Source of the DNA: Bryum argenteum
Taxonomy: Eukaryota; Streptophyta; Bryopsida; Bryales; Bryaceae
NCBI GenBank assembly: GCA_037043015.1
Contig: CM073321.1
Span: forward strand, 31,536,101-31,600,100
DNA: 64,000 nucleotides
Direction of reading: 5' to 3'
Under the pieces are notes generated by a model. The model was not told where the DNA came from, ran no database searches, and saw only the letters and a list, made by a program, of their open reading frames with translations. A program made the translations under genes and the position numbers. This document shows, piece by piece, positions 1 through 64,000 of the stretch (position 1 is the stretch's first letter; every line of letters starts with the position of its first letter).

Positions 1-889
1 AAAATGGATACGTGTAGACATGGCCTCCCACGATGGGGAACATCAATTACATCGATCGATTACCTGAAGATGGAAAATTACTCTAATATCACGTCCACCA
101 CTGTCTATGATATCACTTGTTTGTTCTATTTATACAAATTTTTGTTCTAAACCCTTGGAACTAGGTACTACAATTAGAATAACTTTTTCGCAAATTTTAT
201 TTGGCGTGTATTGTACTATTACTATAACTACTATATTATTCCCATTACATTAAATCATCATTAAATTATGAGTATTATATTAATATTATTACAACATAAA
301 ATTTTATTATTAATATTATTGGCTACATATTAATAATATTATTAGATAGATACATAAGTGGGTAGGAAGGTTTGAGAGAACGTATTGGACAACATAAATA
401 AGACAGTGAGAGTATATAGATAGAAGATATCTTTGAGAAACATCATGTATACTATAGACATGCATCACACATATCATGGCCATACATCACGCATATCATC
501 TCCATACATCATTCATACCATAGCCATACATCATACATACCAAAAGATTGTCCAACAGTATTATGTTATAAAAGTAGATTATTGGCTACAAACCGCCTTA
601 CAAACACTAACACAGTATTTTTCTAATAGTCTTCGAGAACTCACTTCAAATAGAATGAGAGTCAATTTAGTAATATTGAACCTATATAACAATGAAATAT
701 ACCATAATTATCAACACTCAAATGATATGTAAATGTTGATCATGCACAATTGTTATAACTTCTATACTAGGAATATAACAATAAAATACTAATAATATAG
801 CTAATATATTATTATAATGTAATGTTTCGTTAAAAACAAAAAACACATGACAGAACGAACTAGAGTAAATTTACAGAGAATTACCCTCA
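1..889. other. AT-rich non-coding DNA
   Basis: No credible gene. The sequence is AT-rich with many TAATATT runs; the one open frame here (433-732) is low complexity and lies over the 22-bp minisatellite. It probably belongs to the left flank or interior of element copy A, which may continue beyond the window edge. Confidence 0.6.
463..545. repeat. 22-bp minisatellite, about 3.7 units
   Basis: Tandem units of the form CATCAnnCATAnCAT followed by a CCATA end repeat at 463, 485, 507 and 529 with a few mismatches each. It creates a spurious His/Ile/Tyr-rich open frame. No copy is seen in the matching part of copy B. Confidence 0.75.
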
Positions 890-1049
890 TTTCTTAATTT
901 GTATTCAACTTTATCTTAAAATTAATATAATTGAATTAAAATTTTATGAATTTATCTTCTACATAAGTATCTATGTATCTATATACGTGCTTATTTATTT
1001 ATTCATATACATTTGTACTCGTATATATATCTATATATACGTATATCTA

Positions 1050-1084
<35 letters not shown>

Positions 1085-2127
1085 TTTTTTAAAAAGTTAT
1101 TCCTATATATATTTGTACTCTTATGTGCATGTAATTGCGCTTTTTTCATTCTATAATAAGATAGCACAATAAATGCTTAATTTGTTATCAAATTTATCAA
1201 ACACAATTATACTTGAATTGAATTATTATGTATTTAAAATAATATGTATATATATATATGAATATTTATATTTATTCATTTTGCCCATTTATTTGTGCTA
1301 TTTTTATTCTATAAGTATTCTATGTTTTTTTAAGGTATTTTTTATAAGTAGTGTACCACATATTTGATTCTATTGATTGTGCCTAATTAAGTAAAGATTT
1401 GTCAATGGATTGTTCTCAGTTACACTAGTTACTCTAATTTTGTAATTATTATATCCTATTCAATAAATATATGAATACGAATTTGAATTTGTCTTCCACA
1501 AGTCATAGTTATGTATGAAATATTTAATTTTATGGAGAAAAATTTGAGATACAATCGTTTGTAAAATATAAAAAATCCATATTAAAGAATGTATTTCCCT
1601 CCAAAATCATTTTCCCGCCGAAACATCTTTGCCGCCTATTATTTTCAAAATCCCGTTTTAAAAAGTGGAATTCTATTTCAGAGCCTAATGAAGACAAAGT
1701 TCATATTGTGACAAAATGCGTCGGCTTTTTGCACGATATTGGGCGTTGAGGATACTCTCACGATGTAGCCGTTGAGGTCGGGCTGGGGTCGGGCTAGTCA
1801 GTCTCTCAACCTTTCCTTTCATTTTCTCTCACTATCGTCCGTGCTCTCAAGGTGCGCTTAGTTTGATATTCTCTTCCAGTGTGTGTGTTCAAGGTTGCGT
1901 GTTTGTGTACAAAGAGTTTGAGTTGGCGCTGACTGCGTCCGATGTAGTTTCTCATTTAGAGGTTTTAGTATTGTGGAAAAGGCGCATGATGTATTAGTTT
2001 GATTATGTTTCAAGTTATCACAGTTGCTCGTCATGTATTTTTCGACTTCTGAATTAGCTACTGATTGTTGTCCGTGGTTTTTTCAGTTGGGAGCCATACT
2101 TTTCCTTTCAAAATCTGCAGATCGCAG
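890..2127 (+). promoter_or_regulatory. Promoter and first non-coding exon of copy A
   Basis: This stretch aligns with 35,990-37,053 over its full length, including a block around 1137-1200, a GCGTCGGCTTTTTGCACGAT block near 1718, and a pyrimidine-rich CTCTC/TTTCC tract near 1800-1835 that looks like a plant transcription start and 5' UTR. It ends in a CGCAG|GTGAGCG splice donor kept in both copies. Conservation in an otherwise decayed region suggests it is the functional promoter and leader of the downstream gene; that role is inference. Confidence 0.55.
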
Positions 2128-3486
2128 GTGAGCGTGGTTCGCAAATTGAGTGCAAGGCACAATTCCTCAGTGTTTCAACACTTACTATTAATAGCATACA
2201 CGTTATCTACGGGTCGCGGATAACTTTTCTGTGTCTGTGGGTATTTTGTCTTGGAATATGTGCTCATTCACTAGATGAGGTCCATGCCGCACCTTATACG
2301 TCACTGTATAATATCGAGTGTTAGCTCGTTTTGAGGTCCGTAAATACCGACGATATTTCCGGGAGAATGTTTAAGCATACTGGTCCTTAGTGAACAAATT
2401 CAACTCAAGTCGAGTTGAAATTATATCTCCGTAGTATAGATGTCAACTTTCAACTGTACAATTTCAACTCAAGTCGAGTTAAATTGTAATTCATCAAGTA
2501 TCAGGCATGGTGTCAGAATCAAGAATGATATATTCATGGGTGTTGATATTCATTTCGAGTCGAGTTGAAATGGGAAATCCTCTAGTTTTAGTTGGATTAC
2601 CAACAAGGGGATGCTCCTTGTATTGGTGTGGAATTTGAAGTCGAGTCGAGTTGAAATTCACGGTGACTGTGGATATTCGACATGAACACTTGATATTGTA
2701 ATAAGCCCAATAATATTTAACTCGAATTGAGTTAAATATAAATTTTACATAATTGGAGATATATTCGTTAAGTATCAATAATATTCACAGAATCAAGAAT
2801 GCTATATCCCTGGGTGTTAATATTCAACTCGACTCGAGTTGAATAGGACATCATCAAGTCCTCTCGTTTATTCGCGAGAAGATAATCTGTTTCCGGAATC
2901 GAGTGATCAACTCGAGTCGAGTTGAAATTCAAGGAGCAGATTTCCGGCTGCACCATGCCATATTTTGATCACCCAGTAATATTTAACTCGAATCGAGTTA
3001 AATTAGGAATCTCACATAGTTAGATATATACTCAACTGTGCAATAGATTTGCTTTAAATATTTGTCGATATTCAACTAGACTTGAGTTAAATTCAAAAAT
3101 ATATTTGCGACCTAGAAGCAACTTAAGGACACTCTTAAGTCTAAATAAACTTGTATACAGTATACCGCATATATATGTTTTTTTTTGTGTCAATTTATAG
3201 GTACTTCTTAACTCATAGAGACGCTCGTGCCACTTAATATGCCTTAAGTATCTTGAGTACCAGATACTACGATAATGATTGTTTTAATAATTGTAGGATT
3301 ACTATACCGTGGATTTCAACTCAAGTCGAGTTGAATCTATTCATACATCTTTTCTTTTTCATAATAATTTCCTTCTATTTTTGATTCCTGGATCAAATTA
3401 GCGAATATATAAAACTGGGGAGGTTCAGTCATTAGAGTATTCATCTCGACTCGAGTTGAAACGCAACCGATTCTTTTGTTTCTAAG
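2128..3486 (+). other. Probable 5'-leader intron of copy A
   Basis: The donor GTGAGCG at 2128 is conserved with copy B (37,054). Two acceptors are possible: TTGTAG ending at 3296, or TTTGTTTCTAAG ending at 3486 directly before the ATG at 3489. If the second is used, the intron is 1359 nt and contains the complete palindrome array. The stretch has no open frame of note. Confidence 0.45.
2396..3464. repeat. Palindrome array A, core TCAACTCGAGTCGAGTTGA
   Basis: About eleven copies of one self-complementary motif, centred near 2410, 2472, 2561, 2650, 2728, 2833, 2916, 2993, 3080, 3324 and 3451. Some copies are exact palindromes, others carry one or two changes (AAGTCGAG, GAATCGAG), and the flanking bases extend the symmetry to ATTTCAACT...AGTTGAAAT. 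Spacing is mostly 60-105 bp. The intervening DNA is unique, so this is not a simple satellite. It looks like an array of sites for a dimeric DNA-binding protein. Confidence 0.9.
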
Positions 3487-3488
3487 CT

Positions 3489-6353
3489 ATGGTTTATGAT
3501 GATTTTTCAATCTCAACCATGGCTGCTAATGATGTTCAAATGCTTGGTGATTACTACTCTGATGAGGATGTTGTGGTGCAACCGGAGGAGCTGGAAAACG
3601 TTCCAAACTGTGAAGGTATCCCCCGGCGTCTTTGGGCTACTAAGTTCGTTACCCTTTATGGTGACGAGGGTCGCCCTGTAGCGGAGGGCCTATGTCACAG
3701 CATCAGTTATGATCTTGTTCTCGGTTGCAACGGTCCACTTGGGCACTCTCGAGTCGCAGTTCAGATCTTGAAGACCCTTGATGCCATTGTGGTGCCAGAT
3801 GAGTGGAGATACTCAGTCAATGCGTGGCCGTTCGATAAAGTCTCCTATAATGGGGCTAGTCTCAGAGACCATGAGATAAGACACGATCATGACTGTCGTG
3901 TTGCACTTCTTGCGAGACCTCAATCATCGCGTAGCGGACGTTACAACAATACAGCTCGGAACCCGCCTCGTGAAACATCCATCAAACCCAAAGGATTATT
4001 AGATGAGGAGTCTATCAATTCTGTGTCAAGCAAAGTTTGCTGCACCAGGAACATCGTTCAGCCCTTCCCGAGGGAGAAGATCCAATTTTTCCTAGAGCGG
4101 ATGTATAGTGGAACGACCTACCAATTCAGGTTTCACATGAAGCTTGACGTTCATAGGCAAGTTCATCGGAATGCTGACGGGAAGAGGGTGGTCATAGTTG
4201 AGGGAATCAATGTTTGCTTGCCTGCGTGGAGACATATTGCTGGAGTGTCGAAGGAAACATTCCATCGGTTTCAAACGTTTGTCGCAAATGGCGTCATGGC
4301 ACATCCCCATGGAAATTCGTCTTTGCTTAAGCCGCGCAAGCACACGTCGCAGGCAACTGCAACCTTGCGTTGCATCCTGGAGAACTCTCCGCATCACATG
4401 CCGCCCGAACGAGGACATTGAAATCTGGAGAGAAGGTTGTATCCATGATTCTTCCCTCTACATGGAAATGGAAGAGTGCCATCCCGGAGATCAACGCCGC
4501 AAATGAAGGCTTTGGTTTGAAGATGGTCTCGCCCTCTTCTCTAAGTAAAATTCGAAAGTTACACTTTCCTGAATTTGATGCCAAGAATCCCGGGGATAAC
4601 TTTGCTCGGTGCTCCAAATGTGATCGGTTGCACACACTCCATTGTGGCTCTTGTTCTGGGTCGCAACAAGCACTACTTTGGGCAAAGAAGCTCGAGGTAC
4701 ACTTGGTTGCAACCCGTGCTCATCGGGAGTTGTATTATGCAAACAGGTATAGGTTAAAAACTTACCCGCATTAGTGTTTGACCATTATGCATGACAAAAT
4801 GGATCCCGCAAAGACCGCTTCCCATGTCTTTACTCACAAGAGTAAGGAGCTCGATGGTCTAATGAAGGTACCAGTATTTGTCACGGGAATGATTGCTCAT
4901 GGCCACGGAGATGTACGCTACGCGCATTACGGTCTAGATATTTTCGCACACGATTCAAATTATATGGTGGGCTCTTTTGCTAAGCTGCTTCGAGATATAG
5001 AGTTGCCACCAAAGTCCTCTTCGAGAGAGCTTTTTGTTGGGTCGGGGTCGGCACCTATCTTTGATGCTGTTATCTCAAGTGCGGAGACTTGCATATCATG
5101 ACTCCGTCCAGCGCCACCTCTTCAACTTCGAGGGATTCCTTTTCCGCTAATTCTCAATGTTCAGATGGACAATGCAGCAGGTGACAACAAGAATAGATAT
5201 GTATTTTGTTTTTGGTCTCTCCTTGTCGCAAAGAAGATCTTCCGGGAGGTATACGTCAATTTCATGTTGGTTGGGCATACCCATGATGACATCGATGCAA
5301 TGTTTGGGCGGTGGAGCATGTTGTTGAGGAAAGACAATTTCCTCACTATTCCGATACTCATGAAATCTTTCATGGACGTGGAATCTATTCCAGCCATCCC
5401 CCATCTTGTTGAAGAGGTGCCGGATTTTAAAGGATTTATCGATGGGTTTACTAGGGATGGAGGGGAAGCACTTTCTGGTCATACGAAGGCACAACAATTC
5501 AAGTTTTTTTTGAATTCTACATGCTGTCCTGTGATGAAGGACAAGGTTTTGTGCACAGCAGAAGATTGATTGCCAAATGATACTAGTGGAATTAAGTTGT
5601 GGACATAGGACTCGGAAGGTTGTTGTTTGTGGCCACGTGGTGATCCAACTCCTACGACGCATCGTGCAATGAGGGGTGTGGAGGACATTGTGAAGGGCAT
5701 TTCTGGATTTATCAAGTACTGGGAGGCAATGTCTAATGAAGATAGAACTGGAGAGTATAGAAGATGCTATGAACATCTTGTGTTCTATTGGCGCTCTATG
5801 AAGGTAGCATTAGAGGTTCCCATTGAACCATTGAATGTTCTTTGGGACGGATTTTGGCCATTATCGAGAATAGATGCGACTTTGGAGGACCAACTTGCTG
5901 AAGATGGCGAACTTTGTGAGGAGTTTGAAGAGGATGAGGCCTATGTTGGAGAAATCCGAGATCGCCCTCAACCATCTTTTTGTGTAGCTCATGATGTTTA
6001 TGAAGGATACTTTTATTTGGCCTGCTGATGGTGACTTACGACCGGTGTGGATTGCTCGAGCGTTGTCAGATCCGAACATAAACCCCGAGCAGCCAAATTG
6101 CATTTTTATTCAATTCTTTCGGCCTACATCAAGGGATCGAGATGTGCAAAAGACCTACAATGGATGGGATTCGGTCAAAGGATTGCGTTGGAAGGTTGAC
6201 GATACTCAACCTCATTTGTGGGAGAATACAGCTTCATTGATGACTTCATGGAAGTCAAAGGTCAAGAAGTATACAACCGAGTGCACTTTAAAGATTCCGG
6301 TGGATCAAATCAAAGTCATTCACGATACTATAGTTGAATTTTCAAACGCTTGA
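3489..6353 (+). pseudogene. DUF7869-like protein gene, copy A (possible transposase)
   Basis: The coding part begins at the ATG at 3489 right after a splice-acceptor-like TTTCTAAG and runs, with several interruptions, to a stop at 6353. Recognisable blocks in order: an N-terminal half (3489-4421) with a CC...NIVQPFP motif; HGHGDVRYAHYGLDIF (near 4900); MDNAAGDNKNRYVF (near 5165); VGHTHDDIDAMFGRW (near 5270); and a C-terminal half with RDVYEGYF-type and GWDS blocks to 6353. The LDN...NKNR and VGHTHxDID pair is the hallmark I know from DUF7869-type proteins of unknown function. The spaced Asp residues would suit an RNase-H-fold nuclease, but that is unproven. Several in-frame stops and frame changes make this copy inactive unless some are introns. 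Confidence 0.65.
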
Positions 6354-7195
6354 AGGTCTTATATGTATTAAATTCGTATTTGTGTGTTGTAACAACTACA
6401 TAGTCATGGCTTTGTCTTACGACTTAGAAATTTTAATCGTTCGTTTCAAATTCAAAAGATTATAGGCATTCAAAAGTACAGAAGATATGTTGAACCAAAT
6501 GATCTACAAGGATGTGTGGTTTGGGATGTTCGTAGTATTGATGGGGTATGGAATATTTTTAAGTTACTTAGCTTGCTTCGAGCAACACTTTTTCGTAGTA
6601 CTGGGTTTCATTTGAAATCAAAAGTACATTGTACGCATTTATAAAATTATATTTCTATAATATATTACAGTGTAGGTTTGTTCTTTCCATTTAATATTTT
6701 TTCGATTGAATTCTGTTATTAAAAAAGATAACATGTATTTAACTTGTTCTAAAAGGTAGTAGTGGTTAGCACCACTGATGTTTATGTGCGTCATACATGT
6801 CACAATTACGGGTACGTGGCTGGTTGGTGGCACAAATTTTCCTGCCCGCCAAAGCTCACTTAGCAGTACCAAGTCATGTGTACATTTAGCTGCTCAAACG
6901 AGTCCGATCGGAATCGAACTCGGACCACCTTCGTTATACAGAGACTCCTTCTCATCCAACCACTCAGCTCATGACTTGGTGTCCATTTAAAAATTACTCT
7001 GGCCTTTATATTAATCAGTTGGAATTCCGACTTGGAAAGTCCACAATGCACAAACTTATCCCCCATATTATACTATAAATTGAATGGAAACTTTAAGATT
7101 CATAACTTTCTAAGTTATTTGTGTACAACAAAACATCAATCCAAAACCTTTGAATTTCATTTTGAGGGGATATTTAACTCTCAAATTGATGAATA
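6354..7195. other. Intergenic region with a SINE-like insertion
   Basis: AT-rich DNA between the DUF7869-like gene and the kinase-like gene. The only structure seen is the tRNA-like segment described separately. The open frames crossing it on either strand have no family resemblance. Confidence 0.6.
6775..6988 (-). mobile_element. Possible tRNA-derived SINE
   Basis: Read on the minus strand, the sequence from about 6988 has GAGCTGAGTGGTTGGATG (A-box-like), then about 35 nt, then GAGTTCGATTCC (B-box-like), the spacing of a tRNA promoter. A unique body of about 120 nt follows. It has no poly-A tail and I could not define target duplications; CAAGTCATG occurs in inverted orientation on both sides of the head. 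It may be a decayed SINE or a tRNA relic. Confidence 0.4.
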
Positions 7196-8567
7196 TTGTG
7201 TTATAAGTGCAAGAACTTTCTTCTGGAGAATGTAATTGTAAAATTTTATGAGACCAACAGTCTTGCAGGTTTGTTCAGCAAATACGTGAGACACAAAGAG
7301 AAAGCCCCTACCAAATTCAAAGAGGAGATGACGGACCTCATGATGGAAGCGCTCCAAGATCCGATGTGGAGACCGGAGACTGATAAGCGTGGATTTACGG
7401 AGTGGTTGAATCTGAATTAGTCGATGCTCTATGGAACGCAATCGACATATTGAAGAAGTACCAGAAAACGCATCAAGCGGATGATATGGAGTTCAGGGAT
7501 GTGGTATTGAGGGCCGAGAGTCTTCAATAGGCGATGAGGCCGTATTCCAACAATCAAAACCAGCGCGGCTCCATAAAATGGTGGAACATGGAGGAAGGAA
7601 AGTTACTCGACCAGGGTCATATGAATAATTTGATAGTAATTCCTGGCACGACCTATATAATTGAACTTGAGAGAAAGAGTCTAAGAGGTGGTCACGGCAC
7701 ATTGAAGAGGTATTGGAAATTTGCTGCAAAGACTCCCAAGCATGCAATGATACGACCAGACTTGGCCAAAGTAGAGCATCAAAATGAGGCGTTCACCGTG
7801 AGGATAGGGCATCCAAGTGTTATTTGTTTTATCGCAATTTATTCAAATAAGTACCAAGGCTATACGTATGGGTGGGATGGCGGGACGATTCGAGCAATAG
7901 TGGCCCTTGATGCAGAGTATGGAGATGATGTTCATGAAAGCATCGCACTCACACCTCATTCAGATGATGAGCTTATTCGAGCTTGGCAGTTGGTTCGGTT
8001 TCGCAAAAAACAAACTGAGCTTGCTTTGGCTCTAGTGCATATCATGAGTGAAGTCACCGGATGAACTACCTCCACAACGTTGTGTCACCAGACAACATAC
8101 TTCTTCACTTCCCTCAAGATGAATCACAAGTGTATATTGGTGTATGCGATTGGAGGTTAACCACGAGCATGGATGATAAAATGAGGTCCTTGTACACGTT
8201 CACGAAACCCGAAGATAGAATCGATACCCTACGAGCAAGATATTGGATGGATCCTCGGGTGGCGTACTTGTACAAAGAGAGTAATCACATTGACATTATT
8301 CCCTTCTATGATAGAGCTTCAGAGGAGTTTGCTACGGTTCAGATAGCACAACGAATCCTCAAGAAGACCATGTCCACGGCCTACGAGAATTTGCAACATA
8401 CAACAGGGCCTGACCGGTGGTCAAATCAAGACCTTGCAAATGCTTCTGACCAATACTTAGAGATGGTGGCAGATGCAAAGTTTATGTTGTCCCACATTGT
8501 CAACCGCTTCATGGAATCATTCCATTGGCCGGTGTCGAATGACCATTTTTGCACCAAGTACAAATAG
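7196..8567 (+). pseudogene. Protein-kinase-like gene of copy A (HRD-less)
   Basis: Three open segments (7196-7420, 7534-8064, 8061-8567) follow each other on the plus strand. The middle one carries an N-lobe-like part with a GGHGTLKR stretch resembling a glycine loop. The last has LHNVVSPDNILLHF, in the place of the catalytic loop HRDLKPDN, and YIGVCDWRL, in the place of DFG. The catalytic HRD aspartate is therefore absent and DFG is DWR/DWG, which argues for a pseudokinase or a very divergent kinase. The middle and last segments overlap by ATGA with a change of frame right before the catalytic loop, and the first is separated by stops, so the copy is probably dead. It lies in tandem behind the DUF7869-like gene and tail to tail with gene X. 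Confidence 0.5.
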
Positions 8568-9641
8568 TACATTAGCATTGTACATCTGTTGTAGTTCTTG
8601 CGGCTTTATTAGCTTTTTAGATTCTTTATCGAAGTCCTAATGTAGATGTAGGCAATTTTTTGGAGTCAAATGTATCACATGCCATCTATATGTAGGTACT
8701 TCAATTACATTCTTGTTTTTATATACCTTGCAATGAATGACTTCTTTTCCATAGTCGGATATTTTGGTTTTATAGATAAACATATGGTTTCATTAGTTAG
8801 AAGTATCTAGTTTTTTCCTCTTCAGTAACTTCTCTACCGTAATTTCCATAAAACAAATTCAAAACACATGCATGGTTTTCTATAGTATTGCATATAATCA
8901 TTTCTAACAATTCCCACAAGTATGTTGTTAATTTGTCATTAGTGTTCAAGCTATAAAAGTCTATAATTTACATCTCATCATTGCAACATGTACCCAATTC
9001 CAAAGATGTACCCAATTTAATACCTTCAATAAAAATACCTTCAAACCTTGACGACCAACATCTGAGGATATATAATGAACTATGAAACTTCTTCATTATA
9101 TCAACCTTGCGTAGTTGCGTTATTAATGGTTTGTCCAAAGTCAAATCAAGCATACTATGACTTTTCTTACCTATGGCATTTTTTGTGTAAATTAATGAAT
9201 TAATGAACTTAGCATATGTTAGGTGGGACTGTGAAAAGAAGCTTATAGCCAAACAAAGAAAATTATCACCGCCAAGTGCACTCATAGTAAAAATACAAGA
9301 AATCCTGGTAAAGTCCCTTGAAATTATCAAATTGCATAATATATTAATATATGATATGGTCATACATTCGGATAATCCATTCATAAACAAAATATGGATT
9401 TCAAGATCTTCAAAATTTTCCCCTAGCAAGGCGATAATGATGTAGGCATCATCCGTTGCAAAAAACTACATAACCTTTACTATAATGGCACTATGTATGA
9501 TGGTACAATCATTCTTCATCTGAGTCTGTATCATCATGTTTACGAAGTGGTGCAGCGTTGTGTACGTGGTCCTCGAGAAGATTCACCAAACAAGTTTGTG
9601 TGCCTAAAGTTCCTTTCACCTTCAAGCTGTTCAATGTATTC
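8568..9641. other. Convergent 3' region between kinase-like gene and gene X
   Basis: AT-rich DNA that likely holds the 3' UTRs of the two converging genes. A 153-codon frame on the minus strand (9429-8968) shows no recognisable domain and no match to copy B; it may be chance or a degraded tail of gene X. Confidence 0.45.
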
Positions 9642-10592
9642 CTACTGACTTAGTAGTGTTGCTTGTTGCAAATCTCGTTGGAACCGTGCCTCATCGTCAT
9701 CACCAGATAGGAAAGGTGCTGAAGGTATGTCGTTACTCTCGAATGCATTCTGACCATATCCATGATTCGTATAGCCAACAATCTCTGATCTTCTACCATA
9801 TTGGCCTCCATACTCGTATGTATCATTCGGGTGTGATGGCCTACTGTAATCGGGACTTCCGACTTCCGATTGGTTCTCGCGATTGTATGGATTTATAGGA
9901 TAAGTTGAGCTTGAGTTGCCTTGAACATTGGGTCCGCTACTCTGCGCACCTCCTAAACCATGTGTACTTGTGTATACATTAATATGGGTAATTTGAACTA
10001 TATCCACCCCTACCGTATACGGGTTTGACTCCGTACGTATCTTGCTGATAGAATGCCATATAACTTCCTGTGCCAAATGATCGTCATGGTTTGTATCTTG
10101 GGTAGTGCCCTCATATCCCCTTGGAGTTCCATGTTGTTGAAGTTAGGCATCCATATCAGCTAAAAGTTCTGAATAAGTAGTATAACAATTGTTTGGTCCC
10201 ATTCAATTCATTATAATGAATCGGTTGCTGCGATCCAATAAATGCACGTTCAAACCTATCACAGTGGTCCAGTCAATATCCTTGTGAAGAACTATTTCAG
10301 CCCAAACCATAGCCATGGTAGAATACAGCATCAGCTCTGGCCTTCTGTTCTTGATTCCAATTGCAATTGTGACTTCATGATATCGGTGCGCAAAATGGTC
10401 GCTTTTGCAAGTCTTTACTGATCCTTCACATCGAGGACCATATTTCTGTGCTTCGTGACGTGGCCATATCTTCATTATGTGATACATCTTCACGTACATT
10501 TTGCATAAGGTGCAATTCCAAATGTCGGCCCTCTCCTCTCGCCAACCCGGCACCGCAACGCAGTTTGGGTCACTCCATGCTTCCCAATCCAT
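9642..10592 (-). pseudogene. Gene X of copy A: WPR / TCKxxHFxHR protein with UIM-like tail
   Basis: Two minus-strand segments. The upstream one (10,592-10,203) starts with Met and has MKIWPRHEAQK, then TCKSDHFAHR, then AEIVLHKDIDWTT. The same order (KLWPR, TCKDNHFLHR, QPILKQKVNWST) occurs at 24,394 on the plus strand, so this is the same protein family. The Cys and His residues could bind a metal. The second segment (10,076-9642) is rich in Tyr, Gly, Ser and Asn and ends DDDEARFQRDLQQATLLSQ, which fits the ubiquitin-interacting motif pattern (acidic run, then A-x-x-x-S). The segments are in different frames, from an intron or decay. No known family recognised. Confidence 0.5.
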
Positions 10593-10789
10593 TTTTGGAG
10601 GGTCGCCCTTCGGTCTTGGAGACTTGGGCTCGCCCCTCGATCATGAAAACTTCAGCGCCATTCTCAGCAGCGACAAGGTGGCACAGCGTGGTCGTGGGTG
10701 TCCCACAAGGACCCTGAGGAACGCACTCGATGAAGCTTTAAGAAAAGCCACACCGTCCAGCCGTCCGCCAGAGTGAGGGAGAATGAGCC

Positions 10790-11064
10790 CTCCCCTCTTA
10801 TTTATGCCGTCCGTGGGGTCGGACGCCATTAACCAGCTAGCACGGGCCGTCCGATCCCGGACGGCAGCGGTCACATCACCGATTGAGCGGCCTCGATCGA
10901 TGTCGACGACCGATTGGGGCCGCATGATCGATCGGCGAATCGCGGCCGCCCGATGGCGCGGTTGATCGGTCGATCTGGGCTGTTGGTGCCCGGCCGACCG
11001 ACCCGAGCGACCGGCAACCGGTCTGCCGACCGACCCGGCAACCGGCCTGGCGACCGACCAGGTC
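10790..11064. repeat. GC-rich CGGTCGG / CGACCG array 1
   Basis: A sharp GC-rich island upstream of gene X (minus), full of CGACCGACC, CGATCGG and CGGCAACCGG words, with a perfect hairpin GCCGTCCG-ATCC-CGGACGGC at 10,847-10,866. It was split by the retrotransposon at 11,070: the array resumes at 19,123 with GTGACCGGTCGGTTGGTCG. Open frames here on both strands are a by-product of the GC content. Confidence 0.7.
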
Positions 11065-11069
11065 CCTTG
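11065..11069. repeat. Target site duplication, left (CCTTG)
   Basis: CCTTG immediately before the 5' LTR equals CCTTG at 19,118-19,122 immediately after the 3' LTR. A 5-bp duplication is normal for Ty3/gypsy integrases and fixes both ends of the element. Confidence 0.9.
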
Positions 11070-12359
11070 TGTCGCGCACCTCTCCTTGAGGAGTGCCCGC
11101 AACACCAAGGGCCCAAGGGGGACACCGGAGTGACGCCCGGGCCTTGGGGTGCCAAGGTGAAGGGAACCTAAGTGGGCCTAGTGTGGGAGAGGACCCCGGG
11201 CGTTGGAGACGCCTCTCACCCACGGAGACTAGGAGCCACGAGGGAATGGACATGAGATTATGGAAGCTCATGTTGCCACGATTCCGGGATGCTAAGGAGC
11301 ACCTCATTTGGAGGTGTGAGCTAAAAGTTATGGGAGTTGGAAGATTGTGGGACTAAAGGGAGTGCTGTCCAGGGACAGTGCTGGACTGGGAAGCTGGCCC
11401 GGGACTCCCGAATCTTCAGAGGGGCATAACTCCCTCAATACTTGTCGGATTGAGGCAAGTAAGGTGTCTATCGGCATCTACTTGACGAGTAGATGTCGAT
11501 AGAGTGGTCGCTCGTCGCGTTTGGATGCGGGACGAGGTAGATACGAGCCCTGGAAGGTTCGGGAAGTCTCCCGGGGCCTTCCAGCGGCTAAGGCATTGGG
11601 AGATTGGGTGGTCTTCCAAAACTAAGAGGTGTGAGGGTCCAGCCCTTCACCTAGGACCAGGGGGCTGCCGAATCCCACAGAGTATACTATGGGGAGGGCT
11701 GGTCTCCTCCCCACTCCCATGGTGCCTTGGTGGTGACCAAGGTGGGAGTCCCAGTGGTGTGGCTAGTGTTGGGGCCTCACCATGGGGACTCCCAAGCCAA
11801 GGTGAGTCCCAATGGGTGGAGCTAGTGTTGGGGCTCCACCATGGGGACTCAAAGTGCAAAATGAGGCACGGTGGGTGGAGCTAGTGTTGGGGCTTCACCA
11901 CGGTGGCTCATAAGGACAAGGTGAGTCCCGGGGGGAGCTAGTGTTGGGGCTTCACCACGGGGACTCATATGGGCAAAATGAGGACCATGAGTGCTACCGA
12001 TGTGGGGTGGTGTCTCACCGCCGGCGTTGTGATTACTTGGTGGCCTTGGGGTCACCATGGTGGTCATGGGCGGTGGTGAGGAGACACCACCAAGTGCGGT
12101 TAGGCCGCGTGGTATGGGAGTGCCACCAAGTTGGGCCTTGGACATAAGTGGAAGTCCGCACCTAACCATTGGCTACCTACGAAGGGGTTGAGTCCCGGTT
12201 GCATGAGTAGGAGGGATTGATAACCAAGCGGTGAGCTTGGTGGTTGGTATGGAGAGCTAACTTTGTGCATGTGGGGATGTGCGAGTTAGCGCTCGTGACA
12301 CTTGCTAGAGTTGGGAAAAAGTTGGTGTAAGCTAAGGTGAGCTAGCAAGGGTTGCGACA
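11070..12359 (+). repeat. 5' LTR of the chromovirus
   Basis: 1290 bp, TG...CA ends, nearly identical to 17,827-19,117. It includes internal near-repeats of the type GGTGGAGCTAGTGTTGGGGC spaced by about 60-75 bp (11,760-11,960), which may be enhancer-like units. Confidence 0.92.
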
Positions 12360-12360
12360 C

Positions 12361-12372
12361 TTGGTATCGAGC
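12361..12372 (+). other. Primer binding site, initiator-Met tRNA type
   Basis: TTGGTATCGAGC directly behind the 5' LTR resembles the common plant primer site TGGTATCAGAGC, complementary to the 3' end of initiator methionine tRNA. Confidence 0.6.
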
Positions 12373-12409
12373 GGGCTTTTAGTACCCAAGTGCAAAGTTG
12401 TGAGGAGCA

Positions 12410-13660
12410 ATGGGCAAGAAGAAGACCATTGAGGGTGATGAGCCCGGAGCTTCCAAGCGGCCACGCACGAGGGGAACAAAGACCCCGATCCTACAAGTGA
12501 GGCTCATTCTCATGACTCCAATGAGCAAGTCGCCACTAGTGAGGGCAATGAGCAAATGGAATTGTCACTTCAAGAGGAGCCCTTGGGTGAAGAGGAGCGC
12601 TCTAGGTCGAGACGCCTAGAGTCTTCCCAAGGGGTGGAAAAACAAGATCCTCAATTGGCTTTCCAAATGAGAATGCTTGAGTTCATGGACTCCGTGAATC
12701 AAGAGCTCAAGCGTGGGAAGGAAGAAAGGGATCGCCAAGAGAGGTTGATTGAACACCTCATGATGCAAGGGTCCCGACCTTCATCTTCCACCAAAAAGTT
12801 GGCTAAGGTAAACATGCCAAGCACCTTCTCGGGACTTGGTAAGGCAAGGAAGGTGAAGGAATTCCTTCTTGAGATGGATAACTACTATGATGTCCAAAAG
12901 CCGGATGAGGAGGACAAGGTTTCCATTGCGGTGACATTTCTCAAGGATCATGCTCTTCAATGGTGGACAAGCAAAAAGGAGCAAGAGCCGGAGTTGGTGG
13001 CAAACTTGACTTGGGGTGGCTTCAAAGACTTGTTGAGTGAACGCTTCACACCGTAGTATCGGGAGTTGAGGGAAGGCATGAACTTGGTGCAAATGAGGCA
13101 CACCGGGTCTCTCAAGGCCTATGTGCGTGACTTCAATGCCCAAATGAATGCCACACCCAAGATGGATGAGTTCTCTAAGAAGTGCATCTTTTTGGGTGGG
13201 CTTCAAAAGTGGGTGGTGGATGCCTTGTTCAAGTTCCCAAAACTTCCTGAGGATGTGGCGGGCATCATCAAGATTGTTGAAAGGATTGAGGCTGATGGAC
13301 CCGAGAGGAAGTCAAGTGGCCCCTCTCAACAAAGCGGATCAAATAGGAATGCGGCTCGAGGCAAAGAGCGCAAGAAGTTTGGCTTTGGCAACAAACACAA
13401 GGGACAAGTGGATGGTGGAGCCTCTAACAAAAGGGAACACCAAGGGGGAAAGCCATCTAAAGGGGGAGACAAAGGTGATGACACCAAGGCCAAGAGGTGC
13501 CATGGTTGTGGCAAGATTGGCCACTTCATTGCGGAGTGCCCCGACAAGAAGGTGAGTACCATTGCAAGTCTTGCTTGTGTTGAAGACCGCATACTAGAAG
13601 GAGGTTTTGTGGCCAAGGCAAGTAGCCTCAAGCCAAGGCCGGGCCTCTTGTTTCTTGAGG
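12410..13660 (+). CDS. gag: gag region of the chromovirus
   Basis: Encodes the capsid-type protein. The middle part has the typical gag core with FLKDHALQWW and a later LKAYVRDFNAQM stretch. A basic Gly/Lys-rich segment leads to one CCHC zinc knuckle, CHGCGKIGHFIAEC, near 13,497-13,540. The initiator is probably the ATG at 12,410, about 50 bp behind the primer site. Fossil copy; not intact. Confidence 0.85.
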
Positions 13661-16600
13661 CCCAAGTGAAGGACAAAGATGTCTCATGTTTGGTTGATAC
13701 GGGGGCAACGCACTCCTTCATGAGTCCCAAACTAGCAAGGGAGTTGGGCTTGCCACCGCAAAAAGGCAAGCAAGCCCATCAATGTGCGTTTTGCAAAGGG
13801 CGAACCGCACAAGACGGAGGAAGTGGCGTTGCAAGTGACCTTGAAGTGTGGGACATTGGAGTTTGTTGAGAATTTCACATTATGTGAGATGGATGAGGTA
13901 GACCTCATCTTAGGGGATACCTTCTTTGAGGCGCACACACAGGATGTGATGCGCAAGCGCAAGACCAAACGGTTAGTGGTGCGCCGTGATGGCAAGGAGT
14001 TAGTGTTGAAGTTAACTCGTGGCCCTTCAATAGCGGGGGCAAATTAAACTTGGTCTCTTTAGACCAAATGTTGGAACATCAATTTGTGGTGATGGCTCGT
14101 GAAGAGCAACTTGGGCATGAGGGGAAGGGGGTGCAACAACCACTTCCCAAAGAAATTCAAGAGGTGTTGGCCAAGTACAAGGATGTGCTTACCAATGAGT
14201 TCCAAAGAGCTACCCCAAGAAGAGAAGTGGATCACAAGATCGAGGTGCTACCCGGAGCCGAGCCACCTTCTAAGGCACCTTATCGGTTAAACCAAAAAGA
14301 GTTGATGGAGCTAAAGAAGCAACTAAACGACTTGTTGGAAAGGGGTTATGTGAGACCAAGCAAGTCACCATATGGTGCACCGGTCCTCTTTGTGGACAAG
14401 AAGGATGGCAAGCTTAGGATGTGCATTGATTATAGGGCCTTGAATAAGGTGACCATCAAGAACAACTACCCTTTGCCTCGAATTGATGATCTCTTTGATA
14501 GATTGGCGGGAGCTAAGTACTTTAGTCGCATAGACTTGAAGTCGGGTTACTACCAAATCCGCATTGCGGATGCGGATGTGGAAAAGACCGCGTGCCGCAC
14601 AAGGTATGGGTCTTATGAGTTCCTTGTGATGCCCTTTGGGTTGTGCAATGCACCCTCAACATTCACAACCCTTATGAACACCATCTTTCGAGAGGAAATG
14701 GATGACTTTGTGATTGTCTACATCGATGACATCTTGGTGTTTTCCAAGACGGCCGAGGAACATGCAAGGCACCTTGAGGCGTGCTCATGAAGCTTAGAGA
14801 CAACAAGCTTTATGCTAACGGGGAAAAGAGTGAGTTTGCACAACTTGAGATGGAGTTCTTGGGCCATGTGGTTACCGGAGATGGAATCAAGCCGGACATG
14901 AAGAAGGTGAAGGCAATTCAAGAGTGGAAGCGGCCTTCTACACAAAAGGGACTTAGGTCATTCCTTGGCCTAGCAAACTACTATCGCCGCTTCATACGCA
15001 ACTTCTCTAAGATTGCCAAGCCTTTGTCCGACTTGTTGAAAAAGGGGTGAACCAAGTATGGGATGAATTTTGCTACCAAGCCTTTGAGGAACTCAAGAAC
15101 AAGTTGTCATCTCCACCAGTGTTGAAGTTCCCTGAGTTTGATAAGCCCTTTGAGGTCCACACAGATGCAAGTGACTTTGCCATTGGAGGCGTCTTGATGC
15201 AAGATGGTAGGCCAATTGCCTATGAGAGCAAGAAGTTGGATGGGTGTCAAAGGAGATGGCCAACTCACGAGAAGGAGCTCTTTGCGGTGGTGCATTGTTT
15301 GAAGACATGGCAACATTACTTGGGGTTGCACAAGACTAAGGTCTACACCGATAATGTGTCTTTGAAGTATTTTGAGACACAAGCACAAATGAGTGCCAAA
15401 CAATTGAGGTGGCATGATGCTTTGGCGCTCATGAATGTGGACTTGATCCACAAACCGGGCCGTGACAATGTGGTGCCGGATGCGCTAAGTAGAAAGGAAG
15501 AGTTTCATGCCATGAGCACCACCCAAGTCTTGCGGCTCATGTATAAGGGTGAAGGCAATTGGGAACGGCGGATAAGAGAGGGGTACATGAAGGACCCCGA
15601 GGCACAACAAATGCTTGGTGATCTTAGGAAGGGCAAGAAGCTCAAGGAGATCAAGTTGGTGAATGGATTGCTCAAGTATAAGCAAAGTAGGGTGTATGTT
15701 CCTCAAGGCAAGCTTAGATTGTTGGTTTTGAAGGAGGAACATGATAGTCCCATAGCCGGCCATAGGGGAGAAAAGGCTACCATTGCAACGGTGTCAAGGA
15801 GGTACTATTGGCCGGGGATGAAAGATGACATAACCCACTTTGTGAAGACTTGTGTGAAGTGCCAACTTAACCGGGCTTCATATCAAAAGCAAGCGGGCTT
15901 GTTGCAACCATTGCCAATTCCGCCGGGTCCTTGGCATAGTGTGTCTATGGACTTCATCACAAGCCTTCCCGAGTCGCAAGGGTATGATGCCATCTTAGTG
16001 ATGGTGGATCGGTTTAGCAAGTTGGCTCATATGGTGCCAACTAGAGGAACTGCAAATCGCGCTTGAGACCGCCAAGATCTTTCTCGATGCATGGTGGAAG
16101 CATCACGGGTTGCCAAGAGTGATTGTGTCGATGGAGACCCAAAGTTCACAAGTGCATTTTGGAGACACTTCTTTAGGAAGGTGGGAACCAAGTTGACATT
16201 TAGCACGCCTTTCATCCCCAAACAGACGGGCAAACCGAAAGGGTGAATGGGGTCTTGAACCAATACTTGAGGAACTTTGTGAGTGCGGACCAACGTGATT
16301 GGGTAGACTATGTGGGGTTGGCGGAGTTCGATTACAATGCGGCCACACACTCGGCGACTAAGGAGTCACCTTTCAAAGTGGCCTATGGAGTGGAGCCACT
16401 CCAACCTGCCGACTTAGCTCTCGAGGGGGCACATTCAACACCGAGTTCAACCAAGATGGTGAAGACTTGGCCAAGAAGCGGGAACATATGTTGGAAAAAA
16501 CCAAGTTGTTGTTGGAGAAGGCAAGAAGGCGCTATGAGAAGCAAGTCAATGCCGGAAGACGTGAAGTGGAGTATGAGGTGGGACAAAAGGTGTTGTTGAA

Positions 16601-17030
16601 TGTGAAGAACTTCACCATGCCCGAAGGCCTCACTCCAAAGTTCATGTCCAAGTTTGCGGGTCCGTTTCCCATTGTGGAACGGGTGTTCAAAGATGTGTAT
16701 AAGTTGGAGCTACCACCCGAGATCAAAGTGCATCCAACATTCCATGTTTCATTGTTAAAGCCATTCAAGGAGGATACCTTGTGGCCGGATCGCAAGCAAG
16801 TGATTCGGCCACCACCGAGTTGGTTGGACAACATTTGGAATATGAGGTAGAGGCCATCCTCAAGAGTAGGAACCTCAAAAACAAGAGCAAGGAATACCTT
16901 GTGAAGTGGCGAGGATACCACGAGAAAGAAGCAACGTGGGTGGCGGCAAAAGACATGGTGAATGCTAAGGAGGTGGTGGAGAACTTTGAGAAGAATAGGA
17001 GCTCCAACAAGAAGCAACGTAGGCATTGAT
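13661..17030 (+). CDS. pol: pol region of the chromovirus
   Basis: Domains in order with rough positions: aspartic protease with [10 protein letters not shown] (13,690), reverse transcriptase with the YIDDILVF centre (14,715), RNase H with [11 protein letters not shown] (15,160), integrase zinc part with HRGEKAT and CVKCQ (15,750-15,870), integrase core starting [14 protein letters not shown] (15,930), and a chromodomain with [10 protein letters not shown] and [15 protein letters not shown] (16,830-17,010). This is the standard Ty3/gypsy order. Fossil copy; not intact. Confidence 0.9.
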
Positions 17031-17826
17031 GAGGACATCAATCTCCGTAGTGGGGAGGATGACTTGTAGCTTGGGCGTAGATCCACAACACTTGTACTTG
17101 TTCTTTGGATTTGGCAATAAAGTTTGGCTTTGGTGTGTGCAAAGAGAAGAGTATGAGATGGAGTCCTAGTCTTGTACTTGTGCTAAGTTGGTGGAAGAGG
17201 GGGAATAGAGATGTGAAACCGAGTTGGGAAGGCCGAGTAATGGGGACCAAGGCTAGGAGAAAGAGTGGATAAAACCATGAAGTCCCTTGGCCTTGGGCTT
17301 GTCCGGGCGGGGACAAGGTAATGGCGCGTGCTCATAAAAGCGCCACTCCCACAAACTAGTGCAAGCTAGTGCATGGGAGTCATGAACCCATGCCTTGAAA
17401 GAGATAGTGGGATCCGAGTTGGGCGGAACTTGGCATTACCCCGTGCGATCGAGTCGTGGTGTAAAAGCCATCTTGGGTTTGCAACCAAGACAACTTGGTG
17501 GAAGCATTGAGGTCCACCCTAGTAGTCAAGGAAGAAGTGTTAGGCTAGTGGAGCCGAACTTGGAGAGCCAAGGTAAGGGCAATCCAAGAGGGTCTCAAAG
17601 TAGGTGGGTCTAGAGTAGTTTAGTTGCCTTGGAAGAAGTCCAGGGTTCTAAACCGACCACCTAGTGACGACACCTTTGAGACTTTGCCAAAGTTTGAGAG
17701 TGTATTGTGGGGGTCGCGCCCGGTGAAACACAATGTTTGCACCAATGGGGATGGCAACCCAAGAGTTGGTGTGACCGACTACAAGTATAGTCGATGAGGG
17801 CATCGACTCCATTAGGTGGGGGTGAG
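17031..17826 (+). other. 3' untranslated part of the chromovirus
   Basis: About 800 bp between the chromodomain and the 3' LTR with no open frame that resembles a known protein. Long 3' non-coding regions are known in plant chromoviruses. The sequence directly before the LTR (ATTAGGTGGGGGTGAG) is the likely polypurine tract. Confidence 0.6.
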
Positions 17827-19117
17827 TGTCGCGCACCTCTCCTTGAGGAGTGCCCGCAACACCAAGGGCCCAAGGGGGACACCGGAGTGACGCCCGGGCC
17901 TTGGGGTGCCAAGGTGAAGGGAACCTAAGTGGGCCTAGTGTGGGAGAGGACCCCGGGCGTTGGAGACGCCTCTCACCCACGGAGACTAGGAGCCACGAGG
18001 GAATGGACATGAGATTATGGAAGCTCATGTTGCCACGATTCCGGGATGCTAAGGAGCACCTCATTTGGAGGTGTGAGCTAAAAGTTATGGGAGTTGGAAG
18101 ATTGTGGGACTAAAGGGAGTGCTGTCCAGGGACAGTGCTGGACTGGGAAGCTGGCCCGGGACTCCCGAATCTTCAGAGGGGCATAACTCCCTCAATACTT
18201 GTCGGATTGAGGCAAGTAAGGTGTCTATCGGCATCTACTTGACGAGTAGATGTCGATAGAGTGGTCGCTCGTCGCGTTTGGATGCGGGACGAGGTAGATA
18301 CGAGCCCTGGAAGGTTCGGGAAGTCTCCCGGGCCTTCCAGCGGCTAAGGCATTGGGAGATTGGGTGGTCTTCCAAAACTAAGAGGTGTGAGGGTCCAGCC
18401 CTTCACCTAGGACCAGGGGCTGCCGAATCCCACAGAGTATACTATGGGGAGGGCTGGTCTCCCTCCCCACTCCCATGGTGCCTTGGTGGTGACCAAGGTG
18501 GGAGTCCCGAGTGGTGTGGCTAGTGTTGGGGCCTCACCATGGGGACTCCCAAGCCAAGGTGAGTCCCAATGGGTGGAGCTAGTGTTGGGGCTCCACCATG
18601 GGGACTCAAAGTGCAAAATGAGGCACGGTGGGTGGAGCTAGTGTTGGGGCTTCACCACGGTGGCTCATAAGACAAGGTGAGTCCCGGTGGGGAGCTAGTG
18701 TGGGGCTTCACCACGGGGACTCATATGGGCAAAATGAGGACCATGAGTGCTACCGATGTGGGGTGGTGTCTCACCGCCGGCGTTGTGATTACTTGGTGGC
18801 CTTGGGGTCACCATGGTGGTCATGGGCGGTGGTGAGGAGACACCACCAAGTGCGGTTAGGCCGCGTGGTATGGGAGTGCCACCAAGTTGGGCCTTGGACA
18901 TAAGTGGAAGTCCGCACCTAACCATTGGCTACCTACGAAGGGGTTGAGTCCCGGTTGCATGAGTAGGAGGGATTGATAACCAAGCGGTGAGCTTGGTGGT
19001 TGGTATGGAGAGCTAACTTTGTGCATGTGGGGGATGTGCAGAGTTAGCGCTCGTGACACTTGCTAGAGTTGGGAAAAAGTTGGTGTAAGCTAAGGTGAGC
19101 TAGCAAGGGTTGCGACA
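17827..19117 (+). repeat. 3' LTR of the chromovirus
   Basis: 1291 bp, nearly identical to the 5' LTR, followed by the target duplication CCTTG (19,118-19,122) and the continuation of the CGGTCGG array. Confidence 0.92.
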
Positions 19118-19122
19118 CCTTG

Positions 19123-21710
19123 GGTGACCGGTCGGTTGGTCGCCCCGTGTACTTCCTTCCCCCTCCTCTTTATGCCTCTCCCAAAACTCCCTGTTTGCAC
19201 AACTCCTATCACTTCCCTGCATTGCATACTTGCATTTCAAAAGTACTATTATTAGCCTCTCTTGTCCACATTGCGTCTAAATCAAGGCAGCAAATGTTTT
19301 GACAAGAGAATGTGGGAAAGATCTCTTTGTCAGAAACGAGAATGTTTTAAGACAAAGATACTTTGGGCTTTAAATAATTCTATAATAAGGGACTCTTTAC
19401 AAGGGGAGTGAAAATCAACAAATCTCCATGCCATTTCACTCACCTTTTGAGTTGTTATCCCCAATTGGCTTCAATTGGAGAAAACATTTATCAATCAATA
19501 AAGTGGGGCCAATTCCCCCATTTGTGAAGCCCTTGGAAGTTGGTGCCCATTTCTAGAAGGAAAACGAAGGTCATGGGGCCAATTCTTTTTATTATCTAGA
19601 GTCTGTGTTTTTGATTTGTTTGCATTGATTTTATTTTTTTAAAATATTCTTTCTTAATTCGAATCAAGAAAACGCTTCTAGGCCATGAATTGACATTCAT
19701 TTCTTGTATCTCCCGACTTTTGTCAAAAATTGATCCATTCTCACAACAAGATGTTGTCATGTATTGGCCCCCATTAATGGCTTGGCCCCTATTGTGTACT
19801 TTGAGGTGGCCCTAAATCCTCTCATATGACGTTCGAGGAATTTTAGCTATTCCTTGATGAGAGTATAGTTATGTCTAACATTAGAGAGATCTAAATATAT
19901 ATATCAAATCTAGGTGAGCATGTGTGAGCATTTAGTTTTCATAACTTTGGTATTACCGTATTAGTCAATATCTAAACTTCCTATTTAGGCCTTAATTTGT
20001 CCACATTTTATGGTCCATATTATTTGATGTGCATTTGGAAATTACTCCATTGTTGTGTATCTATTTTAGTAGTACTTAGTATTAAAAAACACTGTGCTTA
20101 AACAACTCATTTTATTATTGGCTATTTTTGTTTGACACCCTTGAACTAAGCTAGGAGTATATCTATATCGTAGTATGAATAATTGTACTTAATATGTACA
20201 TATTATTTTTATATATTTATTTTTAGCATTTTTCTTATTGTATTGATTTGAATGATTGTTTATTTACCTCTTACAAAGGTAATAGAAATACATTTCTATT
20301 GTTTTCTATTTTGCGATCATAAATAAAGAGAAGTAAAAAGGGAGACAAATAAATTTAGGAAAATATCCCACTCTATAAATTTTTAACATATGGCATCAAC
20401 TTATAAAGTTATGATCATATTTGAGCTTGTACACGTAGAGTAGTGAGATTTCATGTTAAAGAAAATTGATTATTCGCATATTAGAAACTTCGATTGATTG
20501 ATTTGCGAATATAATATTTTGAAGAGGCATCACTTCTTCATTCGGAGTATCTCTTGGATAAAATTACTTGGGGATAGGATTTAAGGTTTATGGTTTATGA
20601 TTTGTGAATTAGGATCAAGGCCTCTACTAGTCAAGGGTTTAGGGTTTAGGGTTTAGGATTTAGGGTTTAGGATTTAGAGTTTAGGATTTTGGGTTTTGGG
20701 GATTTGGAATAGATTTCATTATAATTATAGTTTTGGTGTTGGAAAGCTTTGCAAACTTAATTGTGTGTGGAAGGAAATTAATGGATTTGTGTATGTACGG
20801 CTTAGTATTGAATTATATTCTTAATGGACAATAATGGCGGTTTTCTCCATTGCAGTTATTATTTGCAAAATAATCTATTTTGTATGTATCATTTTTGTTT
20901 GATGATGATATTGACTTGGAATTAATCAGGATTTTAATGCAAGGAATATATTGGAAGTATTTTCAACATTCAACATGGGATCTAAGATTCTAGACTCCTC
21001 AAACTCAGAGCGTGGTTTTAAGCAAATTACACATTTCCAAAGAAAGGGTCCTATATTAAAATGATGATACTCAATTTACATTCTCAACCATGCAATCTTG
21101 TAATAGAGTTATAGTTGTAGGTCATGTGACATAGTTTGAGTCATAAAGCCTCATAAATTACAAGTTTATAATGTATTAGTACATAAGAGAATTTACGAAA
21201 TTTCATCATTTTCAGATTAAAGTGAAAATTCATATAATATAGCTAATGCAATTATGAAATCTCCAACTACAAAGTTATTCAAATTTATCTAAGTATTACT
21301 GTTGTATCAAAAAGTGTGTTCAATGAAACTTATGGCTAGAAAGCATTGCCTTGGAATGATGAAAATTGCCTAATGATTTATAAAAGGAAAATAGAGAAGA
21401 AGGAAACTCTTTGGACTCAAATGTATGCCTTATGTACAAAACATCTTTGAATTTGTGAAGAATTATACTTTATAGAGTAGACTCGAAATGGTTTCGATCT
21501 CAAAAAATAAAGTGAAGATCTATCCGTAAATAAAGAATCTGTAGCATTTCAGAAATCAACATAGGAATCCTTTTTCATTCTGTAATAATCATTGAGAATC
21601 TAATAACAGAAATATTTGAGTGATCAAAAAGGATCCAAGGAGATTTTGTCCGATTTCATTAAGACATTTGGATTAAAAAAAATAAAAAATAAAAGAAAAA
21701 AAAAATTCTA
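19123..21710. other. AT-rich DNA without genes
   Basis: After about 30 bp of the CGGTCGG array there are 2.5 kb of AT-rich DNA with no open frame of interest and no detected relation to other parts of the window. The only structure is a short telomere-like stretch (separate entry). Confidence 0.65.
20634..20700 (+). repeat. Short interstitial telomere-like repeat
   Basis: About nine degenerate copies of TTTAGGG (variants TTTAGGA, TTTAGAG, TTTTGGG). TTTAGGG is the plant-type telomere unit. Too short and degenerate to be a chromosome end; a weaker opposite-strand version (CCCTAAACC) is at about 35,600-35,630. Confidence 0.7.
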
Positions 21711-21945
21711 TTGGGCCGGTTAAAACGGCCGCCTAGATCAGTCGGCCGCCCAGATCGGTCGGCCGTAATCGATCGGTTGTCATTGGTCAATCATTATCGG
21801 TCGATTGTCATCGGTCGGCCGTCATCGGTCGGCGAGATCGAGCGGTCAGGATCGGCCGCCCCGGAGTGGTCGCCCGGACCGGCCGGCCAGCATCGGTCGC
21901 GGCCATAATAGGCCGAGCGACCGGTTCGTGCGGTCGGTCTCTAGA
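21711..21945. repeat. GC-rich CGGTCGG array 2
   Basis: Starts abruptly behind an A-rich run and repeats GGTCGGCCG, GATCGGCCGCC, ATCGGTCGGC and GGTCGATTG words about every 15-30 bp. Many words are close to self-complementary (GGCCGGCC, CGATCG). Related in wording, not alignable in full, to arrays at 10,790, 32,390 and 51,535. Confidence 0.7.
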
Positions 21946-23202
21946 GTTGGTAAATTTAGGGGATAAAAGACCCTTGGCCCTCATTTCCCATCACTTCTTT
22001 TTGTATCTATCCACCTCAAATGGGCTGCAACCGTGGGCATTAGCTTCTCGTGTGTTGCATTTGTGTTGGCGGGGAGAAGTCAACGTTCTACACGATACTT
22101 GCGGCTGCTTCAACGCGTTTTTGCATACTTGGGATATCTTCGGAGTATTTTAAATACTCCCCGTTCTTCATGGCGACGATACCGATAGTACAAAGATGGA
22201 GGTTGATTCTGACAAGACTTTGAGGTCACCTGCTAGAAAACACACAAAGGGAGAATTGGTGGAGACGGAGTTGGTTTACCACGAGTGTGAGAGCGTAAGA
22301 GCGCTCTCTTGTTTAAATGTTGTTAATAATGACTTTTATTAATGAAGTGTTTGCAAACCATGACATCTTGAGGTAAATTGATGAATATACAATGATTTAG
22401 TTTTGAATACAATTTGTATATTAGGGGTTAGTTGTTGCAAGGCCTTTGATGGGACGTTTAAGACTAAGTTAAGCTTTAGGGTGTGGAAGGACTACAGGAG
22501 GAAGAATTCCCCCTAGAGGTTCCAATTGATGATGGAGAAGAACTAGAGGAGGAAAAGTTCCCCTCAGTGAATCTTAAATTAGAAATTGGGTTAGTTGCTT
22601 AAATTAGAATTGAGCGTTTTACCATGGGCTTTGTACAACTAGTCTTTGATGTCCATGTTGTGTTTGAAATTTGATTGTTGTAAGTCTCATCCATCTAACC
22701 TTGTGGTAGCATGTGAGGCTACATCCATTGATAAAGTGGTTGATGGAATGGAGGCTTCAAGGACGGAGCGCGCGGAGTGGGAGTTATTCATCCATGGAGG
22801 CTTTAGTTAGGGCTTAGGCCTTAGTTAGGCTTTAGGGTGAGCCGCCTCTTTGGCGGCTCTCATTTTGTACTTAATAGCTTGTTTCCAAGCTATCATCATC
22901 CACTCAATCTAGTTAGAGTAGGAGAAGGAAGGCCATGGGCCTCCTACTTCTCCATCTTGTTTGTCTCATATCTTGATTGTCTACCTCTTCTTCTTTGTAA
23001 TGTTTAGTTAGAGTAGGAGTAGGGAGGCAGGTAGACCTCCCTCTCAATTTAATTTCTTTTGATTTCTTCTTGAATTGCTTAGTTGTTGGTAGAAGAAGGA
23101 GGCCTTGGGCCCCTTTCACTCAATTCTCTCAATCCCCATCAAATGTCTCTCGGTCTTTCCCCCATCAGTCGCTCGATTCTTCTTCAAATTGATTGAGATT
23201 CT
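21946..23202. other. Non-coding DNA with purine/pyrimidine-rich repeats
   Basis: No credible gene. It holds a perfect hairpin GAGCCGCC-TCTTT-GGCGGCTC (about 22,839-22,860) and three loose repeats of about 90 bp (22,911-23,140), each starting TAGTTAGAGTAGGAG or similar and containing a small GGAGGCC...GGCCTCC-like hairpin. The character suggests an LTR or untranslated part of a retroelement. Confidence 0.4.
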
Positions 23203-23833
23203 TGTGGTAGGTAGCTTGTAAGTAGAGCTTTCCAGCGGTAGTAAGCATGCTCAAATCCGAGTTGTAGAGAGGGAGAAATATGCTCCCAAAGTCGGGGTGT
23301 CGAAAACGGTTTCCCCTCGGCACTAAACAAATCAGCTGTGTTCAAACAGCAATCAGTCACGGAGTTTTTTCCCTATGCTATTGAGATTTTAAGGGTAGAT
23401 AGAGCTGCAAAAGAGCTTTCCAAGGGTATATCGTATGCCCCAATCCGATCTTTAAATAGGGAGAAACACCCCTCCAAAGTTGGGGGTGTTGAAGGGTATT
23501 CTCCCGGCGGTTAAAAGAAGTAGGCCCTTGTATTTTGGCTATCAGTCCTTGGGTTTTGATCCTATGCTTCTGAGATTTTGGGGGTGAGTGCAAAATTGAA
23601 TTAGCTTTCCAAAAAGCTATGGCACGCCCAAATCGGAGCTAAGATGAAGCGTTGGCAAGCCAAAAACCGGAAGATGGTTAAAAGGAGGCCGGCGGGGGTT
23701 TTCTTCTTCACCTCCCCTTGTTTCTTCTTCATTTCTTCTCATCTTCTCTTCTCCCTTGTTCCTCTCTTCATGTGTTGTTCTTGTCAATCCCCTTGTGACC
23801 AAAGGCCACTCCATGGTGGTTTTTTGGCTCACA
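23203..23833 (+). repeat. LTR of about 631 bp, copy 1
   Basis: Begins TGTGGTAGGTAGC and ends GGCTCACA; aligns along its entire length with 52,766-53,397. The flanks (ATTCT / ACGAG) do not form a target duplication, so this is either one LTR of a larger element, a recombinant, or an old solo LTR with altered flanks. Its sequence contains an open frame that is not a gene. Confidence 0.7.
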
Positions 23834-24051
23834 ACGAGACACCGTCAAAGAGAGTGAAACCCAGAGGAGCGAGACATGAGTTGCATTACGAGATATCGGA
23901 TAATGAGGCCATCAAAGCTGAGAGCGGTTGGGAGCTAGAAAAAGAGGAACACTAGAAATTGGCGTCCTGCGAGAAATATGTGAAGATGTACCGCATTGGT
24001 AAAAACTCAATATTTGTTATTTTGGGAGATTTTCAATCTCCCAATTTAATG

Positions 24052-24356
24052 ACAGTTTAGCTCGAGTCGAGCTAAACTACACCCTCAGATTGGATACTTC
24101 ACAGAAACTGGCCAAAACAACTAATTGTTAAACTTTCAAACGGCCATAACTTACTCAAATTTTGTCCAAATGAGGCATATGAAGTGTTTTTTGACATCTA
24201 TGTTGTCTGTAGATGTCAAAAAACACCTCATATGCCTCATTTGGACAAAATTTGAGTAAGTTATGGCCATTTGAAATTTTTGACAATTGATTTTTTTCTG
24301 CAATTTCAGTGAAGTACCCTATTTGCTGGTACAGTTTAGCTCGACTCGAGTTAAAC
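24052..24356. repeat. Large inverted repeat with palindromic ends
   Basis: Arms of about 148 bp. The inner 59 bp (24,142-24,200 against 24,210-24,268) pair with one mismatch around a 9-nt loop; the outer parts pair with more mismatches. Near each outer end lies a palindrome TTAGCTCGAGTCGAGCTAA (24,057-24,077; one-base variant 24,334-24,354), which shares its CTCGAGTCGAG core with array A. It sits 40 bp before gene X of copy B. It could be a fold-back element or an RNA hairpin source. Confidence 0.85.
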
Positions 24357-25784
24357 TGCATTTTTCCCAAAATCGTGAAATTTTCTCAATATAATGAATA
24401 TCGTGTTTAAACTTTGGCCTAGAGCATGTCACAAAGTTAATACCAATAATTTTACTTGCAACCCGCAAACATGCAAGGATAATCACTTTCTTCATCGTGC
24501 TGAAGAAGTTTGGATGGCATTGTTTGGAGATCGTCCTAAGAGCAAAGGTTACTTTTCCTATACGATTCTTTGCATGGTGTATGTTCAGCCAATACTGAAG
24601 CAAAAGGTGAACTGGAGCACATACACAGCGAGTAGTGCATTTCCTCTTCGAATCGGGAGAAATCAAAAGGATAACCCAGATATGTTTGATCCAGAATCAA
24701 ACGCTACAAAGGCTTTATTGCAGCACTTGAGGAGGAAAACTCATGAGACGGTGGTGAAGGATTCTCCTCCAACAACCACGACACAGAAGGAGGATGGAAG
24801 GAACATGGTTGCCATGGATGCTCCACTCGTAGAACCAACAATAATTGATAGGCTCGAAGACACAAATGTAGTTGGAGAACCTCACGTAACCCCGGTACCA
24901 ACATCAGAGGAGGCAGGGCCAAGTGAACCAGGGGAAACCAAATCACCAACAGATGCCATGAATCCTGATTCGGGTATAGTGGGCAATTTCGAAGAGTACA
25001 TGCGTACGATACCAAGCAATAAGAAATTGGATGAGTTTCTGAACACCGCACAAAGAATGGCTGATTGGTGCAATGCGCTAGATAAAGAACAAGGTTTGCC
25101 AAGGAATGATTGCGGAGTTACCAAGGCTAGTGACATAGCTGTTGTAGGGATCAACTTGAAAGTGGGGTCAAGTATACTTGCTAGTACGGCTCCTGAATTA
25201 GTGAAGATAAGTCACACTTTGGCAGGTATTATGCCTAACGTTCTACAAGCTGCCATAGATTATGACGTATTCATAGATCGATGGCACCTTCTACTGAACG
25301 ATGCTCTTAGAGATGCGCAGATCATTGAGAAACTGGAGGAACAAAATAGAATTATGAGGAATTCCATTAGAGAGTATTACATTGAATTGCAACAAATTCA
25401 GATGTTTGGCAAATGTACATTGATGCAAAGTATGAAGAAGCAGTTTGCAGTGAATCTGGGGTTCCATTAGAAGACTCAAAAGAATTGGAGAAGTTTGCTG
25501 CATCACAAAAGGACACTCAAGGGACTTCATCCACTCTTTTTTTTTCACAATATGATGCGGGTGGTAAAGAGGATGGTAAAGAAGATAAGGGAAAGACCAT
25601 TATCAAAATAGACGATGTTAAAAGTGTGTAGGCGATGAAGTTGGAGATAGCAAATAAGCAGAGAGATAATGCACTCGCAAATGTACGAGCATGGGCGATG
25701 AAGTTGGAGGCTGCGAATAAGGAGAGGGATGTTGCAGTTGCAAAATTGGAGGATGATGCAAAAGCATGGTTAATGAAGTTGGAG

Positions 25785-25792
25785 GCTACAAG
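25785..25792. repeat. Target site duplication of the hAT-like insertion
   Basis: GCTACAAG at 25,785-25,792 is repeated at 27,899-27,906, directly outside the terminal inverted repeats. An 8-bp duplication is diagnostic of hAT-type transposition. Confidence 0.92.
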
Positions 25793-26049
25793 CACGGTTG
25801 TCATATCGGGCGTGTTGAGGCAATCGGGCGGAAAAAATAGACGTACAAGTTGTTCCGAACGGACGGGCATGCCCGCCCACCTTGATAGTAGGAGGCGTGT
25901 AATTTTTTCATGGGTAAGAAACTTTGCAGTAAAAAGCCACGTAGGATGTGACGTGTAAGTCCATCGTGGCGTCGGGGCGGGTGGAATTGTGCCATGGCAG
26001 GTGAACTTTTGTTAGGGCAGGTGAACTTTTTAGGACACGGGTGAACTTT

Positions 26050-26660
26050 TGAGGGAGCGGGTGAACTTTGGTGGCGGGGCGGGTGAGGGGGGGTAGGGGG
26101 CGGGAGAACAGAGGGTAGGGGGGGGGAGGGGGAGCAGGGCGAGGAAGGGTAGGGCAGGGGAGGGGGGGGCAGGGTGGGGGAGGAAGGGGAGTAGGGCGGG
26201 GGAGGGAGTTAGGGGGGTAAGGGGATAAGGTGGGTTAGGGGGGGTGGGGGAAGTGGGGGGGGCGGGAGAAGGGGGGGCGGGGGAAGGGGGGGAAGGGGGT
26301 GGAGGGAGGCGGGGGAAGGGGGGGCGGGAGAAGAGGGGGAAGAATTTAGAGGGAATGGGGGGGCGGAGGAAGGGGAGGGCGGGGGAAAGGGAGGGCGGGA
26401 GAAGGGGGGGCGGGAGAAGAGGGGGAGGGGTTAAGGCGAAGGGGGGGAGGTGGGGGAAGGCGGGGGTAGGGTAGGGCGGAGGAAGGGGGGGGCGGGCGAA
26501 GGGGGGGTAGAGAGAGGAATAAGGGGGGGTAGAGTATGGGATAAGGGGGAGGTAGGGGATGGATAAAGGGTGAGGTAGGGGGATGGATAAAGGGGGAGGT
26601 AGGGGGAGGGATGACGGTGAGGAAGGTGGGAAAGGAGAGGGGGTAAGAGAGGGTAAGAAG
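26050..26660 (+). repeat. G-rich minisatellite with quadruplex potential
   Basis: About 600 bp of GGGGGAAGG, GGGCGGGAG and GGTAGGGG words, nearly free of C and T on this strand. Dense runs of three to eight G make G-quadruplexes likely. It continues a TIR-proximal tandem GTGAACTTTTG repeat (26,000-26,070). Confidence 0.85.
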
Positions 26661-26716
26661 GGTTGCTCCGTTTTTTAAATTTTCTTTAAATTTTTTAAAT
26701 TTTTTTTAATAAAATG

Positions 26717-27285
26717 TTTTTTGAAGAAGAATGAAATAAACATAACACTACCCACCAGTATATTTTCTAGTCTTAATATAAATTCGGATTCTAAAATCAA
26801 ATATATGGTTAAACCATTAGAGTGATAAATTTAATTGTATATAGTATTGGGAAGAAGAATGAAATAAACATGATACTACCCACCATTATATCCTTTAGTC
26901 TTAATATAAATAGTAAGCTTAAAATCAAATATATGGATAAACCATTAGGATGCTAGATTTATTTGTAATATAGTATTGGGAAGAAGAATGAAATCAACAA
27001 AATCTTACCCACCACTATATTCTTTAGTCTTAATATTAAAAGTAAGCGTAAAATTAAACATATGGTTAAACCATTAGGATGATATATTAATTCGTAATAT
27101 AGTATTGGGAAGAAGAATGAAATAAACATAATACTACCCACCATTATATCCTTTAGTCTTAATATAAATAGTAAGCGTAAGATTAAGTATATGGTTAAAC
27201 CATTAGAATGAAAGATTTATTTGTAATATAGTATTGGAAAGAAGAATGAAATGTACATAATACTACCCACCACTATAATTTATGG
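26717..27285 (+). repeat. Five tandem units of about 130 bp
   Basis: Each unit starts GAAGAAGAATGAAAT (26,717, 26,850, 26,980, 27,109, 27,238) and contains ACTACCCACCA, TTTAGTCTTAATAT and ATATGGTTAAACCATTAG. The last unit is partial. The units differ by several changes each. TGGTTAAACCA inside each unit is itself a palindrome. Confidence 0.88.
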
Positions 27286-27494
27286 TTGAACCTTGGCTCC
27301 CTTCACCCTCCATTTCGAATCTGAGAAAAAAACTAGCAAAAACTCCTCCCTCGTGCTGAATAAACACCCCGCCAAGTGCCCACACTAACTCAATGAAGTA
27401 GTAGTGCTTGGCAATTAGCGGAGTGAGGTGAGTAATGAATCAATTTGGCTTTTATAGGGGAGGGGAGTGGAGGCACTTGGAGTGTGGAAAAGTA

Positions 27495-27715
27495 AAAGGA
27501 GGGTTGGCCCAACCCCGCCCCCTTCTCCACCTCTCCACCTCTCCCCTCTCCTCCCCCTCCCCCTTCCCCTCTCCCCCGCCGCCCCCACCCTGGCCCCCCT
27601 GGCCCCCGCCTTGGCCCACCCCGCCCCCGCCCTGGCCCCCCCCCGCCCCCCTCCTCTCCCGCCCTGACCCCTCCTCACCCGCCCCTAACCCCTTTCACCC
27701 GCCCTGTTCTCAGAC
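27495..27715 (+). repeat. C-rich tract of the hAT-like element
   Basis: About 220 bp of CCCCCGCC, CTGGCCCC and CTCCCC words, the strand-complement of the G-rich tract near the other end. The two tracts make the element a long, loose inverted repeat beyond its short termini. Confidence 0.8.
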
Positions 27716-28869
27716 TACGTGGCGTGTACGTGGCGGCCAAGTGGCTTGGTTTTTACCCAAACCCTTGCCACGTCCTCATTTTTTTACCTAAATTAAAAGT
27801 CAACAGGGGTTTGACCGTATCGGGCGAGCGAGAGCTCTATCGGATGGACAAGGCGGACGGACGGGCGGGCGGTGTGCCCGCCCGGTATGACAACCTTGGC
27901 TACAAGTAAAGGGAGAGATGAGGTAGTCGCTGAATTGGAGGTATTACGGAACACCTTGAAAACGGTAGATTCTACATAGCTCCAAGAATGCACACTACCA
28001 TGGCTGGGATGGATTCATCGACTTCAAGATAGGGCGAGATTGGTTTCAAAAGCACAAGACAATCTCAAAGCTATTGCAGCTGAATCAGAGATTCACGTAA
28101 AGTTGTAGATGCTTCATTGAAGAAGTTTCATGAGATGAGTACAAAACGGCAATAAGACCCTATAGAGATCACTTTTTGGGCGATGCAAAAGATATGATGG
28201 AGCGTACAAATTACTGTAAGATGGGGAGAAACAATGATGTTGATTGGACTTTGGAGATAGAGGAAGGATGGGCATTGGAGCATTGAACACAGCCGTTTCT
28301 TTTTATTTTCTCCAAAGAGAGTGAAAAAGGGAAAAGATGGTTTGTGGCACAAAGTAACAAATTCAACCGGCTTAGGAGAGGAGTACACGAAGTACGATCA
28401 TACTCTAATTGGAAGAGCTATGGTCCTTGCAAAATTGGAGGAAGCCGCGATATACCGGACTTCGATACCGGAAAATTCTTTCCTAGATGTGGAGGTCTCT
28501 TATTGGAATGCGGTGAAGAAGTTTGATAAGCGTATCGATGACGCCATTTCGTTTTGGAGGACATGTATTTAATATCCAAAAGAAGGATCATTCATATTAA
28601 TGGATGATTTCAAACGTATTGTACACGATGTCTTTGCACGAATCGAGAAGGCCATGAAAATCTTACGTAACAAACAAGTGGATCCTAGTAGAAAGCACAA
28701 GAGAGAAGATGGCGAAGATGGGGACAATAGTTGGCAGGCGGAGATGAGAGGCGAAATTGCAGCCGTGGATCAGGAATATGAAGAGGGCGGTAGAATTGCC
28801 CATCTAAGTCAAAGACCGCGTACTCATAGTATAGCTCAAATCGATCAATCGGATGTACTTTCAGTTTGA

Positions 28870-29039
28870 ACGGATGTTGGACCTTTAGTTTCAACGTATA
28901 AAGATAGGCTTTTCCTAGGTTGTATGGATGTTGTTTTAAAAATGATGAAAATGCCACCATTGACTCATGGGGCATTATTTTTGAAGTAATCTTGCAATCT
29001 TTTTGGTTTGATGTGCATTTCTTCTCTATGCTTGAGTGT
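28870..29039. other. Short convergent spacer
   Basis: About 170 bp between gene X (plus) and the end of the hAT gene (minus). Likely overlapping 3' ends; no polyadenylation signal could be singled out. Confidence 0.4.
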
Positions 29040-32000
29040 CAAGACCATCATGCGACAAGTATGTAGAGATATATGTAACTTTTCAACACATTAAATATAG
29101 TCATGTAGACAATAGAATCTCCATATGCATTGGAGTATAACAATAAAGTACTACAAAAAATTATAACTACAATATTTATAATCAGGATAAGTTCTATGAA
29201 ACCTATACTACATATAGATGCAAAATTCAACCACTCATCAGGACCACATGATTTTTCATAATCACTATCTCCCTTCACTTCAGCTCCACTAGATCCCGTA
29301 GGATCATGTTCATAATCGCTCGGAACCTCTTGTTTGAACTTGGGCTCGTTCTCTGAACATTGTATATTCCCATACTTATGCAAAGTAACAAATTCCGGGA
29401 GATTAACGGGGATCTTTGGTTTTTTTGGCGGAACAATTGGAAGCTTTGTAGATTTACATTTATGCGACTTGGAAGTGCCAAGCATGTGCTATAACCCCGT
29501 GGCAGTACGAGGAACATTGACATTATTGAAATACCTGCCCAAAGGTACATCCGAGTCACTAGAGATGCTGCCATATTTGGCTCTTGAAAGGGATACCAAA
29601 CCCATAGAGGATTTCTCCAAGGTTGTCGTAACCCTTACAGTAGAGGGTTGAAATAAAGCGCGGGGAGTAGCACATGGTAAAGATAGTTGATCCTTTCTAC
29701 AGGATGCGATATTCTCTGCGACCGGATCAGAGCTCATAGTGCTGGCACTAGTATTACACGCGGTAGTTATTACGTCTATCGCCTCCTTTTCCAACCCTAA
29801 ACCAGTAGCGATAATAGGTGGGATGTTATTCGATTTGTCCATGCCGCCTTGAGTCATTAACCGTGCTAACAGCTGCTCATCCTCTAAATCATTCGCCAAA
29901 GCACCATATGCGATAAAATCACCCTTAGCATCGTGAATATCTAGAGCATCTTCATCATTTGAAGTGGGGAAGAAAGTCATATTATTGTCTTCATCACCAA
30001 ATTCAAAAATATCATTGTCATCAAACAATGAATCGTGCTCGACAACTTCCTCATCATTTTCATGTACTTGGTCTTCCTCTAAATCTAAGTTCTCTCTGTA
30101 CCGCCGCCTATCGTCACTCAACTTATCATTCGCAAGCAATTTTGAGTTTGAATATATGTTGATGAAGTCATGAGCTCTCCCCGATAGTAACTCGTTCCGT
30201 TTCTTGTCGTAAACATAAGAATAGCTACTCCAGTTGCGTTTGCAAGCCAACGAGGACACGGTCTGTGCTAGTATTCGCTTTGCAAATGGAGAGAGAAGTT
30301 TAGCACAAGCACCTTCAAACTCCCATTATGCATGTGGAGCTAGTTTTTGAGTCTTAGGCTCGAGCATGTCATGGAGCGGTGGACCCCTTATTCGAAACAC
30401 GAGAAATTCACTCAGCACGTCTGCATAATCCTCCGGTGGACATAGTTTTTGTAAAACACGCTTGCAAGCTATTGTAAGATCGGGATTGTCAGCTAACTCT
30501 TGTTCATGTAGTAAATAAGAATTTAGAAGTGCAGCCGCGCCATGTAAATCAGTTGTCATGAGCCGTTTCCGATGGTAAAACTCCTCCTTTGCAGTGGCCA
30601 CCTCAAGTGGTTCCAAAGAGAATATCGATGCATGCAAAGTATGGACATGTCTCTCAAGATCAGGCATGATATGCCAAGCCTTGCCCGTACTAGGAGCCTT
30701 GCCGTCAAATTCTCTCAGAGCGTAGACTACGGGGCCACGACATCTTGTAATCTTATGCATTGCTTCCAAAAATCATCGCTCAACACCACCTTTTTGACCT
30801 TACGGGAGAATATAAGCTTATCTCTAGCTGATACCGTCTTCGTCAACGCATAGGCTGTGAACATAGGATCAACAACAACTTGCTCCAATGATGTCTTGAC
30901 CTCCAACAAACAATCCATCATTATGAATTGGCTAGCAAATCTTGTTTTTCCAGGCATCAATAGGCTGAATTTCGCCTTGTGTTTACAAAACACAACTAGG
31001 GGCATTTGCCATCTCTGGATAAACTTAACCATTCTCTTGGCCATGAACAAAGTTTACGCCATCCATCCAGCCTTTTGCCAATCCTCCAACAACAAGTCCA
31101 TTGCATGTGTTGCACACCCTTGCCTAAAAATGTGCGGATATTTCTCAAGGACTATTCTGGAGGCATTGAGCATTACAGAAACATTGTCTTTGCATACTTC
31201 GACAATGTTCTCTAGTCCAACTTGTTCTATGTACTTTAACATGAGAGATAACATGTACACCGCTATTTTTTCTATGCCAGTATTATCCACAGCTCCAAGA
31301 AAAAGCTCTCCAGCTTGAGTCACAAGCATCGCATTTACCAAACTAAAGGCGACTAGTCACAAATGACCATCCATCCATGGTCAAAGTTCCTCCAAACTTC
31401 CAAAGGCTCTTTGACAGTCTACTATCTAGTTTCTTTTGTAAGTCGGTCTTTACTTCTCCCAACAACCTTGTCCGATAAAGATGGTGGAGCATAGGATTTT
31501 CAAAATCTAGCAGTCTCCATTATAGCTGCTTTGAACGCATAAATCCGGGCTACAGAAAATGGTATATATTTGCTTTGTAGAAAAATTTCGCCCAAAGTTT
31601 ATCCAACTCCCGCCTCTCCGCTTCTGCAAAAGTAGCTTCAATTGAAGATTGCTTGGTTTGCTTCATAGATCCCAACATCGGGCGAGTATCCTTAATTCCC
31701 CTCATAAGGATGGAAGAAGCAGAGGTTGGCCCGACCGAAAGATTTGCTGAATTCATGGGGGTGCCTAGAGAGGACCCTACACAAGAGTCACTTCTAGGGA
31801 CTTCTAGAATGTCATGTTTTGAGGCACCCGGAACATCCGCGGATGGAGTGAGAGAACATTCACCAAGAAATCCGTCCAATTCTCCGTTATATGGAGGGAA
31901 CCCCCGCCACATCTTATAAAAAACTGCCTAATTTCCCTAGGCAGCTTTGGACAAAGGACAAAACTCGAATCTCGATGTCCAGGAAATTTCTCGTACCTAT

Positions 32001-32130
32001 AATGACTTAGATTCCGACTCTTCTTTTTGGAAAGTATTACGTGACATAAGGAGCATTGTATGAAGGACGCGGACGCTTTGCCTTCCTTCTCGATGTCTCT
32101 AAACCAAGGCTCATATGGAGCAGGGCCCAT
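29040..32130 (-). pseudogene. hAT-superfamily transposase gene (DUF659 type)
   Basis: Minus strand, read from 32,130 down. N-terminus (32,130-31,804): a BED-like zinc finger with CSLCHVILSKKK, LSHYRYEKFPGH. Around 31,341-31,054: VKDAxx-like DUF659 core with LFLGAVDNTG, VCKDNVSVML, and PHIFRQGCATHAMDLLLEDW, the usual C-AH-DL-LED block that precedes the hAT catalytic region. Then (31,050-30,326) the helical insertion region. C-terminus (30,259-29,489): KRNWSSYSYVYDKKRN and LLANDKL, the hAT dimerisation signature, followed by an acidic tail. Pieces lie in different frames with stops between, so the copy is broken by several changes. The length fits plant DUF659 transposases. Its upstream DNA holds a CGGTCGG array and palindrome array B1. 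Confidence 0.8.
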
Positions 32131-32389
32131 TTTGAGAAATAGGACACCTCAAAGCCAGAATAGTGGTGGGACCGGGACGTGAAAAAAAATGGCAAGAGTT
32201 CTTTACGGAAATCCTTACTTCCGAACACAATATCTACCAAGCAATGTATACATAAAAAGAATTATGTAGCTCATAGCCCTTGGAAAGTGTTCAAAATTTG
32301 GATGTGAAGTGAGACTCTATGTCTCTTGTCTTATATACCATCCAACTCTGAATATGATCATTGCGATTTGAAAATAGCATGCTCCAAGG
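32131..32389. other. Upstream region of the hAT gene
   Basis: About 260 bp without a recognised feature between the first coding block of the hAT gene and the GC-rich array. Probably 5' untranslated or intronic. Confidence 0.4.
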
Positions 32390-32610
32390 ATCGTTGGATA
32401 TTGCCAGCAAATCATCAGGCCACAAAGCGGTCACTTGAGGCGATGGCCGATCGCCCACGCTGACGGCCGGTCGCCCGGGCCCTTTACCGGTCGGGCAGGC
32501 GATCGGCCACCGCAATTGACCGGTTGCCCTCGTTGACGGCCGGCCCAGCCGACCATTCGCTTGGGCCGACGGCCAGCTCGAGGGCGGGTCCCAAGGTGGG
32601 TCGGCCAATC
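32390..32610. repeat. GC-rich CGGTCGG array 3
   Basis: Repeated GGCCGATCGCC, GACGGCCGGTCGCC, GACCGGTTGCC and GGCCGACGGCC words every 15-25 bp. Same lexicon as the arrays at 10,790, 21,711 and 51,535. It lies between the hAT coding region and array B1. The Pro/Gly-rich open frame on the minus strand is probably not a gene. Confidence 0.65.
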
Positions 32611-32707
32611 AACGCACCGCGATGGCCATTTTCCCTTAGTAAAAAGTCCAGAATCTCTAAGTCACGGACGATCTCTGCACCCCTAGCGGATGACTGAACG
32701 TCCGGAT

Positions 32708-33770
32708 GCTGTAACATCCGAGGCCGGGGATAATTGTGAGCCAAGCATTGAGTTTCAGAAAAATAATGAACGTGACGTCCCTAGGACGCTAGAATGTTTG
32801 TTTTTCTAGCTGCCTTGTAATGGAGATATCCTTTCTTACGGAAATCTTATGTCTATTCTGTGAAGTCACTCAGATTAAACCTTGGTATTGTGTTTTCTGT
32901 CTGTCTATTGTTATGCTACATGATTCAAATGGACAGAATTATTCCTGGCCCGGGGATAATTCATTGTATTTAAGCTGCTAAGTACGCCACGGGCTAAGTT
33001 GTATCTTTATTTTGGGGAAAATTTGTCATACTTCTATAAGAGATTACGGACGACTTACAGAATTATCCTCGTGCCGGGGATAATTTCTGCGTGTGAAGAT
33101 GTTTCCAATATCTAGGCTTAGCATAAGCCTGTCGGCTTACAAATACTTTGTCGTCGTCCTATGAATATTTATGGAAAAATAAACTATATACTAGGTCGGT
33201 GATAATTATTTCTAATCGAGGTGATATCTAGGGTTAAGTTTAGGAATTATTCCCGGGGCGGGGATAATCTCCTGTCGTTCTATGTAAACCTGAGGCAAAA
33301 CAACAAAATTATCCCCCGGCCGGGGATAACTGTTACTTCAATGGTTGATATGTCTTATAATGTTCAGGGGTTATCCCCAGGTCAAGGATAATCTATTGTT
33401 GTTGTGTGGTAAACCATGGCAAGATGACGGAATTATCCCCAGGCCGAGGATAATCGTTACTTTTATGGTGGATATTTATGAATATGTTTAGGATATTATT
33501 TCCGGTTCGGGGATAATCTGCTGATATTATATGGTAAATTGTGCCGAAATAACAAAATTATCTTCGGGCCAGGGAGAATTGTTACTTTTGAAGACTATAT
33601 TTACGGCTTTGTTTAGGAAATATCCCCGGCCAGGGAATTATTTGTAGTCTTTTTTTGTTAAAGCATGGCAGAATTACAATATTATGCTCGGCCCGGGGAT
33701 AATTCCTTCGTACATAAGACACATACTCGGCTGTGCGCAAGATTTATCCCCGGCCCGGAGATAACATTGG
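32708..33770. repeat. Palindrome array B1, core TATCCCCGGCCCGGGGATA
   Basis: Thirteen copies centred near 32,721, 32,951, 33,074, 33,203 (half), 33,256, 33,319, 33,381, 33,442, 33,505, 33,568, 33,630, 33,692 and 33,753. The last nine are spaced 61-63 bp. Two kinds of spacer alternate: one beginning around a TTGTTGTGTGGTAAA theme, one beginning TTACTTTTATGG, so the true tandem unit is about 125 bp with two palindromes. Individual palindromes carry up to four changes but keep CCGG at the centre and ATAAT at the edge. Upstream of the hAT gene on the minus strand. Confidence 0.92.
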
Positions 33771-35989
33771 TAGTCAGTGATGAAATATCGTGCATTGGCA
33801 TGCAGGGAATCATGTGAAACGAAGCCTATATTTACAACCGACGTAGATTTTAGCATTCAACAGCAATTTCAATCAATTTTAATGATTTCTTCAATCCAAG
33901 CAAAACAAATAGGATTTGGAGCTCACTAGAAAGACTGCTTAGTGAAAGTTGGATGTGCTATAGCAAAGTAAAACCCAATTTGATGTTGAGTATAATTAAA
34001 TACTGCACTTCCAACGCCTTCGAACGAGAAACCTTCAACACAAAAATAGCAAATAGAACTGAATGAGCTGAAACCTTGATACCAATTCACCGCGTCAATG
34101 TATACAGCTCTAGCAAAGTCAATGTGTTGAGATAGAAAATCTAGTGAGAACAAGTACCGAAAAAAATTTGAAGCATGATGGGCGCCTCCGCTGCTGTTGG
34201 TGAGTCCAGTAGCTGCTCCTTGTACCTCAAAACGCAAAATTTAACAGACTGTATTACAACTCTTTCCACCAAACTTCACAATCCACCTCTTTCCACTAAG
34301 TTCTTGCAATAGTCTCTGTAGACAGCAAAAGACAGGAAACAATACTCGAGCTCGATGAACAAGAGTGAAGACCTAGACTCCGCGCTCACTTAAATTGTAA
34401 GCTCTCTTACAAACTCCAACAGTCAAGCTCCACATTGAAACAAGAAAAGCAACAAGGACCTATAGATACAACACAAACAAACGAGCAGGACGACAAGGGA
34501 AGTGCGGAAAGCAAACGAGGAGGACAGCGTAAGCGAAAGCGCAGAGAACAAACGAGGAGGACGACGTAAGTGCAGAAAGCAAAGGAAGAGAACGATGAGC
34601 GGAGAAGCGGAGAAGAAAAGCTCCGGGATGGAGGAAACAGATAGCAAAAGAGGGGAGGAATGACGGCGAAGAGGGGTCATCATGACCCCCTGCTATCATT
34701 ACACTCATGGCCATGCCCATAATCATGTGCATGGGTATGGACATGTACATGCCTATGCACATGATCATGGGCATGGCAAGTTCTTTTTTCAATAATTAAA
34801 TTACGCTACTTTCTATCATTTTTCATCTAAGTTCGCTTTAATCAAAAGGGTGCACGTATAATAATTTAGGTATTCTTTGTTTAGATTCTAGTATTGTAAA
34901 TTACTTTTAGGACGTTTGTGTTCAAGGTTTAGTATTCCAAGTCTAATTTTCTAAATTAAGTATTTAGTTTTCTTCTAAGTATTCCACGTACTTAGTTTAT
35001 TGGAAAGTATAGTACTCTAAGAACGTTATTCTGGCTTCAATAAATAGTCTTGAATGTTCACATATGAATACTAAGTTACTTATTCTAAACTTGATTCTTA
35101 ATTTTGAATACATTCTTTAACTAAAATTACTTATACATGTATTTTTGAATTCCGCTCTCATTGTCCAACTTTGTTACTAATATTAGTACCGACCTTAGGT
35201 TTATCTTTTGTAAGAATTGGCTATTTTTCTCAGCCTATTTGTACCCACGTGAGACATTTCCATAAAAGTTGTTGATAAACATACTTAAATCGCAATCCTA
35301 TGTTTCGTCACTTCTTAGACTTATTGTACATGGGTAGGTCCCAAACCCTAGTCCACACTCGAGGAAATTCACATGAAGGAATTAGAGCCTAGCAATTGAA
35401 TTTTTGCAAAGTCTCAACACATATGTAAATGTAAAAGAACTCTCTATATTCCAACCGCACATTTCATAGAAGACTTGTTCAAGGTTATCTATATCGCATT
35501 TAAAGTCTTCAGGCTTCATAGATTGCGTGAATGTAACATGTAAATACTCTGAAGATATCACAGAGTTTCATCATTGTCAATTTCAAACAAAAATAAAGGA
35601 CCCTTAACCCTAAACCTTAAACCCTAGACGCTAAATAACATGAATTCATGCAAGGTCATAATAAATGTATTAGGTCTAAATACAATATTTAAAAGTAGTA
35701 TTCCTTGTCTTTGAAATGGAATTCATACCAACATTGCAATTATAATAACATCTATGAATCTAAAATCTCTTCACCTTAACCTAAAACCTCTATTTCTTCA
35801 AAAGTAATTTTTTCTAATATATTAGTAAAAAAATGTGCTATTGGACTAGAGTAAAGTTTTTAAACATAAGGAATAAAACATGGTTCAATGAAAGCTTAGT
35901 TTGCAGTCAACTTTAGGCCTCATCTTGTAAACATCTATAAATGAATTAAGTTTTTATGAATTTAAATTCTACTCTCTTTTTATATATAT
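33771..35989. other. Spacer between arrays B1 and the copy B leader
   Basis: No gene supported. Contains a primer-site-like GATACCAA on the minus strand (about 34,080), a purine-rich GA tract (34,440-34,670), two strong palindromes (34,672-34,777, separate entry), then AT-rich DNA with degenerate CCCTAAACC words. Frames at 34,423-34,792 on the minus strand are low complexity. Confidence 0.5.
34672..34777. repeat. Two adjacent palindromes
   Basis: GGGGTCATCATGACCCC (about 34,674-34,690) is a perfect palindrome around one base. Twenty bases later, 34,710-34,777 forms a hairpin with arms of about 31-34 nt beginning GCCATGCCCAT and centred on ACATGTACATG, with a few mismatches. ATG/CAT-rich wording makes the whole segment self-complementary. 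Confidence 0.75.
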
Positions 35990-37053
35990 ATATATATTCA
36001 ACCGATATGAGCATTTATTGCGCTTTTTTCATTCTATATTAAGATAGCACAATAAATGCTTAATTTGTATTCAAATTTATCTTATACACAATTATAATTG
36101 AATTAAGATGCTATGAATTTAACATCTATACTCGTATCTATATATATATATATATCTATATATATAGATATATATTTATAGATAGATTTATTCATATGCA
36201 CTTTTAGTTGTGCTATTTTTATCCTAGGTTAGTATGCTATATTTTCCTAAGGTAGTTTTTTATAAGTAGTATACCACATATTTGATTCCATTGATTGTGC
36301 CTAATTGGATTAAATTTTGTCAATGTAATGTACTCAATTACTCTAGTTACTCTTATTTCGTAATTATTATATTCTATTCAATAAATATATGAATACAAAT
36401 TTGTATTCTTTATCTACTAGTCATAGTTATGTATAAAATGTTTAATTTTGTGGAGAAACCGTTAAGATACAATTGTTTCTAAAAAATAATAAATGCATCT
36501 TTTTGAATGGATTTCCCGCCAAAATGGGTTTCCCGCCGAAACATCTTTGCCACCGAATACTTTCAAAATTTCAGTTCTTAAAAGTGGTATATCTACTTCG
36601 TAGCCTTATGAAGACAAAATTCATGTTGCGACAAAATGCGTCGGCTTTTTGCACGATATCGGGCGTTGAGGATACTTTCACAAGGTAGCCATTGAGGTCG
36701 GGCTCGTATTGGTAACCCAGTCTTTCAATCTTTCCTTTCATTTTCTCTCACTCTTATTCGTGCTTTTAAGTTGGGCTTAGTTTGATATTTCGTTCCGGTG
36801 TGTATGTTCAAAGTTGCGTGTTTGTGTAGATGGAGTTCGAGTTGGTACTGACTGCGTCTGATTTAGTTTCTCATTTAGAGGTTTCAGTTTTGTAAAAGAG
36901 GCGCATGATGTATTAGTTTGATTATGTTTCAAGTTATGACAGTTGCTCGTCATGTATTTTTTGACTTCTATATTCGCTTCTGATTGCTGTGTGTGGTTTC
37001 TTCAGTTGCGACTTGCGAGCCCTACTTTTCCTCTCGAAATCTGCAATTCGCAG
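35990..37053 (+). promoter_or_regulatory. Promoter and first non-coding exon of copy B
   Basis: Aligns with 890-2127 of copy A, including the CGCTTTTTTCATTCTAT block (36,021), GCGTCGGCTTTTTGCACGAT (36,638), pyrimidine-rich TTTCCTTTCATTTTCTCTC (36,730) and the CGCAG|GTGAGCG donor. Long TA microsatellites (35,980, 36,140-36,180) differ between copies. Since the hAT gene is divergent from here, the same region might serve both genes; that is inference. Confidence 0.55.
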
Positions 37054-38308
37054 GTGAGCGTGGTTCGCAATTTGAGTGCAAGGCACAAGTCTTCAGTATT
37101 TCACCACTTACTATTTACAGCACGCACTTTATCCCCAAGTCAATGATAACTTTTCTGTCTCTGTGGGGAATATGTCCTAGAATATTTGCTCATTTATTGG
37201 ATGAGTATCTACGCAGCGAGGATCATTTCGCACCTTACACGTCACTGTATATTATCCCCGGGACGGGGATAATAAATGTTTTCGTGGGCAGTTGCATAGT
37301 CATCCCAGGTGCAGGGATATATCCCTATACAGAGCTTACTGAGTATTATTCCCGGGTATGGGGATATCAGTGGTTTTAGCGGCAGTTTAATAATTATGCC
37401 CGTGTCGGGGAAAATATCTTTTTCTAATTTACTAATCGTCATCCTCGAGCCGGAGATATGATTTGTCTGCATCGACATGAGAATATTTATCACCAAACCA
37501 ATCCGGGGATAATTTATGTCTTTCTCATATTGTTCATTATCCTGGTGTGGGGGACCCTTCTCTTGTTCTCCATGATGTTATCCTCGGGCCGGGGATAATA
37601 TGTCCGTCTCAGAGATCGAATAACAGACTTTTGCATCAAACATAAACAGTTTGTCGAGAATACTTTCTACGCCCTACATTTAACATTGTTGTTGCCGAGC
37701 AAGGAGTCATCTCTCCTACTCTAAAGATGGTCTATTTTCCCCGGGCCGGAGATACCTGTGGCGCAACTATTGCCTTAGATTTCTAATAATTTGATCATGG
37801 TTGCATGTCTGGCGCTTGTATGTTAGCATCCGGTTAGTTGTTGACAATGTGTACGCATGTAAATGACTTTTGGCCTATTTGATTCATGTCGCGCATTCTT
37901 GTGCACATGCCTTTGTTTTGGTCATTATTCTCAAAACGTGGATAACAATACTTAATGTCAGGGTTTGGTGATTATCCCCGGTCCGGGGATTACCTTACTA
38001 TCGGGTATCATATAATTGTTGGATCCAATGAGCGGATTATACTCACATTAAACTTGTCTTTATATAGTTTGAATGAAATAAGATATCCACAAGTCGGTGT
38101 TAAATTGAATATGTCCCTCTGTTCCATTTAAGGCTGTATATGTGTTATAAAATGTGTTTACGGGTCGTGCACAGATTATATAGTATCGATTGATTTTGGA
38201 ATAATTAGCATTGGATTTCTATGCTTTCATGTTCTCGCTCTTCATATCATCTCGTTTAGTATTAACCGAGCACTAAGTTATTTTAATCAATCTTCTCCGT
38301 TTTTGTAG
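37054..38308 (+). other. Probable 5'-leader intron of copy B
   Basis: Donor GTGAGCG at 37,054 is shared with copy A; acceptor TTCTCCGTTTTTGTAG ends at 38,308. The 1255-nt interval holds the entire B2 palindrome array and no open frame. Confidence 0.5.
37249..37992. repeat. Palindrome array B2, core TATCCCCGGCCCGGGGATA
   Basis: About ten copies centred near 37,261, 37,309, 37,355, 37,403, 37,450, 37,500, 37,547, 37,590, 37,748 and 37,980, the first eight spaced 43-50 bp. Same motif as array B1 but with different spacing and different spacers. It starts at the very base where alignment with copy A ends. Confidence 0.9.
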
Positions 38309-38402
38309 GATTGAGACTTTCGTCGTCAACGGGGTCAATTTTCGTCCACCAATTGTGACCCATGGTGTTGCAATGTGAGAGGGTTTCAACCGTTCATCAT
38401 GA

Positions 38403-41015
38403 GTGTCGAAACGAGCCACTCTTCTAAATGACGTCAGTGTCGACCTAGCACAAACTGTCTGTCAATCGCTTGACCCTAGCGTTGTTCCAAAGACTGGTAG
38501 TTGGCCTCTCAGATCTGAATTTGTCTGCGTGCAGATAGTAGAGTCATTAGTAGAAGCAGAGGTTCTTTTCCGTTGGATCTACTCTTTGCGTGCATGGCCA
38601 ATCACGCTTGTCCTTTTCAACGCAGCAAGTCTCTACGACCACGACCAACGCGCCATAATCAATGCTGCTTGCAAGGTTTTCGGTCGACCACCACAAATTG
38701 GCCTTCGCCAGTACAATAGCAAACGCTAAAGGCGTCTTCGAGATTCACCACCAAAAAAAGCAGTACTTTCTTACATCGGAGTCCATCAACTTTATTGCCA
38801 CAACTTATTGTTGTCCAAAGAATTGTGTGCATCCCTATCCTTGAGGCAAAAGTAAAGGTCTGAGGTTCCAATTCTATGTTTGCGGCGATGTTTACTTCTG
38901 AAAACATTGTCTCCTTAGTATGCATGGTCATCAATGCCGTCTCAAGACGGATAACAAGCGTAGGACCATGGAAATTGTCGTTCAAATAAACCTCGTATCT
39001 AGACATTGCAAGCTACAGCATCCCTTCAGGCCATTGTGGAAAATGTTGCTGATCTCATGCCTCATCGAATGAAGACTATTGATGCAATCGAGAAGGTAGT
39101 GTCCAAATGCTTGCCCTCTCCCGACCATTGGAGGGACAATTTACTAGAGGTAAATGCCATCAATGCAGTCCACAGTCTTCCTCCTATATCAAATTTGGCT
39201 CTAAGTAGGATCAGGCAAGACTCATTCCAAGAGTACTATTTCAAGCAAGAGGGTGATACATTTGCGCGTTGTAGTGAATGTGACAAAATCAAACAACTTC
39301 AAGCATCCAGTACTTGAGGCAGTCGCGCATGGGCTTTTTATGTTGCCAAATTTAAACGTCATAATTCTTCTCAAATGGCGCATAGGTTGCTCTATTATAG
39401 CAACCGTTTGGAGTCTGAGGCAAGGCCCAAATTGTCTTTGTGCATTATTCATAACAAAATGGATCATTCCAAGACAGCCTCTCCGCAATTCTCTCACAAG
39501 AGTAAATCAACCGATTCCTTCATGTAATTGTCGGTTTCCATCACTGGCATGATTGTTCATGGACACGGAGATGTATGTTACGCACATTACGGCCTCGATA
39601 TATATCCGACGGATTCAAATCATACTATCGGTTCATATGCTCAGCTGCTAAGAGATTTGGAATCTCCTCGAAAGTGATCTTTGAGGCAGTTGTTTAGAGG
39701 TGGAAGAAGTAGCTCTCTCTTTGAGGATGTTTTGGATGGGGCGGACATGTACTTGGATTGGCTTGGTCTTCTCCTGGAGGCACCAATCCCGGCAAAGACT
39801 CTTCCTCCGGTGCTACACATGCAGCTTGATAATGCTTGCGGAGATAATAAAAATCGGTTTGTTTTTGCAATTCTTTTCATGGCTCGTTAACAAGGCCGTT
39901 TTTAGAGAAATATACTTGAAATTCCTTATCGTGGGTCACACTCTTGAAGATATTGAAGCTCTTTTTGGGCAATAGAGTAGTAAGCTCAAGACCAATAGCT
40001 ACCCTACCGTTCTCCTTCTCATGAGATCCTTCATGGACACAGAGGATAAGCCGGTTATTCCTCAGTTAATTGAGAAAGTTTCTGATTTCAAGATGTTCAT
40101 CAAAGGTTACCTTTGTGATGGCGACGAGGCGTTATCTGGGTTTACAAGTGCCAAACAATTCGGGTTTTTTAAAGATGCTTCTGGCTGGCCTTTGATGGAG
40201 TACAAAATTCTGTGTACGAATAGCGAGTGGCTTCCTCAAGATAGTGAAGGGGTTAGGTTGTGGAAAGTTATACCAATGATTTCAGGTTCCTCTTAGGGAT
40301 CCAACGTTACTAGTTTCAAATGAAATGAAGAAAATTGAAGACATTTGAGAGGGAATTTGTGAGCTTGTGGGAGTCACAGGCGGATGCAGATCCAACAGGC
40401 GACTATCGTAGACGTCATGAACAATTCATTTACTATTGGAAAGCAGTTTGTGAGGCTTTAGATTTACCCCTTCCTACTCCATCAATGTTTAAGGATGGAT
40501 TTTGGCCTACTTCTAGGTACTCTCCAAGTGAAGAGGATTGATTTGAAAACAACGAAGAATTGCGCGACGAATTTGTTGTTGATCCTCCGTTTGTAGGGCA
40601 AATACAAGATCGTCCACAGGCATCATTCAGAGTTGGACGGGATGTTTATGAGGGATACCTACTTGTGCTACGTCCGGCTGAAGGAGATCTCAATTTTTTT
40701 TGGATAGCTCGTGCGTTGAGCAACCCAAATGCTAGTGTAGAGCATCCTCTGGAAAGCCACATTAAGTATTGGAAACTAGTATCTTCTATACATGTCAATC
40801 CTGACACTTACGAAGGGTGGGATACAAGAAGAGGTAACTCTTGGTATAAAGATACGGATTATGATCCAACTTGGGTGGCTACAACATCAATCATGGGAGC
40901 TTGGAAGCCAAGATTGTGTCTTGAAACCGTTACTCCCAAGATGTGCATATCGGAACTACAAATTTCAATTATTAAGGACTCAAGTATCGATTTTGATGAG
41001 TTGTTTTCTCGTTAA
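38403..41015 (+). pseudogene. DUF7869-like protein gene, copy B
   Basis: Homologous to 3489-6353 block by block: AWPI...NAASLYDHD (38,590) matches AWPF...NGASLRDHE; LDNACGDNKNRFVF (39,825) matches MDNAAGDNKNRYVF; IVGHTLEDIEALFG (39,920) matches MVGHTHDDIDAMFG; GRDVYEGYL (40,640), YEGWDTRRGNSW (40,810) and the last helix to 41,015 match the C-terminal half. The second His of HTH and the last Asp of DID are changed (HTL, DIE). The reading is broken more often than in copy A. The protein divergence between the copies is considerable, so they are different subfamilies and not recent duplicates. Confidence 0.65.
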
Positions 41016-42159
41016 ATTAGATTATACTAGGTTCAATAGTACACCCTTTCTCATTGCAATGTAGCCCACACAAATTAGAGTAGTATGACACTACTATTAA
41101 ATATGATTCATCTATTTATAGTAAGATGTTTATATCCATTTCCACGTACTTCCATGGTATTATTTCCTTCCATTGGTTTTCTGATATTTTCATTATGTAT
41201 AGATGTATAGATACTAAATATGTTCTTTCGTTGGATTACTTGTTGTATATATTTGTGTTGAAGATAATTCTTTTGTTAATGCAAAATACTTTTTTGGTCC
41301 TTAAAGTTTGCAATCTATGACTCGAGTAATGAGTTGTAAAGTAGTATCACTATACTTTACGTCTCAAAATAATTAAGAATAATGATCAACAAATATATTA
41401 ATAGAATTTCTAGTATTGAGGGTTCATCTTACATTCTTCTGTTGGCTAGATTAGAATTTTATTTTCATTATAGGCTCATTTTACTTGACACCAGATTTAC
41501 TATTTTCATCCACTGCTTTAAATTGAGATTGCAAATTGTCTCAAAATACTTAATATCCCTTTTGTTGAAGAATTACGTAAAGGCCATGTATTCCGTCACA
41601 ACAAAGCTCATCCTTCTTAAATACCGCGGCATCAACTGTACACTGGGAGGGATTTTAGTTTTAGTGACCAAAACTTTCTCCTCATTCTCAGTAAACCAAA
41701 AACTTGCATAGTCGTTGAACTACTGAATATCCTTTTTCCGGATTGGTGGAAGCGTTCAGATCTCGAGGGTTTCAAGCCACTGAAACAGTTGGGCGAGATT
41801 ATCTCGGCAGTTCAATTAAATGGTCTTGAGTGCTTATGTCAAACAATGTGTTGCTGTAGGTGAACATCTAATGAATTACCAAGGGACTCAGAGTTGTGTA
41901 AACTCATGATGCGTAATCTTCTCTACCTGCGGAGCCACAATCTTTCCACCGAGAAGAAGTTGCCATGAATTTTTTATCTTTGGTATTTCTTTAATATTCC
42001 CCTAATTTGATTTCAAGAATCTTCCACTACTACGGACTAGGACTCAAATTTATGAACACTTCTCTATATATTGCTCGTTACGCGCCGTGATTTTCTCCTG
42101 CCTACTGCTCCCTTGGCAACTCTCGCTGCCAATCTCCAAACCATTACTCTACGGTCTCA
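41016..42159. other. AT-rich DNA behind copy B
   Basis: Two weak frames (41,126-41,320 and 41,382-41,711, plus) have no family resemblance and AT-driven composition. No counterpart of the kinase-like gene of copy A was found here. Confidence 0.5.
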
Positions 42160-42700
42160 AACTCCTCTTTCACAAGTATTGACTCGAGGACTTCCTCGGA
42201 GAGTCAGCGAGGTTTTTTGATCTACCTTGCTTCGGACAATGCCTTTACCGTCGATTAGACTAGAGAGGGCATGGATGATGACGACGTTGGTGTCGTCAAT
42301 AGTCTTTGCGTTCACCCTAATCTAGTTTTGATGTTTCTAGATGAACGCATGCCCATAATTACAATGGATCCTAAAGCACCTGAAGGTGACACTCCTTTTT
42401 GAAACTCGGTGGTTGATGACCAATTGGATTAAGCTCTGCTCGAGCTAAATGGAGCTGAGCGAGTTAGAGTGGCTCGTCAAACAATGTCTTGTGGTGCAAG
42501 CCTTCATGTTTAACCGACCAGGTTATTGGGTGTGACTCATGGCCTGCTTCTTCAACATGGTGTGGGGTGACATAGAGGCGACGGATTTGTAGAGGGGGTC
42601 ACAGTTAGGGCATCTAAATACACTCGTTGTAAGAATATTCCATCCTTCCGAAGGGATTCTTGTGGAGATATATCCTCCCAACTACGTGATGTTGTGTAGA
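42160..42700 (+). pseudogene. Decayed coding segment, unknown family
   Basis: One plus frame reads as protein over a long distance despite stops: GMDDDDVGVVNSLCVHPN near 42,270, then DERMPIITMDPKAPEG, then LNGAERVRVARQTMSCGASL, then GFVEGVTVRASKYTRCKN. The amino-acid mix is that of a real protein, not of random AT-rich DNA. It lies where a second cargo gene of copy B could be expected, but I do not recognise it. Confidence 0.35.
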
Positions 42701-45064
42701 TAGTACTATGATTACATGTTTGTGGTTTGCAATAACACCAGTAGTTTGTTTCTAGGCTAATCTTGCAATAAAATATTCTCTTTCAGGGACTCTAAGTATG
42801 GCTTTTGCATAGTTAAGTTTATCATATTTTCAATTTAAATTGATAATATTCTACTATAATGAGAATTTTCTGATGATTTGGTAATATCTTTAGTTTGATA
42901 TTCTCTAATTGTCGACGTACAAAATTACCAAATTTCCTACATATTCCCATTTTAATGGAATGCGTGTTTAGTTAACTTGTGTTTACTAGTTGTACTTATT
43001 CTAAATACATACTTCATGGAATAGACCTCTTGCTGATTATTCTTGACATGATTCTTGTGATGCAAGTTAAGTTATGCCTCCTTCTCTCAACAATTTAGAT
43101 TGAAAAATTGAATAAACACATAGTTTTAAAAGAGCTGGATTTGCATTGTCTACAATTGGATTTCACTCTATTTGGTGGCTTGTGATCCAATCTAAGTGTA
43201 GTTTTTGTGTGTAGAAAACACAATCAAATCCATGTTGTGCTAAAGATATGACACGTATCTTAGTGCAATGCATCAAGTATTGGTATATTTTTCTTTTGTA
43301 AGATATAAGACAACTCTTATTTCTGCAAGGTGTCTAATCTTTAATTTTAATTTGATTTTGTAAATTTTGAATGCAGCTTGTATCGTTTCAAGGCTACCAT
43401 TAGAACCAAGAAACTTCTCTTGATGATTTGTTTTAGTTGTATACAAAAAGTATTTGTGAGATGACAGTAACCAACCTCTTAGTTGGAGAATTTGTCAATG
43501 TAATAGGTTCATTCTTTAGGGCATTTTCAAAAGAGTTGTTGAAAGAAATAGACTAGCTTCATTTAGGCACACTAAGGTCCTTTTTTATTCACAATGGCTA
43601 CGTGCACCCGACCAAAGAAAGCCTTCAAACCTACGAGAGGTAGCAACCAATTGCCAATATACTTAATGTATTATCCATCAAACTTCCACTTAAATGCATT
43701 GTTATTTTAAATTAACATGACCTCTAGGAGATTCCATCTTGCCCTTTCAAAAACCTCAACATTTTTTGATCTTTTGCGCTTCAAGTTTTCTTGAGTTTTC
43801 ACCATAGTGTAGTAGAAGGCAGAATACATGGTTATTTAGAAGATTATTGTAGAAGAGTGATGGTTCAAAGGAGTTCTACATTTGACAAGCCCTCTTCTAT
43901 GGCTACATTTAGCCAATCCTAGGGCCGTTAGTCCTTTGGTCTTTTAGTTCCATAGTCTTTAATAGTCATTTATAGTAATAATCCTTTAAGCTAGTTAAGG
44001 ATAGCAACTATGTTGGAAAGTTGTGTAGAATAGGAACATTTATCGTCAAATAATTGGTTGGAGCACACGGCCCACCTAAACAAACCTCTTGCTAAGGGAC
44101 GGCATAAGTACCTCTCTTCAAATTCAATTTGCACCATTCTTGTTTTTGTTCATGCTTTCAAGTGATTTATATTTTTTGAGTACTGTCTGTTATTAGATTG
44201 CATCAATTTTATTGTCGAAGCTTTAAGTGGTTTTAGGTTTAGTAAGATATGTACTAACAAAGAGCATATAATTTCTAAAGGTTGATTGTTTGTTTTTGTA
44301 GAAGCATCAAGTACAACACCAACCTTTAGAAATTATGTATTTTATATGTCGGTTACGTTAACATATTTAGAGTTTCGCGTAAGTCAAGAGTCGCTTTGGT
44401 GTAAGAGTATCTACAATTTAGGATGAAAGAACTTTGTAATTAAGGTTTGAAGTTTCTCACGTTTTGTTAGCCATATTATTGACAATATTATATTTTTGGT
44501 ATTCAATGTTTATTTTTCCCAATATTTATAAAATTGGATTGTGAATACAATTTACTTAGCACAAATCTTATATGAACAAAAACAAAAAATTTGGATGACT
44601 GTCGTTTGTTTTTGTAGAAGCATTGGTATGAACATTATTCCAATTATTTTTTGACAAAATTTTATATTACTAATTTCTATACAAACTTATATTTTATTCT
44701 TTTTATGTTCATTTTGATTATTTAAGCTTGACTAAGAAAATTAGATTATATTGTAAAGATTAAATAAAATTAATAATATTCCTTAAGACTGTTGAGATAA
44801 GGCGCCCTTCGGAACTTCCGGGTGTCCTTTTACATTAGAGTGAGCTGACACTTAGAGAAAATTAGAAGCTTCTATATAGATTGCAGTTCCACTGCCAGTT
44901 CAACAACTTTAGATAACGTAAAAGGTTTTCAATCCTTCCATATATATATGTAGTCATGAGACACTCCTGATATATCTTTTAATTATCTTGGTATACTCGT
45001 TGCTCTCTCTCTCTCAGTTTTCTTCTTAACACGTTAACAGCACTTACGCTCTTGCTTTTAGTGC
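42701..45064. other. AT-rich DNA, no gene
   Basis: 2.3 kb with no supported gene. Contains a perfect 17-nt inverted repeat (44,268-44,284 and 44,320-44,336; arm ATAATTTCTAAAGGTTG) and a repeated TTTGTTTTTGTAGAAGCAT at 44,288 and 44,607. The stretch 43,920-44,050 has an LTR-like look but no defined ends. Confidence 0.5.
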
Positions 45065-45373
45065 TGTCATGGGCCAAGGCCTCGTTGATAAGCTCGGATG
45101 TTCACTCGCTATTAATTTTATAAATAGAACTTCGGCAGTAGAGCTAAAGTATAGCCTCGGCAGTAGAGCTAAAGTATAGCCTCGGCAGTAGAGCTAAAGT
45201 ATAGCCTCGGGAGTAGAGCTAAAGTATAGCCTCGGCAGTAGAGCTAAAGTATAGCCTCGGCAGTTGAGCCAAGAGATTAGTATATAAGGGACTCTTATTC
45301 ATTGTAAACCTAAGTCTTGGATCAATATATTTCTTTTGTAGTTTTTGCTTGTTTTGACAGCTAGACTCTTACA
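45065..45373 (+). repeat. 5' LTR with 25-bp tandem repeats
   Basis: Starts TGTCAT; probable end TCTTACA near 45,373 (uncertain, as no standard primer site follows). It contains five full units and one partial unit of CTCGGCAGTAGAGCTAAAG-type 25-bp repeats (45,130-45,273) and a TATATAAGG box near 45,281. Confidence 0.75.
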
Positions 45374-45552
45374 TAATCCAAGACTTCTCTTGATTTTCTG
45401 AAGGGCTTCATCCTCCCTTGTTTTTTCAAACGACAAAAGTAGAACATTGATTAGATTGAGGAACTTATCCACCCTCGTGGTAGTGATTGAAGATAGCCAC
45501 AGAACCGGGAAGCATTTGAAGGCTTTGCAAAGCCTGAAGAGTTGATTGAGAG

Positions 45553-46780
45553 GTGTTGCTTTTTGAGATGGAGAACGCCCAGATGATCGATGTTGAGATC
45601 TTGCAGCAGCAGCAGCAGGCGCAAGGAGAAATTACGGCGGAAGACTATCAACAGGAGATCGTGAGGTTGCGCACACAACTTCAAGCTTCTCAGCAAGCTG
45701 AGAAATTGGCTATCGAGCAGTTGGTTGCACAACAGTCGCAGGTGGCTCCAGCGGCTGGACAATTCACGAGTTTAGGAGGTCTGTCTTCATCGCAGATGAT
45801 GCCGCAATCGATGCAAAGAACAATATGGAGGAACTGCCGTCGCATTGCGCAAGCGATTGCCGATATATTTCAAAGTTTGACGGGAGTCGCAAGGGCTACC
45901 CGATATGGAAGGTCGAAGCGGATAACAAGCTTCAATTGATGGAGTCAGATTTGGTACACCTCAAGATCAAGCCGCATACTTGTTTTCGAGGATGGACGCG
46001 AAGCGCGCAGATGATGGTAGTATCTTTCTACCAAAATCAACGTGGTTGCAATGCGGCGACTTTTATTCAACATCTTGACAAATTTACATCGACCCGAATG
46101 CGATGAGCGCGGGCATTGAATCGGCTTCAAGCAATGAAGCGGGGTAGGGAGTCATTCGCAACATTCTTGCCCAAGTTTGAGAAGGAGCTTGGTGAGAGTC
46201 AACTTACCATGGTTCCGGATATGGTGAAGATAGGATATCTTCGCGGTGCTCTCAACTCGAGATGCAACGCGCGATGATTGGACTGTGACGTACATCGATT
46301 ATGGTATGTTTGTCCAAGCTTTGTTGGCGGTCGGCTCTCAACTTGATTGCTTGCAATATCGGAAAGAGTCGTGCGGCTCCGATCGCGACATCAAATCGCG
46401 TATGGCCGGATGGAGATGAGATGGATTGGATGCCTACGGTCCAAATAAGCAAGCTTCGAGACGTCGACTTTGGAGGAACAACAACGGTGTCGCCAAGAGG
46501 GACGCTGTTTTTTTATGTTTGAAGCGAGGCCACCATGCAAATGACCTGCTCATCCAAGCAAGGTGAAGGCAATGAGATGAAGAAGAAAGAGAGCGCGGAC
46601 AAAACTTCGATAATGCGCGCAGAGAAAAAGAAGAGCAATGTCAAGATAGAGGAGGTCAAAGAGATGGAGAGTTGTGACTGGATGTAGAGTCGGAAAACGA
46701 GCGACTTCCGGCATAAGACTCGATCGGAGCGTGGGGGCGAGTTGTCAAAGTTGAAGAATCTAGGAGACAAACTTTAGACA
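45553..46780 (+). CDS. gag: gag region of the second chromovirus
   Basis: Begins with a Gln-rich coiled-coil start (ILQQQQQAQGEI) and continues with a gag-like core (DGSRKGYPIWK, FAQALLA-type text) and a Lys/Glu-rich end. No zinc knuckle could be confirmed. Fossil copy; not intact. Confidence 0.6.
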
Positions 46781-49700
46781 CGGGTGGTATGTATGTTGAT
46801 GTTTTAATAAACTCAATTATATCTACTCGTGCTTTGTGTGATTCTCGGATGCCAATGCTTTGCAAATCGTATGCGAGCAATTTGTTCAACGGAGAGGGTT
46901 GGATGCGTCATCTATTCAACCTAGATCTTTGGAGCAAGTTACGACAATGAAGAAGCGGCCTATGATTTGCCAAATTGCAAATTTTATGGCCGATATTGAT
47001 GGTATGGAGGAGAAGATTGTTGCCTATGTTATTCCGGGACGATAGATGATATAATCTTGGGAAAAGGTTGGATGGAGCGACATGATGCAAGTGTTCGACT
47101 GCTAAAGAAGAGGTTTGCATTCGAAAACCTTTCAAGATGATTGTGAAGACTCGACCGATTACGTTGGAGCCAATGCAAGAGATACGTGCATCGATGGTCA
47201 AACTTTGCGGAGAAGCGGTGAACCAAGAGAGGTTTTTAGTGTCGACTTGGTTGACATCCGGAAGGCACTACAAAGAAGGTGTATAGGGACCCGGCACAAT
47301 ATGCTCCCCGACCGCTCATGCCAGTTATTGACGCTTTTAATCGACAAGATGCAAAGTCGTTGCCCCCGCATAGGGAAGGGGTTGATCACGGGATCAATCT
47401 TATTGAAGGGAAGACTAATGATGACATCCCTGCCATGCCGTTGTATCAGATGTCCAAGGATCAATTATTAGTTTTGCGCAAGACCCTTACGGAGTTGTTG
47501 GATAATGGATTTATTCGCGTAAGTAATTCACCTGCAGCAGCTCCGGTCATATTTGTGAAGAAACCTGGCGGAGGATTGCGATTCTGTGTTGACTATCGGC
47601 GATTGAACGAGATGAGTCGGAAGGACAGCTATCCGATTCCGCGCATTGATGAGACATTAAGATCCATTGCTGCAGCCAAATACATCTCCAAGGTTGATGT
47701 AATCTCTGCGTTTCATCGGATACGTGTGAAAGAAGGTGACGAGTGGAAGACGGCGTTCAAAACACGCTTTGGCTTATATGAGTGGTTGGTCACACCGTTT
47801 GGACTGACGGGTGCACCTGCAACTTTTCAAATGATATATCAATTGGATACTTCGCGACGAATTGGATATATCTTTGCTCCGCATATATTGATGACGTGGT
47901 GATCTATAGTGATACTCAAAAAGAACATCGTGATGCGCTTCTCGGATCATCCGTAAGCTTGCTAACGCAGGCTTCAACTTGATTTTGATAAGAGCGAGTT
48001 TGAAGCGGGCACTATTAAGTATCTTGGATATTTGGTGAAGACCGGTTGGGGTTTGCGGTGATCCAAAGAAAAACTTGAGGCAATTCGTCAATGGGAGCCG
48101 CCAACAAAAGTGAAAGGAGTTCGTGGATTTTTAGGTTTCTGCAATTATTATCGACAATTCATAGATGGATATTCTAACATTGCAGAACCTCTTACTCGAC
48201 TAACGTGGAAAGATCAACATTTCCATTGGACATCGAAATGTCAACATGCCTTTGATCGATTGAAGGAGGCATTAATTCATGCGCCGGTGCTCGTTAAATG
48301 GACTCCAGGTTTGGAAACAACCATTGAATGTGATTCCTCTGGTTATGCTGTTGGTGGCACCTTAATGCAAAAGGTGGACGGACTTTGGCATGCGGTTGCT
48401 TATTTCTCGAAGAAACACAGCCCAGCGGAGTCCAATTATCCGATTCATGACAAGAAAATGCTAGCAGTTGTACATTGCATCCGCGAGTGGCGTACATTAC
48501 TTGTTGGCCAACATTTTGAAGTGAGTTCAGATCATCGCAATTTGACTTATTTTCAGAAGAAGCAACATTTGAGCGAGAGGCAAATGCGTTGGGCCTACGA
48601 GTTGAATGATTTTGACTTTGAGATCGTGCACAAGCCTGGCAAGGATCAAGTTCAATCGGATGCACTTTCTCGTCGGAAATGGATCTTCCCAACACGCAGA
48701 TGATGATCGAATCATGAATCGATATCATCGACTTTTGACGGAGATGATGGCGCTTTGAAGGTTGTCGCTAAATCCGCATGGATCACAGATGGTGATGCAG
48801 ATTCAGAGAAAGAGGCTCCTGGCTACAGAGTCGATAATGACCCCGCGTCCCATATGTCCATTTATTGACGCAGAGATGATTGCATTATGGGATGTTGCCC
48901 TGCAAACAAATCATCGTTATTGGAAGATGCGAAAGGCGGTTATGGATGGTGAGCGCCGACTACCTAAAGAATGGGGCTTACCTATCACGATTAGTGAGTG
49001 TTTTGTAGATTCAGGTCATCGATTGCGTTGGCGTGGACGAATATGGATTCCGGCGCACGAACCTCTTCGGACGCGTTTGATCCAATCTACTCATGATTCA
49101 CCACTAGCAGGACATCCAGGTCGTGAGGGTACGCGTGACTTGATTGCACGTGAATATACGTGGCCTGGGTTGACACAAGATGTTCGGAGATTTGTACGGA
49201 ACTGCAACGTGTGTGGAAAATCGAAGATTTGGCGGGAGCAGAAGCAAGGGTTGCTAAAACCTTTGCCAATTCCGGCACGGATTTGGACTGAGCTCTCCAT
49301 TGATTTTATTACCGGATTGGCACCAAGCAGCGATCGCAAAATATCATGGTTGTGACGGACCGTTTGTCCAAATCTATCATTGCTTTGTGCCTATGAAGAC
49401 AATTCGTGCACTTGATGTGGCTCACAAACTTTTAGAGCAAGTTTTTCAGCATCACGGATTGCCTGCAGCAATTGTGTCGGATCGTGGTAGTCAATTTGTT
49501 AGTCTGCTTTGGGCGAGTATGCGATTGATGAAGATTACGCGTCGGTTTGTCGGCGACTTTCCATCCGGGAGACAGATGGTGCAACAGAGAGGGCGAATCA
49601 AGAGCTTGAAACATATCTTCGTATTTTCACGACATTTGAGCAAGAAGATTGGGCTTTTCAGTTGCCGATCGCGATGATGGCGTTGAATAATCGTGTGTCG

Positions 49701-50398
49701 CAGTCTATAGGTATGTCTGCATTTTTTATGACTCACGGTTATCATCATTCGGTCATGAATATTACTATACCCGAGGAGGCAGGTTCTTCGTTGTCACCGG
49801 CGGAAATAGGACGCAAGCTTGTTGAGCACTGGCGTAATTCAAGTGAACTGGCAACAACGGCAATGGCCATTGCGCAAGAGACTCAAGAACGCCGAGTCAA
49901 ATACGGCGCTCGGTGGCCGAGGATTTTCGTCCGGGTGATCGTGTGTGGTTGAAGTTGAAGAACATCAACACGTCCCGGCCAATCAAGAAGCTTGATTGGA
50001 TTGCTCTTCCTTATCGTGTATTGGAGTGCGTAGGTACACATGCGGTTCGTTTGAATACACCGTCAGGTATTCATCCTGTTTTTCATGTGAGTTTAGTGAA
50101 GAAGGCAGCTGAGGATCCGTTGCCTTCCCAACTATCTCATGATAATGAGCCCGGTGTTGTTTTGAGCAATCCCGCTTTCGAGGCATCCACTAGCGAGGAC
50201 GAGTATGCTGTTGAACGAGTGTTGCAACATCGACGTCGTGGGCGCGGTTGGCAACTACTTGTAAAGTGGACAGGATGGCCGGAGCCTTCTTGGGAACCTG
50301 TTTGCCAATTACAAAATGTCATGGCCTTAGACGATTACGAGCGCTTGTTGCGCGCGCGTGCAAATCTTGATATTCCTTGGGCACATTCTCTTGTATGA
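46781..50398 (+). CDS. pol: pol region of the second chromovirus
   Basis: Domains in order: protease-like segment (46,790-47,040), reverse transcriptase with KKPGGGLRFCVDYRRLN and the YIDDVVIYS centre (47,560-47,920), RNase H with ECDSSGYAVGGTL and HNLTYF-like text (48,320-48,700), integrase zinc part with HPGREGTRDL and CNVCGKSK (49,110-49,220), integrase core (49,280-49,800) and chromodomain with YAVERVLQHRRRG and LLVKWTGWPEPSWEP (50,200-50,310). Fossil copy; not intact. Confidence 0.88.
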
Positions 50399-50416
50399 CA
50401 CTTGTTAATTCAACAG

Positions 50417-50441
50417 CACAAGAGGAGGAGGAGGAGGAGGC
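50417..50441 (+). other. Polypurine tract
   Basis: AAGAGGAGGAGGAGGAGG-type run immediately before the 3' LTR; priming site for plus-strand synthesis. Confidence 0.7.
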
Positions 50442-50444
50442 ATT

Positions 50445-50602
50445 TGTCATAGGCCAAGGCCTCGTTGATAAGCTCGGATGTTCACTCGCTATTAATTTTA
50501 TAAATAGAACTTCGGCAGTAGAGCTAAAGTATAGCCTCGGCAGTAGAGCTAAAGTATAGCCTCGGCAGTAGAGCTAAAGTATAGCCTCGGCAGTTAAGCC
50601 AT
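50445..50602 (+). repeat. Truncated 3' LTR of the second chromovirus
   Basis: Matches 45,065 onward almost perfectly but has three full 25-bp units in place of five, then stops matching inside CAGTTAAGCCAT. The rest of the LTR and any target duplication are lost. Confidence 0.8.
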
Positions 50603-50639
50603 GTATGCTTTAGATGCACCCTAGAGTCTGATCAGCTAC

Positions 50640-51388
50640 CGGGCTCTGCTTGCCAATGGCATTCACGCTTCCACCGTTGATGGAGAAGGTGAACTTGATG
50701 GTGATGGATACCGTGACCGACTGGCCTTTATGCATTACCCATCATGGCGGACGTGCCATGGGAATGTAATTTGGCGGTGCTTCCGAAGACCTAGTTGTGG
50801 CATAAGACGCTTCTGCATAGCAGTGGGAGCGATAGAACGAACGGCGATGAGACTCACTTCTTCAGCAGTGGTAGCGCTCCTGCAATCTCATGGTACTTGT
50901 TAACGCCTGGGGGCGAGCCTGGTATCATCACCTCAGGAGGTTCCTTAATTATCAAGGCTTCACATGCCGCAATGCCTTATCTTGCATCTTTGTGCTTCGT
51001 CGAGATTCTACCTTTGTTATCCTCGCAGTTTATGTAGATGACCTCAATTTGGTGGGTACTGACGCATTTTGCACCGAGGTTGAGGATCTTCTCACCACTC
51101 AGTTCGAGATGAAACTCCTTGGCCGCACCACGTTTTGTCTTCGACTTCAGGTATGCCATCTTTTCGACAGAAGTATTCTACTTCACCAGTACACTTACAC
51201 CAAGAAGTTGCTGAAGGCATTTAACATGTCCAACGCCAAGTCTCTTTCGGCACCGATGATCGAGAAGAGCAGCGGAATAGACGACCTGTACCAACCTTGC
51301 AAGGAGGAGGAGAATGAGAAGGATCAATAGAAGTACCTCGCTGCAGGGTTGTCTTATTAAACACTGTCGGACGTCAGACAGACACGAC
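50640..51388 (+). mobile_element. Ty1/copia pol relic
   Basis: Contains VYVDDLNLVGTD, FEMKLLGRT and YTKKLLKAFNMSNAKSLSAPM, the copia reverse transcriptase end (YVDD box) and the start of the RNase H part near 51,335-51,385. Only a piece remains, cut on the left by the chromovirus remnant and on the right by another repeat. Fossil, broken. Confidence 0.75.
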
Positions 51389-51389
51389 A

Positions 51390-52430
51390 TGTCAGAAAGA
51401 CATTGAGCCTCAGAATGTCTAATAGAATCTACAAAATCTTTTTTTACAGAAAAGTTACCCTTGATTTACCCTGTCCACGTTGCATCCTACGTGGCTGCCA
51501 CGTGGCCTGTACAACTCAGCAACACGGTGCGCGACCGCGCCACTTACAACTGGACCGGCGGTCGCCTCTTCTGGACCGGCGGTCGCCTCGTCTGGACCGG
51601 CGGTCGCCTGAGCTACCGACGATTGCCCATGAGCGACCGACGATCACCCATGAGCAACCGACGATCGCCCATGAGCAACCGACGATCGCCCATGAGCAAC
51701 CGACGATCGCCCATGAGCAACCGACGATCGCCCCTGGGCGCCCGCCGATACAGCCGATGGGCGACCATCGCTCAGTGGGGCGACCGGCGGTCTACCCTCT
51801 TAGAACGAAGGACATGAACTTCGAAGAGCCATAACTTTTTCATTTGGACTCTGTTTTTGACGAAATCACTTGGGTTGGGTCCCAAATTAAGTCTAATTTA
51901 TGTGGTAAAAATTGCAGACCCATACAATTAAGTATAAAATAATGGCATGCATTTTAGTGAAGGGAGTATTTGTTTTTTGGGTTTTTAAACATTTGGCATG
52001 TTTTACCATTGCAAGCCTATTATGTGTCATCAAAAATGTTTTTGCATGATTTGTTTTACACAAGTGTGATCTTTAGTTGCATCCCACAATCTTTGTAGTT
52101 GGAAGTATTTTGATCCAGATAATTTTAGTATTGGCTTTGCAATGATATTTCTATGATGAAAAAAGTGAAAAAGTGGATGATTTTTGAAGAGATAGATCTC
52201 CTTCAACCACTGTTAGATTTTGAATTTATTTTTTAAGAATGGATTCCAATTAGAGTGTTGTATTGGTGATAGAAACCTCGATCCATTCGAAGATATATTA
52301 AAGATAAGGTATAATTTGAGTGCTAGGGATCAAGGTTTGGAGTATATTAATTACTTCATAAAATATTTGGCAGTTTTTACGTACAATGTAGGGGATTTAC
52401 GTACCACGTACAAACCGGCCACCAACGGTG
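51390..52430 (+). other. Probable LTR or untranslated part of another retroelement
   Basis: The copia text stops at TGTCAGAAAGACATTGAGCC (51,390), which has the look of an LTR start. It includes the GC-rich array 4 and a GAAGAGCCATAACTTTTTCA stretch (51,820), wording common in LTRs of this window. No end or second LTR found. The remaining 51,850-52,430 is AT-rich without a gene. Confidence 0.35.
51535..51790 (+). repeat. GC-rich CGGTCGG array 4 with two tandem units
   Basis: First about three units of CTGGACCGGCGGTCGCCT (about 20 bp), then six units of CCGACGATCGCCCATGAGCA (21 bp). Both contain CGGTCGC or CGATCGC. Frames through it encode repeated RRSPMSN or TIAHEQP peptides, an artefact of the repeat. 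Confidence 0.8.
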
Positions 52431-52760
52431 GAATCGAGTTCAGTAGGCCCACATCCGCGGCAAGTCGATTCAGTACAATGCCGGCGATTACGTGTTGTGG
52501 CATTCCAAAGATACGAACTTCCACGCTGGCAAACTCCGATCTCGATGGTTTGGCCCCTTTGGAGTGCGATACCTTCTTCCCAACAAGACGGCCTTACTCG
52601 TGAGCAGTCACCGTTTCGACCTGGGCCCCGTTATTATTAACGTCAATAAACTCAAGCCATACAACCTCTCAGACGGTATACCTCCTCAAACCATTCTACC
52701 TGACTCCTACTCTAAATCGGTCCTCAAACACTTAAAATTACTCAATGAGGACAATCTTGC
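52431..52760 (+). mobile_element. Ty3/gypsy integrase C-terminal relic
   Basis: The text YNAGDYVLWHSKD, GKLRSRWFGPFGV, LPNKTALLV and VNKLKPYN is the integrase end (GPF/Y module) of a third gypsy lineage without visible chromodomain. Cut on the right by the solo LTR. Fossil, broken. Confidence 0.65.
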
Positions 52761-52765
52761 GATCC

Positions 52766-53397
52766 TGTGGTAGGTAGCTTGTAAGTAGAGCTTTCCAACG
52801 GTAGTAAGCATGCTCAAATCCGAGTTGTAGAGAGGGAGAAATTTGCTCCCAAAGTCGGGGTGTCGAAAACGGTTTCCCCCCGGCAGTGAACAAATCAATT
52901 GTGTTCACACAGCAACCAGTCACGGAGAGTCTTCCCTATGCTATTGAGATTTCTAGGGTAGATAGAGCTGCAAAAGAGCTTTCCAGGGGTTTATCGTATG
53001 CCCCAATCCGATCTTTAGAGAGGGAGAAACACCCCTCCAAGGTTGGGGATGTTGAAGGGTATTCCCGCCGGCGGTTAAAAGAAGTAGGCCCTAGTATTTT
53101 GGCCATCAGTCCTCGGGTTTTGATCCTATGCTTCTGAGATTTTGGAGGTGAGTGCAAAATTGACTTAGATTCCCAAAAGGCTATGTCACACCCAAATCGG
53201 AGCTAAGATGAAGCGATGGCGAGCCAAAAACCGGAAGAGGGTTAAAAGGAGGCCGGCCGGGGTTTTCTTCTTCACTTCCCTTTGTTTCTTCTTCATTTCT
53301 TCTCATCTTCTCTTCTCCCTTGTTCCTCTCTTCATGTGTTGTTCTTGTCAATCCCCTTGTGACCAAAGGCCACTCCATCGTGGTTTTTTGGCTCACA
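52766..53397 (+). repeat. Solo LTR of about 632 bp, copy 2
   Basis: TGTGGTAGG...GGCTCACA, the same LTR as 23,203-23,833, flanked by GATCC on both sides (52,761-52,765 and 53,398-53,402). A 5-bp duplication around a single LTR shows a complete insertion that later lost its interior by LTR recombination. Confidence 0.85.
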
Positions 53398-53809
53398 GAT
53401 CCCAAAGAAGCCAATCGTACCCATATATTCCATTACCATAGCCAGACTACATCGCCTTCAAATACTCACCCACCATTTTCAAACTTGCGGCGCATTTGTC
53501 CTTTCATGTTCACCTACCCTGACCCCGCTATAAGTAGCACCATGTTTAAACTTCTTCCCCCTTTTGCATTTTGACCACGTCTTTGTCGTCGCCTCCTTCC
53601 CCGCCATCTCCGACCTCGCGTGGCGCTGCACGCACTCTTTGTGTCTTACCCTCACCACAGTTTGTCGGCGTTGTAAGCTTCGTCAACGTGCAGATTTCTT
53701 TCCACACGCAGCGCCGATCACGTAGGCGCTCCCGGCGCAAAACCCTACCGACACCGACAAGCCGCATCCTCTCAAACCAACACCGCTGCAAAATTGTCGT
53801 CCCTGCAGC

Positions 53810-56650
53810 TTGATGTTTTACCACGCTACTCTCGCTAGCGTTGTGCACACACTCCATGCAGAGATACCGACGTTCTACAGGCAACCCGTCTCGATGGCGG
53901 GTTGCGAGACCACCCAGTGCCGCCCCAGATGCATTGCGAGGACGCATACGTACTATAGGCGGATATTACGAAGTCCCAACATCGGAGGAGATGCGACCTT
54001 TATTTGAATGGAAGCAATTTGCCAACGGCACCCCAAACAAAGTCGTGTTCATCGCGGCCCTTGGATTGCAGGAATTCCTCGGCCTCAATTGGTACAACCC
54101 CATTTGCGCGCCTCGCATGGTGCTTGTGGCGGAGTTTTGCAATCTCGTGGTTTCCAACACCCAAGCCATCACCGCTCGTTTTCGTGGAGTCGATGTCTGC
54201 ATCCACAACAACCTCATCCGAGAGGTACTCCACCTCCCTACTTCCTCCAGTGACTCCCAACTCGTGCCAGTGAATTTCCTCCAGGCCGCCTCCAGGAGAA
54301 TACCAATCCCCCAACGGCAACGGAGGGGTACTCGATCGCCAAAAGGCCGAGCAATTATCAGGCCCGCCTGCGGACTTTTACCCATGGCCTGTGTTTTAAA
54401 TAAAGGGATTCCTATATCAGTCAGGAGGGACTTGGAATCCTCTGCACCGCCAAAGCCTTGGCCGCCCGTGACCCACTAGAGTACTGAAATTGGTGCAAGT
54501 GGATGTTCGAAAACCTCTGCAAGGACATCCGCAAAGTCCAGTTGTCCGACACGTCGCTACTTCCCTCAACCGAGGTAATCGATAATCGATTCCTCACAGA
54601 CTCAACTGGCAGGGCGCGCAAGGACTACACCCCTAGCGAAAGCCGACAGCATGCCTGGACCTCTTACGCGCGGCAGGAAGAGCAAATCGATGGACTCCGC
54701 CTCTCAACCGTCCCAACGACGTCTCTTCATAAACAGCCTCTCGTTCGGCGAGTCCAGCACTGACCCCGTATGGGCATCCGGCTCCAAATCTGAGTCGACA
54801 CTCCCTCCAACGACGGACGCTACAACGACATGCACACCTCGGAGTCCTGCCCGAGCTTCTCTTGAACGCGCGCCTGCACCAGAGCCTATAGAGGTTAGGG
54901 ATTACGTGGTCCTCACCTCCTCCCTAGAGCAGGTGTAGTACATAACTTTTTGAGCTTTGAGTATAGTTTTAACTTTTCATGTGTTATAAACCCAATTTAC
55001 TTCTTATTTTCCTTTCTAAGTGTGAATTGGAGTCTAAGTATGATTAGAGAGGGAATTAAGTAAAACGTTAGTAAATGAACCGTCATGAGTGAAATGAAAA
55101 TTTGTGAATACAGAAATGAGAGATACAAGTAGGAGAAACAAGCTCATTTGTTTTATGAACACAGATGCAAGAGAATGTGTATCCCGCACTCGTGGAAGTG
55201 TGATTAAGTTTGAATTTGAATTTGAAGTGTTGTAGAAGAGAGAATTGAAACAATTGTAGTTATAACAACAAGTGTAAAATTGTTAAAGTAACACTTGATG
55301 TTGAATCAAGTAATAATTATTATAAAAATTGGAATTATGCACATTGCATGCGTTGAGAAGAATTGTGAATGTCAATTATGGAAATTATGAATATAGTTTG
55401 AAGTGTTGGATGTTACAAAACACATTGTATAAATTACAATTGAAATTGAGAGCATTGTGATGAGTTTTGATTTACAGAAGAAATTGTACATTGAATAAAG
55501 AAATAATCGGAACCTTAATTTTACATCATTATTAACTTCCCCTCTATTTTGTGACCGTTATCGCATAACTTCGACCAATTTAGACCCTCCGAACGAAGAA
55601 CTCTCCTATCTACTGCCCTCGGATTTTCATTAAACTCTTGGAAAAAGGCTTTATTGCAGGCATTCGCGGTCCCTGCTCCGTCCATGCCGACGTCCAGCAC
55701 CTACGTCGACAACGCTTTTGGCCACGAACCACTCCCTCACCTCCCATCTTTACCTTGCTACCAACAAGCGGTGGAGACGGTGCGCGCCACCTTCTCCGAG
55801 TTCGAGAAAGCCGACCTCGAAACCGAGCAGCAATTGGTCGTAGCTCGACTCAACCACTCGAATCTGCAACCGCCTTATCAAAGACAACACTGCCCTTCGC
55901 CAACAAGCAGCCCAACACTTCACCGAACTTGCTTCTTGGGTTACCAAGGTCGACCAACTCTAGGCCGAGGTGTTGACGTTGCAGCGGGCGAACTCCGTGC
56001 AGCAGGCCCCCATCACCCGCCTGTAGGACGAGCTTGCCACCAACACCACCACCATTGCCCGCCTCCGAGCCAAAGGTGAGCGCTCATCCGCACATTGTCG
56101 GCGTCTCCAGCTCGCAGTCGACCAGGCAGCTGCCGAGTGGACCCTCCAGCAAGGCAAGATCAGTGAGCTGCTCCACCGCAACGAAGCACTCGAGGTACGC
56201 CCCTGTCAACTTCATCAGCTCCGCTGGACCAAGCGCAACCTCCGAGGACGCGCCCTTTCTCGCATCTAGCTCCTCAACTACATGTTGCAGGACTCCACCA
56301 GTCGACTCAACCTTTGTAGTTGCCAGATGATGGGGGTCCACCAAACGCACAAGACTCTCGCTCCCACGGTGTTTGACTCCGATGTCGATTTGGCGGATTC
56401 CCCGCACCACACCTTTAAAAGGCCACATCGACATCCGCCAGCCTCGACTTTGAAGACAAAAGCAGTAGCGACGACAAGTAATTCGACGACGAATCCGACT
56501 CGTTCAAGCTACACATCCGCTCTCAATGCCCGACACCATCAGAACGCCTTGTATGCGCAAGGAGGAGATGAGGATGACAAATCGGAGACAGCTTATTTGC
56601 AAATTGCATGTTTGTCGACCCCGTTCAAGGTGACAAATCGACTGAGCTAG
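53810..56650 (+). pseudogene. Plant-transposon-protein-like gene with a candidate intron
   Basis: GC-richer than its surroundings. The first part (53,841-54,480) has FIAALGLQEFLGLNWYNP, VAEFCNLVVSN and RFRGVDVCIHNNLIREVLHLP, which fits the 'putative plant transposon protein' type domain found in TE-encoded plant proteins. The middle (54,500-54,930) is Ser/Thr/Pro-rich. An AT-rich block 54,933-55,659 has splice-consensus ends and separates it from a third part (55,660-56,650) with coiled-coil character (ATFSEFEKADLETEQQL). Frames change several times, so this copy looks inactive. Role unknown. Confidence 0.45.
54933..55659 (+). other. Candidate intron, 727 nt
   Basis: Starts CTAGAGCAG|GTGTAG and ends GGCTTTATTGCAG|GCATTC. 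It is strongly AT-rich between two GC-rich coding blocks, and both neighbouring exon frames are in phase 0. The absence of any open frame inside supports an intron. Confidence 0.55.
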
Positions 56651-57776
56651 TTGATCTATTCTTTGTCCCCATCGTTGTCTACTAGTAACCCTTTGGGAAG
56701 TTGACGTTTAAGTCGACTAAGTCATTGCTCATTCCAGTCTAGTCAATTCTAGTCTTAGTCATCGTCGAAGTTACCGAGCAAATCCCTATCTCATTCCCTA
56801 GCTTCATTGGGACTTTGCAAGATCTGGACAATTGATCGACTGACTTCTAGAGATGATAATTGTTGTGAAAATCAATATTAGGATCAACTAGAGGAATCGG
56901 CTGCGACTTGATGACTGAGTCAATTAGGAAGAGTAATTCTCTCTCTATAAGTTCTCATTCGTTAAGTCGAGTTTCTAGAAAAATTCCCTTAACAAACACA
57001 AGGACCCCGTTGAATGCATCATCCACTCTAAAGTCCCTTGTGGTTTTTTCAACCACATCTTTTTATCTGTCAACAACGACGTCAATCCCACGCGGTTTGT
57101 TTGTAGTATCCCAGTGTAGAAATTTCCCAAATTGTACAAATCTACTAATAATTTGGGAGATGTAAAAAATATCCGTTACGACAACATGGCTCAACCTATG
57201 TAACCCGTCAATCAAACTGATAACGACCTCATATCCAGTTTTGGCCTCACCGGTTTGGCGATGTGGAGATTTTTCTTCTAGTCCGCTCCCGTGTGGATTT
57301 AAAAGTTATACACGTACTTCGTCTCCGAGTTCGCTGCCGCCCACACCTTGAAGCCAAACTTCACCGACTTGTTGGACAAGTATTGCTTCATGCCATGCCC
57401 ATATTTTCCTTTGTATCAACCATGAGTTCGTCGACAGTTGCAAATTGGCTTAAGTTCCTATATTTACTGCAACATTCTCTAACCTCCTCCTGGAGTTCCG
57501 TATATAATTTACCATATTATCCGGAAGTGACCTCTCACCTCCACTACAAGCTAAGTCTCCCTCCTTCAAATTAGTATTGCTCTGGCCGCCGAATGTCTCC
57601 CTCAATGGTCGCGTTGGAGAGCTGACAGAGTCTGCTATCACATTCGTTGTCCAATTGCGCCGCTCGATGCTACGAACTTAGGCTGATAACGTAGAACTAG
57701 GGCTGTCCGGCCCTGCTCCCGCGGAATCTCCATTGGGCTGCTCGATTGGCAAGGCCGGCGACCTTGCTATATCTTT
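56651..57776. other. Non-coding or unrecognised DNA
   Basis: 1.1 kb with AGTCGACT- and TCTAGTC-type short repeats at 56,640-56,780 (ACTAGTCTAGTC wording) and two weak plus frames (56,908-57,165, 57,263-57,574) without family resemblance. Confidence 0.45.
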
Positions 57777-58439
57777 TTACCGCCATGCCTCAGCCACGCC
57801 CTCAATCTTCCGCCATGTAGCATTACCAAGCTCTCTTTCTTCTTGGCAGTCTTCGGTCGATTCTAATGGGAGCGTAGCTTCGCTTCCACTTTGATCTTTG
57901 ATAAACACACTTTCCTCAAACCTCTTGGTTAAGTTGAGATTGAGATGGTGGGCAAAATCCTTGTTGGTGGAATCCGGATCTATATCAATGTCGTCGTTGT
58001 TAAGTAAGAGCCCTTTTTCTTCTTCACTATCTCTATCAGAGTTGTCAAGGTCACTATCTGATTGAATGTAGATCTCATCTTTTTGTTGTTGTCCTTCTTC
58101 CTTGTCCTCATCAATTGCAACGTTGTTTGTGAATAGAGTTTCAATGTATCTGAATGGAACATGCGTGATCTCATCGTTCACTTTTACAACATAAGTTAGC
58201 CTATTAGATTTGGGACAAATAAAGCTTTCGGATGCACATTCCATCACCCAATCTTCTTCTTGTCTTAAATCTTGCTCTTCACATTCATCTATATCTAACT
58301 TTTGAAGTACTCTAACCGATAGAGGAGTGGTAATATCTTTGGGTAGAGGTACATAGGTAGGATTCAACAAAATATTTGGTTGAGAAGGTTCACTCAGTTG
58401 TCTCTCATGGCCAAGCACCATCGGTTTTTCACAATCCAT
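57777..58439 (-). CDS. Unrecognised acidic protein, 220 residues
   Basis: The longest uninterrupted frame of the right half, starting MDCEKPMVLGHERQ and ending VAEAWR. It has a middle part resembling a folded domain (CASESFICPKSNRLTYVVKV, DEITHVPFRYIETLF) and a strongly acidic Asp/Ser/Glu-rich C-terminal half with a stretch DSDLDNSDRDSEEE. No signal peptide, membrane segment or known motif. It may be a terminal exon of a host gene, a TE accessory protein, or an open remnant. Nothing in the neighbourhood clarifies its role. Confidence 0.35.
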   Translation of the reverse strand: MDCEKPMVLGHERQLSEPSQPNILLNPTYVPLPKDITTPLSVRVLQKLDIDECEEQDLRQEEDWVMECASESFICPKSNRLTYVVKVNDEITHVPFRYIETLFTNNVAIDEDKEEGQQQKDEIYIQSDSDLDNSDRDSEEEKGLLLNNDDIDIDPDSTNKDFAHHLNLNLTKRFEESVFIKDQSGSEATLPLESTEDCQEERELGNATWRKIEGVAEAWR

Positions 58440-60461
58440 GGTAGGTGCAAGTTAGGGTTTTAGATACCAGATCCTGTCGGAGTCCTATAGACCTTGCTTT
58501 GAGAGCAGAGTCCTTCGCTATTGCTATCATCGGTGCCACCGTTGATTTCTCTTCAATTGCCCGACTCGTATTGCCTTTTCCGAAAGTTGCGCCCTCGGGG
58601 GAGCTGTGAGCCCCGTGCCCACCGTCCTTTGTGCCCACCGTCCTCTGTGCCCACCGTCCGCCGTCACTTTCCTGTGTTGATGCTTTTGTCCTCTCTTGAT
58701 TTTGTCAAAATCGATTGGATACACGCCTCCTAACGCGTTAAGGCTACAACAAGCCTGATGCTCCCGCTTTTGAAGCCCACCCGCCTACCACTATCGGCAC
58801 TCAACATCAACCCTTCCATCCTTGATCTCGCTTGGGTCTGCATTGTTGATCTTATTGAATGTGCACGGAGTTGGGCGGGATGTTGCGATTCGGAGCATGT
58901 TGAAGGCGATAGTACCATTGCCGGCGTTGTTGCTGATCTGTCCTGCAACGTGATTGACGTAGACCTGCACATCATGTCAACAGGTATTCTTGCTTGCATC
59001 ACCTTTTTAAGATCAATCTTGAACTATATGTTATGGGAATTAGTATGTATGATGTGACAAGCAGATGTAAGATACTGCATATTGTTTTACATACATGGGG
59101 TTAAAAAATGAAATATTTAGTTCTAATTACAGAAATAATAATCAACAAAAGTCTAACTATGATGAGTTGTAATATTGTATTCCTTTTGTAACGTATGTTT
59201 TAAAACCATTATTCTTGTTAATTTCTCTTCTCGGATGACAAGATACGCAACAGAGAATGTAGAAGTTGTGGAACAGCAGTATATCATTGTCGAATGTCAT
59301 GTATCTACGTTGTCTTCCTTTACACGTTTACTAGTGTAATACCCGTGTTTAGGTGGCTCGAGTATCGTTCTTGGGATTCTGTGAAGTAACCAAGAGAAAG
59401 TAGTGCTAAAACAACTAACTCCAAACCTTTCTATCTTTAAACTTATGTTTTTAGCCTTGCTTGACAAGGGTATCCCTTTGCAAGAGGGGATGCACAAAGA
59501 CTCTTTCCCTTATGTTTTGAGTGGCGGGAACTTCCACGTCTAAACTCTACTAACACACACACATACACTGAGGCATACATTACGTTTTCACAAGTAATCC
59601 GATTAGGCCGGATTAGCAGGTCACGCAAGACGTCGTGATTGCCCTATCGTACTTATTACAACGACAAACTCCGAGACATCTGAATCCGGCTAGAGGACGA
59701 CTACACGTACTGCTCCTAATTTGAGACTACACAAGGACCCAAGTCTGTAGCAGTTGGAGGTCGGATAGAAATCCGGCCTCGCCGACTTTACTCCTAGACC
59801 CCCAAACCGTAAAGTGTTTGCTACAGCTGTTTTCCTCTCTCAAACATTCTAGACCGACTCAAGCCACAAAGCACTCGCCAATACGTCCACCACAACCCCA
59901 ATTCCACAGATACGATCTAGCAGGGAAACCGGATTCCTAAACCCCAACTTACAACTCAAAAACAATAGATACGACTTCTAAGCACTCGACCTCAAAAGGG
60001 AGACAGAGCAAGGATCACACTGAATATGCGCATAAGAGGGTGTTGATTAACAAGTAAGGAATATTTAGGTGACCAAACATTCACCTATAAGTACTCAAAG
60101 TCAAAGACTTTGAGCCCTAACAACTAAGCGGCGGCCGTCCTACCTAGCCTCTTCCATGAAAAGCGACTCGCTTTCCAAAAAAAGATTCTACCTACTGTCC
60201 TAGGCTGACTTGCTTACCCCGGGCCAGATTCTAACTACGGATTCTGAATCCGTCGTACTTCCTCTTATCTCGCCCACTAACACCATTCTTCGAGCATTTC
60301 ACGGGTGTTGCCGAAATCCGGCCTGTCCGGATTCTCTTCCCTTGCACGAGCATGAACTCCTCATCACTCCCGTAATCCGTGTCTGCCTCGCTCTTCAGCT
60401 CCTGTTTATTCGATATGTTGATGCATGTATCGTGAAGCTCCTGTGCGGCTAAAGATTTCTC
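58440..60461. other. Non-coding DNA with CCGGATT words
   Basis: No supported gene; frames at 58,521-59,057 have no family resemblance. From 59,600 onward CCGGATT/AATCCGG words recur (59,612, 59,687, 59,770, 59,932, 60,317, 60,328) and a perfect palindrome ACGGATTC-T-GAATCCGT lies at about 60,236-60,252. Confidence 0.45.
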
Positions 60462-62330
60462 CTACTCCTCGCTCGTAAGTCGCCTAGCCACAAAACGGGT
60501 GTTCTTGGCTAGAGAATCAGCTGGGACGGGTGCGCCTTCTTCCACTTTCGCCTTGCCCTTGGGAGTAGTCGGATTGAAGGGTCCTGCATCCGACCTCTGA
60601 ACTTTGACGGGAAGGGGGCGCTCGACCGGAGTCTGTGCTGGCGTACTTGTGAAGGCCGGTAGTGCAGCAATGGCATCAATCCGCTCACGGACAGAGTCCA
60701 ACACGACCTTCACCTCCTTGTTGCTCGTCTTGATCTTCGTCGCGTACGTCTTGGTCGCCAATAGGAATTTGCGGAAAGTGTTCGCCTTGAATACTTCCGA
60801 CTCGAGGATTCCGACCTGGAACAAATTGGCCTTTTGGAGTACCTCGGCCAGATTCTCACAAAACTTGCACAAGCTTGGTTACCTGCTTGTGAGTTGTCTT
60901 TAGCGCCTGTTGTCGCACGACCAACGCGTCATCTCGTATTTTGATTTGTTCTCCGAGGCGGGCGTTGTCTACGGTCAGCTTAGTAATCTTCTGCTCCAAC
61001 TTTTGGACTTGCTTCGAGGTCGGCCTGACATCCACAGATTTCTTCACTCCGGCCAAGGACTCAACACGAAAATCCTTGCACATGATCATGTCCTGAAGGG
61101 CAAAGTAGGACGCGCAAGCGTCCGTAAAATAGTGCCACGCTCTTATTATTGGATCCGGATGGTCCGGAGATAATATCGCTGGACGGAGTCGGAGGTCGTC
61201 TGGCCGGATTGGTGTAGCTTGCTTCTTTGATCCGGCCGCGGAAGTCTTGACTTTGCCGGATCGAACTCCTTCCGGAGCCGGACGCTCAATGGGGGACGAG
61301 GACGGAAGAATTATAACTTCCGGTGCTGCTTGTGGAGTCGGCTCCTGCACTAGCTCCTGGGGTTCGACCGGCTCCACCTCGTCATCCTGTGAGCCGGCCT
61401 CCTCTTCCTCATCAGAGTAGACGGCCTTGCTGTCAACATCCTCCTCAGAATCAAAGATTCCTTAGAGTTGTGCCGCGTACGGCAGCTCGTAAGTCGTTTC
61501 CTCCACTTTGTGAAAACCTCCTCTTTGTGATGCAGGTGATAAAGAAACGGGGAGATGGGGCTAGGACGGCTTTTACCTACGTTGTCGACCAGCCGGGAAA
61601 CTAGGTCCCGGACTACCACTCCCCAGTCCACCTCACGTTCTTCGCGGAAGGCGCCGAGGACAGTGTTTGCGAGCCGGAAAGTGGTACGATGCGACTTTTC
61701 CGCATGGATGATTGGCGCTAAGAACATGATCACCGCGCGCTGTCTCAGATTCTTGCAGTCTTCCACGGCGTAGCCGTTGTGCTTGTGCGGCTTTCCGCTA
61801 AAGGCCGTCTTTGCATACTTAGCCTTCTGGCGGCATATCCCTACGCCGTTGCTTCCTTGGAAACCATAAACCGTCCTCCAATGCTCGGTTGTCCTCGTGA
61901 GCGGCTTCCCTCTGACCGTCCCCTCGAACTAGTTCGGCGCGCCTTCCTTGATTTTGCGCACCATCTTTGCATTGCGTATACCCCACGGAGTCTCCAACAA
62001 CTTTGAAAGGCTCATCCGATCAAGGTCCTTCTTGAACAACTTCTTCTCCTTGTCTTTGACCGGAATGACCAGAATCACCAACTTCATCAAAATCTTAACT
62101 TCTCCTGCGCCAGAGCGGAAGCTGATGCTGATCCGGTCATTGGGAAGAAGAAAGAAAGGAAGCAACACGTAGCTGGGCTGAGATCGACCAGGGGGCCGGA
62201 TCGGAAACATTGGGTCGGAAAGCAAGAGGACGAAAAGCAAGATCGCAAGAAGGCGAGAATGCAGGAAAGCGAGAAGGCAAGTGACGAAAACGGCAGACGG
62301 GTCGCGTTTTATGGGAAGGGCTGGATCCAA
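60462..62330 (-). pseudogene. Plant-transposon-protein-like gene with coiled coil, minus strand
   Basis: Read from 62,330 down. First part (62,330-61,929): hydrophobic N-terminus, then SFRSGAGEVKILMKL and KKLFKKDLDRMSLSKLLETPWG. Second part (61,766-61,350): NLRQRAVIMFLAPIIHAEKSH, NTVLGAFREEREVDWGVVV, SPFLYHLHHKEEVFT, which fits the plant-transposon-protein type domain also suggested at 53.8 kb. Third part (61,377-60,462): a Pro/Ser linker (EVIILPSSSPIERPAPEG), an AWHYFTDACASYFALQDM helix, then a coiled coil (KLEQKITKLTVDNARLGEQ) and a basic tail. The parts are in different frames. Probably the accessory or gag-like gene of a transposable element; not intact. Confidence 0.45.
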
Positions 62331-62360
62331 ATCCGGCCATCATAACTTGTCCGTACGCCA

Positions 62361-62931
62361 TTATGGCTGACCTCGTACGGAGCCGATTTCGGCCACTCCC
62401 GACATTATTGTACTTCCCACCACTCCGTCGTTCGGTCGCCGTCCCTCAAACCCTTGTCCGGCTTCTGACAGTACGTCCTTGCTTTTCAAGTGCAGAGTAT
62501 GGGTTCGTGAAGCCGACCTTCTTATTCAAAACTAAATTCTAATGATGACACATATTTATTCAAACTTATTTGCCTTATAATATACGGCCTACTACATACT
62601 TAGGTCAGATTCTAGACGCTATACTTACTCTTATTGCGCATTACACATATGAAATTCTCAATAAAAAAAACAGGGTCCGACAATCATGATGTGTAGAACA
62701 AATAAGAAGATCATCAGACATATGAGCAAATTGTTAACTAGACGAGCAAGTTAATGACGAGGACCACACGATATACGGAACCCTCATGAGTTCAAGTGTT
62801 TAACCAACTCTAAAATTGGACCTTCCAACAAAGTTGTCGACATAAAACATAAAAGGAACGGTAGAATGATCTGACAAACAATTGAAAGTTGACACAGTAG
62901 AAAAGTCGTTGTCGTAACTTTTAAGAAATAC
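62361..62931. other. AT-rich spacer
   Basis: No gene or repeat recognised between the two minus-strand frames. Confidence 0.5.
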
Positions 62932-63342
62932 TCATTGTAGGTGGTTGATCGTGTTGGTTTTGAAATCCTCCTTTGTTATTGTCACCAAGATTGACTCCAC
63001 GGTATCCAGAATTGTATTCTCTCTGGTTACTTTGATTTTCTTGTCACTCCAGATCTCTCTCACTAATGTATACAAGAGCGAAGTAATCCCAAATGGACTT
63101 CTTTCAGGTACTCTCTCCCTCCATCCTAGAATACTACTGACATGATGGTAAAAGAGATGTCTCAACCCACTAGGATTTTCTCCCTTATGCTCCCTTTTCG
63201 AATATGGTACAGCAAGAAGATACTCTTCATCCAAGAAAGCCTTGAGTAGCTCAATTTGTACTTTTCCTAACCCTTTGTCAAATGTCCCCCACCTCTCCAT
63301 TTCTATTTTTGCTACCTTTACCAACTCCATTATAGAAGACAT
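62932..63342 (-). CDS. Unrecognised protein, 136 residues
   Basis: An intact minus frame starting MSSIMELVKVAKIEMERWG and containing KVQIELLKAFLDEEYLLAVPYSK, GLRHLFYHHVSSILGWRE and a C-terminal Lys/Thr-rich part. The helical, mixed composition in AT-rich DNA makes it more protein-like than neighbouring frames. There is no visible promoter or splice context, and I know no matching family. It may be a fragment of a TE protein or a small host gene. Confidence 0.3.
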   Translation of the reverse strand: MSSIMELVKVAKIEMERWGTFDKGLGKVQIELLKAFLDEEYLLAVPYSKREHKGENPSGLRHLFYHHVSSILGWRERVPERSPFGITSLLYTLVREIWSDKKIKVTRENTILDTVESILVTITKEDFKTNTINHLQ

Positions 63343-63849
63343 GACTCTTGTATGTAGAAAAATAGATCTAGGTGGTACTGTTCATCTCACCCAATTTTGT
63401 AGATGCAAAATCTGATTGCATGTAATGTGAACAAGTAAATCTTCAAATCTTAGTGCAATGAAAAATTTGCAATGGTTGGTGACGTTTTTGTGGAAATTGG
63501 TGAATATAAGGTTGTTGAGATTCAATTTTCAAAATGTTGACATTTAAGATGTGCATATTTATATGAAATTTAGAATGGTGGAATCTATATTGTGGAGTGC
63601 ATTGAATTTTTCTTGGTGTTGGCAACAACCTTTGTAATCAACATGAACTTGTCATTTGCACTTTGTGATTTGGTAAAGTCTGAAGGCATTAGGTGGGTAA
63701 AAGAAAAAGAAATTATGGCAGCTAAATCGTCTCTGCAGTAGCATTAACTCCACCTTTACCCCTTTCTTTACAAGTCACAATTTTTTAGGAGTTGATTCAT
63801 ATTTACATAATCTCATCTTTTGTTTGATTGAAATTATGATTGAAGAAGT
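63343..63849. other. AT-rich DNA, no gene
   Basis: No recognised feature. Confidence 0.5.
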
Positions 63850-64000
63850 TACGACCCGTTTTTGAGGCTAAGGCAAAAACGGGTGGTCTTCCAAAACAAA
63901 ATTGTGTCATAGAAGGCCCTTCAACACAAGGGGGGGGCCCTACCAAAGACTCCAAAGGGTACTATGAGGAGGGGTCGTCTCCCTCCTCACTTGCACATGG
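63850..64000 (+). repeat. Partial LTR related to the 11-kb chromovirus
   Basis: GGTGGTCTTCCAAAAC, then CCCTTCAACACAAGG, GTACTATGAGGAGGGG and TCTCCCTCCTCACTTGCACATGG follow the same order as 11,607-11,725 of the 5' LTR, with clear divergence. It runs off the window edge. An older or different member of the same LTR family. Confidence 0.65.

Follow-up and report, generated by a model that had tools for sequence, protein, structure and literature searches.

The two palindrome arrays of the window (the whole stretch of 64,000 nucleotides of Bryum argenteum DNA analysed here) lie in large DNA transposons, and the subfamilies to which these belong, A and B, make up with a third, C, a single family of such cut-and-paste elements in this moss. 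In the parts sampled, each subfamily carries its own palindrome. We slightly favour the reading that the element encodes a protein particular to its subfamily, probably the product of its second gene (gene 2), which would bind the palindromes as DNA sites and keep the element active.

The A and B elements carry a DUF7869 gene together with a second, divergent one; they end in terminal inverted repeats and are flanked by target duplications of 4 bp, a combination of inverted ends and a duplication of fixed length that is expected of cut-and-paste transposons. A elements are 17.3-17.7 kb long and have the terminal inverted repeat AACACCATATTCATTATTTTGAGAG, which is perfect at both ends of copy J11, has 22 matching bases in J09 and two mismatches at one end in J13; these three complete copies (J09, J11, J13) are flanked by the duplications ATAT, AAGG and GCGG, and an empty site, GCGCATATGCGG, was located within a C element. 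The duplication of B, ATAG, comes from one copy. The element ends read AACACC and AAGGGG, and those of A and B remain similar although their palindromes are unrelated. Subfamily C, which is known from one element, fragments and a small non-autonomous relative (MITE), accounts for about 10,400 genome-wide sites of TTAGCTCGANTCGAGCTAA. At up to three mismatches, A sites number 2775 forward and 2749 reverse (control 34 and 24) and B sites 2134 and 2131 (control 5 and 3), the two orientations largely coinciding, as expected for near-palindromic sites; about 15,000 palindromes of the three types are spread across the 259-Mb genome. A description of the family was not found among the titles and abstract beginnings of the literature searched, a scope that excludes Repbase and subscription papers, and no paper in that literature named DUF7869.

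Element A is represented in the window by the following features.

280..594, plus strand: A-type sequence left of the leader, a remnant of the middle part of the element, with 87-91% identity to five pure-A elements
890..2315, plus strand: leader, a B-derived tract that ends at the junction, 80.8% identical to the window B leader and grouping with B leaders; predicted promoter/5'UTR region
2122..2144, plus strand: 3' end of the leader, found by pattern, with a predicted splice donor CGCAG|GTGAGCG whose intron would precede the DUF7869 start codon
2204..2222, unstranded: relic B-type palindrome, four mismatches to the B motif
2302..2319, plus strand: B/A junction CACTGTATAATATCGAGT, from the junction pattern and sequence comparison
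2400..3459, unstranded: 11 A palindromes, TCAACTCGANTCGAGTTGA, forming an array within a predicted intron that precedes the DUF7869 start codon
3486..6353, plus strand: broken DUF7869 gene (PF25273 match), encoding the probable transposase
7178..7202, minus strand: right terminal inverted repeat, AACACAATATTCATCAATTTGAGAG

The sequence at 280..594 had no match at E 1e-20 in the B elements compared. The leader-end pattern has 59+65 matches at up to three mismatches (control 0), and the gene matches PF25273 (DUF7869) with E 1.2e-33 on the tested piece, 5102-5566. Element B and the MITE comprise the following.

24004..24407, unstranded: 404-bp MITE with target duplication TAAA; one C palindrome lies about 53 bp in from either end (24057 and 24336)
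32940..33763, unstranded: left B array with 11 palindromes, most of them spaced by about 62 bp, equivalent to gene 2 intron 1 of fuller B elements
35987..37256, plus strand: leader of element B
37253..37991, unstranded: right B array, seven palindromes within five mismatches of TATCCCCGGNCCGGGGATA
38309..41015, plus strand: broken DUF7869 gene of element B, starting at a predicted splice acceptor
41538..41562, minus strand: right terminal inverted repeat of element B, AAAGGGATATTAAGTATTTTGAGAC

In the pieces that align, the DNA of the B gene is 86-90% identical to that of B elements, and the gene gives a tblastn match to a Ceratodon DUF7869 protein; exons of B gene 2 were not found within the window, and both window copies of the DUF7869 gene contain stops and frameshifts. 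The original prediction had placed unrelated palindrome arrays between homologous leaders and homologous genes. The leaders indeed align (1104-2315 with 35987-37256, 80.8% identical; 893-985 with 36059-36152, 82%), and the genes are homologous mainly as proteins (41% across the alignment, 51% in the core), with the DNA alignment limited to 4774-5025 against 39434-39685 (70%). The A array of about 11 palindromes was recovered as 11 sites; the B array is present, with seven sites rather than about 10. The alignment, said to break at the first palindrome, does so in B (37253), whereas in A it ends 85 bp short of the first A palindrome, near 2315, at a recombination junction. The left B array and the C palindrome pair were absent from that prediction, which covered half of the element; the divergent second gene also bears the motif in its introns.

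The restriction of one palindrome to one subfamily, also predicted, is seen in the leader loci, the ends defined by terminal repeats and the DUF7869 tree. The leader loci were 20 of the 124 pattern matches, picked mainly by closeness to the pattern, two of them, with no exact A or B site listed nearby, in the hope of a third motif. A sites lie downstream of the leader tract in 14 of the 20 (12 with 6-12 sites, two with one) and B arrays in five, while one locus has neither and none has both, the relic leader site aside. On C1, an exact A site was found inside 25 of 35 A-type ends chosen by their terminal repeat, and a B site inside none; B-type ends had a B site in 21 of 37 cases and an A site in one, which has an A end 8.8 kb off. 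Among the site clusters, 7 of 32 for A and 12 of 24 for B have no listed end or leader nearby. The same motif occurs in both genes of an element in A, in B and in one C element, and no exact 7+1+7 palindrome other than A, B and C occurs more than three times in the window, the 20-kb loci, L026 and L051. The motif follows the protein tree as anticipated, A and B being separate starred DUF7869 branches and C grouping elsewhere; as there are only three subfamilies, this amounts to two or three motif switches at most. Within the sampled parts, the association with ends and leaders rejects satellites unrelated to the elements, and random mixtures of motifs, the other outcome named beforehand as contrary, were likewise not seen.

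An exchange of the motif in place behind a conserved leader, which the original prediction had proposed, is rejected on the leader tree, the relic B site and a common junction. By sequence comparison, window A is a member of the A lineage that took up a B-type leader tract: it is A-type on both sides of this tract, and the leaders of pure A elements are distinct from those of pure B elements, the two being 73-86% alike. A single leader clade of all A-array rows was rejected with 31 rows (p-AU 3.65e-6), also after removal of the downstream columns (p-AU 2.75e-5), and was not rejected with 11 rows (p-AU 0.109); J25, with no leader or DUF7869 part, was dropped. The B/A junction pattern, in its strict or looser form, is present in all 16 copies of the window-A (chimera) type. 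At the position of the relic site, the 15 other chimera-type copies differ from the B motif by 1-8 mismatches, all four pure-B elements by none, window B by six (the site having decayed there too, a point against our main reading) and all five pure-A elements by 8-10, meaning no site; the palindrome at this position is within two mismatches in 8 of 10 B elements. Once carried into A elements, the B palindrome has on average 3.5 mismatches versus 2.1 for the A sites of the same copies. L043 (no array) and L035 and L042 (one site each) were omitted from the chimera palindrome-decay comparison. Palindrome conservation in the chimera copies is 0.924 versus 0.900 for the rest, a small margin that counts against our main reading. 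Because the leader of element A was replaced by a B leader, the window copies are alike up to the arrays. A B-derived left half of the chimeras was also considered and rejected, as the gene 2 piece of the single chimera compared is 80-88% identical to pure-A DNA and contains 21 A sites and no B site, with an A-type end 12.6 kb left of its leader.

Judged by splice signals, the arrays appear to occupy an intron before the DUF7869 start codon and the introns of gene 2. Palindromes are found in corresponding gene 2 introns of A and B, and in C they are borne by intron 3; the pair in intron 2 is 76 bp apart in A (J09, J11, J13) and in two B elements (J19, J21) and 170 bp apart in J25 and J27. Some B palindromes also lie within an open coding frame, in a single phase at nine of nine sites in three copies.

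The DUF7869 protein is probably the transposase, with identities of 40-50% between A and B and 51-56% between A and C. The gene 2 product diverges more, with 27-32% between A and B and 32-35% between A and C, values that may be understated since they were pieced together from tblastn matches at E up to 10, with a C row of 189 residues. The J09A protein row may include part of a neighbouring C fragment and was not relied on. The faster divergence of gene 2 speaks for the main reading, but could also reflect weak constraint, which counts against it. Gene 2 is divergently transcribed and fast-evolving and has a ParB/DGQHR-like motif, read by eye, in which GQH.V.AS is invariant among four aligned sequences. 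An FCP1/NIF phosphatase domain follows on the same strand and is fused to the gene 2 product in Physcomitrium, and in Ceratodon the divergent gene adjoins the DUF7869 gene by locus name (KC19_3G000200/000300). A profile search for gene 2 relatives returned two moss proteins. The search for a ParB N-terminal domain gave a best PDB profile match that is unrelated (E 0.58), the Pfam scan gave a non-significant DUF6551 match on one protein (E 0.06), and PDB sequence and profile searches with the element proteins gave nothing informative.

The gene 2 product is most likely the better candidate for the DNA-binding factor. According to our main reading, a dimeric protein particular to each subfamily, most likely that of gene 2, would recognise the palindromes as double-stranded DNA and would coat its own element through the many sites in introns and coding sequence. 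Such coating may keep the element active by anti-silencing or self-activation, and the protein could perhaps also help to mobilise small relatives that have only ends and sites. More tentatively, and with a probability well short of even, the palindromes may amount to a compatibility code, in which each subfamily's gene 2 protein may load on parS-like palindromes, distributed over introns and even placed within the gene's own coding sequence, and protect its own DNA against silencing. The code would then have been exchanged in full on two or more occasions with site positions unchanged, a palindrome recombined into a foreign subfamily would lose its meaning and decay, and MITEs retaining a site would parasitise one code.

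Recognition of the palindromes by the DUF7869 transposase itself, as enhancer or synapsis sites, rather than by the gene 2 product, is unlikely. It would suit the many small relatives with only ends and palindromes, each end having a palindrome about 53 bp inside it, and the DUF7869 tree too separates A, B and C. However, the full A elements have no palindromes at their ends: in complete copies the closest site is 1.4-3 kb in from the left end and 3.4-3.8 kb in from the right. Most sites fall within predicted introns, and the A and B ends are still similar despite their unrelated palindromes. The lack of terminal palindromes is unlike typical transposase sites and also counts against our main reading. 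The MITE search gave 718 first-look candidates, of which 40 were scored, and 80 matches with the two strands counted together; by visual reading, 15 of 20 copies have a clear 4-bp duplication. A palindrome is retained near each MITE end, in favour of the main reading, but with conservation of 0.953 and 0.968 versus 0.935 for the rest, a slight excess that again weighs against the main reading.

Binding of a host factor or of the host methylation machinery, with family differences due to drift, appears distinctly improbable. Motifs A and B hold two CpG pairs each, and the CpG positions of motif A are among those mutated more often; yet one common host factor would be expected to have a common motif, and instead three unrelated or diverged motifs, each limited to one subfamily in the samples, share the same nucleus, with no other recurrent palindrome found. 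Still less probable are neutral satellites, spread by slippage in tolerant introns with the motif as a founder effect. Copy number does vary, and the tandem units are 43-47 or about 62 bp long; however, in the roughly 62-bp B units of five elements, column agreement is 0.84-0.94 in the palindrome, 0.54-0.66 in spacers and 0.47-0.51 after shuffling, the palindrome figure being raised because units were located through the palindrome at up to six mismatches. In all three subfamilies both genes have sites in their introns, and sites also occur in frame within an open frame and in MITEs. Least probable of all are intron hairpins acting in splicing, export or small RNA formation, since double changes are mostly uncompensated and MITEs, probably untranscribed, retain sites, even though full-element sites lie in or beside predicted transcribed regions and compensation exceeds chance at motif A pairs 3/19 and 5/17 (60 versus 26 and 15 versus 1), being near chance at other A pairs (at most 3 versus 0.7, as at 10/12) and all B pairs.

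Several known systems resemble the moss elements in part. Spm/CACTA elements encode TnpA, which has repeated subterminal sites and a proposed role in demethylation, and have CACTA ends and a 3-bp duplication. The moss elements share repeated sites for a protein, here putative, encoded by the element, but the sites are not subterminal in full A elements, and the AACACC/AAGGGG ends and 4-bp duplication place them outside CACTA/Spm. Bacterial ParB-parS systems have clusters of palindromic sites beside a parB-type gene, and the moss palindrome clusters likewise adjoin a gene with a similar sequence motif, in this case in a eukaryotic transposon and with no significant ParB profile match. VANDALs are MULEs, whose target duplication is about 9 bp; the moss elements have 4-bp duplications, and no MULE domain was found in the element proteins scanned. 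The available part of the report on VANC of VANDAL21 and VANDAL6 in Arabidopsis describes short family-specific motifs, densely arrayed within introns and upstream of the elements' own genes, which spread by tandem repeats and vary among families; there the element-encoded partner is proven, and the motifs have one orientation with no mention of palindromes in that part (PMC5735166). The moss elements similarly bear family-specific arrays in noncoding DNA and have a suspected partner protein, but differ in B sites that also occupy an open coding frame, in the DUF7869 transposase candidate, in the 4-bp duplications and in the long palindromes. By analogy, the best reading is that the moss system would work like VANC/VANDAL while being unrelated to it. 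That the proteins are unrelated to VANC and TnpA, as first proposed, is not contradicted, DUF7869 and NIF alone exceeding the Pfam cut-off in the element proteins tested.

The moss family probably belongs to the Sola1 superfamily. Sola1 target duplications are 4 bp, as are those of the moss elements. In the accessible sections of their sources, 4-bp duplications are reported for Sola2 (PMC3627910), Sola1 is listed for Physcomitrella in a review table (PMC9033089), and Sola1-1_Ec32 of Ectocarpus is described as a very large DNA transposon with a ParB-like accessory gene on the strand opposite the transposase, without mention of palindrome arrays in those sections (PMC12477816). The moss element is likewise very large, with its accessory gene on the opposite strand; the accessory protein is associated with an FCP1/NIF phosphatase, as opposed to a DNA methyltransferase domain in the accessible text on Sola1-1_Ec32 (PMC12477816). 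If our main reading is true, transposon self-recognition through family-specific arrays arose a second time, outside MULEs and with palindromic sites in place of unidirectional ones, and the roughly 15,000 palindromes of this genome would gain a function and DUF7869 a context. With three codes in one moss genome and a natural swap, a B leader on A elements, the co-evolution of protein and site would be directly testable.

The window (C1:31536101-31600100) contains one element from each of two subfamilies, A and B, of large DNA transposons, and palindromes of a third, C:

Palindrome sites in the window
2400-3459: array A, 11 sites
32940-33763: left (second) array B, 11 sites
37253-37991: right array B, 7 sites
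24057 and 24336: C palindromes, one close to each end of a MITE (404 bp, duplication TAAA)

The original prediction had located array A correctly, as well as the homology of the two leaders upstream of the DUF7869 genes (80.8% over 1104-2315, window A vs window B) and of the genes themselves (41% protein identity); it had also reported the right B array but not the second, left one. Both window DUF7869 genes are broken. The closest named relatives of the window's DUF7869 gene come from Ceratodon purpureus and Physcomitrium patens, both mosses, which makes a moss host almost certain. In the 258.8 Mb of genome searched (25 contigs), motif A has about 2,750 sites when up to 3 mismatches are allowed (2775/2749 by strand; 34/24 for the control), possibly including a few decayed C sites, as A differs from a perfect C site at 4 positions. 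Motif B has about 2,130 sites (2134/2131 by strand; control 5/3; up to 3 mismatches) and motif C, with no more than 2 mismatches, about 10,400 (10391/10394; control 2/1). About 291 kb outside the window, mostly on C1, were read. The window also carries 99.2%-identical direct repeats (11069-12364 and 17826-19123) around a region read by eye as Ty3-like reverse transcriptase/integrase, probably a young LTR retrotransposon; a 25-bp tandem repeat TCGGCAGTAGAGCTAAAGTATAGCC at 45132-45269 and 50512-50594, two places within longer 98.7%-identical repeats; and a 129-bp tandem repeat of 4.3 copies (26723-27277) adjoining long G-rich and C-rich low-complexity stretches.

Ten 20-kb loci were sampled, chosen for their A sites (five) or their B sites (five); within 3 mismatches, the former had no B sites and the latter no A sites. 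Three complete A elements (J09, J11, J13), with ends found by aligning copies, measure 17.3-17.7 kb. J11 has a flawless copy of the terminal repeat AACACCATATTCATTATTTTGAGAG at either end; in J09 the repeat has 22 matching bases, and in J13 it has 2 mismatches at one end. The three are flanked by the duplications ATAT (J09), AAGG (J11) and GCGG (J13). J09 is inserted in a C element, within the DUF7869 gene of the latter, and since another C element shows the empty site GCGCATATGCGG, 4 bp were duplicated by this insertion. B ends show AAGGGGATATT and then TTATTTTGAGAC or a sequence close to it, with the duplication ATAG seen in one copy. A genome-wide search for ends gave 116+118 for A, allowing up to 3 mismatches, and 85+97 for B, allowing up to 2, against zero in the controls.

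The right part of the element is occupied by the DUF7869 gene (matched to PF25273 at E 2.4e-36 on locus L010), and the left part by gene 2, a gene of several exons on the opposite strand, with a NIF/FCP1 phosphatase domain (PF03031) after it on its own strand. Gene 2 and NIF/FCP1 parts are joined in one 1491-residue protein in Physcomitrium, and in Ceratodon both genes are adjacent by locus name (KC19_3G000200 and KC19_3G000300). The gene 2 stretch IKDG.F...GQH.V.AS is invariant in four aligned sequences (A, B, Ceratodon, Physcomitrium); of two further Physcomitrium proteins, one has IKEG and the other lacks the stretch. By eye only, the product resembles ParB/DGQHR proteins; profile searches with gene 2 gave no significant match, to these or to others. 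In rows assembled from tblastn pieces, identity between subfamilies is 27-32% (A-B) and 32-35% (A-C) for gene 2, and 40-50% and 51-56% for DUF7869. In the window, a hAT dimerisation domain (PF05699, E 1.4e-6; 29489-30325, minus strand) lies left of the left B array, at the expected place of gene 2.

The duplications and ends rule out membership in VANDAL and in CACTA. In a giant Sola1 element described from Ectocarpus, the transposase and a ParB-like accessory gene lie on opposite strands (PMC12477816), as do the DUF7869 gene and gene 2 here, and a review table lists Sola1 for Physcomitrella (PMC9033089). Given these descriptions and the 4-bp duplications, Sola1 is the most likely candidate for the superfamily.

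With introns placed by splice signals read in the sequence, the right array falls within the inferred intron that directly precedes the start codon of DUF7869, whereas inferred intron 1 of gene 2 holds the left array; more palindromes occur in introns 2 and 3 of gene 2 and past the stop codon of this gene. The pair in intron 2 is 76 bp apart in the three A elements and in B elements J19 and J21, and 170 bp apart in B elements J25 and J27; outside this pair, intron 2 is no longer well aligned. Three B copies have five, two and two palindromes in an open frame, all in one phase with spacings divisible by three, encoding YPRAGDN-like peptides. At 3442-5631 (minus strand) of locus L019 and its equivalents, such repeats fall in the low-complexity tail of gene 2 of B elements. 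Up to 4 mismatches, J09, J11 and J13 contain 31, 31 and 35 sites, with none in the outer 1.3 kb on the left or 3.3 kb on the right.

The association of one palindrome with each subfamily, as originally predicted, was borne out in the samples. Among 20 leader loci taken from 124 donor-pattern matches, 14 carry A (two as a single site), 5 carry B, one carries neither and none carries both arrays. On C1 below 26.2 Mb, 25 of 32 exact-A clusters have a listed A end or leader no more than 18 kb away (3.3 expected), and none has an exact B site that close; 12 of 24 exact-B clusters are near a leader (1.6 expected) and none near an exact A site. For ends picked by terminal repeat in the same region, the element side of 35 A ends has exact A sites in 25 and B in none, the outer side having neither. 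The element side of 37 B ends has exact B sites in 21 and A in one, which has an A end 8.8 kb away; their outer side has 0 B and 2 A sites. As these lists hold exact sites only, ends without a listed site do not show that elements are empty. A 45-row tree (quick method) has A and B as starred groups; A is placed with a 3G-series protein from Ceratodon, and C with a VG-series protein from that moss.

It had also been proposed that the motif was exchanged behind a conserved leader, a reading contradicted by the leader itself. The leader tree separates a pure-A group (5 rows, 100/99) from the rest, which takes in every B leader as well as the leaders of window A and similar copies. A single leader clade of all A-array copies is rejected (p-AU 3.65e-6; 2.75e-5 with upstream columns only), though an 11-row version did not reject it (0.109). 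Copies of the window A type have a B-type palindrome 82-91 bp past the donor pattern start, followed by pure-A intron sequence, a junction present in 16/16 copies (three by a looser form). Left of the leader, window A is A-type again (280-594, 87-91%), and in the one sister copy examined the gene 2 DNA is A-type, 80-88% identical to pure A, and holds 21 A sites but no B site. The leader grouping, the relic palindrome with its junction and the A-type flanking DNA show that an A element acquired a B leader tract and that this chimera multiplied afterwards. The relic B site has on average 3.5 mismatches (≤2 in 2/13 copies), compared with 2.13 for A sites of the same copies (≤2 in 74% of 130 cells, misaligned cells included); the corresponding site in B elements has ≤2 in 8/10, window B being among the two exceptions. 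As the chimera copies are related, this decay represents one or few events, not 13.

For subfamily C, 7 C sites and no A or B sites precede the DUF7869 gene of one element, which has further C sites between gene 2 exons. The MITE at 24004-24407 has a long inverted repeat (83%). A genome search turned up 718 candidates at first look; 40 of them were scored, giving 80 matches with both strands counted, and a clear 4-bp duplication was found in 15 of 20 copies examined.

In B arrays of about 62-bp units from five elements, column agreement is 0.84-0.94 in the palindrome, 0.54-0.66 in the spacer and 0.47-0.51 when shuffled, a contrast somewhat overstated because units were located by the palindrome (up to 6 mismatches). 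Weaker contrasts appear in the MITE (palindromes 0.953 and 0.968 vs 0.935, CpG retention 0.89 at 4 places vs 0.68 at 3) and in chimera arrays (0.924 vs 0.900). Across 312 A and 250 B sites, which are not independent, compensated double changes in motif A are clearly above chance at pairs 3/19 and 5/17 and slightly at 10/12 (3 vs 0.7); in motif B they exceed chance at no pair. On balance, the palindromes seem better explained by DNA recognition than by RNA pairing.

The elements are concentrated on C1, which makes up 17% of the genome and holds 63/76 leader matches (up to 2 mismatches), 69/96 exact A ends and 35/66 exact B ends; scored MITE copies show no such concentration. C1 may be a sex chromosome, as the locus names of two Ceratodon relatives are of the VG type and place them on a contig of 110.5 Mb that, by name, is the Ceratodon V chromosome.

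It is plausible that the palindromes are bound by a dimeric protein, which would be encoded by the element itself and would most likely be the product of gene 2, since this gene is the most diverged between subfamilies. The proposed mechanism would resemble that of VANC proteins, for which protection from silencing/self-activation has been demonstrated and whose motifs also occur in introns and upstream regions (PMC5735166); by analogy, the benefit could be shielding from silencing or self-activation. The retention of palindromes in MITEs suggests that the sites matter in cis too, for mobilisation or escape from silencing.
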